A stretch of 64,000 bases of DNA, taken from assembly GCA_001972305.1 (NCBI GenBank), contig BDDD01000175.1:62001-126000 (forward strand). Reading direction: 5' to 3'. Below are positions 1 through 64,000 of the stretch, one piece after another. Position 1 is the first letter of the stretch. Every line of letters begins with the position of its first letter. A model generated the notes under the pieces. The model was not told where the DNA came from. It worked only from the letters and a program-made list of their open reading frames with translations, and did no database searches. The translations under genes were made by a program, and so were the position numbers. This stretch comes from Cephalotus follicularis (lineage: Eukaryota; Streptophyta; Magnoliopsida; Oxalidales; Cephalotaceae).

Positions 1-920
1 CGCCATGTTCGTAAAAGGTTGGATCTAGTGCCTGAGAGGTTATGAGAATTAGATCCTTACTCCCTTGTGACCAAGGTTCCAAGTCATAGGTTCACTTTCT
101 TAAAGCAATTGATGAACCGCAAAGACTTGCCGTGTTATGCTTGCTCCGAATGGTAAAGGAGGATGGATCATCTCATTGCCATTTAGGTTTTACCCTAAAA
201 CTGATGCAGGGTGCGTGCATAGGCACGACATTGAACTGACCCACCATAGGTTATCTATTTGGAGAGTCAACACCTCTGTCAATAGAGTTCCTATTGTCGC
301 GGTAGTGTTTAGTCAAAGGTGACCAGTAGATCATACGTGATTTACATTGTGTCCTTAGACCTGAGCGGCTAGTATCCATTGTGTAGTAACCGCTTGGCTT
401 TGATTTCTGCCTTTCCCAGCACTAGCCACGTGCTGGCAAAAGGGTTGTCTTTGGGCCTGGTTGGAGCTACATTGAGATGTATGGCCAAGTTCGCAAGATG
501 GGATCATCACACCTGTGTTGAGGGTTATAGGCTCTATAACATCTATGACCGTTGAAGACTTAAAGTCCTGGCCAAGCACTGGGAGATTGGGAACGAGAGG
601 TTTCCGGGGATATCTCCCATAGTCTCAATGCGTTCATGGAATTATGGTTATCACGGTTTTACCTAGGGTGACATTTATCCAAACCTTAGTCCGCGGTCAG
701 AGCTGAGATGATGAGTGACGTACGGCACACAAACCGATGACAGTGATAAAGCACTAGGGAACTGGCTAATGGATGATAAACGTGGTTTACACGGAGCCGG
801 CGGTGATTAAAGATCACACCGGGGCTATTAGTTGGATAGTCGTACTGAAACTATGAGATGTTCTGAGAAATTTATCATCGTACCAGAAATCCACCGGGAT
901 TTTGGGTCCCACCTGATTAT
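1..920. repeat. Dispersed ~0.9 kb repeat, copy 1
   Basis: This stretch is clearly similar, in the same orientation, to 55936-56911. Shared landmarks include a block reading aaaggttggatct, 'ttccaagtcataggt', 'attgatgaaccg', 'cagcactagcca' and 'tttatcatc..accag'. No reading frame is conserved between the two copies, so it looks non-coding. The mate lies just upstream of a copia LTR end and PBS, so the repeat is probably the 3' non-coding tail or the U3 part of a copia-type LTR of an element that starts before the window. The left boundary is outside the window. Confidence 0.6.
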
Positions 921-2235
921 TAGAAAAGTGATGCATGCTGCACACATGCTAGCTTGGCGAAAAATCTAATTTTAACTAGTATATGTTAATTTGACATTAG
1001 TGGTTTATTTTTTATTTACCACCGTATTGTCTAATTAATAGATTAAGAGAAACCACAATGGGAGTATGTTGATACATCCTATGTGCGGGGGCACATAATT
1101 AAAACAAGAGAGAAATTTTTTTTTAATAAAAGAAGAAAGAGACATAAAGGGACACATGGCACATTTTGTTTAAGTCTTCCTTTGTCATTTGTTTTTTTGG
1201 CACTCAGGTACGCCAAACAGGGGAGAGAAGCACGCTTTGCGTGCCCAGCGCCTGGACAGCGCGTCCTTGGCCGGAGAAGCGACGTTCATGGCGTCAGTGG
1301 CAGGAGAAGAAGACCCCCTCTTCCATGGTGCGTCGTCCTCTCTCTCTCTCCTTTGTTTTCTCTATGTTTGTGTACCGACGTTTTTAACGTCACCCACTGT
1401 TGAGGCCTTCTCTCCCACCGCCGGTGATCACGGTAGGTGGAACCGCCTTGGCTCTACCTATTTTGATCCTAGACTAGGTGATACCGGTGTTGCTTGGCTG
1501 GGTTTTTGAGCCTCTAAGTTGTCCCTTGAGACTCAGTGCGCTGTCCATCGTGGCTTGGTGTTTTTGTCCGAGTCACGGCGAGTCTTGCGTTTGGATGTGT
1601 AGATCGTGAGTTGTGGCAGTACGATGTCGCGGCGACCCTGTTTTCACCGGCGAGTTGACTCACCGCCCTCTGTTCGCGGTGTTCCTGGCCGAGTCTCGGC
1701 CACCAGTGCATAGATCGGGTGTTAGACGTCCACATATGACAAGGTTGGTCAATGGTGAGTTGACTGAGACTCACTGAGTTCGAACTCAGTCAGTCACCGC
1801 CGCTGTTCACCGTGTTCCAGTGTCATTCCTGGTGAGTCTCTGCCAAAAATGGGTAGAGCAGATTTTTTGGAGTCTGGAGGTGTCAAGATCGGACCTAACG
1901 TGAACTATCCGAAATCCGACGGTTGTTCCGGTGACCGGTTGTTGCTACTACAAGCGTGTAGTGGAAAAGTGGTGGAGCCTCCAATGTTGGAATGGTTGTT
2001 TCCCTTATGCTTTTATATTTACCGATATGGTTTCGGTTTAATTTTATATGCATGCTTGATATTTGTATTTGTTCGATTGTTAATTAAACGGTGATCCTCG
2101 GCTTTTCTATTTGGTACTAAGATGTCAGTGTGAACCTTGACTTCCTGTCTTGGTGTTTTTGAAAAATTAAAATTATACACACTAGCGTTCTATGACCAAA
2201 TTGATCGGGAACCCTTGCCAGGTTTCCAACAAAAG
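921..2235. other. Gene-free segment; LTR-leader-like GC-rich DNA
   Basis: No recognisable protein family. 921-1082 is AT-rich. 1083-2094 carries several overlapping short ORFs without family features, a pyrimidine-rich stretch near 1336-1360 and repeated 'gagttgactc' words. Its style (CT-rich leader, GC-rich 'gcgcc' words, 'accggcgagttga') resembles the reverse complement of about 36340-36980 inside another LTR, so I infer a degraded LTR fragment. The gypsy pol begins abruptly near 2236. Confidence 0.35.
1773..1790. repeat. Perfect 18-bp palindrome
   Basis: ACTGAGTTCGAACTCAGT is its own reverse complement. It is centred on TTCGAA and sits among several GAGTTGACT/GAGACTCAC words. It could be a dimeric protein site or a hairpin; no function is shown. 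Confidence 0.8.
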
Positions 2236-4890
2236 ATATAGTTACAGAATCTTCTGGGCAAAGGTTTCATAAGACCTAGTGCTTCACCCAGGGGAGCACC
2301 TATTCTTTTTCTCAAGAAGAAAGATGGATCGCTCTGAATATGTATTGACTATCGAATGCTCAATAAAGTTACAGTGAAGAATAAGTACCCACTACCACAT
2401 ATTGATGAGTTGTTTGATCAGCTTAGATGAGCGACAGTGTTTTCTAAGCTCGACTTGAGATCGGGCTATCACCAGCTGAAAGTCAGACAGGAGGATATTC
2501 CAAAGATTGCTTTCAGATAACGATATGAACATTATGAGTTTCTAGTTATGCCTTTTGGTGTAACTAATGCCCCCGCAGCTTTTATAAACCTCATGAACCG
2601 AGTGTTCAGACAGTATTTGGATCAGTTTATTGTGGTCTTCATTGATGACCTCTTGGTCTATTCCAGGACCGATGAGGAGCATGCCCAGCACATCTACATT
2701 GTATTACAGGCATTGAGAGTTCATCGATTGTATGCCAAATTTGACAAGTGTGAATTTTGGCTATCAGGGTTTACTTTTCTTGGGCATATTGTTTCTGGTG
2801 ACGGTTTATCTGTGGATCCGTCAAAGATTGAGGCCGTGAAAGATTGGAAACAACCGACGAATGCTTTCGAAGTCCATAGCTTCTTGGGTTTAGCAGGGTA
2901 TTATCGTCGGTTTGTTGAGGGATTTTCCTGAATTGCTGCACCATTGACCAGATTGACACAAAAGAATGCTTCTTTTGGATGGGATAGTGATTGTGAAAGA
3001 AGTTTTGAAGATCTAAAGAACAGATTCATTTCTGCTCCTGTCCTAGGCTTGCCAGACGGGAACGAAGACTTTGTTGTGTATACCGATGCTTCTGGGAAAG
3101 GTCTTAGTTGCGTCCTTATGCAATATGGAAAAGTAATAGCATATGCATCGAGAAAGATCAAACCACATGAAGAAAACTATACAGTACACGACTTGGAGTT
3201 GGCGGCCATTGTCTTTGCTCTTGGGAAATGGCGCCATTACCTTTATGGGACCAAGTTCATAGTTTTCCTTGATCATAAGAGTTTGAGATATCTCTTTTCA
3301 CAGAAGGAATTGAACATGAGACAGAGAAGGTGGTTTGAGCTTCTTAACGATTATGATTGTAACATTGAATATCATCCAGGGAAAGCAAATGTTGTTGCAG
3401 ATGCATTGAGTTGTAAGTTGTCTTGTATGACTCTTTCTCACATACAGGAGCAACCTGCATTGCTTGACCAGAACAGAGATGCTCAGATTGTGGACATGGA
3501 ATTGCAAAAAGTGGCGACTGCTATTGATGGGGGTTTGAAACCCGATTTCTCTCTATCTAAAGATGGGTTATTGAGATACAGGAACATGATTTACATCCCA
3601 GCCAATAGCGAGTTGAAGGTAGAGCTTCTTTCTCAAGCTCATAAATCTCGTCTCTCCATCCATCCAGGGAGTACGAAGATGTATCACGACCTAAAAATTA
3701 GCTATTGGTGGATTGGCATGAACAGAGAGATCGCGGGGTTCATATCGAGATGCCTTACTTGTCAGCAAGTCAAGGCAGAGCACCAGAGACTGGCAGGCTT
3801 GCTTCAACCTTTGCCCATTCCTGAGTTGAAATGGGAGCATCTTACTGTGGATTTTGTGTTCGGGTTACCTCTGACTCTTGACAGACATGGTGCTATATGG
3901 GTTGTGGTCGATCAACTCACGAAGTCGGCCCACTTTTTACAGATTCGAATGACTTATTCTAGAGAAAAGTTGTCTAGATTGTTCATAAAAGAGATTGTTA
4001 AAGCACATGGAGCTCCTGTTAGCATTGTTTCGGATCGAGAGTCTCGCTTCCCTTCTGGTTTTGGGGGGAAGTTATAGGTAGCTATGGGTACATAATTGAG
4101 TTTCAGTACTGCTTTTCATCCCCAAACAGATGGTTTGTCTGAAAGGACCATTTAGACATTGGAGGACATGCTGCGGGCATGTGTTCTTGACTTTGGATGT
4201 AATTGGGATGACTACTTGTATTTGATTGAGTTCTCGTATAACAAGAGTTATCACAAGAGCATACATATGTCTCCTTATGAGGCCCTATATGGTAGGAAAT
4301 GCCGGTCGCCAGTTTGTTGGGATCAGGTCGGTAAGAGGAGCATTACGGGACTAGAGATAGTACAGAATACCTTAGATAAAGTGAAATTGATTAAAGATCG
4401 ATTGTTTGTAGCACAGAGTAGACAGAAAAGCTATGTGGATCTTCATCGCAGAGGCTTGGAGTTTAGTGTTAGTGACCATGTTTTCCTCAAAGTGTCACCC
4501 AATAAAGGAGATATGAGATTCGGGAAGAAAGGAAAGCTTTCTCCCCGTTTTATTGGACATTTTGAGGTATTAGATCGGATTGGTCAACTAGCTTATAGGA
4601 TCTCTTTGCCTCCAGCCTTGTCAGGAGTGCATGAGGTGTTCCATGTTTCTTAGTTGAGGAGATATGTTCGAGATCCCTCTCACATCATTGAGTATAGCCA
4701 AATTCAACTGGAACCTAACTTGTCTTTTATTGAGACTCCTATATAGGTTGTTGACAGACAGATCAGAGTATTGAGGAACAAGACCATTCCTTTGGTTAGT
4801 ATTCTATGGCAGTATCATGGTTTAGTGGAGCGCACCTGGGAGCGGGTGGACGATATGAGAGAGACATATCCTTTCCTATTTGATTGATTG
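2236..4890 (+). pseudogene. Ty3/gypsy pol pseudogene (RT, RNase H, integrase, chromodomain-like tail)
   Basis: Remnant of the polyprotein that copies and integrates a Ty3/gypsy retrotransposon. Domains in order: reverse transcriptase from about 2236, entering at the GKGFIRPS region, with the FIDD catalytic motif at 2638-2649; RNase H near 3079 (YTDASGKGL); integrase zinc-binding region near 3660-3790 ([16 protein letters not shown]); integrase core; GPY/F-type region (GKLSPRFIG) near 4530; and a chromodomain-like end (RVLRNKTIPL) near 4760-4890. Gag, protease and the start of RT are missing, so the element is 5'-truncated. In-frame stops occur in RT, after RNase H start, within integrase and before the chromo-like tail (for example near 2929, 4075 and 4651). 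A PPT and LTR follow directly. Family is certain; assignment to a Tekay/Del-like chromovirus is inference from the chromo-like tail and long LTR. Confidence 0.92.
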
Positions 4891-4927
4891 ATCGATTGAC
4901 TGTTGAATATGGGGACCATATTCTTTT

Positions 4928-4940
4928 AAGGAGGGGAGAA
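4928..4940 (+). promoter_or_regulatory. Polypurine tract of the gypsy relic
   Basis: AAGGAGGGGAGAA directly precedes the LTR start TGTAACGACTC. This is the expected plus-strand priming site next to a 3' LTR. The same tract, AGGAGGGGAGAA, precedes the related LTR at 38881. Confidence 0.8.
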
Positions 4941-5193
4941 TGTAACGACTCGAATTCCCTTTCTATACTATTGAGCACTATTCATGCATATACTGTACCA
5001 TATTGTACTGTACTGAGTCATAATGAACGGTATCGAATTGTATTGAATTGAGGTATTCCTATACCTATTGTTATTGTATTGATTATACGCATGTATAGTC
5101 GGGGTTTTGGCATGAGTCTCAGAGAATTGGCCGAATTGACAATATAAGTCAATTCTCTTGTCATTTTTCTCTCATTCTCACATTTCACATTCT

Positions 5194-5221
5194 TCTCTCT
5201 CTCTCTCTCTCTCTCTCTCTT
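5194..5221 (+). repeat. (CT)n microsatellite
   Basis: An uninterrupted run of CT dinucleotides of about 27 bp in a pyrimidine-rich leader of the LTR. Similar CT-rich stretches occur at 1336 and in the LTR at 38881. Confidence 0.95.
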
Positions 5222-5671
5222 CCTCCTAGCCAAGCAGCCTCTCCCTCCCTTTAGCAACTCTGGATTTGCATCTCCAATGGCAAATAGCAATTAAAATCTC
5301 ACATTTCCTTTTTTTTTAGCAAGATAGCAGCTGGTTTCAAGTTCTCCAGCACTGATTGATTGATCGTTAGCTCGACTGTTGAAGCTTCGATTATAGGTAG
5401 GACTTCTCTACTTGTATTGTCTATTGCTTGACTGATTGGATTGAATGATTGAATGATTGTATTGTATTGAATTGGAAATTAAGGGTTTTAAAATGGAATC
5501 CTTGACCTAACTGATCTAGAAGAGTTGGAATGAAAAATTGAAGGTTGTAACAAGTTTTACTAACCTTAAAGGACTGATTTTAACCCCTGGTTTTCAAAGA
5601 ACGGCATTAAAATGGATTTTTGACCTGAGATAGGCTACTTTTCTGCTGAAAACTGGTTTTTCCCCAGCACA

Positions 5672-6060
5672 GACGTCGACGCCTAGCCCATTGGCGTTGA
5701 CGCCTTGATGCTTTTGAACTGTTTTATTCGAAGTTAGCATCAACGGATATCTTTGTCGTTGACGCCTACAATATGGGATTTCCTTCTTCCAGAAAAAACG
5801 TCGACGTAAATCATATCAGCCATCTCAGTGTTGACGTTTTTGGTTTATGCGTCGACGGCTTGACTCGAGGACGTCAACGCCTAAATCCATTGGTTTATAG
5901 AAATGTGTTAAGCGTCGACGCCTACGTCAATGCCTAAACCTACTGGTTTTTAAAAACGAGATGCGCGTCAACCCCTCATGCCATGACGTTGACACCCATC
6001 AACCTTATATTGAAAGTAAATGTTAAGCGTCAATAGGCATATCTATGGCATCGACGCCTA
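5672..6060. repeat. TCGA-centred motif array, GGCGTCGACGCC type
   Basis: Irregularly spaced copies include GACGTCGACGCC (5672), GGCGTTGACGCC (5693), ACGTCGACGT (5798, perfect palindrome), GCGTCGACGG (5849) and AGCGTCGACGCCT (5911), plus GTTGAC and GTCAAC variants. The consensus GGCGTCGACGCC is self-complementary. Spacing varies, so this is not a simple tandem satellite. Confidence 0.85.
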
Positions 6061-7326
6061 ATGCCCTGCTTTTGATGATTGATGTTTTAAAACTAGTTTT
6101 CAACTTCTTTTCACATGACCACTTGACTGGAGCCTCACTTGAGGTGTTTAAGTGTTTGAAAACAGTTTTAATGATTGTATTGACATATTGATTGATTGCT
6201 TGAGTCATGAGTGTCATGAGTCTGAGTTCAGAACGTTGGACGCACATTCCCATTTCTCTATTAGACATCACCACTTATTGACATTGTATTAACAGTGTAC
6301 TAACAGATTGACTGTATTGTATGGATCCTATAGAGTGACCTTATTATTCGTGTCGGCATGTTAGGTTGTTGACTCTGTCCACCTATCTCGTCGATCGATT
6401 CATTTATTGTATTGTATTGACCTGCTGATGAGCAGTACTGTTATTAATTGATGATTGATGCTCTCTTGAGGTCCGTAGCTCCCTGACGGTATAGTAACTC
6501 CCTCGGTTGTAGCTCATCAAGACTGTATTGACCCAGTCGTAGGCTGGAAGATCTATGAGTTCCACACCTGATCAGTCTGAGAAAAGTAGATAGATCTCCC
6601 ACCCTTTTTGAAGGACTACCTTTTGTGGGATTGATCATTGTTATTGATTGACATTTCATTGACCGAGGTTGTATGCTCTGTAGGATATGATTGATTGATT
6701 GGGTGTTTTATACACCACCACCGAGTGTCTGCCATTGATTGATTGTTATAGATCCTATCCATATGCTCTGTTATGGGCTAGTGTCATATGGATAGTCAGA
6801 TCGCCAATTGTATGCATGCATTTGCCATACCATGCATTGATATTGTACACCGCACATTGATATTGCATAGACTGCCACCGATATTGCACATTGTACATGC
6901 ATGAATGCTACATGTGGTTTCTGCTTAGCCTTGTGGCTAACCCCATCATTCGGGGTGGGGCGGTGTTGTACATTTTTTGTGCGGTATAGGTAGGGCAGCA
7001 GGTAGCAGTGGACAGAAGGATTGAAGATTCCATCGACCGAGGGATCATTTTTGGGTCTGACAGGGTTCCTTTTGTAATATTGTATTGAGGAGATGGACAA
7101 ATGTATTGTATCAAAATGACTAGTATAGTACTGTAACATAACTTGTATTGTCTTGTATCGGATGGATGGATTGTTGTAATGGTTTGCAAGAGGATTGTAT
7201 TGTATCTTTCGCATATTGTAAAGTTTTTAGTTTTTCGCATTTTTATATTCCTTGTTCCAACCATTGTATTGTGTATTGGATTGAGAGTAATGCCATGTGT
7301 CCGTCCTCCGGGCGCAGGGTGTTAAA

Positions 7327-7525
7327 GACTCCCTTATTGAGGTAGTCACTCTTGCAAGATCCCCCTGCAGCTTTTCAATGCCCTTCTCAATCTGCGCCTT
7401 ATAACCCTCAAGACCCTTTCTGTCAGCAAGACATGTAACCTTTAGGTCCTTTTTCTTGAGCGCAACAGACACCGCCTCGATACCTTCCTTCACCCAAGGA
7501 ATTTTGAATCCAAATTCTAGGCTAA
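7327..7525 (-). pseudogene. Coiled-coil C-terminal fragment, probably of a PMD-type gene
   Basis: An open frame on the minus strand encodes a charged, helix-prone stretch with repeated Lys/Glu/Leu (words such as KEGIEAVSVALKKKD, EKGIEKLQGDLARV). It resembles the coiled-coil tails found after plant mobile domain proteins. It is cut at 7525 by the gypsy LTR starting at 7526. The minus-strand PMD relic at 16721-18870 lies on the other side of that insertion, so I infer both are pieces of one older PMD-containing gene or transposon. Function unknown. Confidence 0.4.
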
Positions 7526-7670
7526 TGTCACGTCCGGGATTTTCACTAAATAAAATATTGTATTTCCTGATGTAATCTATGCATTAAATTAATGAAAATC
7601 ATGATTTTTTCCACTTTATGGTGTTAAGACTGGAGCAAAAACTTAAAGAAATGTTGTGGGAATAGGGCGG

Positions 7671-7798
7671 GCAGCCGACTGTCTGAGAGAGACAGCCGAC
7701 TAGACCCCCTTAAGTGGAGCCAGCCGACTGCTGGGAGAAACAGCAGGCTGGAAGAATTGGCATAGATAGCCGACTGCCATGGAAAACAGTTGACTGTC
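7671..7798. repeat. CAGCCGACTG motif block upstream of the TATA region
   Basis: Several copies of CAGCCGACTG or near variants (GCAGCCGACTG at 7671, then ACAGCCGACT, CCAGCCGACTG, ATAGCCGACTG, ACAGTTGACTG). The core GCCGAC is the known DRE/CRT core (RCCGAC) bound by plant DREB/CBF factors; binding here is inference. Confidence 0.85.
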
Positions 7799-8340
7799 AT
7801 GCATCAGACAGCATATGTGCGTGCCAGACCTGCCACTGTAGAGAGAGAGAGGGGATTGATGGGTTGTGTCGGCAGGGAGAAAGGGAAACGCATTTCCTCC
7901 ATAAAAACACATGTTCTTCCCCTCCATTCTTCACCATTTATCAGAGAAAAGAGGAGAGAATCAAAGAGTGGAGAGAAAAGGGAAGAAAGTGAGTGTGTGG
8001 TTAAGCCTAAGTGCTCCGTTTTTGAGTTGTGGATTTGGAGACACCAACCAGTGGAAAGAACTGAGCTTGGTGGAGTTGCTGGGCAGATTTAGAAGCTTGG
8101 AAACTTCAGATTTGGAACTTAAAGAGGTGGATTGCAATTCCTAACTTGGAATTCAAAGGTAGGGGTAAGTTATAATTGTGGTTTAAGTTCAATCATAATA
8201 ATGTCCATAGATGAAATGCATGCAATGCACTGTGATATGAGCATGAATGTGTTTTATGGTTGTTGAATACTCTATTTCGAAGGGATTTGGATTGAGAATT
8301 GCATGTATTATCTGCTGATTTTGTGCACTGCCTGCAGGGC

Positions 8341-8816
8341 CAGCCGACTGTCCAAGGAGGACAGTCGACTGTCCGAGGCTAGCAGTCGACTGATTCGGTG
8401 AGAACAACCGACTGCTCAAGGGAAACAGCCGACTGCGCAAAGGAGCCAGTCGACTGTTCATGCGTTTTAATGAAGGTTACCTACTACGGTTTGGGATAGC
8501 CGACTGCCAAAGAGAAGGCAGCCGACTGTGGGTGGTACAGCCAACTATTTGGGATGACAACCGACTGTCCATGTGTCACTTTACCCGGGTTTGCTGAGGT
8601 GGCATGTTGGGGTAAGTGACGGTGACGGGACGTGTACTGTTCATGGACCAGCTGATTGTCCAAAGGAGGATAGCCAACTGGTTGAGTGAGGGACTAGCCA
8701 ACTGCCAAAGAGGGCAGCCGAGTGTCGATTGTTGACCGTGGGCAGCCGACTACCGAGTGAGGACAACCGACTGTTTAAGGAAAACAGCCGACTGTCAAGG
8801 GGAGACAGCCGACTAT
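8341..8816. repeat. CAGTCGACTG/CAGCCGACTG motif array
   Basis: Roughly twenty irregular copies, among them the perfect palindrome ACAGTCGACTGT (8361-8372) and CAGTCGACTG (8383-8392, 8447-8456). Most others are CAGCCGACTG or CAACCGACTG, separated by 10-40 bp of purine-rich spacer (CAAAGGAGG, GAGTGAGGA). The same array occurs in the mate LTR at 15438-15904. Confidence 0.9.
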
Positions 8817-9854
8817 TTGGGACTATTTTGCATTGTGAGCGTATGTGTGCATTTTGTACTATGATAAATTGAATTGTGAATTGATTATTATTGATTGTGA
8901 CATGTTTTATCATTTTTGGAAGTGCATACATGATTATTTATAAATCATTACCTTATACGAAAATGTATGTTTTAAGAAAAATATATATTTTCGGAAGATT
9001 GTGAAAATCGCTTCCAAAAGATCGTGAACTGTTCAAAGAGTTGTATATCGTGAAAATGTGATTGTTTTCAAGTATTTTAAACTTATAAACTACTTGGAAA
9101 ACTGATTGTGAACCGAATTGATTGATGATTGTGATTGTTGTCGTACTAGTTGCGTGGCGGAGGTGTCAGCGATGGCTAGTGGCAGGGTTGACCTAGGGGC
9201 CAGGAGATGGCTGGGTAACTCACTGTACCATGACCTGCTCATGCTTCCAGGAGTTGGGGGTCGATGTCAGGATGTACGACGTTGGGGCCAGTAGTTGGCG
9301 ACGCTCTTCGTACCCATTGTGAATTGATTGGTCCTTTGGACATGATTGTGAACCGTGAGATTGTAGCCTGTTGGCATATATATATATATTGAGATATAGT
9401 ATGTATTGCATCACGATGCATTCATTTCATGGCATTGCTTATCATTGACCCTAAATTACACTTCTGATTTAGCCGAGTGAGGACAAAGGCTAACCCCCTA
9501 CTATTTCGGATTGATGTCGTGATATGGATGTCGCCCGAGCATTGCCGTTTGGGAGCGAGATGGAGTTTTACTTGTTGAATAAATGTTAGACAATGTTTTG
9601 AGACATGTTTTATTTTGGATTACTGTATCGATGTATTAATAATGTTGATCGACTTTTGATCAGGCTCCGTTTGAGGGCAGTTGACTATGGCTTAATGATG
9701 TTAAATATTGGGATCATGCGGTATTGGACGCATGGTTCGGTTTATTAATTCAGCTTATTATTCAATGCTTCTGCAAGGTGTTATTGGAATCAAAGTTTTA
9801 AATTTATCATAATTTCTGTATAAGCTGGATTTATGTTCATTGCCATGACAACAG

Positions 9855-9866
9855 TGGTATCATAGC
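9855..9866 (+). promoter_or_regulatory. Primer binding site (initiator-Met tRNA type)
   Basis: TGGTATCATAGC, one base different from the common plant retrotransposon PBS TGGTATCAGAGC, lies 4 bp after the 5' LTR end. Confidence 0.85.
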
Positions 9867-9990
9867 ATATATCCATATATGCTTAGCTAGGATACTATCC
9901 TTGGCAATTAAATAAGTGTTCCTGTAAGGAAAGTTCATTGATAATTTAAGATTGTTCCTAATGGTTAATGTTATTTTATTACAGGAACAA

Positions 9991-11150
9991 ATGGACTGTC
10001 GGAGAAGACACAGAAGGCGGAGGGTTGTTGATGAGGATGTTCCCGAGGAGGTAAATCTTAGGGGAGATCCAATGAATAATGTTCCACAGGAGCCTGCCAA
10101 CATGAATGTTCCAGAGGCGACACATAATGTGAGAGATCATATGGACCGCATCGCTGACTACTTCCAGCAACAGATGGCTGCCAATGCAATGAACATGGAG
10201 GAGATGCGAAGATTGTATGCTCAGGCTCAGGCTCAGCAGATGGCTCCTGCTCATGGTGTAAAGGAGGACTGTAATCGGTTTGCAAGGAACCTTGAGAGGT
10301 TTATGAGACAGAATCCTCCTAGTTTTAAAGAGGATCTTGATGCCACTATTGCTGAGAGGTGGTTACAGGATCTAGAGAAGATCTTCGAGGTGATGGAGTG
10401 CACTGACAGGCAGAAACTAATATTTGTTGTGTACCAATTTTGGGGTGAGGCCACTCATTGGTGGGAGATGGTCAAAGCTAAATGGGAAGCCACTGGAGTT
10501 GATGGTACTTGGGAGGGGTTTTAGGAGGAGTTCTTGGCCACTTATGTACCCCGGATAGAGCGGGAAAGGAGAGAGATGGAGCTCTTGGAGCTGCGTCAGG
10601 GTGACATGACTCTGGCCGAGTATCAGGCTTGATTTTTGGAGCTTGCCAGGCATTCAGCCTATCTTGTGGCAGATGAGGAAAACAAGATCCGGAGGTTCTT
10701 GAGAGGTTTGAGACCAGATCTTCGGTCTCGGATAAGAGTTATGGAGCTGGGTACCTTTGTGGAGGTCACCCAGAAGGCGAGGTTGATAGAGAGTGTATTG
10801 AATGAAGACCGCATTGAGGGAGCCCGAGCACATCAGAGTAAATAGGTATCTACTCAGTCTAGGCCGGCGTCGTCGATATGGCAGGGCAACGGTTCCCCGT
10901 CAAAGTCGCCAAAATATAAATCTCAATAGACAGCTTCATAGGGTTTCCCTAGCCAGGGGAGTGATGCGAGGACTGGGGTTTGCTTTCACTGTGGTCGTAC
11001 AGGTCACCAGTTAAAAGATTGCTGGGCAAAGAAGGGGTGGTGCCTGAGGTGTGGGACAGCAGGTCATTCAGTGAGGGATTGCCCGAGAGGGGAGGTGACA
11101 ACACCTACCGAGACAATGAGTGGTAGTGGTTTCTCACCTGGACCATCACA
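9991..11150 (+). pseudogene. Gypsy gag pseudogene (capsid and two zinc knuckles)
   Basis: Capsid-nucleocapsid part of the retrotransposon. I take the ATG at 9991, which opens with a basic MDCRRRHRRRR; an upstream ATG at 9952 adds only a hydrophobic stretch. The retrotransposon gag core is visible (RWLQDLEKIFEVMECTD, ATHWWEMVKAKW, RQGDMTLAEYQA, IRRFLRGLRPDLRSRI). Two CCHC knuckles follow in another frame: CFHCGRTGHQLKDC near 10985 and CLRCGTAGHSVRDC near 11041. Stops at 10522 and near 10630, and a frameshift after 10845, break it. Confidence 0.9.
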
Positions 11151-11262
11151 GTAGAGAGATATCTGCAAGGGTATCGTGAAAGGTAGAGTTTTCATTCTCA
11201 CCCAGACAGAGGTTCCAGAGTCTACTTCTATTGTGGGAGGTACTATATATGTTTACAGTTTT

Positions 11263-11690
11263 CTGCTAGAGTGTTGATGGACTCGGGAGCATCACATTCT
11301 TTTATTGCTTCCTGATTTGCATCATGTTTAAATGTGCCTCCTGATTGCATGACATATGTTCTCGATGTGAGTACACCTACTGGAGGTTCCATGTGTATAG
11401 GCTTAGTGTATAGGGGTTGCGAGATTTCTATGGCAGGTGTTCCAGTGTATGCAGATTTTATTGTATTGCCCATACATGATTTCGATGTCATCTTGGGTAT
11501 GGATTGGTTGTCAGCTTACCGTGCATACATGGACTGTTATAACAAGACTGTGGATTTTTGCTTACCTTATGGAACTACTATATAGTTCAAGGGAAACAAA
11601 GGATTCTCGACATCGATTATATCATTTATTCGGGCATCGGGATATCTGTGAAAGGGTGTGAAGGGTTTCTGGCGCATGTGATTTACAAAA
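11263..11690 (+). pseudogene. Gypsy aspartic protease pseudogene
   Basis: Retroviral-type protease that would cut the polyprotein. The active-site signature DSGASHSF is near 11280 and the conserved ILGMDWL near 11490. A stop follows closely after the active site and another ends the frame at 11585. The next part continues in a shifted frame towards RT. Confidence 0.85.
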
Positions 11691-13185
11691 GAAAGGAGAA
11701 AGGTAAGAGCCTAGAGGAAGTTCCGGTTGTGAATGAATTTTTGGATGTGTTCCCTGCATATTTGGTGTCTTTACAATCAAAGAGGAGCATGGAGTTTGTG
11801 ATTGACCTAGTACCAGGTACGACTCCTATCTCTAAGGCACCTTACCAAATGGCTCCTGCAGAGTTGCGAGAGTTGAAGTTACAGTTGCAAGACCTAATTG
11901 ATAAGGGTTTTGTATGGCCCAGTGTTTCTCCGTGGGGCACGCCTGTGTTATTTCTGGAAAAAAAAGATGGGTCGATGAGGCTTTGTATCTACTACAGGAT
12001 GTTGAATAAGGCCACAATTAAAAACAAGTATCCTCTTCCAAACATTGAGGATTTGTTTGACCAATTACAGGGGTCAAGGGTGTTTTCCAAACACGATTTT
12101 AAGTCGGGTTATCACCAGCTGAGAGTAAAGGAAGGAGATGTAGTGAAAACTGCCTTCCGGACTAGGTATGGTCACTATGAGTTCTTGGTAATGCTGTTTG
12201 GTGTCACCAATGCACCGACAGCGTTTATGTCGCTGATGAACGATGTGTTCCGACCATACCTGGATCAATTTGTGGTAGTGTTCATCGATGACATATTGGT
12301 GTACTGAAGGAGCGAGGAGGAGCATGCCTATGATCTGAGATTGGTTTTGTAGATTCTTAGAGAGCATCAGTTGTATGACAAGTTTGGCAAGTGTGAGTTC
12401 TGGATCGATCATGTGATTTTTCTTGGTCACATTGTATCTAGAGAGGGTTTGGTAGTGGACCCATCGAAGACTGAGGTGGTGCGAGATTGGCCGCAACCAA
12501 GGAATATGACTGAGGTGCGTAGTTTTCTTGGTTTGGCGGGATATTATCGGAGGTTCATTCAGAACTTCTTGAGGATAGCCGCTCCATTGACGAAGCTTAC
12601 TCAGAAGAAGACCTTATTTATCTGGGATGATGAATATGAAGCCAGTTTTTGTGATCTGAAGGATCGGTTGGTTTCCGCTCCTGTTTTGTCGTTACCCGAG
12701 GGTAATGAGGGCTTCGCAGTCTATAGTGATGCTTCGGGTAAGGGGTTGGGTTACGTGTTCATGCAACGAGGCAGAGTGATCGCTTATGCTTCACTGAAGC
12801 TAAAGCTGTATGAGGAGAACTACCCGATGAATGATCTTGAATTGGCCGCGATTATCTTTGCTCTTCATAAGTGGAGACATTATTTATATGCGGCACAGTT
12901 TGAGATTTTCACTGACCACAAGAGTTTGAGGTATCTTTTCTGTCACGATACACTGAACATGAGGCAACGAAGATGGGTTGAGTTCTTTAATGACTATGAC
13001 TGCAGTATTCAGTACCATCCTGGGAAAGCGAATGTGGTCATGGATGTTTTAAGCCGTAAGGCTATGATTTCTAACACGATGATATCTCAGTGGAAGATGT
13101 TCGGGGACTTCCAAAAGTGGTCTCCATTTAATCAGTCACTGGGGGGTTTTGTGGCTAGCATGCAAGCACGCTACTGGACCATATA
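11691..13185 (+). pseudogene. Gypsy reverse transcriptase and RNase H pseudogene
   Basis: RT is long and well preserved: [19 protein letters not shown]-like region, [22 protein letters not shown], the FIDD active site (12281-12292), and YYRRFI in the connection. A stop directly after the active-site block (12305) separates it from 12371-13186, which contains RNase H ([35 protein letters not shown]). The frame ends at 13186. The region downstream of RNase H is shifted. Confidence 0.93.
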
Positions 13186-14591
13186 AAGGATGCACAGTTG
13201 CGTGATCCTAAACTACTTGAGATTCATGAGAATCTGGGTCCGGAGTCAGATTATCAGATGCATTCTGACGGCATACTGATATTTCAGGGCCGAGTATGTG
13301 TTCCGGATGAGGCTTGGATAAGAAGTGAGTTCTTATATGCGGCACATAAATCACGGTATACCATACATCCTGGTAGCACCAAGATGTATCAAGACCTGAA
13401 AAGGAACTACTGGTGGTCTAGTATGAAGAGGGAGATCGCTGACTATGTCGTGAAGTGTTACACTTGTCAGACTGTCAAGGCTGAGCACCAGAGGCCAGCG
13501 GGTTTGTTACAGCCCTTACTGAATCCAGAGTGGAAATGGGAGCATGTGACGATGGATTTTGTTTCGGGTTTTCCTGTGACTCGAAACCATCATAATACAG
13601 TGTGGGTCATTGTGGATCGGCTCACGAAGTCGGCACATGTTTTGCCTACCCACGTCACAGATTCAGCGAGCAAGTTGGCTCGGTTATACATCAAGGAGAT
13701 CGTGAGGCTGCACAGTGTTCCTGTGAGTATAGTTTGTGACAGAGATTCGATCTTCAATTCCAACTTTTGGAAGAGGTTTCAGACAGCTTTTGGGACGAAG
13801 CTAACCTTTGCACTACCTTTCACCCACAGACAGATGGTCAGTCAGAGCATACCATCCAAACTTTTGAGGATATGCTCCGAGCTTGTATTATCAACTTTGA
13901 TGATACTTGGGAGGACCACATTCCTCTGATAGAGTTTTCTTATAATAGCAACTATCATTCCAGTATTGGTATGGCACCATACGAGGCTCTATATGGAAGA
14001 AAGTGTAGATCACCCATTTGTTGGGATGAGGTTGGTGAGCGACCGTTGCTTGGATCGGATTTGGTGCAAGAGACTTCTGAGAAAGTCAGGTTTATCAAGG
14101 AGAGATTGCTTGCAGCTCGTAGCCGGCAGAGGAGTTGTGTTGACAGCATCAAGAGGAGGCCTCTTACCTTCAACGTTGGTGATCATGTGTTTTTAAAGGT
14201 TTCACCATGGAAGGGCGTACAAGGATTTGTGAAGAAGGGTAAGCTGGCTCTACGCTACATTGGTCCTTTCGAGATCTTAGAGAGAGTTGGGGAGGTGGCT
14301 TATCAGCTTGCTTTACCTCCTGCACTGTCAAATGTGCAAGATGTCTTCCATGTGTCTATGTTGAGGAGATATAGCTGGGACCCGTCACATGTCTTGGATT
14401 ATGATTCAGTTCCTATGCGAGATGACCTTTCTTGCGAGGAGTTACCGATACAGATTCTGGATTGGAAGTCACAGGTATTGAGGAACCGAACCATTCCTAT
14501 GGTAAAGGTTCAGTGGCAGTTTCATCGACCCGATGAGGCGACCTGGGAACGCGAAGAAGACATTAGAGAGCGTTACCCTCATTTATTTTAG
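13186..14591 (+). pseudogene. Gypsy integrase with chromodomain-like tail, pseudogene
   Basis: Inserts the cDNA copy into the genome. Zinc-binding region [17 protein letters not shown] and CYTCQTVKAEHQ near 13365-13490; catalytic core from MDFVSGFP near 13550, with the second acidic region CDRDSIFNS; one frameshift near 13800, after which FHPQTDGQSEHTI and the rest continue to 14591. GPY/F-like KKGKLALRYIGPFEIL is near 14235. The C-terminus ([35 protein letters not shown]) is of the chromodomain type that directs chromoviruses to certain chromatin. Confidence 0.93.
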
Positions 14592-14621
14592 TACTGTTTT
14601 AATTTCGAGGACGAAATTCCT

Positions 14622-14636
14622 CGAAGGAGGGGTGGA
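14622..14636 (+). promoter_or_regulatory. Polypurine tract
   Basis: CGAAGGAGGGGTGGA directly precedes the second LTR (TGTCACGCCC). Confidence 0.85.
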
Positions 14637-15010
14637 TGTCACGCCCGGGATTTTCATTAAATGTAATATTGTATTTCCCGACGTAATCTATGCATTAAAT
14701 TAATGAAAATCATGATTTTTGCCACTTTGTGATGTTAAGATTGGAGCAAAAAGTTAAAGAAATGTTGTGGGAACAGGGCGGGCAGCCGACTATCTGAGAG
14801 AGAGAGCCGACTGGACCCCTTTAAGTGGAGCCAGCCGACTGCTGGGAGAAACAGCCGGCTGGAAGTTTCGGCAGAGACAGTCGACTGCCGTGGAAAACAG
14901 TCAACTGTCATGCGTCATATAGCATAAGTGCGTGCAAGACCTGCCACTGCAGAGAGAGAGGGGATTGATGGGTTGTGTCGGCAGGGAGAAAGAGAAACAC
15001 ATTTTCTCCA

Positions 15011-15018
15011 TATAAATA
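15011..15018 (+). promoter_or_regulatory. TATA box of the gypsy LTR
   Basis: TATAAATA lies about 375 bp into the LTR, between two motif blocks. The other LTR has CATAAAAA at the equivalent place. Confidence 0.65.
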
Positions 15019-15437
15019 CATGTTCTTCCCCTCCATTCTTCCCCATTTCAAAGAGAAAGAACAGAGAATCAAAGAGTGGAGAGAAATCGGGAGAAAGTGA
15101 GTGTGTGGTTAAGCCTAAGTGCTCCATTTTTGAGTTGTGGATTTGGAGACACGAACCAGTGGAAAGAACTAAGCTTGGTGGAGTTGCTGGACGGATTTGG
15201 AAGCTTGGAAACTTCGGATTTGGAACTTAAAGAGGTGGATTGCAATTCCTATCTTGGAATTCAAAGGTAGGGGGAAGTTATAATGGTGGTTTAAGTTCAA
15301 TCATAATAATGTCCATAGATGAAATGCATGCAATGTACTGTGATATGAGCATGAATGTGTTTTGTGGTTGTTGAATGCTCTGTTTCGAAGGGATTTGGAT
15401 TGAGAATTGCATGTACTATCTCTTGTATTTGTGAACT

Positions 15438-15904
15438 GCCCATAGGGCCAGTCGACTCTCTAAGGAGGACAACCGACTGTCCGAGGCTAGCAGTCAACTA
15501 ATTCGGTGAGAGTAGCCGACTGCGCAAAGGAGCCAGTTGACTGTTCATGCGTTTTAAAGGAGGTTACCTCTTGCGGTTTGGGATAGCTGACTGCCAAACA
15601 GAAGGCCGCCGACTGTGGGTGGTACAACCGACTGTTTGGGATGATAGCCGACTGTCCACATGTCACTTTACCTGGGTTTGTTGAGGTGTCATGTTGGGGT
15701 AAGTGACTGTGACAGGACGTGTACTGTTCATGGACCAGCCGACTGTCCAAAGGAGGATAGCCAACTGGTTGAGTGAGGGACCAGTCGACTGCCAAAGAGG
15801 GCAGCCGACTGTCGACTGTTGACCGTGGGCAGCCGACTGCCGAGTGAGGACAACCGACTTTTGAAGGAAAACAGCCGGCTATCAGGGGGAGACAGCCGAC
15901 TGTT
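15438..15904. repeat. CAGTCGACTG/CAGCCGACTG motif array, second LTR
   Basis: Counterpart of 8341-8816. CAGTCGACTG is exact at 15782-15791, followed by GCAGCCGACTGTCGACTG. Differences from the first LTR are mostly C/T or G/A exchanges inside the motif (for example CAGTCGACTGATT against CAGTCAACTAATT). Confidence 0.88.
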
Positions 15905-16470
15905 TGGGACCATTTTGCATTCTGAGCATATGTGTGCATTGTGTACTGTGATAAATTGAATTGTGAATTGATTATTATTGATTGTGAAATGTTTTATCAT
16001 TTTTTGAAGTGCATACATGATTATTTATAAATCATTACCTTATACGAAAATGTATGTTTTAAGCAAAATATATATTTTCGGAAGATTGTGAAAATGGCTT
16101 CCAAAATATCGTGAACTGTTCAAAGAGTTGTACATCGTGATAATGTGATTGATTTCAAGTATTTTAAACTTTTAAACTACTTGGAAAACCGATTGTGAAC
16201 CGAATTGATTGTTGATTGTGATTGTTGACGTACTAGTTGCGTGGCAGAGGTGCCAGCGATGGCTAGTGGTAAGGTTGACCCAGGGGCCAGGAGATGGCTG
16301 GGTAACTCACTATACCGTGACCTGCTCATGCTTCCAGGAGTTGGGGGCCGATGTCAGGATGTATGACGTTAGGGCCAGGAGTTGGCGACGCTCTTTGTAC
16401 CCATTGTGAATTGATTGGTCATTTGGACATGATTGTGAACCGTGAGATTGTAGCCTGTTGGCATATGTAT

Positions 16471-16720
16471 GGACTACCAACTTTATTTGCTGAAAAAATT
16501 AAAAGTAAATATAGAGAGAAAAACAAAGGAATAGTATCATATGAAACATTAACCTACGGTGATATTGTAAGCACAATTACAAAAACTGGATTAGAAATTT
16601 GTAATGATATTAAGATGAGTAGACAAATTAAAAGAGATTAAAAAATTTATAAAAACGAATTAGGTGACTTTTGCACACAATTTGGTTACGAACCATTTAA
16701 ACCTCCACCTTCAAAGGCAA
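16471..16720 (+). pseudogene. Endogenous caulimovirid coat-protein fragment (probable)
   Basis: A short plus-strand frame (about 80 codons, one stop near 16639) has the look of the C-terminal coat-protein region of Caulimoviridae (petuvirus/florendovirus side): a 'GLPTLFAEKIKSKY'-like opening, 'LTYGDIVSTI', 'ICNDIKMSRQIK' and 'ELGDFCTQFG'. In the family this segment precedes a CCHC zinc knuckle, which is not present here. The fragment starts exactly where the gypsy 3' LTR is cut and ends where minus-strand PMD-like coding begins. No other viral gene is visible. It is a broken, non-functional remnant. A similarity search is needed for a firm family call. Confidence 0.6.
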
Positions 16721-18870
16721 TGGTGCAATTCAAACTATTGGCGGTGGAGATTATGAGTGACAACTGCTCCGAAAGCTTCAAGCCTGCCGCACTAATATGT
16801 GGCCCCAAGGGAACCGTAGGCACGATGAAGCCATAGTTATCCTCCACCCTTTTAAGAAGGGGAAGCCACCACTCTTCAACTCTGACACCGCGAGTTGACT
16901 GCGTGTCTGGGGTAGCACTCTCACTCTGAAGGATACTGGTCGTACACATTGGAACATCTTCAACAGGGTCTGAAAGGGACTCAGTCATTGGCGCCGCTAC
17001 AGAGAGGTCAGCAGAAATCAAAGTCACAACGATGCTTGTTCCTTTTATCTCTTCTACCCCCAACAATTCTCTGAGGCTCAATGAGAATTTCCTTTTCCTC
17101 TGTGAAATCAACGAGGTAAATGAAAATGAGATAAGAGAAGAATAAACACAAACAGAATAAATCTTTAATACGGAAGCAAAGTTTCAAAAAATTGAGTTAC
17201 CCGTGCCCTTTAGAAGTGTTAATCTGATACTTGAATGGTAATTATTCATGTGTACCTTGACAAGAAGTCCAACAACTTCCGAAGATGCAGAGAATTTGGA
17301 AAAGAAATACACAACCACAAAGCCCAACCGTCTAACCCAAGCTCGTGCCCTATCTCTGTCTACCAATATGAAGGGTCTTGATTCACCTTCCAACGTGCTT
17401 CTCGAGGTACCTCCAAAGATGGTACAAGGATAACTCGCGCTTAACGGTCGGATACATAAAGACTCTATGGTGTCAGAATCTAAAGGAAAAATAGAAACTT
17501 CTACAGCTGCGAAAAGCAAGGAAACTATATATAAATATGTTTTCACAAGGAAAAAGTTACACATAAAACATATTTATAGAATGGAACCTTGGACAGAAGA
17601 AGGACATGGAGCATTAGCACCTTCACCAAACACATTGAGGGAACCTTCGTCCAACATCGCAAGTGCTTTCATGTGCGTCTTGACGAGAGGTACCGCTTGC
17701 TCTTAGTCCTCTTCCTTTTCCTCAGTTACCAACACCCCAGGGTTCTAATACAACAAAAGGAAAGAAAGAAGTTTCTTGATAATATTTTGAAGGAAAGAAT
17801 AGAAATAAATAAAAGAAAATCCATTTCAACAACCTTTGAAGACCCCCTGGTGATTGGGGTAGGTCTTTTGGCTAGATGTTTCTTAGCCTTCCCTCTCTCA
17901 AGGTCATCAGCCTTGCACTTCCTGGGTGCAGAAGGCTCACGAATTACAATACCCCATTGACCAATGAGGCTATAAACCCTTCTCTTTAAAGGAGGAGAGG
18001 ATGCCATAGTTACTTTTTCTCCTACAGTTGTCTCTACTTCAGTAGTTACAACAATAGATGATTTTGGGGGCAACCGTAAGGTTAAGTCACCAAGTAGAAA
18101 TGTCATGGTGGGACGAAGAACAGCCGCTATAGCTATAAATTTTTTGAAAGAACGGAGTATTGACCTCAAGAAGGAAAACCATAAGGGAGTCACCTTCCCT
18201 GCCCTTCATCACCTAGGAAAGTTGAATCACTAAGTCTCCTGGAATGCTAGCATGTATGTGGTTTCATGAAACCCAACAGCATAATCAGAACCAAGGCGAT
18301 ATTGATGATTTCCTTGGTCAAACCCAAATTGGTGGGCTACAAGAGAAGGGGCATACACCATCGGACACAACCCATTTGCCATTGACTGACTGGTATCTTC
18401 CTCAACCCTAACTAACACATGCCCAGGGAAGATATCAAAGCTAGCTATCAATCATGATGAGGGAAATTTATCGTTGCAAGAGTTATCACTCGACCAATCT
18501 CAAGGTAACTCATTACTTAACTGAATTCGCCGGTATTTTAGACGTAAGGGCGGAAACATAATTTTTCCTCTCTATCCAACATGTCCTTCACGCTCTTGAA
18601 CTTCTTGATACATGACCACCTAAAGGGGCATAAACTAAGCTCTCCCTTGGATGATTTAACCCCAGTGTTAGCCAAACCTCGGAACCACTCCACATAAAAA
18701 TCTGTAGGAAAGCGGTGTCCACAAATGACAAACGGACATATCTACCCTTAGAGCATAACATCGCCTCGTGATACTTATCTAAACACCCATACAAAGTGCC
18801 TAAAAAGGTGGGGACTAAGCTGAAACTATACCTAGTGGCTAATTTCAAGGCTAATAAAAACAACTGATGG
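16721..18870 (-). pseudogene. Plant mobile domain (PMD, 'aminotransferase-like') gene relic
   Basis: Minus-strand coding pieces in several frames. From the 5' side: LVPTFLGTLYGCLDKYHEAM and SFVDTAFLQIFMW (18863-18588); VYAPSLVAHQFGFDQG (around 18350), the typical PMD 'A-x-QFGFDQ' motif; a basic linker with RKCKADDLERGKAKK (around 17920); and a C-terminal region VEEWWLPLLKRVEDNYGF (around 16850). PMD proteins occur both in transposons and as host silencing factors (MAIN/MAIL type); this copy is too broken to say which. It is cut at 18871 by an LTR fragment, and its probable coiled-coil tail lies at 7327-7525 across the gypsy insertion. 17112-17725 between the pieces shows only short frames, perhaps introns. 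Confidence 0.6.
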
Positions 18871-19442
18871 TGAAAGAATATACAAGAGGGGTGGGGGGTG
18901 GGTCAATTGTATATTCTATGGATATATGAAATTTTTAGACTTTTTCAAATTTTAAACCACACAATCAACTAACATGATTAATATGTTAACAAAATCAAAT
19001 AATCAACTTAAGAAACCACAAAGAATCAAACATACAATTAAAATAAAGAGATAGTGTGAGAGAATTGCAAACTTGGTTTTATAGTTATTTGGCTTAACTC
19101 TTACCAACATCCACTTTTCGCAAGGACCTCTTTGAGTTTCCACTAGTATTCTTCCCTGAATAAAACTTCAATATAATTTTTGTGTACAAATCATAATACC
19201 TTTATACCTTAGTGATTAACCTCAATCACTATACCTCACCACTAGAGATTTCTAAGAGCTTACTACTCTTGATCACAATTACAGAGAATTTAAGTAACTT
19301 TTACAATGAAAAGATCTCTCACTATATCATATATAGAAAACTTAAGTTCACTTTTTTCACTCAATTACAAAATATGAAGGTGTAAGCTTTAGAGTGACCA
19401 AAAACTCTTTGAGAAAGAACTTTGAAGAATATGATTGCTTAG
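18871..19442 (-). repeat. Sirevirus-type LTR fragment
   Basis: Begins TGAAAGAATATACAAGAGGG and continues GGTGGG.CAATTG, matching the LTR terminus at 44625 (TGCAATATACAAGAGGGGGG, then GTGAATTG). It also shares the 'cttaactcttaccaacatccacttttcgcaagg' theme with 44735-44775 and 62600-62640. It stops at 19442, where the hAT-like terminus starts. No TCGA array is retained in this piece. Confidence 0.6.
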
Positions 19443-19915
19443 TAAGGGTGTTTATTCGGGTATTATCCGAACCGCAATTATTTGTGATTTTTCGGGTGAA
19501 AATTTATCAAACCGATATTAAACCACACTTAAAGTTCGGGTTTCGGTTTTCAGGTATTTTGGGTAAAACCGTAATTTAACTATTTTAATTAAAGTTAAGA
19601 ATTTTCAATGAAAAAATACAAAATCTTTAAAACTAAAAACCTAATACTTAATACTCCATTTAATTACATCAAATACTACTCAAATAGTCTAATTATTTAA
19701 CGAAGCATAACCAGTTACATAACAATACCCAGTACAAATTATACCAACTACATAGTCCAACAAATTGAAAATTGGGCACTCCAAACTTCAAAGAACATAG
19801 CAGACTAGCAGTACAAATTGCACCTATGTAGTCTAACAAGTAAAAAATTGAAAATTACATTAGTAGCAAGCCACCAACATAGCAGCACCAATTACACCAA
19901 ATAGCAAAATACATT
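19443..19915. mobile_element. hAT-like DNA transposon terminal region
   Basis: Starts TAAGGGTGTTTATTCGGGT, close to the TAGGGGTG.. TIR style of plant hAT elements, and continues with the 'cgggt..ccgaaccg' and 'aaaccgtaattt' words usual at their ends. The rest is AT-rich and gene-free. The solo LTR insertion at 19916 separates it from the aspartic-protease fragment and hAT transposase relic beyond 30229. The assignment to one element is inference. Confidence 0.45.
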
Positions 19916-20701
19916 TGTAATGCCACGACTATATATATATATATATATAGAAAGAAAAAGAGCAGTGGGTGCATAACACGTCGGGCGCCTTGTGCGCCAA
20001 AGGCGAAAACACAAGATAGAGCAAGGGAGAGAGAACAAGAGGCGCGCCGGAGAAGACGAAGGCACCGGAGACGAGAAGAGCGAGATGGCGAGCTCCATTG
20101 CACGTGATGCTAAGAGAGAAAAAGATCTCTGTTGGCACAAGGAGCCGTACTCATGACAGTGAGTGAAGCTTAGAGGAGGTAGTAGTTCGGTGATTCTACT
20201 GCAAGTCCTCCCAACTCACAAGCTCAATTGTTAACAGGTAGGGTTTACATAAGCGACGATGGTATGTGCCCAAATGACTATTGACTTGATCTCATTCGTA
20301 TCCACCGGTATGGGATGGTAGTATACGAATGATAGATCACTAGAGTACGGTTATACTATTTTGCTTGCATTCATGCATTTTGAACGGATGGTATGGATTG
20401 ATATGCTGTTCATTGATGATTGTGTGCTAAATGGATTGTTATGGTTATGCATGATTACTGATTACATGACTTAATGAACTATATACGGGTATAATGGACT
20501 GAATGGGGAATTGAGAGAAGTTGTACTTCTGCCTTCTCTCAATTTAAGGGTCATGGAAATGGATTTATGGTTTTAAAACTATTTTGAGTTTTAACTGATG
20601 TTTGAAGCTTATAGTTTCCTTTGATCGAAATTAAATGGATTTGAAATGGTTTAAATATGGTTTTCCAATTTGTTCGATGAACCCCCCCTTATTATGGTCA
20701 A

Positions 20702-20877
20702 ACCGTTGATGCCTTGGCTAAAGGTGTCGACGCTTTGTGTTGATTAGTCGACGGTTATTTGTAATTGATCGGCACCTCATGTGTTACACATGGCAGACAT
20801 TTAGTGTATACGTTGACGATTAAGGCATAACGCCTTAACCTTCAACACCTAGGATATAACGTTGACCCTTATCGCCC
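20702..20877. repeat. TCGA-centred motif array, GTCGACGCTT type
   Basis: Decayed copies: CGTTGATGCC, TGTCGACGCTT (20726), AGTCGACGG (20747), CGTTGACGAT, CGTTGACCC. The better-preserved homologue is at 42881-43075. Confidence 0.75.
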
Positions 20878-21443
20878 TGATTTAGCCAAACACACTGTTT
20901 TATATGGTTTCAATCCAAAATGATTTTATTTTCAAACGGACTCCATAGGAAGCCTCCCTAAGGCCTTGTAGCCTACGGAAATCCTCTTATAACACTTTTA
21001 AACCATGGATCAATCTTCAAAATGAATCTTTAAAAAAAATTTCATAAAAATGGGATTTTATACAAATGGTTTTCAAAAATGGTTAGGATAGTTTCATTGG
21101 GACATCTGGATGCGGATATCCTAGTTGGACTTCCTCTCCATTGTTTTTCAACTCCAATAGGGACCAACAAATGGAAATTGATATAAGGAAATGGAAAATG
21201 GTTTATGGAATTGGTTATGGTTATGGAAATGGTTTTCAAATGGTTTTGATGGATGTGGACCCTATGTGATCCTTTATAAAAAGGTCCCTATTATTTAAAT
21301 GGGTATATGGTTATGGGTTATGACTATGGTATGGATTGATTGATTGTATTGTATTGTACGAGGCTAAATGAGATAACCCATTCACCCTCATCTCTGTCAT
21401 GAAGGTCATGAATGTTAGACCACATCATATGGTATGGATATGC

Positions 21444-21739
21444 ATAGTGCTTACCGCACATCGTGGGAGGATCGATATGCATAGTGTTTACCCCACATTG
21501 TGGAAGGACCGATATGGATAGTGCTTACCCCACATCGTGGGAGGATCCATATGGATAGTGCTTACCTCACATCGTGGGAGGACCGATATGGATAGCGCTT
21601 ACCGCACATCGTGGGAGGATCGATATGGATAGTGCTTACCCCACATCATGGGAGGAACAATATGGATAGTGTTTACCCCACATCGTGGGAGGACCAATAT
21701 GGATAGTGCTTACCCACATTGTGGGAGGACCAATATGGA
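21444..21739 (+). repeat. 37-bp tandem repeat, eight copies
   Basis: Unit starts fall at 21444, 21481, 21518, 21555, 21592, 21629, 21666 and 21703, all 37 bp apart. Each unit carries ATAGTGCTTACC and CCCACATCGTGGG, the latter a 5-bp inverted repeat around ATC. No spacers differ between copies, so it is a minisatellite inside the LTR and not a CRISPR-like array. Confidence 0.95.
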
Positions 21740-22179
21740 CGGTGTGGTTAGTGTTATCTCAACCCTACTCATCTACGACTCAGAGAGTGTGTAGATAGTG
21801 GGATGGACCCTATGGATTGTTTGACGCATGGATGGCATATGGATTTTTATGGAGTGTCTGCAGGTCAATGGCCTTTGATGCGATATTAGGACTAGCTAAG
21901 TATACCCTCGCTTAGGGATGGTTGGTATATTGAAGCTGTCTGTAATTGTCATTCATATACATGACATTACATGGCATATGGATATATTGTTCACTACATG
22001 GCATATGATTTGATAGTTAAATTGGTTACATGCATAGCATACTACTACCTTGTTGCATACATGGCATATCGTTATATGGTTTCATACATGGCATGTAGTA
22101 CCCTACATGACTATATACCATTGACCTATTTCATTGTAATGGAATGGGTCAGACCCAAGTGATGGATTGTAGTGAGATG

Positions 22180-22405
22180 GTATGGTTATGTATGGTTCGG
22201 TTATGGATCGAAGGCCTATGGTTCGTACGGTTATGGATCGTACGACTATGGATTGTATGGTTGTGGATCGAAGGGTGATGGATCGAACGGTTATTGATCG
22301 TACGGTCATGGAACGGATACGGAACGGTTATGGAAGGATTATGGAACAGATACGATATGGTTACTGATCGTATCGTTATGGATCGTAATGGTCTGGATTG
22401 TGATG
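22180..22405 (+). repeat. Degenerate ~13-bp minisatellite
   Basis: Repeats of GGTTATGGATCGTAC and variants. Overlapping open frames on both strands (Ile-Arg-Ser/Thr-Val repeats on the minus strand) are a by-product of the period and are not treated as genes. Confidence 0.85.
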
Positions 22406-22561
22406 GTATATTAATATTGATAGTGGCTATAGCTAGAGAGACCAACTTTAGAGAACATCCATCTTCTCTTCTCTGTTCTACTTATGAATGCTACTCTAGT
22501 CTGCCAGTAGAATGAGGACCTCTGCCTAGGACGCCAAGAGCGCCTAGTCTGCTACCTTGGC

Positions 22562-24180
22562 TGTAACACCCCCAGACGGCGGGAGTCGTCACAGGGTCAT
22601 ATCATGCATAACATTACTTAACTGATCATAAACATAACATACTAATCAAATCATTACTGTATTAGCCAAAAACAGCCAAAATGTGGCAGTCTTATCTTAA
22701 CATTAAAACTTAACAGTTAACCATTTTAAACATTTGCGGAAAGCTCAAAACATAAATCCGGTTCCAAATTAAAACATAAAAACATAACCATCAGTGTTTA
22801 TGACTACTAGACATAACATAGGGATCACACTCCTTGGGATCCAAAGACATAGGGTAGTCATCACTTTTTCACACTTTCCCCCGCTGCTCCTGAAAACCTG
22901 CCGCATGGAAACAAAAACGCGGCTGAGCAAACCTCAGTACGGATAAGGGAAAAATAAAACAGTAAACGATAATTCAAAAACATTAAGGTTTCAATAATAA
23001 CGTAACAGAAATTGTAAGTAATTAAAACAGATACATAATCGTAAAATCATACTTGTACTTTCATAAATCCAGATAACTTTTGAAACATTTACGATGCATT
23101 TCATAAAATCATTTGCGAATCATAAGTTATAAAACACAAATCATACTGAGCCACATACATATCACATAACATAAATTTGGCAAGGGAGGCGCTAATTCCA
23201 CATGCCCACTAGAATTGAAGTGTACGGCACTACACAGTCAATTCTCTCACATAACACATATCCGAATCACACCTCGGATAACATATTTGATCATTGACTA
23301 GATCACATATCATAAACTAGAATCAATTCATACGCCTCTATCATATATAGCGGATCCATAAATCCACCTCATGGGATTTATTCATACACTCAGAGACGCC
23401 GTAGTCTAATCACACCGCTACGGAAGTGTCACGTACCCGTGACAGGCCCACGACGTGCCTATGGTACGCCCCATAGGTGGGTACAATACTCAGTATTCAT
23501 TTCAAAAATATTGATTTATCAGAATCAATTTAAAATCACATAAAATATGCAAACAAAGAGATACACAATATGCATAACAAACCAGAAGAATTCAACCTAA
23601 AAGAACAACAAAAGGAGTTGAGATTACCTCTGTAACGATTTCACAAGGATTAGAAAAACTCCAACAGTGTAGAATCGGCAATGAGAGGTGGAGAAAACAA
23701 TGGCATAAACCAACACACTAGCATTCTTAAAACAAGTAGGAAAGGAGTGATTTGGGGAATGAATAAGAAGGAAGGAGACAAGAATCTGTTGAATATGGAA
23801 AAGGGAGATTGAAGACGTGTGAGAGTAATGAGGGAGGGAAAGAATTCGGGTGAAGGAGGAAGAAGGAATAGGAAAGAAAGAAGAAAAAGAAAGAAAAGGA
23901 AAAGAAAAAGAAAAATAAAAGGAAATAAGGAAATAATTAAAATAAATAAAATAAAAGGGTTTATAAAATAAAATGAATTGTTTTAATGAAATAAAATTTT
24001 GATAAAATAGAACCAAACCCAACATATCATTACATACCCAAAATTGGACTGGTACCAGTCAACCCAAATCACAGAAGCTCAAAACACAGGGCAACCGGAC
24101 TTTAAAATTAACCAAAATTAAAAGCCCGAAAACACACATAAAATCCGTAAAATACATTTATGAACGAGCAGGGTATTACA
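22562..24180 (-). repeat. 3' LTR of the gag-integrase gypsy element
   Basis: On the plus strand it runs TGTAACACCCCC to GGGTATTACA, 1619 bp. It lacks an internal block of about 1.15 kb present in the other LTR (27630-28786); the join is at 23549/23550. A purine-rich A/G stretch is at 23850-23935. Confidence 0.93.
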
Positions 24181-24197
24181 TCCACCCCCCCTAAAAA
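24181..24197 (-). promoter_or_regulatory. Polypurine tract
   Basis: Read on the minus strand, CTTTTTAGGGGGGGTGGA-like purines end directly at the 3' LTR. Confidence 0.85.
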
Positions 24198-24234
24198 GAA
24201 GATTTCGTCCTGAAATCACAAACACAAACATACC

Positions 24235-26475
24235 TCAAACAAACAAGTGCGGATAACGCTCCCGAATATGCTCCTCAAGCCCCCAAGTAGCCTCACGTTC
24301 GGGATGATTCCTCCACAGCACTTTCACAAAAGAAACGGTCTTGCTACGTGTCACCCGTTCCTGTCGATCCAGAATAGCCTCAGCCTCCTCGTCACAGGAT
24401 AGATCCTCCCGAATACTGTCCAACGGATAATGAACCACATGTAGGGGATGATACTGATAACCCCTCAGCAAAGATACGTGGAACACATTATGGACATGTG
24501 CTAACTGTGGAGGCAAAGCTAACCGATAAGCAACCGCGCCTATCTTCTCCAGAACTTCGAAAGGCCCGATAAAACGTGGACTCAACTTTCCTTTCAGCCC
24601 AAAACGTCGGACTCCTTGCCATGGTGAAACTTTTAAGAACACATGTTCACCAACCTTGAATTCCAAGTCCCTCCGATGTCTGTCCACATAACTCTTCTGT
24701 CGATATTGAGCTGCTTTCAATCTCTCCCTTGCTATTGGCACTTTCTTGATAGTGATCTGCACTAGCTCCGGTCCTTCAATAACTCGCTCTCCAACCTCAT
24801 CCCAACATGTCGGAGCACGACACGTCCTCCCATACAGAGCTTCAAACGGAGCCATACCGATACTAGCATGCCAACTATTATTGTAGGCAAACTCTACCAA
24901 GCTCAAATACTCATCCCAGCTCCCAGTCCACTCCAAAGCACAAGACCTCAACATATCTTCTAAGGTCTGGATGGTTCTCTTAGTCTGCCCATCTGTCAGT
25001 GGATGAAAAGCTGTACTGTAACTGAGCCTAGTACTACACGCTTTCTGAAACCCTTTCCAAAATCGTGAAGTGAAACGAGGATCCCTATCCGAAACAATGA
25101 ATACCGGAGTCCCATGCAGTCTCATTATCTCCTACTGAAACACCTCAGCCAAACGGTCCACCGAAAAGTCTTCTCGGATAGCCAAGAAGTGAGCCGATTT
25201 TGTCAATCGATCCACTACTACCCAGATAGCATCATTCCTTCTGAAAGTTCTCGGTAAATCCGTCACAAAGTCCATCGAAATACTTTCCCATTTCCATACC
25301 GGAACTTTCAAGGGCTGTAACAAACCACTAGGACGCTGGTGTTCAATCTTTACCTGCTGACAGATCAAACACTTCCCAACATACTCCGCTACATCCCTTT
25401 TCATTCCATTCCACCAGAAATTCTTCTTCAAGTCCCTATACATTTTCGTAGAACCCGGATGTATAGAAAAACAGGCCCCGATAGCCTTGTAGCACACTCC
25501 CACTGGATGCTGTCTACCACACACATCACACTTGGCAATCTGGACATCTGCAGCTCCCTGAGTCTGCCTCTGGTCATTACCGGGCTGTTGCTGTCCCCGG
25601 TTATCATTTCTCTTCCCTTGCTTGCCATTCCTATTCTTATTGTGTCCAGAACCTTGCCCTTGAGAATCCCCTCTGCTTCTCTTTCTGTCACTCTCTTGAC
25701 GAGCTGCTTGGAAATCTAACCTTTCCAGCTCTATGTTCTTCGCAGCATTTGCCACCTCAGACACATCAGCAAACCTGGTGTTGATCAATTTACCCCGGAA
25801 CTGATAATGCAACTTCCACTTGAACTTTTCTGCCTGCTCCAGTGCTGTCCCCACCGCGGAACCAGCAAAACCAGCAAGCCTAGTAAAACGAGTCAGAAAT
25901 TCTATCACCGACTCTCCATCCTTCTGTCTAGTATTGATGAACTCTCTGGCGTAAGCCTCCTTATCAGCAGTGGGAAAGTACTGCTGATAAAAGACCTCGC
26001 AAAACTCAGACCAGGACAAAGTCTCCGCATAGTTGTCACCCTTAGCCAAAACCACAGCTTTCCACCATTTCTGAGCATCACCCTCAAGCTTGTACACAAC
26101 TAACTTAATCTTCTGTTCATCACTGCAGCCAAGCACATCAAAGATCTTATCCATATGAGCAATCCAGTGCTCAGCCTCCACAGGAGTCATGGCTGAGCTG
26201 AAAGACTACGGTCTCTGCGTCGGGAACCGCTCAAGCCAGACATAAGTGGGCGTATCAGTCCTGTCCCCAGCATCTCTTCCCAACTGAACATCAGCTGGAG
26301 CACCGTTAGCAACAACCGGCTCCCTACGGCCCTGATTCTGATTCTGCTCACTTAACACACGTCGTACCTCCTGAGCGACTGCCTGACGTACAAACTCCTC
26401 CATAGTAGGCTCATTTCTAACTTCCTGAGCCTCAGCGGGTGCAGTCCTCCGAGCAACGTTCCTTGTACGTGCCAT
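24235..26475 (-). pseudogene. In-frame gag-integrase fusion (protease, RT, RNase H absent)
   Basis: One continuous minus-strand frame of 747 codons, interrupted only by TAG at 26206-26208 and TAG at 25132-25134. It starts MARTRNVARRTAP. The gag core follows (HWIAHMDKIFDVLGCSD, GDAQKWWKAV, FCEVFYQQYFPT, KDGESVIEFLTRF), then a basic Q/N/G-rich tail and a knuckle-like CDVCGRQHPVGVC. About six residues later the frame passes directly into integrase ([56 protein letters not shown]) and a chromodomain-like end ([22 protein letters not shown]). Both stops fit CAG to TAG changes. That the deletion kept the frame is notable; whether it amplified in this form is unknown. Confidence 0.93.
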
Positions 26476-26627
26476 CTACGAAAAGGCATCCAAAACATAG
26501 AACATCACAAGGAACAAAACCAAAACAGAAAACAAATCAGAAAATTATAACCGAAACAGTCTAACCCGGTGTCTACCCAATCTCACAGGTCAAACCTAGT
26601 TAGGTCTTCTAAGGATACAAAACCTAT

Positions 26628-26639
26628 GCTCTGATACCA
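26628..26639 (-). promoter_or_regulatory. Primer binding site (initiator-Met tRNA)
   Basis: The minus strand reads TGGTATCAGAGC, 5 bp from the 5' LTR end, an exact match to the common plant PBS. Confidence 0.95.
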
Positions 26640-26644
26640 AAATC

Positions 26645-29410
26645 TGTAACACCCCCGGATGGTGGGAGTCGTCACAGGGTCATATCATGCATAAAATTAC
26701 TTAATTGATCATAAACATAACATACTAATCAAATCATTACTGTATTAGCCAAAAACAGCCAAAACGTGGCAGTCTTATCTTAACATTAAAACTTAACAGT
26801 TAACCATTTTAAACATTTGCAGAAAGCTCAAAACATATATCCGGTTCCAAATTAAAACATAAAAACATAACCATCAGTGTTTATGACTACTAGACATAAC
26901 ATAGGGATCACACTCCTAGGGATCCAAAGACATAGGGTAGTCATCACTCTTTCACACTTTCCCCCGCTGCTCCTGAAAATCTGCAGCATGGAAACAAAAA
27001 CGCGGCTGAGCAAACCTCAGTACGGATAAGGGAAAAATAAAACAGTAAACGATAATTCAAAAACAGTAAGGTTTCAATAATAACGTAACAGAAATCGTAA
27101 GTAATTAAAACAGATACATAATCGTAAAATCATACTTGTACTTTCATAAATCCAGAAAAGTTTCGAAACATTTACGATGCATTTCATAAAATCATTTGCG
27201 AATCATAGGTTATAAAACACAAATCATACTGAGCCACATACATATCACATAACATAAATTTGGCAAGGGAGGCGCTAATTCCACATGCCCACTAGAATTG
27301 AAGTGTACGGCACTACACAGTCAATTCTCACATAACACATATTCGAATCACACCTCGGATCACATATTTGATCATTCACTAGATCACATATCATAAACTA
27401 GAATCGATTCATACGCCTCTATCATACGTAGCGGATCCATAAATCCACCTCATGGGATTTATTCATACACTCAGAGACGCCGTAGTCTAATCACACCGCT
27501 ACGGAAGTGTCACGTCCCCATGCCAGGCCCACGACGTGCCTATGGTACGCCCCATAGGTGGGTACAATACTCAGTATTCATTTCAAAAATATTGATTTAT
27601 CAAAATCAATTTAAAATCACCTAAAATATGCTTTCACAAAACATATCAGAAAACCGCTCACAACGATATCATAACATACATTTCATAACATATCGTATCA
27701 TTTCATATCATATGCATAAAGTAGGAATCATTTAAAATGTCTAACCAACTTTATAATCAAAACGTGTCAAAACCATAAAACATTATCGATTTCATGAACG
27801 AAGAAACATTGCAAAACTATTTTCAGTTTGAAACATCAGATAGCCAAGGAACAGAAAATCCGTACCTTATGCGCTCACAAAGTACTTACGAATAGGCGAC
27901 CAAAAACAATTCCACTCGAGGCACAATCAATCTAAAAGACATCCAAAATCATACGTATAAGAGTCTAAGACACATCAGAAGCATTAATTAGACTCTTAAC
28001 AGTGTTTGGAAAAGACTCGGATCGATTCAAAGATCAAACGAATCAAAACAGTTAAAAACAGTACATTTCTGGGCAAAACAGTCGACTATTACAGAGCTCC
28101 AGTCGACTGGGGAAGCTTGGCAGTCGACTAATCACAAGGGCCAGCCGACTACTCAAACCAGCATGCAGACAGTCGACTGGTTCATAGGTCCAGTCGACTA
28201 CTCAACCTAAGGCAGTCGACTGTGTTCATATAGCAGTCGGCTACTTATCCATTCCAGCCGACTGTCCACAGGAACAGCCGACTGTTCTGGATGACAGATA
28301 AGTACGAAACATGACAATTTGATACAGAAATGGGTTCAAATAATTTCTACACTAAACCAGAGACACATGGACATAATTATATGACATAATATGACATTTA
28401 TATGTCTCAGGAACACACAATTGACAGGAAAACAATTGGACAGTGACTAGACTCTCAAAAGGAAGCAAGAAGACATGCATACATATATGTCCTGATTCTG
28501 TCCATACTCGTTTATAGATGTTATAAAACCAGTTTGTGACAAGTCTAGGTGTATTACACATGTTAACAGACTGATTAACATAATGACAGAACATATTAAC
28601 ATAGGAATTGAAACCAAAGGACATTAAGAGCATAAAACTCAATTTATGACATTGGAACAAAACCATCACTGGAGGGAACGAATTTAACTAACCTGTAATG
28701 GTATTGGAAACACAGAAACAGCTAAAGGAACACTACAAAGCAGTTGTGAAACGGCTGCACACAAGGACCAGAAGGAAACCAAACAAAGAGATACACAATA
28801 TGCATACAAACCAGAAGAATTCAACCTAAAAGAACAACAAAAGGAGTTGAGATTACCTCTGTAACGATTTCACAAGGATTAGACAAACTCCAACAGTGCA
28901 GAATCGGTAATGAGAGGTGGAGAAAACAATGGCATAAACGAACACACTAGCATTCTTAAAACAAGAAGGAAAGGAGTGATTTGGGGAATGAATAAGGAAG
29001 AAAGGAGACAATAATATGTTGAATATGGAAAAGGGAGATTGAAGACGTGTGAGAGTAATGAGGGAGGGAAAGAATTCGGGCGAAGGAGGAAGAAAGAATA
29101 GGAAAGAAAGAAGAAAAAGAAAGAAAAGGAAAAGGAAAAGAAAAATAAAAGGAAATAAGGAAATAACTAAAATAAATAAAATAAAAGGGTTTATAAAATA
29201 AAATGAATTGTTTTAATGAAATAAAATTTTGATAAAATAGGACCAAACCCAACATATCATTACATACCCAAAATTGGACTGGTATCAGTCAGCCTAAATC
29301 ACATAAGCCCAAAACACAGGGCAACCGGACTTTAAAATTAACCAAAATTAAAAGCCCGAAAACACACATAAAATCCGTAAAATACATTTATGAATGAGCA
29401 AGGTATTACA
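26645..29410 (-). repeat. 5' LTR of the gag-integrase gypsy element
   Basis: 2766 bp. It is nearly identical to 22562-24180 except for an extra block at about 27630-28786. That block is gene-free and carries the CAGTCGACTG array. A TATA-like TTTATAAA lies on the minus strand near 29190. Confidence 0.93.
28079..28285. repeat. CAGTCGACTG motif array
   Basis: Copies include CAGTCGACTA (28079), the perfect palindrome CCAGTCGACTGG (28099-28110), CAGTCGACT (28131), CAGTCGACTGG (28170), CAGTCGACTA (28191), CAGTCGACTG (28212) and CAGCCGACTG. It is present only in the 5' LTR of this element. Confidence 0.9.
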
Positions 29411-30228
29411 TTGGCAGAGAAGGCCGAGAAGAATTTGTATATGCTTTGGAAGGATTTTGGAATGATATGGGCGCTGAATGATAATAGCATTGTGTTGGAA
29501 TCATATGGACATGGTTAGTGAATGGTGCCTATGGAAAATGACATGTATCTAAATGCTAGTTTTTATAGCATGGTTTATATTGATTGTCATGCATACATCT
29601 CACATATTGTACACATATCTGCTGCACTTATATATGTTCCTTGCATATGTATATCCTACACAACCTTTGGGTTGTTGATCCATTTCATTGTAATGAAATG
29701 GATCAGGTTCGGGTTTAGGTGACGCGCAGCAGTGATCAGCTAGGCAAATGGTATAGTAAGAATCTAAACTCCTCCGACCTACCTTGTATATATGTAGTTT
29801 TTGTACATGTACAAATGTTATATAAGAGACATGTTTTATTTCAGCTATTGACCTGCCAGCTTGTGGCAGTGCTAAATATGTATGTGTGTTGATGTACTGG
29901 ATATGGATGGGTCCTGCTATTGTGATTATTTCTGGATTTTTCTCCAACGGGAGTGTGGATTGTTAAGGGTTGAGCCCATATATAAATTGTGTTTTCTTTA
30001 CAAGGGGCATAGGTCTGATAAACGGATACTACATGCCCGATTTTCGGGAGATTATAAGAGTTAGTTTTCATATGGGATGATTATTCCGCAGATGTAATGT
30101 GTTTGATTTAAGTTTTAAATTTATAGCACTTTTTGGAGTATGATTACATATGATATGAATGGATTGGAAGGGACGGTATATCACACATCGGGTCATGGGG
30201 GTTAACTCTCGCGGTTCGGGGCGTGACA

Positions 30229-30363
30229 ACATCAATAGTCTAAAGATATTGATGGTACCAGAGAGAAGATAACTGCCCACTAGCCACAACACACTTCAAT
30301 CCCATTAAACTAATTGTTCTATATCGTTTACCAAAACATAAACGCACAAAAAAAGAAGAAGAC
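30229..30363. other. Short gene-free stretch
   Basis: Between the solo LTR end and the aspartic-protease fragment. No coding or repeat feature seen; it may be promoter-side DNA captured with the gene fragment. Confidence 0.4.
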
Positions 30364-30627
30364 ATGAATGTCTACAACATTATAAAGTGTTATCTTGATA
30401 TCGCTATTCAAATCCAAATATCTTTCTCTTCACTTGACATGCTTGTTTTGCCCATGAAAACCCAAGTAATCCCCAGATCTCCAAATAAGCTCACCTTTCA
30501 CCACAATATGAGCCTCATTGTGTCTCTCACCATAGGCACCCCACCCCAAAACATCTCTATGGTTATCGACACCGGGAGTGAGCTTTCTTGGCTTCACTGT
30601 AAGTTATCAATTCATTCAAAACAGTAG
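30364..30627 (+). pseudogene. Fragment of a plant A1 aspartic protease gene (PCS1-like)
   Basis: An 87-codon frame whose second half reads FHHNMSLIVSLTIGTPPQNI and then IDTGSELSWLHC. DTGS is the first catalytic Asp motif of pepsin-family (A1) proteases. The combination with 'LPMKTQVIP' and 'FHHN' upstream is typical of plant PCS1-like proteases, which are secreted or ER enzymes of about 400-500 residues. Only the first ~90 residues remain; the second catalytic Asp is absent. The break occurs right after WLHCK, near a GTAAGT. It is the only host-gene-like sequence in the window and lies inside what looks like a hAT element, so capture is likely but unproven. Confidence 0.8.
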
Positions 30628-30859
30628 CAAACCACTAGTATTACATTGGAAATTGCATTATTAAGTAGTAACAAATTAAGATAGCAAATTCAAGCACTTC
30701 CAAGTTCCAATTATTCTATCCTCGCTATTGAAGACAACTCCCCCAAATCTAAAAATTTAAAGAAAAAAAAGCATAAAAGAATTATAAATAATAATAACAA
30801 GTTATTTGAAATTAAAGATACAATTGATTAACTAATAACAATGCAAAAATATAAAAATT
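30628..30859. other. AT-rich gene-free stretch
   Basis: AT-rich, A-run containing DNA between the protease fragment and the hAT C-terminus; probably the hAT 3' untranslated side on the minus strand. Confidence 0.4.
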
Positions 30860-32219
30860 ACCATTCTCAAACTTTTCAAGATCCTCTAAAACTTCTTCAA
30901 CTTTGATCCGTTGTGAAGACCGAAGCCAATCTTAAAAGCATATGAGAGATTCAATAATGGTAGGAGTCAATGAGCTCCTAAATGAAAGGAGCACACATCC
31001 TCCAGTGCTAAATACAGACTCTGAAGCAACAGTAGAGATGGGAATGGCCAATACATGTCTAGCCATGTGTGAAAGGATAAGAAATCTAGGGCTATGTACT
31101 TCCCATCAGCAAAAAATATGAAAGCCCTCAACATCCTTTTCGATTGCTTCATTAAGATAACTATCCAATTCTGTTTTTGATATGAACATCTTCCGACACA
31201 ATATTGTGAATATTGTGTCAGAAGATGTTCACACTTGAGCTTGATTGGTCACCTTAACTTCGAGTGTTCAGGGCATAGATCTTCTCATATTCACCAAATA
31301 AAGAATTAACAGTAACTTCAACTTTCTTTATCATCTCCTTTTTCATCTCATCTTCATTTTCCTACATTTTAGATAAACCAAACTCGACAAACTTCATCAT
31401 ATGCCTTAGATCAAGTACAACCCGAACATAAATTAGAAAATTCATCTTCTTAGGGTTTCAACAATATTTTTCATACATGTCCTTCATTTTTGAAGCCATT
31501 GATCTCAACTCATAATCTCCACTTTCAATCAACATATTCGAAAGACAATATACCCTACAAATCTCATTGAAATAAATATTTGACGTGACAAATAAAGAAC
31601 CCCAAACACACACAGTGAGCTTATAAAAGCTCTCTAGAAACTTCACCATCCTACCAACATTTTCCTAATCTTCCTTACTAGGTCTTCCCTTCCCATACAA
31701 CCTCCCCCTAGCACTCACATCATCAAACTTTTCAAGATCGATCCTATACAAAGGATCTACCATATCAAATGCTTCACAGAATTTCAAAGACTTATTTAAC
31801 ATTAAATAGGTTGAGTTTCATCTAGTAGACACATCCAGACATAACAACCCTTTGCATTCAATTTGTAGAAAATGGACGCACTCCTTCAACTTTTTCAATA
31901 GAGTTGGAGAATGTCTCACATATCTCACAGCCACTCTAAACTGAGTTACAGACTCACCCACTTCACTCAAGCCGTCAACCACTACAAGATTAATAATGTG
32001 GACTACACACCTTATATGAAGGAGTAGCCAGTTCAAAACATTAGTACCCCAACTACGAAACCTATCTTTCAAATAATTAATAGCAAGGTCATTGGAGGAA
32101 ACAGTATCTACGGTAATAGTCATCACTTCCTTAATTCCCCAATCCATCAAATACTTCTCAATAGCCACTCCAATCTCTCCACCCTTATGACTAGAAATTG
32201 GACAAAACTTAAGAATCAT
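30860..32219 (-). pseudogene. hAT transposase pseudogene (RICESLEEPER-like)
   Basis: Minus-strand transposase of the zinc-finger BED/hAT family. The core reads FCPISSHKGGEIG, then ITVDTVSSNDLAINYLKDRF and CVVHIINLVVVDGL (32219-31960); then SGDYELRSMASKMKDMY near 31500, and the C-terminal dimerisation (hATC) region AIPISTVASESVFSTGG near 31040, followed by SSQRIKVEEVLEDLEKFE near 30900. The N-terminal BED finger is missing: the frame is cut at 32219, where a gypsy relic begins. Many stops and frameshifts make it inactive. Confidence 0.88.
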
Positions 32220-32221
32220 TT

Positions 32222-33504
32222 TGTTCTAGCAGATAGTGAGTTGAAGGAAGAGCTTCTATCTCAAGCTCACAGATATCGTTTTTCCATTTATCCTGGGAGT
32301 ATGAATATGTATCAAGACCTTAAGCTATGATATTGGTGGAACAATATGAAGCGAGAGATTGTTGCATTCATAGTGAGATGCCTAACTTGTTAGTAGGTTA
32401 AGATAGAGCATAAGAGGCCAGTGAGTTAGCTTCAACCCTTGTTTATTCCTGAGTGGAAGTAGGAAAACCTAACTATGGATTTTGTCTCTGGATTGCCTTT
32501 CACACATAACAATCATGATGCCACATGGGTTGTGGTTGATCAGTTCATGAAGTTAGCCTACTTCACACCTATTCAACTGACTTATTCCATGGATAGATCA
32601 TCTCGGTTGTATGTGAAAGAGATAATTAGGCCCCATGGAGCCTTTGTCAGCATAGTTTTGGACAAAGATAATCGTTTCACTTCTGGGTTTTAGAAGAAGC
32701 ATCAAACAGCTATGGATATGCAGTTGAGCTTTAGCACTGCTTTTCACCAGCAGACAGATGGTTTGTCTGACATCACCATACAGACATTGGAAGACATGCT
32801 TTGGGCGTGTGCTATTGACTTCAGAGGTTTTTGGGATGATGATTTGTGCCTGATCGAGTTCTCTTATAATAATAGCTAACATGAGAGTATTTGGATGGCC
32901 CCGTATGAAGCTCTGTATTGTAGGAAGTGTCAATCTCCAATTTGTTGGGATCATGTCGGTGAGAGATACCTTTTGGGACTGGAGTTGGTCTAGATCACCT
33001 CAGAGAAGGTGAGGCTCATTTGAGACGAATTATTTGTTTCACAAGATTGACAAAAGAGATATGATGATGTTAATCGAAGAGTTTTGGAGTTTCGTATTGG
33101 TGACCATGTGTTTCTCAAAGTATCGTCGACCAAGGGTGTTATGAGATTCGGGAAGAAAGTCAAGATTTTCAGCTTTTCATTGAACCTTTCGAGATCTTGG
33201 AGTGGATAGGCCGTCTTGCTTACAGACTTCCCTTACCTCCAGCATTGTCGAGTGTTCATGACATGTTCCATGTTTCTATGTTGATGAGGTATCATCGGGA
33301 TCCTTCACACGTCATCCAGTACTGTAAGATACAACTCAAGGCAGAATTGTCTTATTCAGAGACGTCGATTCAGATAGTTGAAAGAGAGGTCAGAGTACTG
33401 AGGAATAAGACAATTCATTTGGTCAAGGTTCTATGGGAATTTCATGGCATGGAGGAGTGCACTTGGGAGCGCGAGGATGGCATGAGAGAGATATACCCTT
33501 CTTT
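32222..33504 (+). pseudogene. Ty3/gypsy integrase and chromodomain-like pseudogene
   Basis: Begins inside the region before integrase (LADSELKEELLSQAH) and runs through the zinc-binding area, MDFVSGLPF, FHQQTDG, YEALY and GDHVFLKVS, to a chromodomain-like WEREDGMREIYPS. Gag to RNase H are missing. Stops are frequent (for example near 32330, 32395, 32460 and 32692). It is interrupted at 33505 by a solo LTR; its tail, PPT and LTR resume at 38828. It is closely related to the pol at 2236-4890. Confidence 0.9.
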
Positions 33505-34027
33505 TGTCAAGCCCCAAACCGTGGGATGGGCCCCATGGCCCAACACGTGGCATACCGTACAATCTTCAATAATTATCATAAAGCGAACCAAATAATATAT
33601 GAGGATATACCCAATTCTTTACACCACTTAATCCATTAAGGTCTGCCACAAACCGGCAGGTCGGGAGAAAATACATGATTTCTTACTCACTATACTAGTC
33701 TGGAAAGCACATTGTCGAGGAGGAAGACTTACTTTGCTCTTTATCCTTTGGATTGTTGTTGTGCTCTAACAGTACCTGAACCTGGTCCATTCAGAAAATG
33801 GGTTAGCAACCCATAGGTTGTGTAGATTACCACATGCAGAGACATACAATAGAGGAGAAAACAATACATATAGAGAAGAGATGCATGCATGCCATATAAC
33901 AATTACAATCCATATAACATCATTCATGCTTCCTCGGACTACTCTACTTAACAAAACAGACTTCCCAAATCAGTGGAGTTGGTCTGGTCATCCATGGTCG
34001 GATTCCTATGCAAAGTCTTACTATTGA

Positions 34028-34186
34028 GGTTCACCAACCTGCGGAATTCACCCTTAGGTTCACCTGCGAGCGGAATTCACCCCTTTGATTCACCCGCTCT
34101 ACGGAATTCACCCTTAGGTTCACCTGCTCTGGCGACATTCACCCTTAGGTTCACCTTTAAGCGGGATTTGCCTAAGGATCATGTCA
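34028..34186 (+). repeat. ~30-bp minisatellite (GGTTCACCTGC), left part
   Basis: GGTTCACC or GATTCACC starts at 34028, 34057, 34087, 34117 and 34148, each followed by GGAATTCACCCTTA-like words. The array continues at 37305-37480 on the other side of the inserted solo LTR, showing it was one array before that insertion. Confidence 0.85.
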
Positions 34187-35225
34187 CACCCCGTTCCCAA
34201 TAACAACAACAGGTCATGGCAATCGACATATATCCAGCTTATATAAAATTAAGGGAAAATTAAAACTTTCCAAACTCATATAAAAGTTCATTGCGGAAGC
34301 ATTTAAACATAAGCAGAATCATAAATGTATCACACATCCCATACTACATGATACTAATTGCTTAATAACAAAATCCATAATCATTGTCAAATAGCCCATG
34401 AACGGAGCATGAACTAATATTCAATACAAAATACATTGATTCATCCATACAGTAATCCAATTAAAAATCTCAATACATTATCCGATTTACATTTCATAAA
34501 AGAAGAACAACTCAGTCTTCTCTTCAAGTCTCCAAGTGTGCGCGATAACAACACCCACTGCATCATCTGAAATTGTAGGGGGTTAGCCTTTCTCCTCACT
34601 CGGCTAAGTATAAATGTAATTTGGGCCCAATGATAATGAATGTCATGAAATGAATACATCAGTGATGCAATACATACTATATCTCGATGCATATGTATAT
34701 ATATACATATGCCAAAAGGCTACAATCTCATGGTTCACAATCATGTCCAAAGGACCAAACAATTAATAACGTGTACGAAGAGTGTTGCCATCTCCTGGCC
34801 CCAACGTCATACTCCTGACATCGGCTTCGACTCCGAACGGCATGAAGCAGGTCACGGTATAGTAAGTTACCCAGCCATCTCCTGGCCCCTGGGTCAACCC
34901 TCCCACTAGCCATCGCTGGCATCTCTGCCACGCAACTAGTATGGCAACAATCACAATCAACAATCAATTCGGTTCACAATATGTTTTCCAAGTAGTTTAT
35001 AAGTCAAAAATACTTGAAAACAACACATTTTCACGATGTATAACTCTTTGAACAGTTCACGATCTTTTGGAAGCCATTTTCACAATCTTCCAAAAATATA
35101 TAATTTGCTTAAAACATACATTTCTGAGTAAAGTAATGATTTATAATAATCATGTATGCAATTCAAAGTTTAGTTCATAACATTACACAATGCACACACA
35201 TGATCAAAATGTAAGTCAGTCCCCA

Positions 35226-35345
35226 ACAGTCGACTGTCCTCCCTCGTTAGTCGACTATTTTCTCTCGATCAGTCGGCTGTCCCTTATTGGTAGTCGTCTG
35301 CCCTCAATCAACAATCGACTGCCCTCTTAGCAGTCGGCTGTTTTC
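35226..35345. repeat. CAGTCGACTG motif array within solo LTR A
   Basis: ACAGTCGACTGT is exact at 35226-35237; further copies read TAGTCGACTA, CAGTCGGCTG, CAATCGACTG and CAGTCGGCTG. Confidence 0.85.
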
Positions 35346-35403
35346 TCTCAATCGATGTCAATATGCGATGCAAACATATGCTCAAAAGCATCTAAAATCT
35401 TTT

Positions 35404-35705
35404 GGCGTCAACACCTAACTCTAGGCGTCAACGTGTATAGCACCTTGTGCCCCAAAACATAATCAGTCCCCTTTTGGCGTCAATGTGTACTCTTTACGCG
35501 TCAATGTTTATACCAGTTCTCTAGGCGTCAACGTTCAATCCAGTCACTTAAGCATCGCCACTTAACTCTTAGTGTCGTTCACTCACGTGTAGCAGTACAA
35601 AGCGTCAACACTTCTCTCAAAAGCGTCGACTGTCTAAAGGAACCAAGAGTTCAGTTCTCGTATAACAGTCCATAGCGCCGACGTTTTTCCTTTAGGCATC
35701 GATGG
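35404..35705. repeat. GGCGTCAACG motif array within solo LTR A
   Basis: Immediately next to the CAGTCGACTG array lies a second type: GGCGTCAACACC, GGCGTCAACGTG, GGCGTCAATG, GGCGTCAACGTT, AGCGTCGACTG, GCGCCGACG. Two motif types in one LTR. Confidence 0.8.
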
Positions 35706-37304
35706 TTAAAGAAGACCAAAAGATCGTCTTCTTCAACACGTTTCAATACTCAGAAATAAACATGCATAAATACACATGCAATCCAATCCATAATCGTTTC
35801 AATCACAATATGCAAGGCATGTTAGCTACTCATAGTAACCCTAACACCAATCACACCATTCACACACCCTGGGAAAATCATCCCAAAACATGTATGGAAT
35901 TCAATCCACAATCACTCTAAAACACGATATGCATGGCAGGTTAACTACTCATAGCAACACTAACACCAATCATGCAATTCACAAACCACAAACCATGCAT
36001 TTCATCAATGACATTACAACATGATTGAACTCAAACTTGCATGTATAGCTTCCCCTACCTGTTACAAATCGGGCTGCAAGTTCAATCGCCAAAAATTTCC
36101 AATTACTGTTGAACCGAATCCGGTTCTTGCCAATTGATCAAATCCTCACTGCCAAATCCAATTGCCACTCACACACTGCACATACAACATATTTCCATTA
36201 CGATCAACGCACAGAATGCAACGCCGTCGTCACTAGAGTTCCTACCAAATTCTGGCCAACTCACTCAGCTTGTGAAACACCCATAAACAGGTACCACATT
36301 GAACGGTCTACTCGAAACCGCTCAAGAGTCGCTATGACTCGGCGTCGAACCCCGTGTCACCAGCGGCAGTGAGTTACGACTCACTAAGTTGACTAGCCCG
36401 ACTTCCACCACTGCGGCCACCACCCAAAAACACCACAAAACCACCAGTTCTACGCATCATTGCCTGGGACTTGCAGAGACTCGGTGCCGAATGACGTGTC
36501 TTAGGTGGCAGTTAGTCAACTCGCTGAGTCTACTCAACCAAGTGATTCTGGCCGAGAAACTCCATAACGGTGGTCAAAATGGACAGAGCTGGCCTCCTAG
36601 ATGAAGACCCGCTCCATCTGAGATGCCAACGGCGGTGAAAACACACGGCCGTGATGCGCATAGTGATGGGGAAGAAGAGAAGAAAAGAGAGAAAATAGAA
36701 GGAGAAGGAAGTGTTACCGGCGAGTTGAGGTCCTGCGCTGCTCGCCGTCCTCTCCTGGTCTGGCGGCTTGCTCCGGCGTCATCTCTAGCACCCTCTCTCT
36801 CTTTCTCTTTCCCGTACTCTCTCCCGCTCTCTCGCCTCTCTCTCCCTGTCTCATTTTCTTTCTTCTTTTGCATGGGCGCGCTATACGCCCGTGTCGTCTC
36901 TTTTTTTTCCTTTATTTTGATTCTCCCTTCTTTCTTTATTATATTCTTGCCTTTCTTCTTGGCATTTTACCAATAAATATTAAGGTCTGCGTCCCTTTTT
37001 CCCGCAAATTATGATATTAATTAATCCAGCGGCCACTAAAATAACCGTAATAATAATGAGAACATTGGGCTTTGCTGTCGCACATTAAAAATAGACTTTA
37101 TTAACCATTTTGGAGCAACATAATTGCGGCTTCATTGCGAAATGCCTTGAACATTTCCTTATCGTTCCTCTTTCAAAATTCGACATTATAAAAGGGAAAA
37201 CATCATCAAAGTCGAGAATTTCACTATTCTTATTAATTCCATAATAAGATTAGATTAAAATTGTAATATTGCCTTTTTGTGAAAAACCCGGGCGTTACAG
37301 ATCA

Positions 37305-37990
37305 CCTGCATGTGGAATTCACCCTTAGGTTCACTTGCTCTGGAAGAATTGACCCCTTAGGTTCAACTACCAAGCGGACTTCACCCTTGGGTTCACCTGC
37401 TTTTGGAAGAATTCACCCCATTTGGGCTCACCTACTAGGGACAGTCTCTATGTGGATTGACTTCTTAAGTTCACCTACTATAGGACGTCTTCCTAAGTCT
37501 GTGCATATATACATCAGGCAGAGAAGGAACTCTGCTCGGTGCTCTGACCCTTAGTTAGACTTGGCGCTCACGACCCTATACATTGCTCTAATCATTCTTA
37601 CGCTTGGGGGACTGGTCAGACAGGTACGCATGAATGTGCTTGGCGACCATATAGACTGGCCTGCTCGGCATGCGCGGGTTAGTTCACTATAAGAGTTTGT
37701 ATGACTTCCATGTATATATTCATCTCTAGAAGAGAAGGTGGTCTACTCGGTATGCTTGGACTAGTCCTGCTCGGCATGTACGGACTAGTCATGCTCGGTG
37801 ACCTTATGGGCAGGCCTGCTCGACATGTGGGGACTAGCCATGCTTGACATGCTCGGACAAGTCATGCAAGGCACACGCAAGTAGTTCATGCTTGGACATG
37901 CTACGCTAGGCACACTCATGAGCAAGTCAAGCTCGACAACCAAATGGACTAGTCTGCTTGGCACGCTTATGACTAGCCCGACTTCGAGCT
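37305..37990 (+). repeat. Two minisatellites of solo LTR B, right part
   Basis: 37305-37480 continues the GGTTCACCTGC/GGAATTCACCC array. About 37660-37980 holds a second, degenerate array of about 30 bp, with ATGCTCGGCATG, ACTAGTCATGCTCGG and similar words. Confidence 0.8.
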
Positions 37991-38827
37991 AGGGAGCTCT
38001 AAGTCCTCTGGAGACTAATCCAGCTCAGCGTCAAGATGTAATTCTAAGTACTTTCCAAGTACTGAACTTCATCGAGATCATTCCTAACTCCTTAACATTG
38101 GCAGAGGAATAAACAAGGAAATCCTAGTCTAACAAACACAACATAATCAAGCAATACAATCAAGCAATACAAGCAACACATACACCAATCAATCAACACA
38201 GACAACAACACACAACACACATGCTGGTAGTCACTCAAACATGTAGCAACCTACCCCAGAAACTGTTGAAAACAGAGATCGCCTGATTCCTTCTTTAGTG
38301 CTGAACTTCCTCTAAGTCTGGAGCTACCACGCACCTCAGCTTCCTTCTATTTTCCACTATGGCATTGCTCCTTCGCTTTCAGGTGATGGGGAATTTATAC
38401 GGGAGACTTCGAACTCTCCCGAGGATGCTCCTCACTATCGCTTTCCTCAACTTTCTCATGACACCAGGCCCCATCTTCCACTTTCTCACCTTCCTCCTGA
38501 TTTTTCCATAATGGAAGTGGGAAAGGAAGTCTGAAACATGTTTCATGGGCGTCTCCTCTCTTATATACCCATGTGAAGAACGATCTAGAAAGTGCCACAC
38601 AAACAACCGCCTTCTACAACTCTTTGGGCCGATTCTCTCCTTTATTTCTCCATACCTTTTGGCCCACTTACAAGCTCATTCTCAAAGCCCAATCCGTCCA
38701 AGGATTCCAGCCCAAACCATTCTTTCCAAAAACCAATTCAGCTGTGGCCCATTTAAGAGAACTAATGTCTCAAGGCCCATAGCACATATATACATAATAA
38801 TTCTTTATGATATTAGGGGGCGTTACA

Positions 38828-38880
38828 GCTTTATTCCAATTGTTGAATATGGGGACCATATTCTAATGAGGAGGGGAGAA
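38828..38880 (+). pseudogene. Terminal piece and PPT of the interrupted gypsy relic
   Basis: 'TGTTGAATATGGGGACCATA' and GAGGAGGGGAGAA match 4901-4940, so this is the continuation of the gypsy relic cut at 33504. The polypurine tract is directly followed by an LTR. Confidence 0.9.
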
Positions 38881-39862
38881 TGCAACGATCTGAACTTTGC
38901 ATTTCATTTTATCATATTTATGCATTAATTTTTTTGTATTGTATTGACCGATTAGGGTATGTTGTACCCGATATACGATTATTGAAGGGATTAGAGTATT
39001 ATTTATACTCATCCTTATTTTATTGATTGAGCATGCATACTCAAATTATTGTTTGGGTGAGTTTAAGTTGAGTTTCGGAAGGTGCAATCGCGTTTGTTTA
39101 TGATCACATGTTTTAAACGAACCGTGGCCACTCATTACTTCTATATAAACTCATTTTTCTCTCTTTTCTCACATAACTCACTCTCTCCCCGACTCTTTCT
39201 CCTAGCCGACTTCACCAGCCCCTCTCCCTCTTCTATTGTTCTCTCTACAACGCACACACAAACTTCTCTTTCTCTCCCTTTCCTCTACCAAATTTCTCCC
39301 CCTCTCCCTTTCTTTTTTCTTTCTCTTCACTTCACTACACAGAACATACCATACCAAATCACACACCAACTACCCCACTAATGTTGCCACCATTCAGAAA
39401 CTTTCTTGGGTGGATTGGAGAATGTCTTGGCATCAAGAACACTTGTCATAAGTTTTGATACATTAGGGAGCCATAGACTTGAGACTAATCTCCAATTTCT
39501 ATCAATATTCCTCACCAAAAGATTGTAAGTGTTGGGTAATGTTTCTATACCTAAAATGCAATTTATTTTGCACATATAGACTGTATTTGAGTGATTGGAA
39601 TGATTGTTATTGACTGAATTGATTGGTTGCGTGAAATCGGTGAAAAATAGTTTATAGATGCATTTTAGCCCTTTTAATGTTTCCAGACCTTCAGGCCCAA
39701 CAAATGACTTTAGATGTTGATATGTTGTTATTGGACATGTCTAGATGATTCTCTCAAAGTTTTGTTTCAAACTGGTTTTAGGAAGGCCGCCAAAATTGGA
39801 TTTTGACTCAGATTTTGCTTAAGAAAAACCTGTCATTTTTTTTTTGCTGAATTGCAGGGATA

Positions 39863-39978
39863 GTCAACTAACTTCTGCATATTACTCGACTAACAATTGG
39901 CTGGTTGCCCTATTTGAGTTTATTGGTGCCCCAGTCGACTAATGGGTCTTACCAGTTGACTAATAGTCGACTGGTTTG
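39863..39978. repeat. Small TCGA-centred array, CCAGTCGACTAAT type
   Basis: AGTCAACTAA, CTCGACTAA, CCAGTCGACTAATGG (39931), CCAGTTGACTAAT and TAGTCGACTGG (39964). Confidence 0.75.
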
Positions 39979-40934
39979 ATACTTTTACCTCTAAAAAGTG
40001 ATGTTTTCACTTGTTTATCAAACGGTTTTAAATGGGAGCCTCCTATGACTACACTAACTCTATATTGAACATGTTTTCATTGTTTATTGACCATCGAAAT
40101 TAGATAACCATGTTTCACTAAGCACTCTTGCTTGATCTGAGACGTAACCGCTTAATGCTTGTCTTTACAAAATCAAAGTTATTAGGTTGTTAATCAATGA
40201 TGCTTTATCCTGAGTGTCCTTCGCCTAGAGTCAATTTTTAGCATAGGCATTAACACATGACTTAGTTCTCTGAGCTATATGCCGATTGTTGGAATCTCCT
40301 CTTTGCAATTCGGGGTATCCCTTAGCACCTAGTTACTTGTTTTTAAAGCATTTGCAATGTTTTCAAATGACCACTTGATCGAATTTCACTTGAGATTACT
40401 CAAGTTCTTGTCAAACTATTTTCTTCATGGTTAGGCAGGTCATGATCCTTTCATAGATCAATTGATTGTACAAAACTTTCAATTGACACGATTGACTGAC
40501 TTATTGACCAATAGATTGCTTGACTAACTAATTGAATGACAATATTATCATCTATCAACCTATCGTATCGAACGATGGAATAGTCGTGTTGACGATTGAG
40601 TGATTGATTGATACCAAAGGCACCCTAATGATCTCTAGTTGAGCCCAAATGGTATTCCACTTCGATTAGACATTCATTTCCTATCAGTTGATGATATTAT
40701 CACCGATTGATATTGATTGATTGATTGACTCTGACCATAGGTGTTTTAGTGTTATCTAGTCAGGAAGTTAGGCGTTGATTATACCACCATCTATCACCTC
40801 TTGTTAGATATTTGCTGCCTATTGGCTATTGACATTGATTGATTGCTTTGCAATGTATTGTATCTATACAGTGGCCTAGTGATTATGGTAAGAGCAATGG
40901 ATGTCTTGTCCCACCTAACTGATGTATCACTTAT

Positions 40935-41068
40935 TGCATTGCTCTCCTTTCGGGTCATAGCGATTCCATTTATATTGTGCTCCTTTCAAGTCGTAGAGAT
41001 TCCACTGATATTGCTCTCCCTTTAGTTTGTAGCGATATTACGCTCCCTTCGGGCTATAGAGATTTCCT
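40935..41068 (+). repeat. Irregular GCTCTCCTTTCGGG repeat, four copies
   Basis: GCTC(T)CCTTTCGGG..TAG.GATT units start near 40941, 40979, 41013 and 41042, 29-38 bp apart. Confidence 0.75.
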
Positions 41069-41791
41069 AGAATGATCTAATTGGTTGGGATAGGCCAATC
41101 CTAGACGATTAGATATGTCTATCACCATTTTCAGGCAGACTACCTTCTCAAATGTAGACCATATATACTAACACTGATATCATATTGTAAGGCCATGAAC
41201 TCTATAGGATTATTGATCGATTGATTGTCTGATAGATGATTGATAAGGCTGATTGATTAGATCTCCCATTCAGATACACCGGTATGGAACGATTATTTAC
41301 GTATGGTAAATCGCAATTGGCATTCATACATCCACACACTGCTCAATCATATTGTACAAGTTGATATTCCCTACATTGATATTGTACACCATTAGTGCAT
41401 ACTTTTCATATAGCGTAATCTTCACATGCGGATATACTTGCACTGCCCTATGGCAAACCCATTCTTTGGCATGTGACATTTACTTTGATTTCATGTGGTT
41501 CTTTATGGCCCAATGGGTGTGGAGGCTCTTAGCTGCTATTGCAGTTTGAATATTGGATCTTTATTACTTTATCATTACATGTATAAGTACTATACCTTTT
41601 GGTTAAGTGTTGTAATTTTATTCAGGCTTGTAATAATCAGTATTTTTCTAACTTTACTTTTATAAGCTTGAAGACATGTGCGTAATGAAGTTTTAAATTT
41701 ATCCTACTTTTTGAAATGCATCCTAGGCTTGACTACTGCATTGTATTGAATGTAACGCCTCAGGTTTATTACCTAGATGTCGGGTGTTACA

Positions 41792-42129
41792 ATTATACAC
41801 ATCATATGTTTCCATTTTTGTCCTCATCTCATCTTCAAGCAGCACTCCAAAATGCTTGAAAATCAAAGTGAACACAATTCCATAGGGCAAAATGCCTTTC
41901 GAGCTCTAAGCAGACTTAATCATATGACTCATAATCAACACAGACATATTATATCCTCTACCCTCAACAATATTCATCATCAAGAAAACCTCTATACCAC
42001 TAATAGAGCTATATCTCCATTAGTAGGGTAAACTTGGTGAGAAATTACATGATGCAACTAGCGTTTAGTGATACTCAGCTTGTTTGTAGCGCTTGCCATT
42101 GCTTTAAACACCTCTTCATTAGCATAAAA
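41792..42129 (-). pseudogene. Fragment of an env-like 'putative plant transposon protein'
   Basis: On the minus strand a piece reads SSKGILPYGIVFTLIFKHFG and continues LLEDEMRTKMETYDVYN, which aligns with QKKFVLPFGSILTKIFHYHE and LEGEIGTKLKKEDTYN of the Sirevirus env-like ORF at 46642-47845. It is cut by the LTR end at 41791 and the LTR start at 42130. The relation is seen directly in the sequence; the family name is my inference. Confidence 0.6.
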
Positions 42130-44490
42130 TGTAAGCCCTATATTTTTATAGGTACGGAATTGTATGTATTTTGTTTGCACTTATACTGTATTGTACGGTA
42201 TTGTACATATGGATGGCATGGATTGTATATGATATATACTATTTTCCACTTTTATGGCTATTTATGGGTAGTATGGGTTCAATTGAACATAAGCATAGTT
42301 TTTTGAGAATTTCGCCTAAAGGAGCCTATATCTATATATAGGCGGTTCAGCTCTTTCTATGCTCATTTTCATATCTCGTTCAATTCTAGAGACAGAGTCA
42401 GTTAGAGAGAGAAAGTGGGTGGAATCAAGCAAGGAGGGAGTCTTTGGGATCGTGGCAGAGTGTAGAACCTCAAGGGAGAAGCAGAATGAGGATTCAAGCA
42501 GCTTATTCTCTGTTCTCAGCCAATTTGAGGTAGGTTCTACGTATATGCTTTAGATCCATTATTTTAAAAGGGATTGAATGGATTCTATGGTCATGGATAG
42601 CTGTACACATGCTAGATGAATGGACTAGAGTGTTTGTTATGGTTTAAAATAGATTGAAATGGGAATCGAAGAGAGAATTAAGAGTTTAGGTTTACAGGCT
42701 TAATCCCTTTTCTCTCTAGATTCATGGGTTATGGGTACGGATCTGAAGGGTTAAAGTTATTTTTATGTTATAATCGACATTAGGGGCATATAGCTGCGTT
42801 TGGATTAAATTTAAATGGATTTCAATCATTCTAAAATGGATTTTATAAACTGTTTAACGAACTGCCTGCTGCTGCCAAATCGTCGACGCTTTGGCTGTAG
42901 GCGTCGACGCTTTGATCGCGTAAACCGGGAAAAATGGATAAAACCGTCGACGCTTTTGGTTAAACCGTTGACGCTTTATGTGTAACAAAACGGCTGACGC
43001 TTAGTGCACACATCGACGCTTAAGGCACAACGCTTTAACGGTCGACGCCTAGCACGAAGGTGTCGACGCTTAGCGCCCTGTTTCAGGCAAACTACACCGT
43101 TTTCAGCCCCAAATGGTTTTCTCTTCTATTGGATTCCATAGGAAGCCTCCTTAAGTCCTTGTAGCCTATGAAAATCCTCTTTTAACATGTTTAATCTTCA
43201 AATCGACTTTCAAAGTAAATCCTTAAAGAAAGTTTCCACAAAAATGGGTTCTATTCAAATGGTTTTCAATAATGGCTAGGATAACTCAATTGGGACATCT
43301 GGAAACGGATATCCTAGTTGGACTTCCTCTCCATTGTTTTTACAACTCCGATAGAGGCTAAGAAAAACTGTTACGGAAAATGGTTTTGAAACGGTTATGA
43401 AAAAACTGTTACGGAAACGGTTACGGAAAATGGTTTTGAAACGGTTTTGATAGATGGATCCAATGTGATCTTTTATGGTTAGGCCCTTATCCTTAAAATG
43501 AAAATATGGTTACGGGTATGGTACGACTATGATTGATGGATTGTTGTGGTTGAGACTTAACAGGATAAACCATTCATAATCTTCATTTATGTCATGAAGT
43601 ATTATGGGTGTAGGCCCCATATTATGGATATATTAATCCTCCCTTTTTGGGTGAACCTACGGGGATCATCACATTGTGGATGGATACGGTATGATATGAA
43701 TTATAGAGATCTCTATTATCGGCTGGTACCTTCAGGACTAGTATACGGGCTAGTACCTTCGGGACTAGTATTACGGTATGGTACGGATTATGGGGCCGGT
43801 GTTATCCTATACTCCACACGGCTATGGCAGGAATGGTGTATAGACAGTGGGGGCACTATCTCGGCCTGGAGATGCAGACGAGTACTTGACCCTATGGATT
43901 GATTGTTCCTATGGATGGTTACAGATTGTTTTATGGAGTGTCTGCAGGCCTATGGCCTTTGATGTGATTACGACTAGCCAAGTATACCACCGCTTAGGGA
44001 CGGATGGTATACTGACATTGTCCACAATTGGCATTCATGCATTTCACATGTCATTCATATATATATCTTTATAACTGTTGCATTTCATAGCATATAGTAT
44101 AGCCTACACAGCCATGGGTTGCTGACCCATTCTTCTAATGGGTGGGGTACAGGTGAAGCACCGAAGTGATCAGACGGGCCGGATCGCAGTACAGGATTCT
44201 TGTAGCAGTATAGTTCTACCATCTACCTTGTATATATGAATTTGAATGTATAAGAGACATAATGTATTTCAGCTATTGACCTGTCGGCATGTGGTAGCAC
44301 TTAAGATGTATGTTTGATGTTGCGGTTATAGTTGGGTTCATCTATTGGATGGTTATCTTCCGCATGCATGTTGTATATTAAAGTTTTAAATTTGTAGCGT
44401 TTTTGGACTATGATGCTAGTATGTGATGGATCGTATGGACAAACCTACCACGTGAAGAGCCTTGGAGTCAACCTCTGCTTACCCATATGA
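42130..44490 (+). repeat. Gypsy-type LTR (family C, copy 2)
   Basis: Starts TGTAAGCCCTAT. A TATA-like TATATATAGG is near 42333. 42880-43440 is strongly similar to 20700-21240 of copy 1 (array, 'cataggaagcctcc', 'gatatcctagttggacttcc'). Near 43721-43780 two ~27-bp copies of GGCT.GTACCTTC.GGACTAG occur, where copy 1 has its 37-bp array instead. The right end is unclear: similarity to the copy 1 end fades near 44490. Confidence 0.7.
42881..43075. repeat. TCGA-centred motif array, AAGCGTCGACGCTT type
   Basis: CGTCGACGCTTTG (42881), the perfect palindrome GCGTCGACGC (42901-42910), CGTCGACGCTT (42946), CGTTGACGCTT, CATCGACGCTT, GGTCGACGCCT and TGTCGACGCTT (43061). GCGTCGACGC is self-complementary. 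Confidence 0.88.
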
Positions 44491-44624
44491 TAGTACGTGC
44501 TGGTCTATCTAGATTGATCATGCCCTGAGTGTTGATCCTATGGCCAGGAAGATTCGAAATAAAGCATACCGATATTCCAACTCTCACATCGCGATCTCAT
44601 CATGAACTTTGAAATAAGCACTCT
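44491..44624. other. Unassigned spacer
   Basis: No coding family or repeat recognised. It lies between the LTR above and the Sirevirus-like element. Confidence 0.5.
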
Positions 44625-45924
44625 TGCAATATACAAGAGGGGGGGTGAATTGAATATTGATGTAAATATCGGAAATTTAAAAACTTTAAATTTAAATAGT
44701 GAAAGGAAAGAAAAACTTCTCCGATTTAGAGTGGTTCGGCTAACTCTTGCCTACGTCCACTTTTCCCAAGGGAGCTCCTTGAGTTTCCACTATCTAGAAT
44801 TGATTATGGTAGCAATTCGTTACACCTTACAATTTCGTGATTGACCTCAATCACAAGACCATGACCTCAAGACCTTAGAGGATTCTCCTCGTTTACAAGT
44901 GGTTGTGAAATGTGTTTACAAGATAACCTCTCAAATAGGTTTGATATGGATAATTACAGAACACAATATGAATCTCACAGAAGAACTCAAGAGATGGAGC
45001 TTTGAAGCTTTTGGGAACACTATAGAGTACTTGAGATTTTTGACACTAGAATGCTTGAATTTGATTTCTCTCTTGATGTTGTGTAATTCTTGTTGAATTG
45101 ATGTGAAATCAGTTGTTCTTCTCTGAGGTTTGAATCTTCCTTTTATAGGCAGAAGAGTCTTATAGCCATTGCAGAAATCATGGAAGCTTTTGATTTAATA
45201 ATGTGTTGATGCAACTTTGCTTTTGTCTCTGCTGGCAGAAAGACGTCGATGTCTTCATAAAGGCGTCGATGTCTTTGACTGTTACTAGCCGTTGTAAGTG
45301 CGCTAACTAGCCGTTCCGTGTTTCCCGGGTCAATCATTTTGAAAAGACGTCGATGTCTTTTAAAGGCATCGATGTCTTTGCTGGGAATGTTTTCAGGTAT
45401 TTGAAGTTATGAGCATCACATCGACTTCTTCTTTAAGGGTCGATGTCTTTTCTGGATTTTGCAGATTGGTCTAGAAAGACGTCGATGTCTATGGTAAGGG
45501 ATCGATGTCTTTTCATGGACGTCGATGTCTTCACAAACAAGGATCGATGGCATCACTCGATTTTGACCTGTAACTTTGGCACCTCAAGATGTCGATGTCT
45601 TCTTGATAGGGATCGACGTCTTTTGTATGCACGTCGATGTCTTTGCTTGTAAGGATCGATGTCTTCACTAAAATTTGACCTGTAACTTTGGGCACTAAAG
45701 ACGTCGATGTCTTTATTCAAAGGGATCGATATCTTTCTCCAAATTTTTCCTGTATCTTCGATGGCTTTAAGACGTCGATGTCTTCTTCAATGAGGATCGA
45801 TGTCTTTCTCCTTGCAGTTGATTTTTGCCTTTTGTGAAGCTTTCTAATATCTTGCACATCAAGTAAACTTGTTAAATGCAAATATGTTATCATCAAAACA
45901 AGGATTGAGACTAAATCGTCAACA
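44625..45924 (-). repeat. 3' LTR of the Sirevirus-like element
   Basis: On the minus strand it begins TGTTGACGATTTAG and ends CCCCCCTCTTGTATATTGCA; 1300 bp. The minus-strand TATA box GCCTATAAAA is at 45141-45150. The motif array lies just upstream of it in transcription direction. Confidence 0.9.
45240..45810. repeat. TCGA-centred motif array, AAGACGTCGATGTCTT type
   Basis: About twenty copies of AGACGTCGATGTCTT or GGATCGATGTCTT (for example 45241, 45262, 45345, 45477, 45516), alternating between a GACGTCGATG and a GGATCGATG form in a loose ~75-bp higher-order pattern that also carries 'TTTGACCTGTAACTTTGG'. The array ends about 90 bp upstream of the TATA box. Confidence 0.92.
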
Positions 45925-46641
45925 ATCTCCCCCTTTTTGATGATGACAAAAATTTGCTCAAAAAGGCATAAACATAAGTGATATAAATTAAGTTAAGCAA
46001 TGTTCATACGAGAAAGTTCCGTTTGAATATGCAGCTTTATTTCTAATTCATTTGAGCTATTTGAGTTTTACAAATGTAAGCAATATCAATTAGCTATCTC
46101 CCATAACAATAATAATGAGCTATGCTTTTGAACTTTTATTTCTCCCCATTAGTTATAAAATCTAACTTTTTTGAGCCTATTTCTCCCTTTACTTATAAAA
46201 CTAATGCAACAATGCTTTTGAGTTCTCTTATGCTTTTGAGCCTATTTCTCCCCCTTTTTTGTATAGCATCAAAAAGATAGAAGAAAAATAGCTCCCCCTT
46301 AATACATGAAAGGGTAAAAACAATATCAATAATATTGAACATTATCATATAAGCAATTAATACTCAAGATATAAAAAAAATTTTGTAATAACATTCACAA
46401 TCATAAACATAAACACCATATCATAAACACAATTTCATCATATCATTAACAAAAACACATTGTTCTTACACGAATTAAAAATACATAAACATCTTCATTA
46501 TAACCAAAAAACACAAACAAACAGCAACAAAGATTATGCAGGAGGAGGATTGGAATCGGAGGCGGAGTCATCGCCCGAAGTCTCTTCGCAAGTGTCAATA
46601 ACCTTGGAAGCCGCGAGCTTTCGTTCCAATCTTTTGAGGCG
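45925..46641 (-). promoter_or_regulatory. Polypurine tract and additional PPT-like tracts
   Basis: The minus strand reads AAAAAGGGGGAGAT at 45925-45938, next to the 3' LTR. Similar tracts recur upstream: AAAAAAGGGGGAGAA near 46246-46260 and AAGGGGGAGC near 46290, with shorter ones near 46141 and 46185. Multiplied PPTs are a described Sirevirus feature. The remainder to 46641 is AT-rich without genes. Confidence 0.8.
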
Positions 46642-47845
46642 TCATTTGGTGACTTTTAGATCATAATATATCGTATCATCGACACCCTCAAAGTCGGATC
46701 GAATTGTCAAGTGATCCTTTTCCAAGTTATCAATCCGCGAGTTGACTTGCTTAAATTTTCCTTCGAGGGATGCCTCCAAAGAATCAAACCTAGCAGTCAT
46801 AAACTCGATCATCCTATCATAGTCACTCATAGATGATGATCCTTGAGCTTGAACAGGTTGAGGTTCTTCGTGGGCTTCCCATGGAGGGATCTCCTCTTGA
46901 TCTTCTCTTTCAATCCTTTGCCCTTGGTCGCTCTTTGGGCAATAGGTCCAAATTCCTCCTTGTTTCTTCCATCCCATCCTATTCAAAGTGCTTTTATTAT
47001 AGGTGTCCTCCTTCTTTAACTTTGTGCCAATCTCTCCTTCAAGCCGAATTTCGTGATAATGAAAGATTTTGGTGAGAATGGATCCGAAAGGGAGAACGAA
47101 TTTCTTTTGAGTAAATGCTCTCACCATGGTGTGGAGCATAAGAAGGGGATAGCAAAAATCGATCTTTGAGATGATGCACCACATCAAGAATGCTTGCATC
47201 CGGGAAAGTTTAACGTAGACACCACCGGTGGGAAGAGGTTGATGCACAATGAGGTGATGGAGAAGTCTATGATCCACAGAGACTTTATTGGTGCAAAGAG
47301 CCATAGTAGGGTGAATGTTTGGATCGTTGGGATAAAGGATGGACAAAATGTGATTAGGGTGAAAACCCTCTACTTCTGGCCATTTTTTGGATTCGAAAAT
47401 GTAAATTCCGGTGTGTGGTATGTGAAGGATAGAAGCTAGAATCCTAGCATCTAAGAAAATACACTGCCTATTGACAGTAGAGGAGAGAGCAAACTCCTCA
47501 TGAGGGCTAGACACAATCCTAAGGTTCATATAAAACTCTTTGACCAATTTTACATAAAAAGGGTCCTGAATTTTGACAAGAGGTATGAGGTGTAAGTCCT
47601 CAAGCCAGGAGACAAAAGAAAATTCACTAGAACAGAAGGCAAGATCAATGCTTCTGCCTCCCATTACACGTTTGTCCACAAAAACAACATTTCGGAGTGG
47701 AATTTGCTCTTCAGATTCGGAATCCGATTCAAGAGCTGGGTCAGGGGAAGGTTCCCTAATGTCAAGTTTTTGCCTTTTTATCATATTTCTGGGGTTTAGA
47801 AGAGGTGGAAGCCTTTTTAAAGACGGTTCTTTTTGTCTTAGGCAT
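46642..47845 (-). pseudogene. Sirevirus env-like ORF (putative plant transposon protein)
   Basis: A long frame of 380 codons at 47784-46642. A likely original start is the ATG at 47845 (MPKTKRTVFKKAS), which lies in another frame and joins after one frameshift near 47780. The N-terminus is acidic (SDSESEEQIP); the globular middle reads VDKRVMGGRSIDL, LVKEFYMNLRIV and LPFGSILTKIF; the C-terminus is coiled-coil-like (FDSLEASLEGKFKQVNSRID). No clear signal peptide or membrane segment is visible, so 'env-like' refers to its position downstream of pol. A related fragment lies at 41792-42129. Confidence 0.75.
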
Positions 47846-48050
47846 TATGACAAACAGATGGTATGCACAACAGATAGAGACTGAGAATGAGAAAAACAGA
47901 CTGGATTGGAAGAGAGAAAAATGGTTTTTGATTACGAAAAAGAGTTGGAGAGATGATATGCGAATTGTTAGAACGAGTTTTGAAAGAAAAAGAGAGTGTA
48001 GAAATTTTTTCGAAATCTCCAGAAATAGGGTAAAGTGAGATATGAACATG

Positions 48051-48275
48051 AAGTCGACGTTTTTATGAAAAAAATCGATATCAGGGTAAAAGACGTCGAC
48101 GTGATTCCAAAGACGTCGACTCATTCTTTAAAAGAGACCCAGAAAACGATGAGTTTTAAAAGGCATCGACGCGTTTTGAAAGAAGTCGACGTGTTTCAGA
48201 GAAATAGATGTTTTGTAAAAGAGATCGACGTGTTTTCATAAAACATAAAATTTTTCAGAAAAGAGATCGACGTGT
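48051..48275. repeat. TCGA-centred motif array in the internal spacer
   Basis: AAGTCGACGT (48051), the perfect palindrome ACGTCGACGT (48093-48102), AGACGTCGAC (48111), GGCATCGACGCG, GAAGTCGACGTG, AGATCGACGTG (twice). It lies between pol and the env-like ORF, upstream of the latter. This is the only array not inside an LTR. Confidence 0.85.
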
Positions 48276-48381
48276 TTTTGTAAAAAGAGAACAGTAACAA
48301 GCAAAAACACAATAATAACCAACAAACAATCATCACATCAAATGAGCATATAATTAAATCAATCATTCAAACAAATAAACA

Positions 48382-51300
48382 TCATTCAAGTTCACATAAA
48401 CCTAATTCTCTTCTAAATTTTGAAAAAGAGTTTTCATCTAGAGGTTTAGTGAATATATCCGCAACTTGTTTTTCGGTTGGAATGTATTCTAAAGCAATAT
48501 CTCCACATTCAACATGTTCTCTTAAAAAGTGATATCTAATGTCAATGTGCTTTGTCCTAGAATGATGAACAGGGTTCTTTGCTAGACAAATACTACTAGT
48601 GTTATCACATTTTATGGAGACATCTTTTACACAAACACCATAATCAATCAATTGTTGCTTTTCCCATAAGATTTGTGCACAACAACTACCTACAGCAATA
48701 TATTCAGCTTCGGTGGTAGATAAAGCAACTGAATTTTGTTTTTTACTAAACCAGGAAATAAGCATACTTCCTAGGTATTGGCATGAGCCACTAGTGCTCT
48801 TGCAGTCAACTTTATAACCACCAAAGTCGGCATCCGAGTAAGAATGTAAATCAAAATTAGAGTCTCGGGAATACCATAAACCTAGAGTAGGTGTATATGC
48901 AAGATATTTGAAAATACGTTTTACGGCAAACAAATGAGATTCTTCTGGATTATATTGAAATCGGGCACACAAGCACACACTAAACAAAATATCGGGTCTA
49001 CTAGCAGTTAAATACAATAAAGACCCAATCATACTTCTATAAAGCTTTTGATCAATATTTTTACCTTGTTCGTCTTTGTCAAGCTTTGTAGAGGTGCTCA
49101 TAGGAGTCTTACTTGTTTTAGCTTTCTCCATTCCAAACTTCTTGAGAATTTCCTTTACGTATTTTGTTTGGTTGATGAAGATTCCCTCTTTGTTTTGTGT
49201 GACTTGAAGTCCAAGAAAGAAGTTGAGCTCTCCCATTAAGGTCATTTCAAATTCGGATTTCATAGTATTTGAAAATTCCTTGCACAAAAATTCGTTAGTA
49301 GATCCAAAAATAATGTCATCAACATATATTTGCACAATAAGTAAATCATTACCTTTAGATTTTGTAAAAAGTGTAATATCGACATTTCCTCGTTTTAAAT
49401 CATTTTCAATTAAAAATTTTGTTAATCTCTCATACCAATCACGAGGGGCTTGTTTGAGACCATATAAAGCTTTGTTTAATTTGAAAACATGGTTTGGAAA
49501 GAAAGGATCCTCAAAACCTTGAGGTTGCTCAACGTAAACTTCTTCTTTTATAAAACCATATAAAAATGCACTTTTCACATCCATTTAATATAATTTGAAA
49601 TTTTTAAAGCAAGCAAATGCAAGTAACAATCGAATGGATTCTAATCTAGCAACCGGTGCATATGTTTCATCATAGTCTATTCCTTCTTCTTGTGAGTACC
49701 CTTGTGCAACTAGTCTTGCTTTGTTTCTAATTATTATTCCTTGATTATCCATTTTATTTCTAAATACCCATTTAGTTCCTATTACCGAATGATCCTTAGG
49801 TCTAGGTACAAAAAACCAAACTTTGTTCCGTTCAAATTGGTTTAGCTCTTCTTACATAGCTACTATCCAATTTTCATCCTTTTCGGCTTCTACAAAGTTC
49901 TTGGGTTCTAAGTGAGAAAGGAATGAAACATAATTACAAGTGTTTGCACTAGACCTAGTCCTAATGCCTTGTTGAATATTACCAATTGTAGCTTCATGAG
50001 GGTGATCTTTAACTACCTTGTATGTCTTATCTACAAGTTCTTTTTGGTAACTATCCTTAGGTTCTACATCAATGTCCTCCGAAGGTTCATGAAAATCTAT
50101 ACTATCATGCATATGTGAACTTGAATCATGTAACTCATCAAAGACAACATGCATAGATTCTTCTACCAGTAATCTACGTTTATTAAAACATCTATAAGCT
50201 TTACTAGTAAGGGAGTATCCAAGAAATATACCTTCATCCGCTTTCGAATCAAACTTACCAAGTTGATCTTTTCCATTGTTGTGTATGAAGCATTTGCATC
50301 CGAAGGCACAAAAGTGACTAATGTTAGGCTTTCTCTCCTTCCATAATTCGTATGGAGTCTTTTTGAGAATTGGCCTTATTGATGTTCTATTTAAAATATA
50401 ACATGCAGTGTTCGTGGCTTCGGCCCAAAAATACTTTGGTAAATCATTTTCGCAAAGCATGGTTCTAGTCATTTCTTCTAAGGTTCTATTTCTCCTTTCA
50501 ACAACTCCATTTTGTTGAGGAGTCCTAGGGGTTGGAAATTCATGTTTAAAACCATTTTCAATGCAATAATTATCAAAAATATTATTTTCAAATTCTTTGC
50601 CATGGTCACTTCTAATTTTTAAAATAGAAAGTCCTTTTTCTTTTTGAACAATTTTACAAAAATTTGCAAAGAAAGTAAAAGTTTCACTTTTATGTGCTAA
50701 AAAATAAACCCATGTGTACCTAGTGTAGTCATCAACAATAACATAGGCATATGACTTACCTCCTAAGCTTCTTATGTTTATTGGACCGAAAAGATCCATA
50801 TGAATTAGTTCGAGTGGCCTAGAAGTTGAGACAATGTTGGTTGATTTGAAACTTGCTCTTATTTGTTTTCCTTGTTGGCAAGCATTACATAATTTATCTT
50901 TTTGAAAGCTCAATTTAGGAAGACCTTTTACTAAGCCATGTTTCAAAATTTTTGCAATAGTTCTCATACTAACATGTCCAAGCCTTCTATGCCACATCCA
51001 ACTATCTTCATTTAAAGAGACAAGGCATTTAACATTTTGATTTTGAAGATCATTTAAATTTATAACATAAACATTGCCTTCTCTTTGTCCAATAAACTTA
51101 GTAGCATTATTGTTGTTGTCTACAACTCTACATGATGTATTTTCGAAAATAACTCTACAATTCTTGTCACATAATTGACTTATGCTCAAGAGACTGTGTT
51201 TGAGTCCTTTAACATGCAGTACATTAGTAATAGTGATGTCTTTATTACCTATGGAGCCGGTTCCAACGATTTGTCCTTTTGTGTTATCTCCAAAGGTTAC

Positions 51301-51690
51301 GTTTCCTCCGTCTTTTGGTTTCCAAGTTATAAATAGGCGTTTATTACCCGTCATGTGCTTGGAGTATCCACTATCGAGGTACCAACGATTTCTCTTTGGT
51401 GAAATCTACAAAACAAGAGAATTTATGTTGAAGACTTTGGTACCCAAGTTGATTTGGGTCCGGGGGGGTTAGTAATAAATGTTCCTTTTGGAACCCATAT
51501 AGTTCTTAATTTAAACACCTTATTTTTCAATAATAAATTTCTCTTGTGCATGTTATTTTTCTTGTGATAACAATTTTGTGTAGTGTGACCATATTTATTG
51601 CAATAGGTGCAAGCTATGCTAGATGAGGTCTTTTTATTATCTTTCTTTTCAAGATATTTTTGAAAATGCTTAACATTGTTCATCTCATCA
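48382..51690 (-). pseudogene. Sirevirus-like pol: gag remnant, protease-proximal region, integrase, RT, RNase H
   Basis: 51683-51423 keeps a gag knuckle (CTYCNKYGHTTQNCYH). 51354-49852 (500 codons) carries MTGNKRLFITW and LLSISQLCDK, the integrase HHCC region (HRRLGHVSMRT, CNACQQGKQIRASF), and the DDE parts (HMDLFGPINIR, RSDHGKEFEN, GVVERRNRT). A frameshift near 49850 and a TAA just before the ATG at 49584 separate the RT start. 49584-48382 (400 codons) holds MDVKSAFLYG, the YVDD active site and RNase H (DADFGGYKVDCKSTSG, LSTTEAEYIA, VADIFTKPL). Only a few disabling changes are visible. Confidence 0.95.
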
Positions 51691-51715
51691 TAACCTAGGC
51701 GAGCCTTGTTAAAAA

Positions 51716-52936
51716 CAGAAAGAAAAACTTCTCCGATTCAGAGTGGTTCGGCTAACTCTTGCCTACGTCCACTTTTCCCAAGGGAGCTCCTTGAGTTTCC
51801 ACTATCTCGAATTGATTATGGTAGCAATTCGTTACACCTTACAATTTCGTGATTGACCTCAATCACAAGACCTTGACCTCAAGACCTTAGAGGATTCTCC
51901 TCTTTTACAAGTGGTTGTGAAATGTGTTTACAAGATAACCTCTCAAAAAGGTTTGATATGGCTAATTACAGAACACAATATGAATCTCACAGAAGAACTC
52001 AAGAGATGGAGCTTTGAAGCTTTCGGGGACACTATAGAGTACTTGAGCTTTTTGACACTAGAATGCTTGAATTTGATTTCTCTCTTGATGTTGTGTAATT
52101 CTTGTTGAATTGATGTGAATTCAATTGTTCTTCTCTGAGGTTTGAATCTTCCTTTTATAGGCAGAAGAGTCTTATAGCTGTTGCATAAATCCTTGAAGCT
52201 TTTGATTTAATAATGTGTTGATGCAACTTTGCTTTTGTCTCTGCTGGCAGAAAGACGTCAATGTCTTCATAAAGGCGTTGATGTCTTTGACTGTTACTAG
52301 CCGTTGTAAGTGCGCTAACTAGCCATTCCGTGTTTCCCGGGTCAATCATTTTGAAAAGACGTCGATGTCTTTTAAAGGCATCGATGTCTTTGCTGGGAAT
52401 GTTTCCAGGTATTTGAAGTTATGAGCATCACATCGACTTCTTCTATAAGGGTCGATGTCTTTTCTGGATTTTGCAGATTGGTCTAGAAAGACGTCGATGT
52501 CTATGGTAAGGGATCGATGTCTTTTCATGGACGTCGATGTCTTCACAAACAAGGATCGATGTCATCACTCGATTTTGACCTGTAACTTTGGCACCTCAAG
52601 ACGTCGATGTCTTCTTGATAGGGATCGATGTCTTTTGTATGGACGTCGATGTCTTTGCTTGTAAGGATCGATGTCTTCACTAAAATTTGACCTGTAACTT
52701 TGGGCACTATAGACGTCAATGGCTTTATTCAAAGGGATCGATGTCTTTCTCCAAATTTTGCCTGTATCTTCGGTGGCTTTAAGACGTCGATGTCTTCTTC
52801 AATGAGGATCGATGTCTTTCTCCTTGTAGTTGATTTTTGCCTTTTGTGAAGCTTTCTAATATCTTGCACATCAAGTAAACTTGTTAAATGCAAATATGTT
52901 ATCGTCAAAACAAGGATTGAGACTAAATCGTCAACA
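51716..52936 (-). repeat. 5' LTR of the Sirevirus-like element, truncated
   Basis: Matches 44706-45924 with few differences. The ~90 bp that should adjoin the PBS are missing; the LTR is joined directly to gag sequence. The TATA box is on the minus strand near 52151-52162. Confidence 0.9.
52253..52820. repeat. TCGA-centred motif array, second Sirevirus LTR
   Basis: Counterpart of 45240-45810. Several differences fall on the central or flanking CpG: GACGTCAATG against GACGTCGATG, and GGCGTTGATG against GGCGTCGATG. Confidence 0.9.
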
Positions 52937-54124
52937 AACTTGGTTCTCTATCTTTATTCCAGGACATTCATTTACAATTAATTAAGCATGTATTAATGAA
53001 ATGAACTCATAGCCATTGATAAAACATAAACATCTTTATTGAATTTATAAATCGTTTGCACAAGATATAGTAAATACAACCTCAACACTGGCTCGCATCA
53101 CTTTACCTCTAACACATAGGTCTACTCTTCTCTACACGTTTACTATTCTCTATGACCTAAGCACTAGTCTGCTCTACAGTCTTGTGGCGCAGGTCTTCTC
53201 TACCGTCTTAGAGATTTGGAAGCCCTTACCTCATCCTCCAAGGTCTGGTCTGACTTAGGTTGAGTGTCTAATGCAAGTACGAGGTATAACCATATGATTC
53301 CTTCAAGGATGATGTCTACCTTCTAGTACCGAGATATGCCCTTAGGAAAGTGCAAAAGCGCCGATGCTCTAATTAGATGGGTCGATGGTCTAAGGAATTA
53401 GCAGTCAAGAACATATGGCTGTTAAACAGCTCTAATCCAATTCATGCAATATTATTATTTGATCTTAGGGAGCCATAAGTTCTAGGGAGCGATTCTGACT
53501 CAATAGCTAATGTATAACTTAATCAATACTTTAGCGGCTCATAGTAGCATTCCATATCAATTCATAACAATACTATTTATCAGTTCACAATGGTAAATAC
53601 TATTCGCATAGATATAATTATATACCAGCTTAAGGTGTATGAGTAGAACCTACCTCAATACCAGTTGAGTCCTTCAGATTTTGGAGGACTACTGCAAAAT
53701 CGTCGATCTACTGCTTCCTTCAAGTTCTACCACTACTGCGATTCAATGACTTCTTTTTCATTGCAAACCGAGCTCTTTCTCTCACCAATCCGCCCTCTCA
53801 CTGTCTCCTTTGATATCTGGTAACGCGAAGATAAAGTGAGAGTAGAGAGCACGCTAAACTTTCTAGACAAAGGTATTTCCTTTGTCTCTTCCAGGATTGT
53901 GAGGCAATGAGGTCCCACTTCGCACAATTATCCCATTTATTTTGAGTGGAAGACTCTAGAACGCACTACAACCGCCTTTCTCAAAATGGCAGGACCAATA
54001 CAATCGCCTTCCTTTCCATGGCCCGAGCTCAGCACAATAAGACAAGAGAACATAATATGAAGCCAAATCACCATTTGCAATATTATTTATTAAAATTATT
54101 TGCATAATATTTTGGGGCATTACA
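52937..54124 (-). repeat. Gypsy-type LTR remnant (family E)
   Basis: On the minus strand it starts TGTAATGCCCCAAAA, directly after interrupting a copia integrase frame at 54124. No coding sequence. The other end is not defined because the Sirevirus LTR abuts it. The frame at 53927-53733 has no family features. Confidence 0.55.
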
Positions 54125-55579
54125 AATCTAACTTATGTCTCATCAGAAACACATACCCATACCGAGATAAATCATAGGTAAAAATAATGAAGTAAAGATA
54201 TCCTCCTCGCGTACTGACCGACATCGATCCACGGATGTCGGTGTGGAGAAGACCGAGTATGTCCATCACCCTCTCTTCTTGACCAGAGAAGGGAGATTTG
54301 GTCATTTTTTCAAGAAAACAAGATTCACATGTTGGAAAGGACTTCAAGTCCTGGATGTCTAAAAGACCTTCTTTAACCAACCCTGACATCCTCGCCTTAC
54401 GAGGATGGCCTAATTTGCAATACCAAGCAAAGGATGGATTTAGTTCATTTTTCTCTCTTTGTCTGTTGTTACTTGTTCCTTACTCAAATGATAATGCCAT
54501 TTTGTGATTAGTATTTAAAACATAAATCCCATTGTCAATGCGTCCAATACATATACAAACTTCATCAATAGACGAAAGTGAACATCCATTAGCATAAAAA
54601 AAGAGTTCCAAGCCTAGTTTATATACATATGACACACTAATGATGTTCCGAATTAAGATTTGTACATAATAACATGGATTTAAAGTTAATACATAGCCAC
54701 TAGGAAAATGTAAATAAAAAACGCCTACAGCTCTAGTGATGATCCTAGATCCATCACCTAGTCGCAGGTCCACTGCATCTTCAGCTCCATGCTACCTAGC
54801 GTTTTTTAGACCCTGCAAAGAATTAAAAATATTAGTACCACAACCATTGTCCAACATCCAAGTAGAACTAACTTTGTATGCTAGGTTAATTTCAATCATG
54901 AAAGTACCTGAACCAGAGGCACGAGTAGATGAAGTGGAAGCTAGGAACTCCTTACAGTCCCTTTTCCAATGCCTTTGCTTCCCACAGTGAAAACAAGCCT
55001 TATCCTCCGATAGTTGTTTGAGCTTTTCCGTGGCTATCCCCCCAATCACTCCAAGCGACTTTTCTTTCTTCTTATTCTTCTTATTCTTGGCCTTGGATTT
55101 TGACTTGGATCCACCGTTTCTATGGGCAGTATGAGAAGAAGTAGGAAGAAGCATCACGACCGACTTTGACTTACCAACGTCAAAATCAGCCTCCACAGTT
55201 CTAAGCATAGCCACTAGCTCAAGTAATGAACAATCCACTTTGTTCATGTGGAAGTTCGATATGAACTGCAAGAACATCCGAGGGAGGGGCGCAAGAACGA
55301 GATCTATGTAGAAGTCGTTATCCATCATACAATCCAAGGTTTCAATATCGTCATGCTGTTGCTACAGCTCTGGCACCTAGCCTGCTTATGCCACTTTGCA
55401 ACAGTGACCTGAGTCTCAGTGGATGGATTGGCACCCATTGTCGGGGGGTCCCCCGTCATCACATGAGAAAGGTTCATGGATGTAAGGACTAAGCACAGAT
55501 TAAACTGCTAGCCAAGGAAATTTGGTCCTTCTAGCTTTGTTGTTTCCAGAATTCGTGCAATAGAGGTGATGCCAGCCAT
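54125..55579 (-). pseudogene. Ty1/copia gag-integrase pseudogene
   Basis: The minus-strand start ATG at 55579 gives MAGITSIARILETTKLEGPN, matching the gag start of the plus-strand copia at 59605. Then come DNDFYIDLVLA, a CCHC knuckle CFHCGKQRHWKRDC (about 54989-54948), a protease-like active site (MLDNGCGT; Asn replaces the usual Ser or Thr), pre-integrase, and integrase opening (CESCFLEKMTKSPF, HTDIRGSMSVSTRGG). It is cut at 54124 by an LTR; the rest of integrase, RT and RNase H are absent. Stops near 55535, 54790 and 54480. Confidence 0.88.
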
Positions 55580-55935
55580 GATGATAAAATATATGCTACC
55601 TAAAGAAAACAATATAAGGAATTTAGAAACTATTCCAATTTTTATGTTACTACCATGACACTTGGTCTTTAGTGCATATGGTTTCTCCCACTATTCTAAT
55701 CGTATTTCACACTCCCATGTGGAATTGGGGAGTCCAACCTCCTAGTGGGGATTGTTAGATCAGGGGTGTCCTTGTATGCCACATTATGGCTTGTTTGTAT
55801 ATAAACACTCTTAATTAATACAGTTCTGAATTCCTTTTATGTTTCATGTGCATATTCTTTATTGGCAAGGCTATGTGGCTCATCCCAACCAACCAACAGG
55901 AACATAATAATTATAAGTGATTAACTGTATGTCAT
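55580..55935. other. Copia leader remnant and TATA-containing fragment
   Basis: 55580-55766 (minus) matches the leader before the other copia gag (59418-59604: CCCCACTAGG, TACGATTAGAATAGTGGGAG). 55767-55906 contains TGTTAGATCAGGGGTGTCC and GTATATAAACACTC on the plus strand, resembling a copia LTR promoter/R region. 55907-55935 is unassigned. Confidence 0.5.
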
Positions 55936-56911
55936 ATAGCGCCCTGTCACATTCAAAAGGTTGGATCTCGTGCCGAGAGGGATGTGAGAGTGAGGTCCTT
56001 ACTCCCTATGACAAATGTTCCAAGTCATAGGTACACTTTCTTTGGGCCATTGATGAACCGTGAAGACATGTCACGTTAAGCTTGCTTTCGGGTTAGCAGT
56101 GGAGGTTGGTTATTTCGTAGCCAATTGAGTTTATCCCTAAAGCTGAATGTGAGGTGTATACTAGAGAGCGTGACACAGAACTGACCCACCAATAGGAAAT
56201 CTATTTGGATAGTCAATACCGAATGTCAATAGGATTCCTATGATCTTGGTAGTGTATAGTCTATGGTGACTAGTAGGTCTATAGCCTGCGTTGTCTCCTT
56301 TGACCTGAACGGCTGGCATGCATTGTTTGGTAACTGCTTGACTTTGATTTTTGCCTTCCCCAGCACTAGCCAGGTGCTAGGAAAAGGGTTGTCGTTGGGT
56401 CTTATGGGAGCTGCATTGAGATGTATGGGCGAGTGCGCAATAGGGGATCATCACACCCGGGCTGAGGGTGACCGGCTCTATTTATCTATTTACGTTGCAG
56501 ACTTAAAAGTCCTAATCAAGCATAGGTGGACCGGGAATGAGAGGTTCCCATGGGAAGTCTACCGATAGTTTCAGTGTGATCAGAGATTCATAGTTATCAC
56601 AGCAACACTAGGGGTGACATTCATCCAAACCATAGGATGTGACCGGAGCCAAGTATGACGAGGGAAACAAGACACATATGCTGATGACTAGATAAAGTGA
56701 CTGGCTATTTGGACCATGATTGATAGACGTGGTAATACACCGATCCGCGGGGTGACTGGCACTCGCACTAGGGCTGCTCTGATAGTCGATGTACAGTTAG
56801 AGTGGTCGTACTAGATATCGGGATCTTCTGGGAATTTATCATCATACCAGAGAATGATTGGCTTTCGGGTCCTGCCTGACTTTGAATAGGTTGATTTGTG
56901 GCAGGACACAT
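55936..56911. repeat. Dispersed ~0.9 kb repeat, copy 2
   Basis: Mate of 1-920. No conserved frame. It is followed by a copia LTR portion ending in a PBS, so it is either the U3 of that LTR or the tail of an upstream copia copy. Confidence 0.6.
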
Positions 56912-57058
56912 ATCATTTAGTGAAAGGACAACATCAGGGAAGCTATTTTTTTGCTAGTGAGTATTTCATTTGATGGATTTAGGTCAATGGAATACCGCGG
57001 TGAAATATTCCATGCGAAGGGCTTTGAAAATAGAAGAGATTGTCTTACTTTTGTCTTA

Positions 57059-57395
57059 GGCGTCGATGCTATGGAGAGCATGCTTTGACGCCATGCATAG
57101 TTGAGTTGCTGGGTGTTAACACGAATGGCTTGCGTTGACGCTGACAAAACAAATCGCTTTACACGTCGACGCCATTAGGGGTACACGCGACGCCATAACT
57201 GGACTGAGCCGCTGTGTGTTAACGCTATGGAGAGCATGGCATTGATGATTTAAAAACAAGTAGGTTTACGCGTTGACGCTATGAGTTTTAGGCGTTGACC
57301 CGAAGACAAATAAGACTAGGCAACTGTTTCATCTTATCCATGGCGTTGCCGCCTAGATAATACGAGACGCATGGCGTTGACGCCTTGACAGGCTG
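57059..57395. repeat. TCGA-centred motif array, GGCGTTGACGCC type
   Basis: GGCGTCGATGC (57059), TTTGACGCCATG, GCGTTGACGCTG, ACGTCGACGCCAT (57166), GCGTTGACGCTATG, GGCGTTGACCC, GGCGTTGACGCC (57373-57384). One more copy, ACGCGTCGACGTC, is at 57521 in the leader. Confidence 0.85.
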
Positions 57396-57428
57396 ATGCG
57401 CGGTTTTACGGAGAAAGAAAGTCAACAC

Positions 57429-57437
57429 TATAAATAG
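57429..57437 (+). promoter_or_regulatory. TATA box of the copia LTR
   Basis: TATAAATAG lies about 35 bp after the last array copy and shortly before a CT-rich leader. Confidence 0.75.
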
Positions 57438-58232
57438 CTTGAGAGAAGCTTGTTGAACACACTTGAGACTTCTTCTTTCTCTCTCCTCCCTGCCGTGCTT
57501 TCTCTTCTTCCTGCTAGCATACGCGTCGACGTCTATCACCTAGGCAGTTACGCCTACGTGACCTGGTGCGATTTACAGCCATTTTCAAGCCTCCTTTCAC
57601 CACTCAAAGGTCATTATAGGTGCAGATACTTTGCACACTACTTCTTATGTACACCTAGAGTGATTTAGACTAGGTTAAACACTTAGCCTTGCATCCTTGA
57701 TTCTCCCATCCGTGTCTTGTGGAGGAGCTTGGAGCTTTTGGGGATAAAGAGTAGAGGGAGCTTATCTTGAAGGAAGGAGTCTTCACCATTGGTAAGAATC
57801 TCTTCTTCTTCTTCCTCTTGTAGCACCATGGTAGTGGGTGTTAATTAGGGTTTTGGTAAACCCTAGCCGGACCTCCATGGTGTTTTGTTGGTGCTTTGTT
57901 TCTCATCCCTTAGGGTTAGGGATGGTTGGAATTAGGATTCTTTGGCATTAGGCTAGGGTATTGTGTGTTCACGTTATGAGTCTTTGTGTGTGCCCATTTG
58001 TTAGGGTTTACGGCAACCCTATTCGAATCCCGATTTTCTTATGCTTGGTTTTGGTTTGTTTGAATCTTGATTAGAGTTCCTTGGCATTTATTGGAAAAAT
58101 TCGAATGTAGATTAGGGCATCCCATTGCTTGGGGATTAATTTAATTCTTGAAAATTAAAGTTAATCAGCGCTAAACCCTAATGTCCGAATTGATAAGTCT
58201 TCCGCTGTGTGTGGGCACGCGTTCCCGACAAG

Positions 58233-58244
58233 TGGTATCAGAGC
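58233..58244 (+). promoter_or_regulatory. Primer binding site (initiator-Met tRNA)
   Basis: TGGTATCAGAGC, an exact match to the common plant PBS, 2 bp after the LTR end. Confidence 0.93.
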
Positions 58245-59604
58245 GTACTAATCGACTATAATCATACCTCCATTTGATGTTTTGTGGATTGTTGATTGCA
58301 TATGTGTTTTGGCCGATTTTGTGTAGCCCTACTTTCAGTGGGAGTTGATTATTGGTCACACTAATAAAATTGACGAACCATTGAATGCAAGATTGTTACG
58401 TGTTATTCAATTATATGCCGGTTATATTTTTGATTTTCTTATGCATGCTGGTACGCTTGAGACTGCACCTAGCTTTGTGTTTTCTTATGTGGTTGATTTA
58501 ATTGCTTTGTTACTTTCATGGAATTCAATCGGTCTGTAATAAAGCTGCCTGCATGCGCCGTATTTATTTTCTTGTTCTTGTATTCTTAGAGTAGAATTCT
58601 CTTCTCCCTCAATGGTATTTATTTTCATTCAATTGTACATATGGCTGTAAATTGAAGAAAGGTGACCAATCGAGAGTAAAGAGAAGATCAAGAAGATTAC
58701 AAGACCAGTTGAAGGCCATGTATGCGTGGTAGCAATTGTAATAGAGTTAATTAAATTAGTGCACCTAGGAAGACCTAGTGGTCACGCTGGCTTGCGTGAT
58801 CACTTATAGATTTTGTCCCAAGTAAGGTCACTTTTAGGATGAGATGGATGTTCTTCTTTAACAATCCAAATACGTTCAAGCATGTTAAGCCGTCCAAAGG
58901 GATTGGAAGATTACAATTAATCTAAAACAGCTTTGGTAATTTGTTAAAAATTGATGAGACCTAAATCCCTCCACCTTGCAAATAATAAGTCCATGAGCGG
59001 TGGGGCATATGGCTGCCCTGTTTGTTGGCCTTCCACAATCATCGTTGAATGGTGTGGATATATTGGGGATGGCACCGACCACACCTGAGGTCCCCCGTAT
59101 AACCATTTCTATTCAATTTCAATGTGAGGTACACTTGATGGAAGTAACGATGTTTGGATACTCTGACATGCCACCACGTGTGGGTGTTAAAAAGGGTCTA
59201 TTTCTTTGAGGGTTGTGGGTTTGACTTATACCGGGATCTTATGGTTAGCATCATACCACAGTAGAGACCATAAGGGCCGGGAGGCTAAATCTTGTATCGG
59301 ATATTACATATGGACGAGAGGTCCTAATATAAATTGGTATTCATACCTACCTACCTATTCAGGTATTATGGTTTGCACGACCACAGTCGGGACCATGGTA
59401 TTGTGGATAGATTCTGATCCCCACTAGGAAGTGAGAGGCTTCCCGAATTCCACATGGGGGTGTGGGATACGATTAGAATAGTGGGAGGAACCATAATTAC
59501 AAAACACCAAGTGTTATGGTAATAATATAAATGGAATAATTTGCTAATTTATCTCTCTCTTGTTTCCCCATTTATAGGTTGCTAGTTCACCATATTCTGC
59601 AACC
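58245..59604 (+). other. Copia untranslated leader
   Basis: About 1.36 kb without a credible gene. It ends in a pyrimidine tract and AG (TTTCCCCATTTATAG) about 26 bp before the gag ATG, resembling a splice acceptor; the minus-strand relative has TTTTCTTTAG at the same place. Short frames here show no family features. Confidence 0.6.
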
Positions 59605-62400
59605 ATGTCAGTTGGCATATCACTATCACGCATACTTGAAACAAATAAGCTTACGGGTCCTCACTTCTTGGATTGATAGCGCAACTTGCGCTTAGCACTC
59701 ACGAGAATGAAGCTTACTTATGTCATGACTGAGAGCCCCCCTAAACAAGGAGCCAACCCATCAGATGAGCTTAAGGCCAAGAGGGCCAAATGGGTAGATA
59801 AGGATGAGCAAGTTCGTTGCTTAGAGATTTCGGGTATGGTCCCGGAATTGCAAAGCAAGCACGACAAGCTTGATACCCTAGGAGCTATACTTTTCTAACT
59901 ACAGGAGTTGTATGGATCTCGGTCGAGGACCGAGTTGTTTAACTTGTCCTGTTAGCCTTCTGCACGAAGATGGCCGAGGGATCTTCAATCCACGCACATG
60001 GATTGAAGTTGATTGATCTTGTTGAGCAGATGGCTCAGTTGGATCTCACCATGGACAATGATTTCTACATTGACCTGCTGCTTTCATCTATCCCTAGGTC
60101 ATATTCCCAGTTCATCACAAATTTGTGGATACTAATCAGCCTGAACTTGTGAAAAAGCTTCGTACGACCGAAGTAGACATGGACCATGGGAGGTCCAAGT
60201 CTGACGTGATGTTTCTTCCTTCTACTTCTTCCTGGATCAAGAGGATCCATGTCCAAGGGCAAGGGGCCCATGAAACCTAAAGGGAAGAAGAAGAACAAAG
60301 GGAGAAAAGCAGCTGCGCCGATGGGGCCAGCTGTTGGGGGATCAGTGCTTGATATGATCCGATAGCTACATGATGATGACTGTTGCTTTTATTGTGGAAA
60401 GCATGGAAATTGGAGATCATAGTGCAGTGAGTTCAAAAAGTCCAAGTCATGAGCTGCCTCAGGGCCTTGTACTTTCATGATTGAGCTTTTTCTAGCTACT
60501 AATGTTAGTTCAACTTGGGTTTTGGATTCGGGTTGTGGAACTAAATATGTAACTCTTTGCAGGGGGTAAGAGGCACTAGACAGCTGAGAGAGGCTAAAGC
60601 TTTGGACTTGCGTCTAGGTGATGGATTGAGGATTCACACCACGGCAATAGGCATTTTTGAATAGTCTTTATGTAATGTCCATGTAATTAAACTTAATCCT
60701 TGTTATTTTGTCAAGAACCTTGTAAGAAATGCTGTATATGTTTCATATTTGTATAAGATAGGCATGGAGCTCACTTTTTCTACATATGGTTGTAGACTTT
60801 TGCAAAACAATGTTCTTTTATGTGATGGACACATTGACAATGGGATCTATGTTTTACATACAAATGCACAAATGGCTTTAACAATTCAAACTGGAACAAG
60901 CTCTAAAAGACAATGAGAGATAGGCGATAAAAACCCTTCATATACATGGCATTGTAGATTAGGTCATCCCAGTCAGGGTAGACTAGCACGCTTGGTTAAG
61001 GATGGGCTTTTAGACATCCAGGACGTGGAGTCCTTTCCAGAGTGTGAGCCATGTCTTATTGGAAAAATGACCAAATCTCCCTTCTCCGGGGGAGGGGAAA
61101 GGGCTGTGGACATACTGGCTATTGTCCACACTGACGTCTGCGAACCTATGTCGGTCAATGCTAGTGGAGGTTTTCCCTACTTCATTACCTTCACCGATGA
61201 CTGGTCTCGGTATGGGTATGTGTTTCTGATGAAACACAAGTCTGAGGCCTTTGAGAGGTTCAAAGAATTCAGACTAGAAGTAGAAAAGCAAATGGGTAAA
61301 GCCATTAAGATCCTCTGGTCGGATTGAGGTGGAGAATACCTATCTGCTACATTCATGGGTTATCTGAAGGATAACGAAATTCTCGCTCTGTGGACACCTC
61401 CAGGAACACCACAACATAATGGGGTGTTCGAGAGGAGTTCGGTCCATGATGTCTTTCGCAGATCTTCCTATACATTCTGGGGTTTTGCACTGCATGTGGC
61501 AGTGTACATCATAAACCCGATTCCTTCTAAATCCGTACCCTCCACTCCTTTCGAGGTTTATAAAGGGAGGAAACCCAGCATAAACCATTTGAGGGTTTGG
61601 GGCTGTCTAGCTTATGTTAGAAGGGCGAATCCTTCTAAGCTGGAGGCATGAGCAGATCGTTGCTGGTTTGTGGGGTATCCTAAGGAGAGAAAAGGATACT
61701 ACTTTTACCATCCTAGCGATCAAAAGTTTTTTGTATCGTTTACTGCCAAATTCCTAGAGAAGGAATACGTGCTTGCAGGGAGCAGTGGGAGCAAGGTGGA
61801 ACTGAGAAAGTTATCACATGGTGAAAGCCCATAGGATGAGGAGGAATTAGAGGTTCAACCCTCTACAGACATAGTTGGGGAAGGTTCCCAACCTGAGAGT
61901 GGATCTCCGTTAGGCACTCATTTAACGAGGAGATCAGGCAGAGTTCCAGTACCTCCTGAGAGATATGGCTTTCTCATTGACGATACTGAGGAACTCAGCG
62001 ACATCGATGATGATGAGCCCGTTAGCTAAGAGGAGGCAGTGAAGAGCACTGAATCCGTGGCATGGCTAGAGGCCATTAAATCTGAGATGGACTCCATGGA
62101 CACCAACCAAGTATGGAACTTGGTCGATGCACCTGAGGGTATTAACCTTATTTGTTGCAAATGGATCTTCAAGAGGAATGTTGGAGTTGATGGTAAGATA
62201 GAGACTTACAAAGAGCGATTGGTCGCGAAAGGGTATAGGCAAAGACACAGAGTCGACTATACCAAAACTTTCTCACCAGTCTCTATGCTTAAGTTAATCC
62301 GGATATTGCTTGCTGTTGCCGCTCATTACAATTATGAGATATGGCAGTCTCTATGCGATTGGTCGATGCACCATAGGGAATGATGTAGGTATGTTGTTGT
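59605..62400 (+). pseudogene. Ty1/copia gag-pol pseudogene (gag, protease, integrase, RT start)
   Basis: The ATG at 59605 gives MSVGISLSRILETNKLTGPH. Gag continues in broken frames (DNDFYIDLLLSSIPRSYSQF near 60056), with a damaged CCHC knuckle (CFYCGKHGNW, His replaced by Asn, then a stop) near 60385 and a protease DSGCGT near 60525. Integrase: GHPSQGRLARLVKDG, CEPCLIGKMTKSPF, HTDVCEPMSVNASGG, WSD then a stop (61326), TPQHNGVFERS. RT starts at about 62030 (QVWNLVDAPEG, CKWIFKRNVG, ARLVAKGY-like LVAKGYRQ, TFSPVSMLK) and breaks off after YEIWQ; the catalytic YVDD block is deleted. 62381-62412 (NDVGMLLSVK) is the next RT piece. Confidence 0.9.
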
Positions 62401-62412
62401 CTGTTAAAGTAT

Positions 62413-63692
62413 TGTTGAAGGTCCACAAAGGTAACCAAGAGGGGGGTGAATTGGTTATGCGGAAAATAACCACAATATTTAATGATTAAAAACAATAATG
62501 ATAAAAACAAACAAGTTACTCTAAACAGTAAATTAAATAGCAAATAAAGTAAAGAGAAGAGATAGAGAAATGGAAACGAGTTTATAGTGGTTGGGAAAAC
62601 CGTGCCTACATCCACTCTCCCAAGCCGTGCTTGAGGTTCCACTAGAATGTAATCCCCATATCACAAACAGCGATTCTGGATTTTTACAAGCTGAATCCTA
62701 ACTCGAATTTTTACGAGCTAAATCCTAACTCGGATTTTGATAAGCTAAATCCTAACTTTGGGTAAGGTACTAATGATCTTTGGTATACAATGGATTTCTA
62801 AGTGTTTTTAATGTTTAAAAACCTCTCAAAAGGTTGAATAACAAAAACAGTAATTGCTCAAAGGATCTTAGAAAAGAACTTTGTAAACTATAGCTCAAAA
62901 CTATTTTTTCTTGCTCTTGTATAGCTTGGATATGGCTTGTGTGAGTAGTTGATTATTTCTTCATGATTTGGGCCTTTATTTATAACTTTCAAATGAATAT
63001 TACCGTTACTACAGACCAGGAATCGTCAAGGAGCCGTTTGAATCAAGTATGGAAAGTCTTCACCATTTCAGAACCTTCAAATTTTGTAGATTTCATGTCT
63101 GGCTGTCATTAGCGTTGACATGTACGCATGGCATTGACGTGTATCTCCTAATGCGTTGACTCCTGTGGCTTTCTGCGTTGATACTCCAAGCTCTTGGTCA
63201 TCTTCAGTTCTATTTACATTGACGTGCATCCATGGTGTTGACGTATAGAGACAAGATGCTGACGTCATAATGTCTTTGATGTCAAAACTCACTGTCCGAA
63301 ATGTGCACCATTTGCGTTGACGTCTTATATGACGTTGACGTCTATAGACAAGGTGTTGACTCCACTTATTATCTGCGTTAACGTCCAAGCCACAATCACC
63401 TTTTGACATTGACGTCTTTGCTCATGACGTTGACGTAAATCATAAGTTTCCCAGAATGTTGACGAGGATAAAGATCACATCGATGAGGATCATCTTTCCA
63501 AGCCCAGAACATATACTTATTCCCAGAATGTTGATGCCTAAAACTTAGTCGTTGATGCCAAAAAGATTGATATGCAAGTTTTAGCTTTCTTACATTGCAA
63601 GTTAACTTTGTTAGAGATTCCTTCACATCAAATACACAGATTAGGTGTTTTGTCATCATCAAAACAAAGATTGTAACACATAAATATCAACA
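62413..63692 (-). mobile_element. Sirevirus-type solo LTR inserted in the copia RT
   Basis: 1280 bp. It starts TGTTGAAGG and ends ATATCAACA on the plus strand. The minus-strand start TGTTGATATTTATG and 'TTTTGATGATGACAAAA' are typical of these LTRs. The plus-strand beginning has AAGAGGGGGGTGAATTGG as in 44637-44650. A minus-strand TATA (TATAAATAAAG) is near 62976-62986, with the motif array upstream of it. Flanks agtat and atgat do not give a convincing duplication. Confidence 0.75.
63111..63560. repeat. TCGA/TTGA-centred motif array, GCGTTGACGT type
   Basis: AGCGTTGACATG (63111), GCATTGACGTG, GCGTTGACTCC, ACATTGACGTGC, GTGTTGACGT, GCGTTGACGTC, GACGTTGACGTC, CATCGATGAGG, GTTGATGCC. Nearly every copy has lost the central CpG (TTGA instead of TCGA). 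Confidence 0.82.
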
Positions 63693-64000
63693 ATGATTAT
63701 CCAAGAACTTCTCCATGAAGTATTTGGGAGAGGCATCCTATATATTGGGAATAAACATCCACAGAGATAGATCTAATAGGTTGTTGGGACTCTCCCAAAG
63801 CCAGTACATCAGCAAGGTGTTGAAACGGTATGGCCTTGAGAATTCCAACCAGGGCCTTCTTCCGATAGGCCAGGGAATTCACCTCTCCAAGAGGATGTCT
63901 CCATAGACAAATTAGGAGAGGACTCGCATGAGTAGGCAGCCATATGCTTTGGCAGTTGGCTCCATCATGTATGCCATGCTGTGTACTAGACCTGATGTCG
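63693..64000 (+). pseudogene. Copia RT/RNase H continuation, cut by the window end
   Basis: Continuation of the copia pol: FSMKYLGEASYILGINIHRD, LGLSQSQYISKVLKRYGLE, then after a stop at 63904 YALAVGSIMYAMLCTRPDV. These are the conserved C-terminal RT blocks of Ty1/copia. It runs off the window. Confidence 0.9.

Follow-up and report, generated by a model that had tools for sequence, protein, structure and literature searches.

Introduction

The closest described counterparts of the sequences reported here are the RM boxes of Sireviruses, which are palindromic, are present in the LTR in high copy number ahead of the TATA box, and recur just before the ENV-like gene (Bousios 2010, PMC2829016). 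According to the RM account in that paper, all of 13 elements but Tnd-1 have a CGG-CCG core, two of the published RMs are TCGA-centred (Vitis, CGGTCGACCG; Tnd-1, ACAATCGATTGT), and classic copia elements are stated to lack RMs; the account does not mention Ty3 LTRs. A second counterpart is found in the VANDAL DNA transposons of Arabidopsis, the non-coding DNA of which carries dense, element-specific short motifs in one orientation, together with divergent element-encoded proteins (VANC). Binding and loss of methylation were demonstrated for VANC, its motif (YAGTATTAY) is non-palindromic, and motifs turn over fast between related elements (PMC5735166). In its treatment of VANC, a 2026 review describes the system for Vandal elements only (PMC13317346). 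The Pfam domain PF20167 was reported from the 3′ additional ORF of a sunflower Athila element, with a predicted nuclear signal; the description of this element there does not mention arrays (PMC11728184).

That palindromic boxes occur in the LTRs of Sireviruses and ahead of ENV is, thus, already known. What is new here is the helical phasing of such arrays, their presence in chromoviruses, the swaps of motif class, and the matching of classes to PF20167 paralogues. Among the titles and abstract openings listed by a literature search, there was no report of arrays in Ty3 LTRs or of PF20167-matched motif classes.

Results

Motif classes are confined to arrays and do not mix

The initial annotation of the window (the whole stretch of 64,000 nucleotides of Cephalotus follicularis DNA that was analysed) had listed arrays of self-complementary motifs around GTCGAC. 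An array was found at every place named (Table 1), and GTCGAC is enriched: the word occurs 37 times in the window, whereas 100 dinucleotide shuffles average 5.82 and never exceed 12. Of the 37 occurrences, 35 lie inside arrays. The array cores are GTCGAC, GTCAAC, and ATCGAY. When the fixed words CAGYCGACTG (class A) and GCGTYGACGC (class B) were searched with at most one mismatch, all 54 and all 30 matches, respectively, fell in arrays and none in the remaining 58,319 bp, and not one of the 16 arrays in the window contained matches of both. The arrays call for at least three groups of motifs (A; B/B′; C/P). Across the genome of 1.58 Gb, class A pairs numbered 38,225 versus 137 for the reversed control, and class B pairs 4,236 versus 7.

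Table 1. Arrays and associated elements in the window.
Feature	Position	Strand	Remarks
E0 coding region	2233-4872		RNase H, H2C2, SH3_Tf2-1 domains; similarity to E1 RT and chromodomain frames
E0 3′ LTR	from ~4941		PPT GGAGGGGAGA
Array, class B (GCGTCRACGCC)	5672-6060	+	3′ LTR of Ty3 chromovirus-type element E0
E1 chromovirus 5′ LTR	7526-9852	+	PBS at 9855
Array, class A (CAGYCGACTG)	7671-7798	+	E1 5′ LTR
Second array, class A	8341-8816	+	E1 5′ LTR, downstream of TATA region; 3′ LTR copy 15451-15904
E1 3′ LTR, truncated	14637-16470	+	
Array, class B	20702-20877	-	homologous to 42881-43075
Array, class A	28079-28285	-	5′ LTR (26645-29411) of chromovirus E2
F34, LTR of E1 chromovirus family	34213-37299	-	colinear blastn at LTR start, middle, and end; starts TGTAACGCCCGGG
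Array, class A	35226-35345	-	in F34
Array, class B	35404-35705	-	in F34, slot filled by class A in E1
Array, class A variant (CAGTCGACTAA)	39863-39978	+	LTR from ~38881, homologous to E0 LTR
PF20167 gene remnant	41783-42129	-	tblastn E 2.8e-13; two pieces, 31% and 46% identity
Array, class B	42881-43075	-	upstream (in sense) of PF20167 remnant
E5, Sirevirus-type copia element	44610-52936	-	TSD AACTT both sides; PPT GGGGGAG, AT/TG
E5 3′ LTR	44610-45924		
Array, class C (AGACATCGACGTCT)	45240-45810	-	E5 3′ LTR; TATA box 45147; 5′ LTR copy 52253-52820
PF20167 (Transposase_32) extra frame, 400 aa	46645-47844	-	E5, between RT and 3′ LTR; Pfam E 1.7e-16
Array, class C/D (ACACGTCGATKTCT)	48051-48275	-	just upstream of E5 PF20167 frame
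E5 5′ LTR	51718-52936		inner end missing
Array, class B (sense GGCGTTGACGC)	57059-57395	+	copia LTR, 34 bp upstream of TATA box 57429
Copia LTR holding 57059-57395	end ~58232		PBS 58233; copia integrase match 60686-61711
Array, class B′, oriented (GACGTCAACG)	63111-63560	-	Sirevirus-like LTR from ~63692; TATA-like site 62984

Sites are phased at two helix turns

The motifs had been described as irregularly spaced, which is wrong. Of the 133 distances between neighbouring sites in 13 arrays (counting a single LTR of each pair), 78 measured 19-22 bp; 5,000 random placements yielded a mean of 15.3 (sd 3.7) and a maximum of 32 such spacings. This fraction, 0.59, compares with at most 0.175 in shuffles and with 128 of 1,934 in other segments. 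The sites are approximately two helix turns apart, and the longer steps correspond to three, four, or five turns. An EM site finder called 146 sites, compared with a mean of 67.5 and a maximum of 95 in shuffles; because it also calls sites in shuffled DNA, site counts alone are weak and the contrast in spacing is the stronger one. Of the 19 perfect TCGA-centred palindromes of at least 10 bp in the window, 14 lie in arrays. Self-complementarity applies to some of the arrays, but several are oriented. In array 45240-45810, 17 of 18 sites point the same way, and in array 63111-63560, where the core is mostly TCAA and 6% of the innermost pairs are complementary, all 17 called sites do.

Homologous chromovirus LTRs differ in the class that fills a slot

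As initially annotated, arrays reside in the LTRs of both Ty3 chromovirus and copia elements, except that 48051-48275 precedes an extra PF20167 frame and 42881-43075, to which 20702-20877 is homologous, precedes the remnant of a PF20167 gene. E1 is visible from LTR to LTR, and its frame at 13740-14588 encodes SH3_Tf2-1 and a weak Chromo match. The 3′ LTR copy of its first array (14783-14908) is followed after ∼100 bp by a TATA box at 15011. The 3′ LTR of E2 (22561-24181) does not contain the array present in the 5′ LTR, most likely because of a 1150-bp deletion. The opposite reading, that the 1150-bp segment is an inserted element, was rejected: neither a target-site duplication nor LTR ends were seen, and another genomic locus (L013) matches within the segment and, colinearly, on both sides of its distal junction, which is why a deletion in the other E2 LTR is preferred. 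Between homologous LTRs, the class occupying the same slot can differ, E1 carrying A where F34 carries B, and E0 carrying B where the LTR at 38.9 kb carries A (for the latter pair local matches were used, global alignment being unhelpful in the middle). No PF20167 match was found in the chromoviruses of the window by tblastn.

In two widely sampled families, the array before the PF20167 gene has the family's class

Multiple PPT copies and the AT/TG junction, which are marks of Sireviruses, were found in E5, in loci L014, L044, and L045, and in the A-family locus L008. In E5, gag is apparently missing as well. Three copia LTR arrays, that of E5 and the arrays 57059-57395 and 63111-63560, are followed at 34-127 bp by a TATA-like site. 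By eye, the LTR start at ~63692 resembles those of L-family Sireviruses. The array before the PF20167 frame of E5 correlates with the E5 LTR array at 0.86 between PWMs, a value that starts from class seeds and serves as support only.

Four genome searches with PF20167 queries returned between 11,556 and 15,198 loose first-look candidates each, 95-150 of which were scored per search, and two PF20167 families, A and L, were sampled widely. In the A family, class A was present upstream of the gene in 8/8 loci and downstream in 8/8, with no match of B or B′. In the L family, class B′ (at least three sites) lay upstream in 28/29 loci, and B or B′ (at least two sites) downstream in 23/29. In the X family, 5/8 loci had no class with at least two sites in the upstream flank. 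Under a rule by which the class with most sites wins, P (7 sites) prevailed over A (5) at L054 of the A family, and C (9) over B′ (7) at L027 of the L family. Class A arrays beside an L-family gene were seen at L018 (upstream) and L042 and may be insertions. When first copies from four families were compared by shared 7-mers and 8-mers, the pairing of PF20167-upstream arrays with the LTR arrays of their own elements was the best of 24 pairings. With second copies, the array upstream of the gene in E5 had fewer 8-mers in common with its own LTR array than with that of P0085, which is longer; the E5 and P0085 families are not separable. A TATA-like site separated array and ATG in all six L-family genes of which the ATG was located (seven tried); in four A-family genes and in L044 and L046, the 420 bp ahead of the ATG yielded none. 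Class matching of this kind can arise when gene and arrays are inherited together as parts of one element.

The PF20167 protein gave PF20167 and a weak HSBP1 match in Pfam, and nothing else. No DNA-binding fold emerged for it: the one structure model obtained was unusable (mean pLDDT 38.7), and the comparison with solved structures yielded three sequence matches with E values of 0.11-0.93. Scans with two integrase frames returned no relative. Pattern scans of viral contigs returned one and two records.

Discussion

A trans-acting factor, as initially proposed, is still the best account of the arrays, but a single one shared by all is not supported, because at least three motif groups are needed and words A and B never share an array in the window. 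By analogy with VANC, we lean, with modest confidence, towards the reading that these are operator arrays, that PF20167 of Sireviruses is a candidate VANC-like DNA-binding factor encoded by the element, and that chromoviruses borrow it. The arrays would represent clusters of sites to which sequence-specific DNA-binding proteins attach, cooperating along the same face of the helix, and the Sirevirus factor would most likely be the product of the element's own PF20167 gene. This protein would bind at two places, the LTR promoter array and the one preceding its own gene, and would activate or de-silence each of them, in much the way that VANC proteins act on VANDAL transposons. Each Sirevirus family would have a PF20167 paralogue and a motif class of its own; chromoviruses would carry a class that is also held by a Sirevirus family and exploit the factor of the latter, and a change of factor would lead to replacement of the array in the same LTR slot by one of another class. 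For the chromoviruses of the window, in which PF20167 was not matched, borrowing must be assumed. The VANC parallel drawn initially is strengthened by the fact that, in the widely sampled families, the array upstream of PF20167 is of the family's own class.

Host transcription factors offer another explanation, which appears unlikely but deserves serious consideration: the families would have acquired, by convergence, binding sites of a few host factors (stress-related ones, for instance) that serve as enhancers in the LTRs and ahead of the extra gene. The lack of a PF20167 match in the window's chromoviruses, E1 being seen from LTR to LTR, fits this explanation, as do the copia arrays ending just upstream of TATA-like sites and the comparison of RMs with PLACE, which gave mainly sites of stress-related factors (Bousios 2010, PMC2829016). 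A host factor does not by itself predict, however, that motif class goes with element family and PF20167 paralogue, and elements would have to switch host factors to swap classes in homologous slots. It is improbable that the arrays go back to one sequence passed from family to family through recombination or nested insertion. Nested elements are frequent in the window, the A-family upstream array matches the E5 LTR array over 51 bp (78%, E 5e-6), and the class A arrays at L018 and L042 could be cases in point, but the sole copia-chromovirus array match in the LTR panel is 60 bp long (E=0.005); recent whole-array exchange between the superfamilies, which the initial annotation had considered damaging to its proposal, was not seen in the window. 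Because spacers turn over, an older exchange may have left no such trace. A role of RNA or single-stranded DNA, with neighbouring palindromes forming hairpins or kissing loops (in packaging, dimerisation, or silencing RNA), is more improbable still. For 12 of the 13 arrays, folding is more stable than for shuffled sequence (z -1.66 to -8.72), yet 63111-63560 is phased (9/16 spacings at 19-22 bp), has all called sites in one orientation, and shows no excess structure (z -0.63), so that structure is not the common feature and RNA hairpins were rejected as the common function. Minisatellites, that is, a functionless spread of a ~21-bp unit by slippage, are the least credible source and largely refuted, because, even though several arrays score as tandem repeats and E5 has longer units of 112 and 70 bp, whole units including the spacer are not repeated, spacer positions have diverged to ~30% identity versus 26% background with the spacing kept (eight core positions, 66-88%, a range inflated by site choice), the spacing is common to unrelated families, and the class matching upstream and downstream of PF20167 would be left unexplained.

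Returning to element-encoded operators, the presence of arrays before the extra gene suggests that the elements bring their own DNA-binding switch, which others may borrow. A more tentative extension, which we regard as possible rather than probable, is that Sireviruses encode diversified, sequence-specific PF20167 regulators, each with phased arrays of its own at the LTR promoter and ahead of its gene, and that unrelated elements of another superfamily parasitise these via matching arrays, with slot swaps of specificity, in an arms race and a network of piracy inside a single plant genome. If PF20167 binds the arrays, the role of the Sirevirus extra gene and the palindromic boxes before it would be explained, element-encoded sequence-specific regulation, as known from VANDAL DNA transposons, would extend to plant LTR retrotransposons, and there would be a case in which exploitation of one retrotransposon superfamily's regulator by another could be tested. 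Irrespective of this, any model of these LTRs has to account for sites phased at two turns and for motif classes that stay apart.

As in the VANC system, dense arrays of short motifs are found here in the non-coding DNA of an element encoding a candidate factor, PF20167; unlike there, where DNA transposons carry a non-palindromic motif, the elements are LTR retrotransposons. The sunflower Athila element shares the Pfam domain and its place in a 3′ additional ORF, but is a Ty3 Athila rather than a Sirevirus (PMC11728184). The likeness to Sireviruses, which the initial annotation had mentioned in passing, turned out to be a direct precedent, since RM boxes are found in Sirevirus LTRs as well as upstream of ENV (Bousios 2010, PMC2829016). 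Like them, the copia LTR arrays end shortly before a TATA-like site, and arrays precede PF20167, the putative counterpart of the ENV-like gene (48051-48275, and nearly all A- and L-family loci). Unlike most of them, the arrays were not found to have the CGG-CCG core, which Tnd-1 also lacks. The same kind of array occurs in chromovirus LTRs and is, therefore, not restricted to Sireviruses, and the arrays reported here are phased at two turns, fall into several classes, are in part oriented, and are matched to PF20167 paralogues.

Short TCGA-centred words mark the arrays

Rows of short TCGA-centred motifs were present at every place where the initial annotation had put an array; their carriers are listed in the Table, together with other repeats of the window. 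GTCGAC was enriched 6.3-fold in the window (37 copies observed versus 5.82 expected; shuffle maximum, 12), and 35 of the 37 copies fall within arrays. Two fixed words demonstrate the arrays without fitting. With at most one mismatch, the class A word CAGYCGACTG matched 54 times and the class B word GCGTYGACGC 30 times, all within arrays, with zero matches to either across the 58,319 bp of the window outside them, and none of the 16 arrays contained both. The looser words of classes C and D had seven and four matches outside arrays, respectively.

Table. Array carriers, PF20167 matches and other repeats of the window
Feature	Coordinates	Description	TATA context
E0		Ty3 chromovirus-type array carrier	TATA-like site not found with the pattern used
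E1		Ty3 chromovirus-type array carrier	two arrays, one upstream and one downstream of TATA region
E2		Ty3 chromovirus-type array carrier	three TATA-like candidates
F34	34213-37299	Ty3 chromovirus-type array carrier, E1-family LTR	TATA-like site not found with the pattern used
LTR	at 38.9 kb	Ty3 chromovirus-type array carrier	array downstream of TATA-like site
E5	44610-52936	copia array carrier, Sirevirus-type; TSD, GGGGGAG tracts, extra gene	array stops 34-127 bp upstream of TATA-like site (range of three copia LTRs)
LTR	about 63.7 kb	copia array carrier, Sirevirus-like	as for E5
copia element	LTR end at about 58232	copia array carrier	as for E5
PF20167 frame of E5	46645-47844	E 1.7e-16; class C/D array directly upstream
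PF20167 remnant	41783-42129	comes after class B array 42881-43075
Tandem array	21437-21739	8.2 copies of 37-bp unit, 89% matches; adjoins class B array region
Related tandem arrays	34027-34156, 37302-37433	unit ~30 bp; just beyond both F34 LTR ends
Common 0.95-kb sequence	13-947, 55955-56911	72% identity

Motifs are spaced at two helical turns

The motif spacing, initially described as irregular, is in large part regular. When sites were called with a small EM search in 13 arrays (one LTR per pair), 78 of 133 neighbour spacings were 19-22 bp, 38 of these being exactly 21. Random placement yielded a mean of 15.3 such spacings (sd 3.7; maximum 32 in 5,000 trials), and the EM search put a fraction of only 0.076 (maximum, 0.175) in this range on dinucleotide shuffles and 128 of 1,934 spacings on the window's non-array segments. 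Site pairs more than 26 bp apart kept a 10.5-bp phase (resultant 0.34 for 315 pairs; null maximum, 0.18). Exact cores were also measured at genome loci of two families of PF20167 (Transposase_32), the extra gene of Sirevirus-type elements: 85 of 100 neighbour distances up to 60 bp were 19-22 bp in the A family (eight loci; others 30, 40-42 and 50-52), as were 89 of 198 in the L family (30 loci; more peaks at 31, 41-42 and 50-52), these counts not being independent because the loci of a family are kin.

The arrays are not plain repeats: spacer positions around the dyad show ~30% identity within arrays versus 26% background, and the eight core positions 66-88%, a figure inflated by site choice. 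Self-complementarity, attributed to the motifs in general, holds for the core of most classes and not for every array, because some are oriented, with same-orientation sites numbering 17/17 at 63111-63560, 17/18 at 45240-45810 and 12/14 at 57059-57395. At 63111-63560, the cores are mostly TCAA in a single orientation, that is, TTGAC on the opposite strand, which resembles the plant W-box core; C to T decay of TCGAC would produce such cores too.

Homologous LTRs differ in array class

The homologous LTRs E1 and F34 have colinear matches at their starts, midway along and across the final 1.1 kb (76%); the slot between the second and third match holds class A in E1 and class B in F34. The E0 and 38.9-kb LTRs have matching starts and match again on the far side of a shared array slot, which is class B in E0 and class A in the other. 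Among copia-to-chromovirus matches in the LTR panel, one touched an array (60 bp, E=0.005).

Across the assembly (1.577 Gb, 9,746 contigs), 38,225 class A pairs were found versus 137 with the reversed pattern, and 4,236 class B pairs versus 7; with centres allowed to lie 10 to 40 bp apart, 41 of the 50 plus-strand class B pairs listed (the first of the 4,236) were spaced at 19-22 bp. The ten class A loci that were fetched first (L004-L013, within the initial 60 kb of contig C1) represent seven distinct array sites. A single A-family Sirevirus accounts for three of them (L004, L005-L007, L008), another three show similarity to chromovirus LTRs or pol (L009/L010, L011, L013), and L012 was not classified.

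Array class follows the PF20167 family

The PF20167 Pfam model gave 13,073 loose first-look candidates in the genome, of which 150 were scored. "Downstream" here means after the PF20167 gene match; in the visually inspected loci whose LTR junction was clear (L014, L037, L044-L046, L008), the downstream array lay within the LTR. In the A family, class A occurred upstream (4-20 sites) and downstream (5-14 sites) of the gene in 8/8 loci, with zero B or B' matches; C and P-like matches occurred upstream too, and L054 has more P (seven) than A (five). Ahead of the gene, the class A array at L005:1501-1690 also contains the class C-like words AAGTCGACCCCTTT and GACATCGACGTCTTTC, as if two specificities were mixing or one were replacing the other.

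Of 30 L-family loci fetched, 29 were counted, L015 being left out as its contig begins there. Upstream, 28 loci had class B' (at least three sites); downstream, 23 had class B or B' (at least two), the six loci without B downstream being L018, L019, L021, L039, L040 and L042, the last with class A there. Class A was not found upstream in 28/29 loci, L018 being the exception; at L027, upstream C outnumbered B'. P words predominated on both sides in the P0085 family (2/2 loci), and C and P words were present on both sides in the E5-like L046. In five of eight X-family loci, no class reached two upstream sites in the flank; L059 of this family has a short GTCGAC array ahead of TATA and ATG. Of the 24 ways to pair PF20167-upstream arrays with LTR arrays over four families, the one that joins each to its own was the best; with second copies added, the E5 and P0085 families were indistinguishable.

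A protein search gave 383 relatives, and the 120 listed all bear the name Cephalotus follicularis. Identity to an L-family protein was 23-24% for A proteins and 31-33% for the E5/P0085 group. The PF20167 proteins of this genome have a basic N-terminus; those of L044, L014 and L048 (e.g., MPRTKRATKKK, MPKTKHASQGG and MASRKRKTTAKQ) bear an apparent loose likeness to the histone H3 tail. The one structure model made showed a C-terminal helix, the remainder being unusable (mean pLDDT 38.7).

Discussion

Because the motifs are phased and the classes kept apart, the arrays point to cooperating DNA-binding proteins as their putative ligands. The match between class, family and PF20167 paralogue points, at the level of sequence, to the element's own gene as a candidate factor; part of this match is accounted for by co-inheritance.

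Bousios (2010; PMC2829016) described palindromic repeated-motif (RM) boxes both within the LTRs of Sireviruses and ahead of ENV, called them Sirevirus-specific and found no common factor. Within the literature searched, four features are new: two-turn phasing, chromovirus arrays, class swaps and the correspondence with PF20167 paralogues. The anti-silencing protein VANC of VANDAL transposons (PMC5735166) represents a neighbouring known system, and the sunflower PF20167 ORF (PMC11728184) a neighbouring known case.
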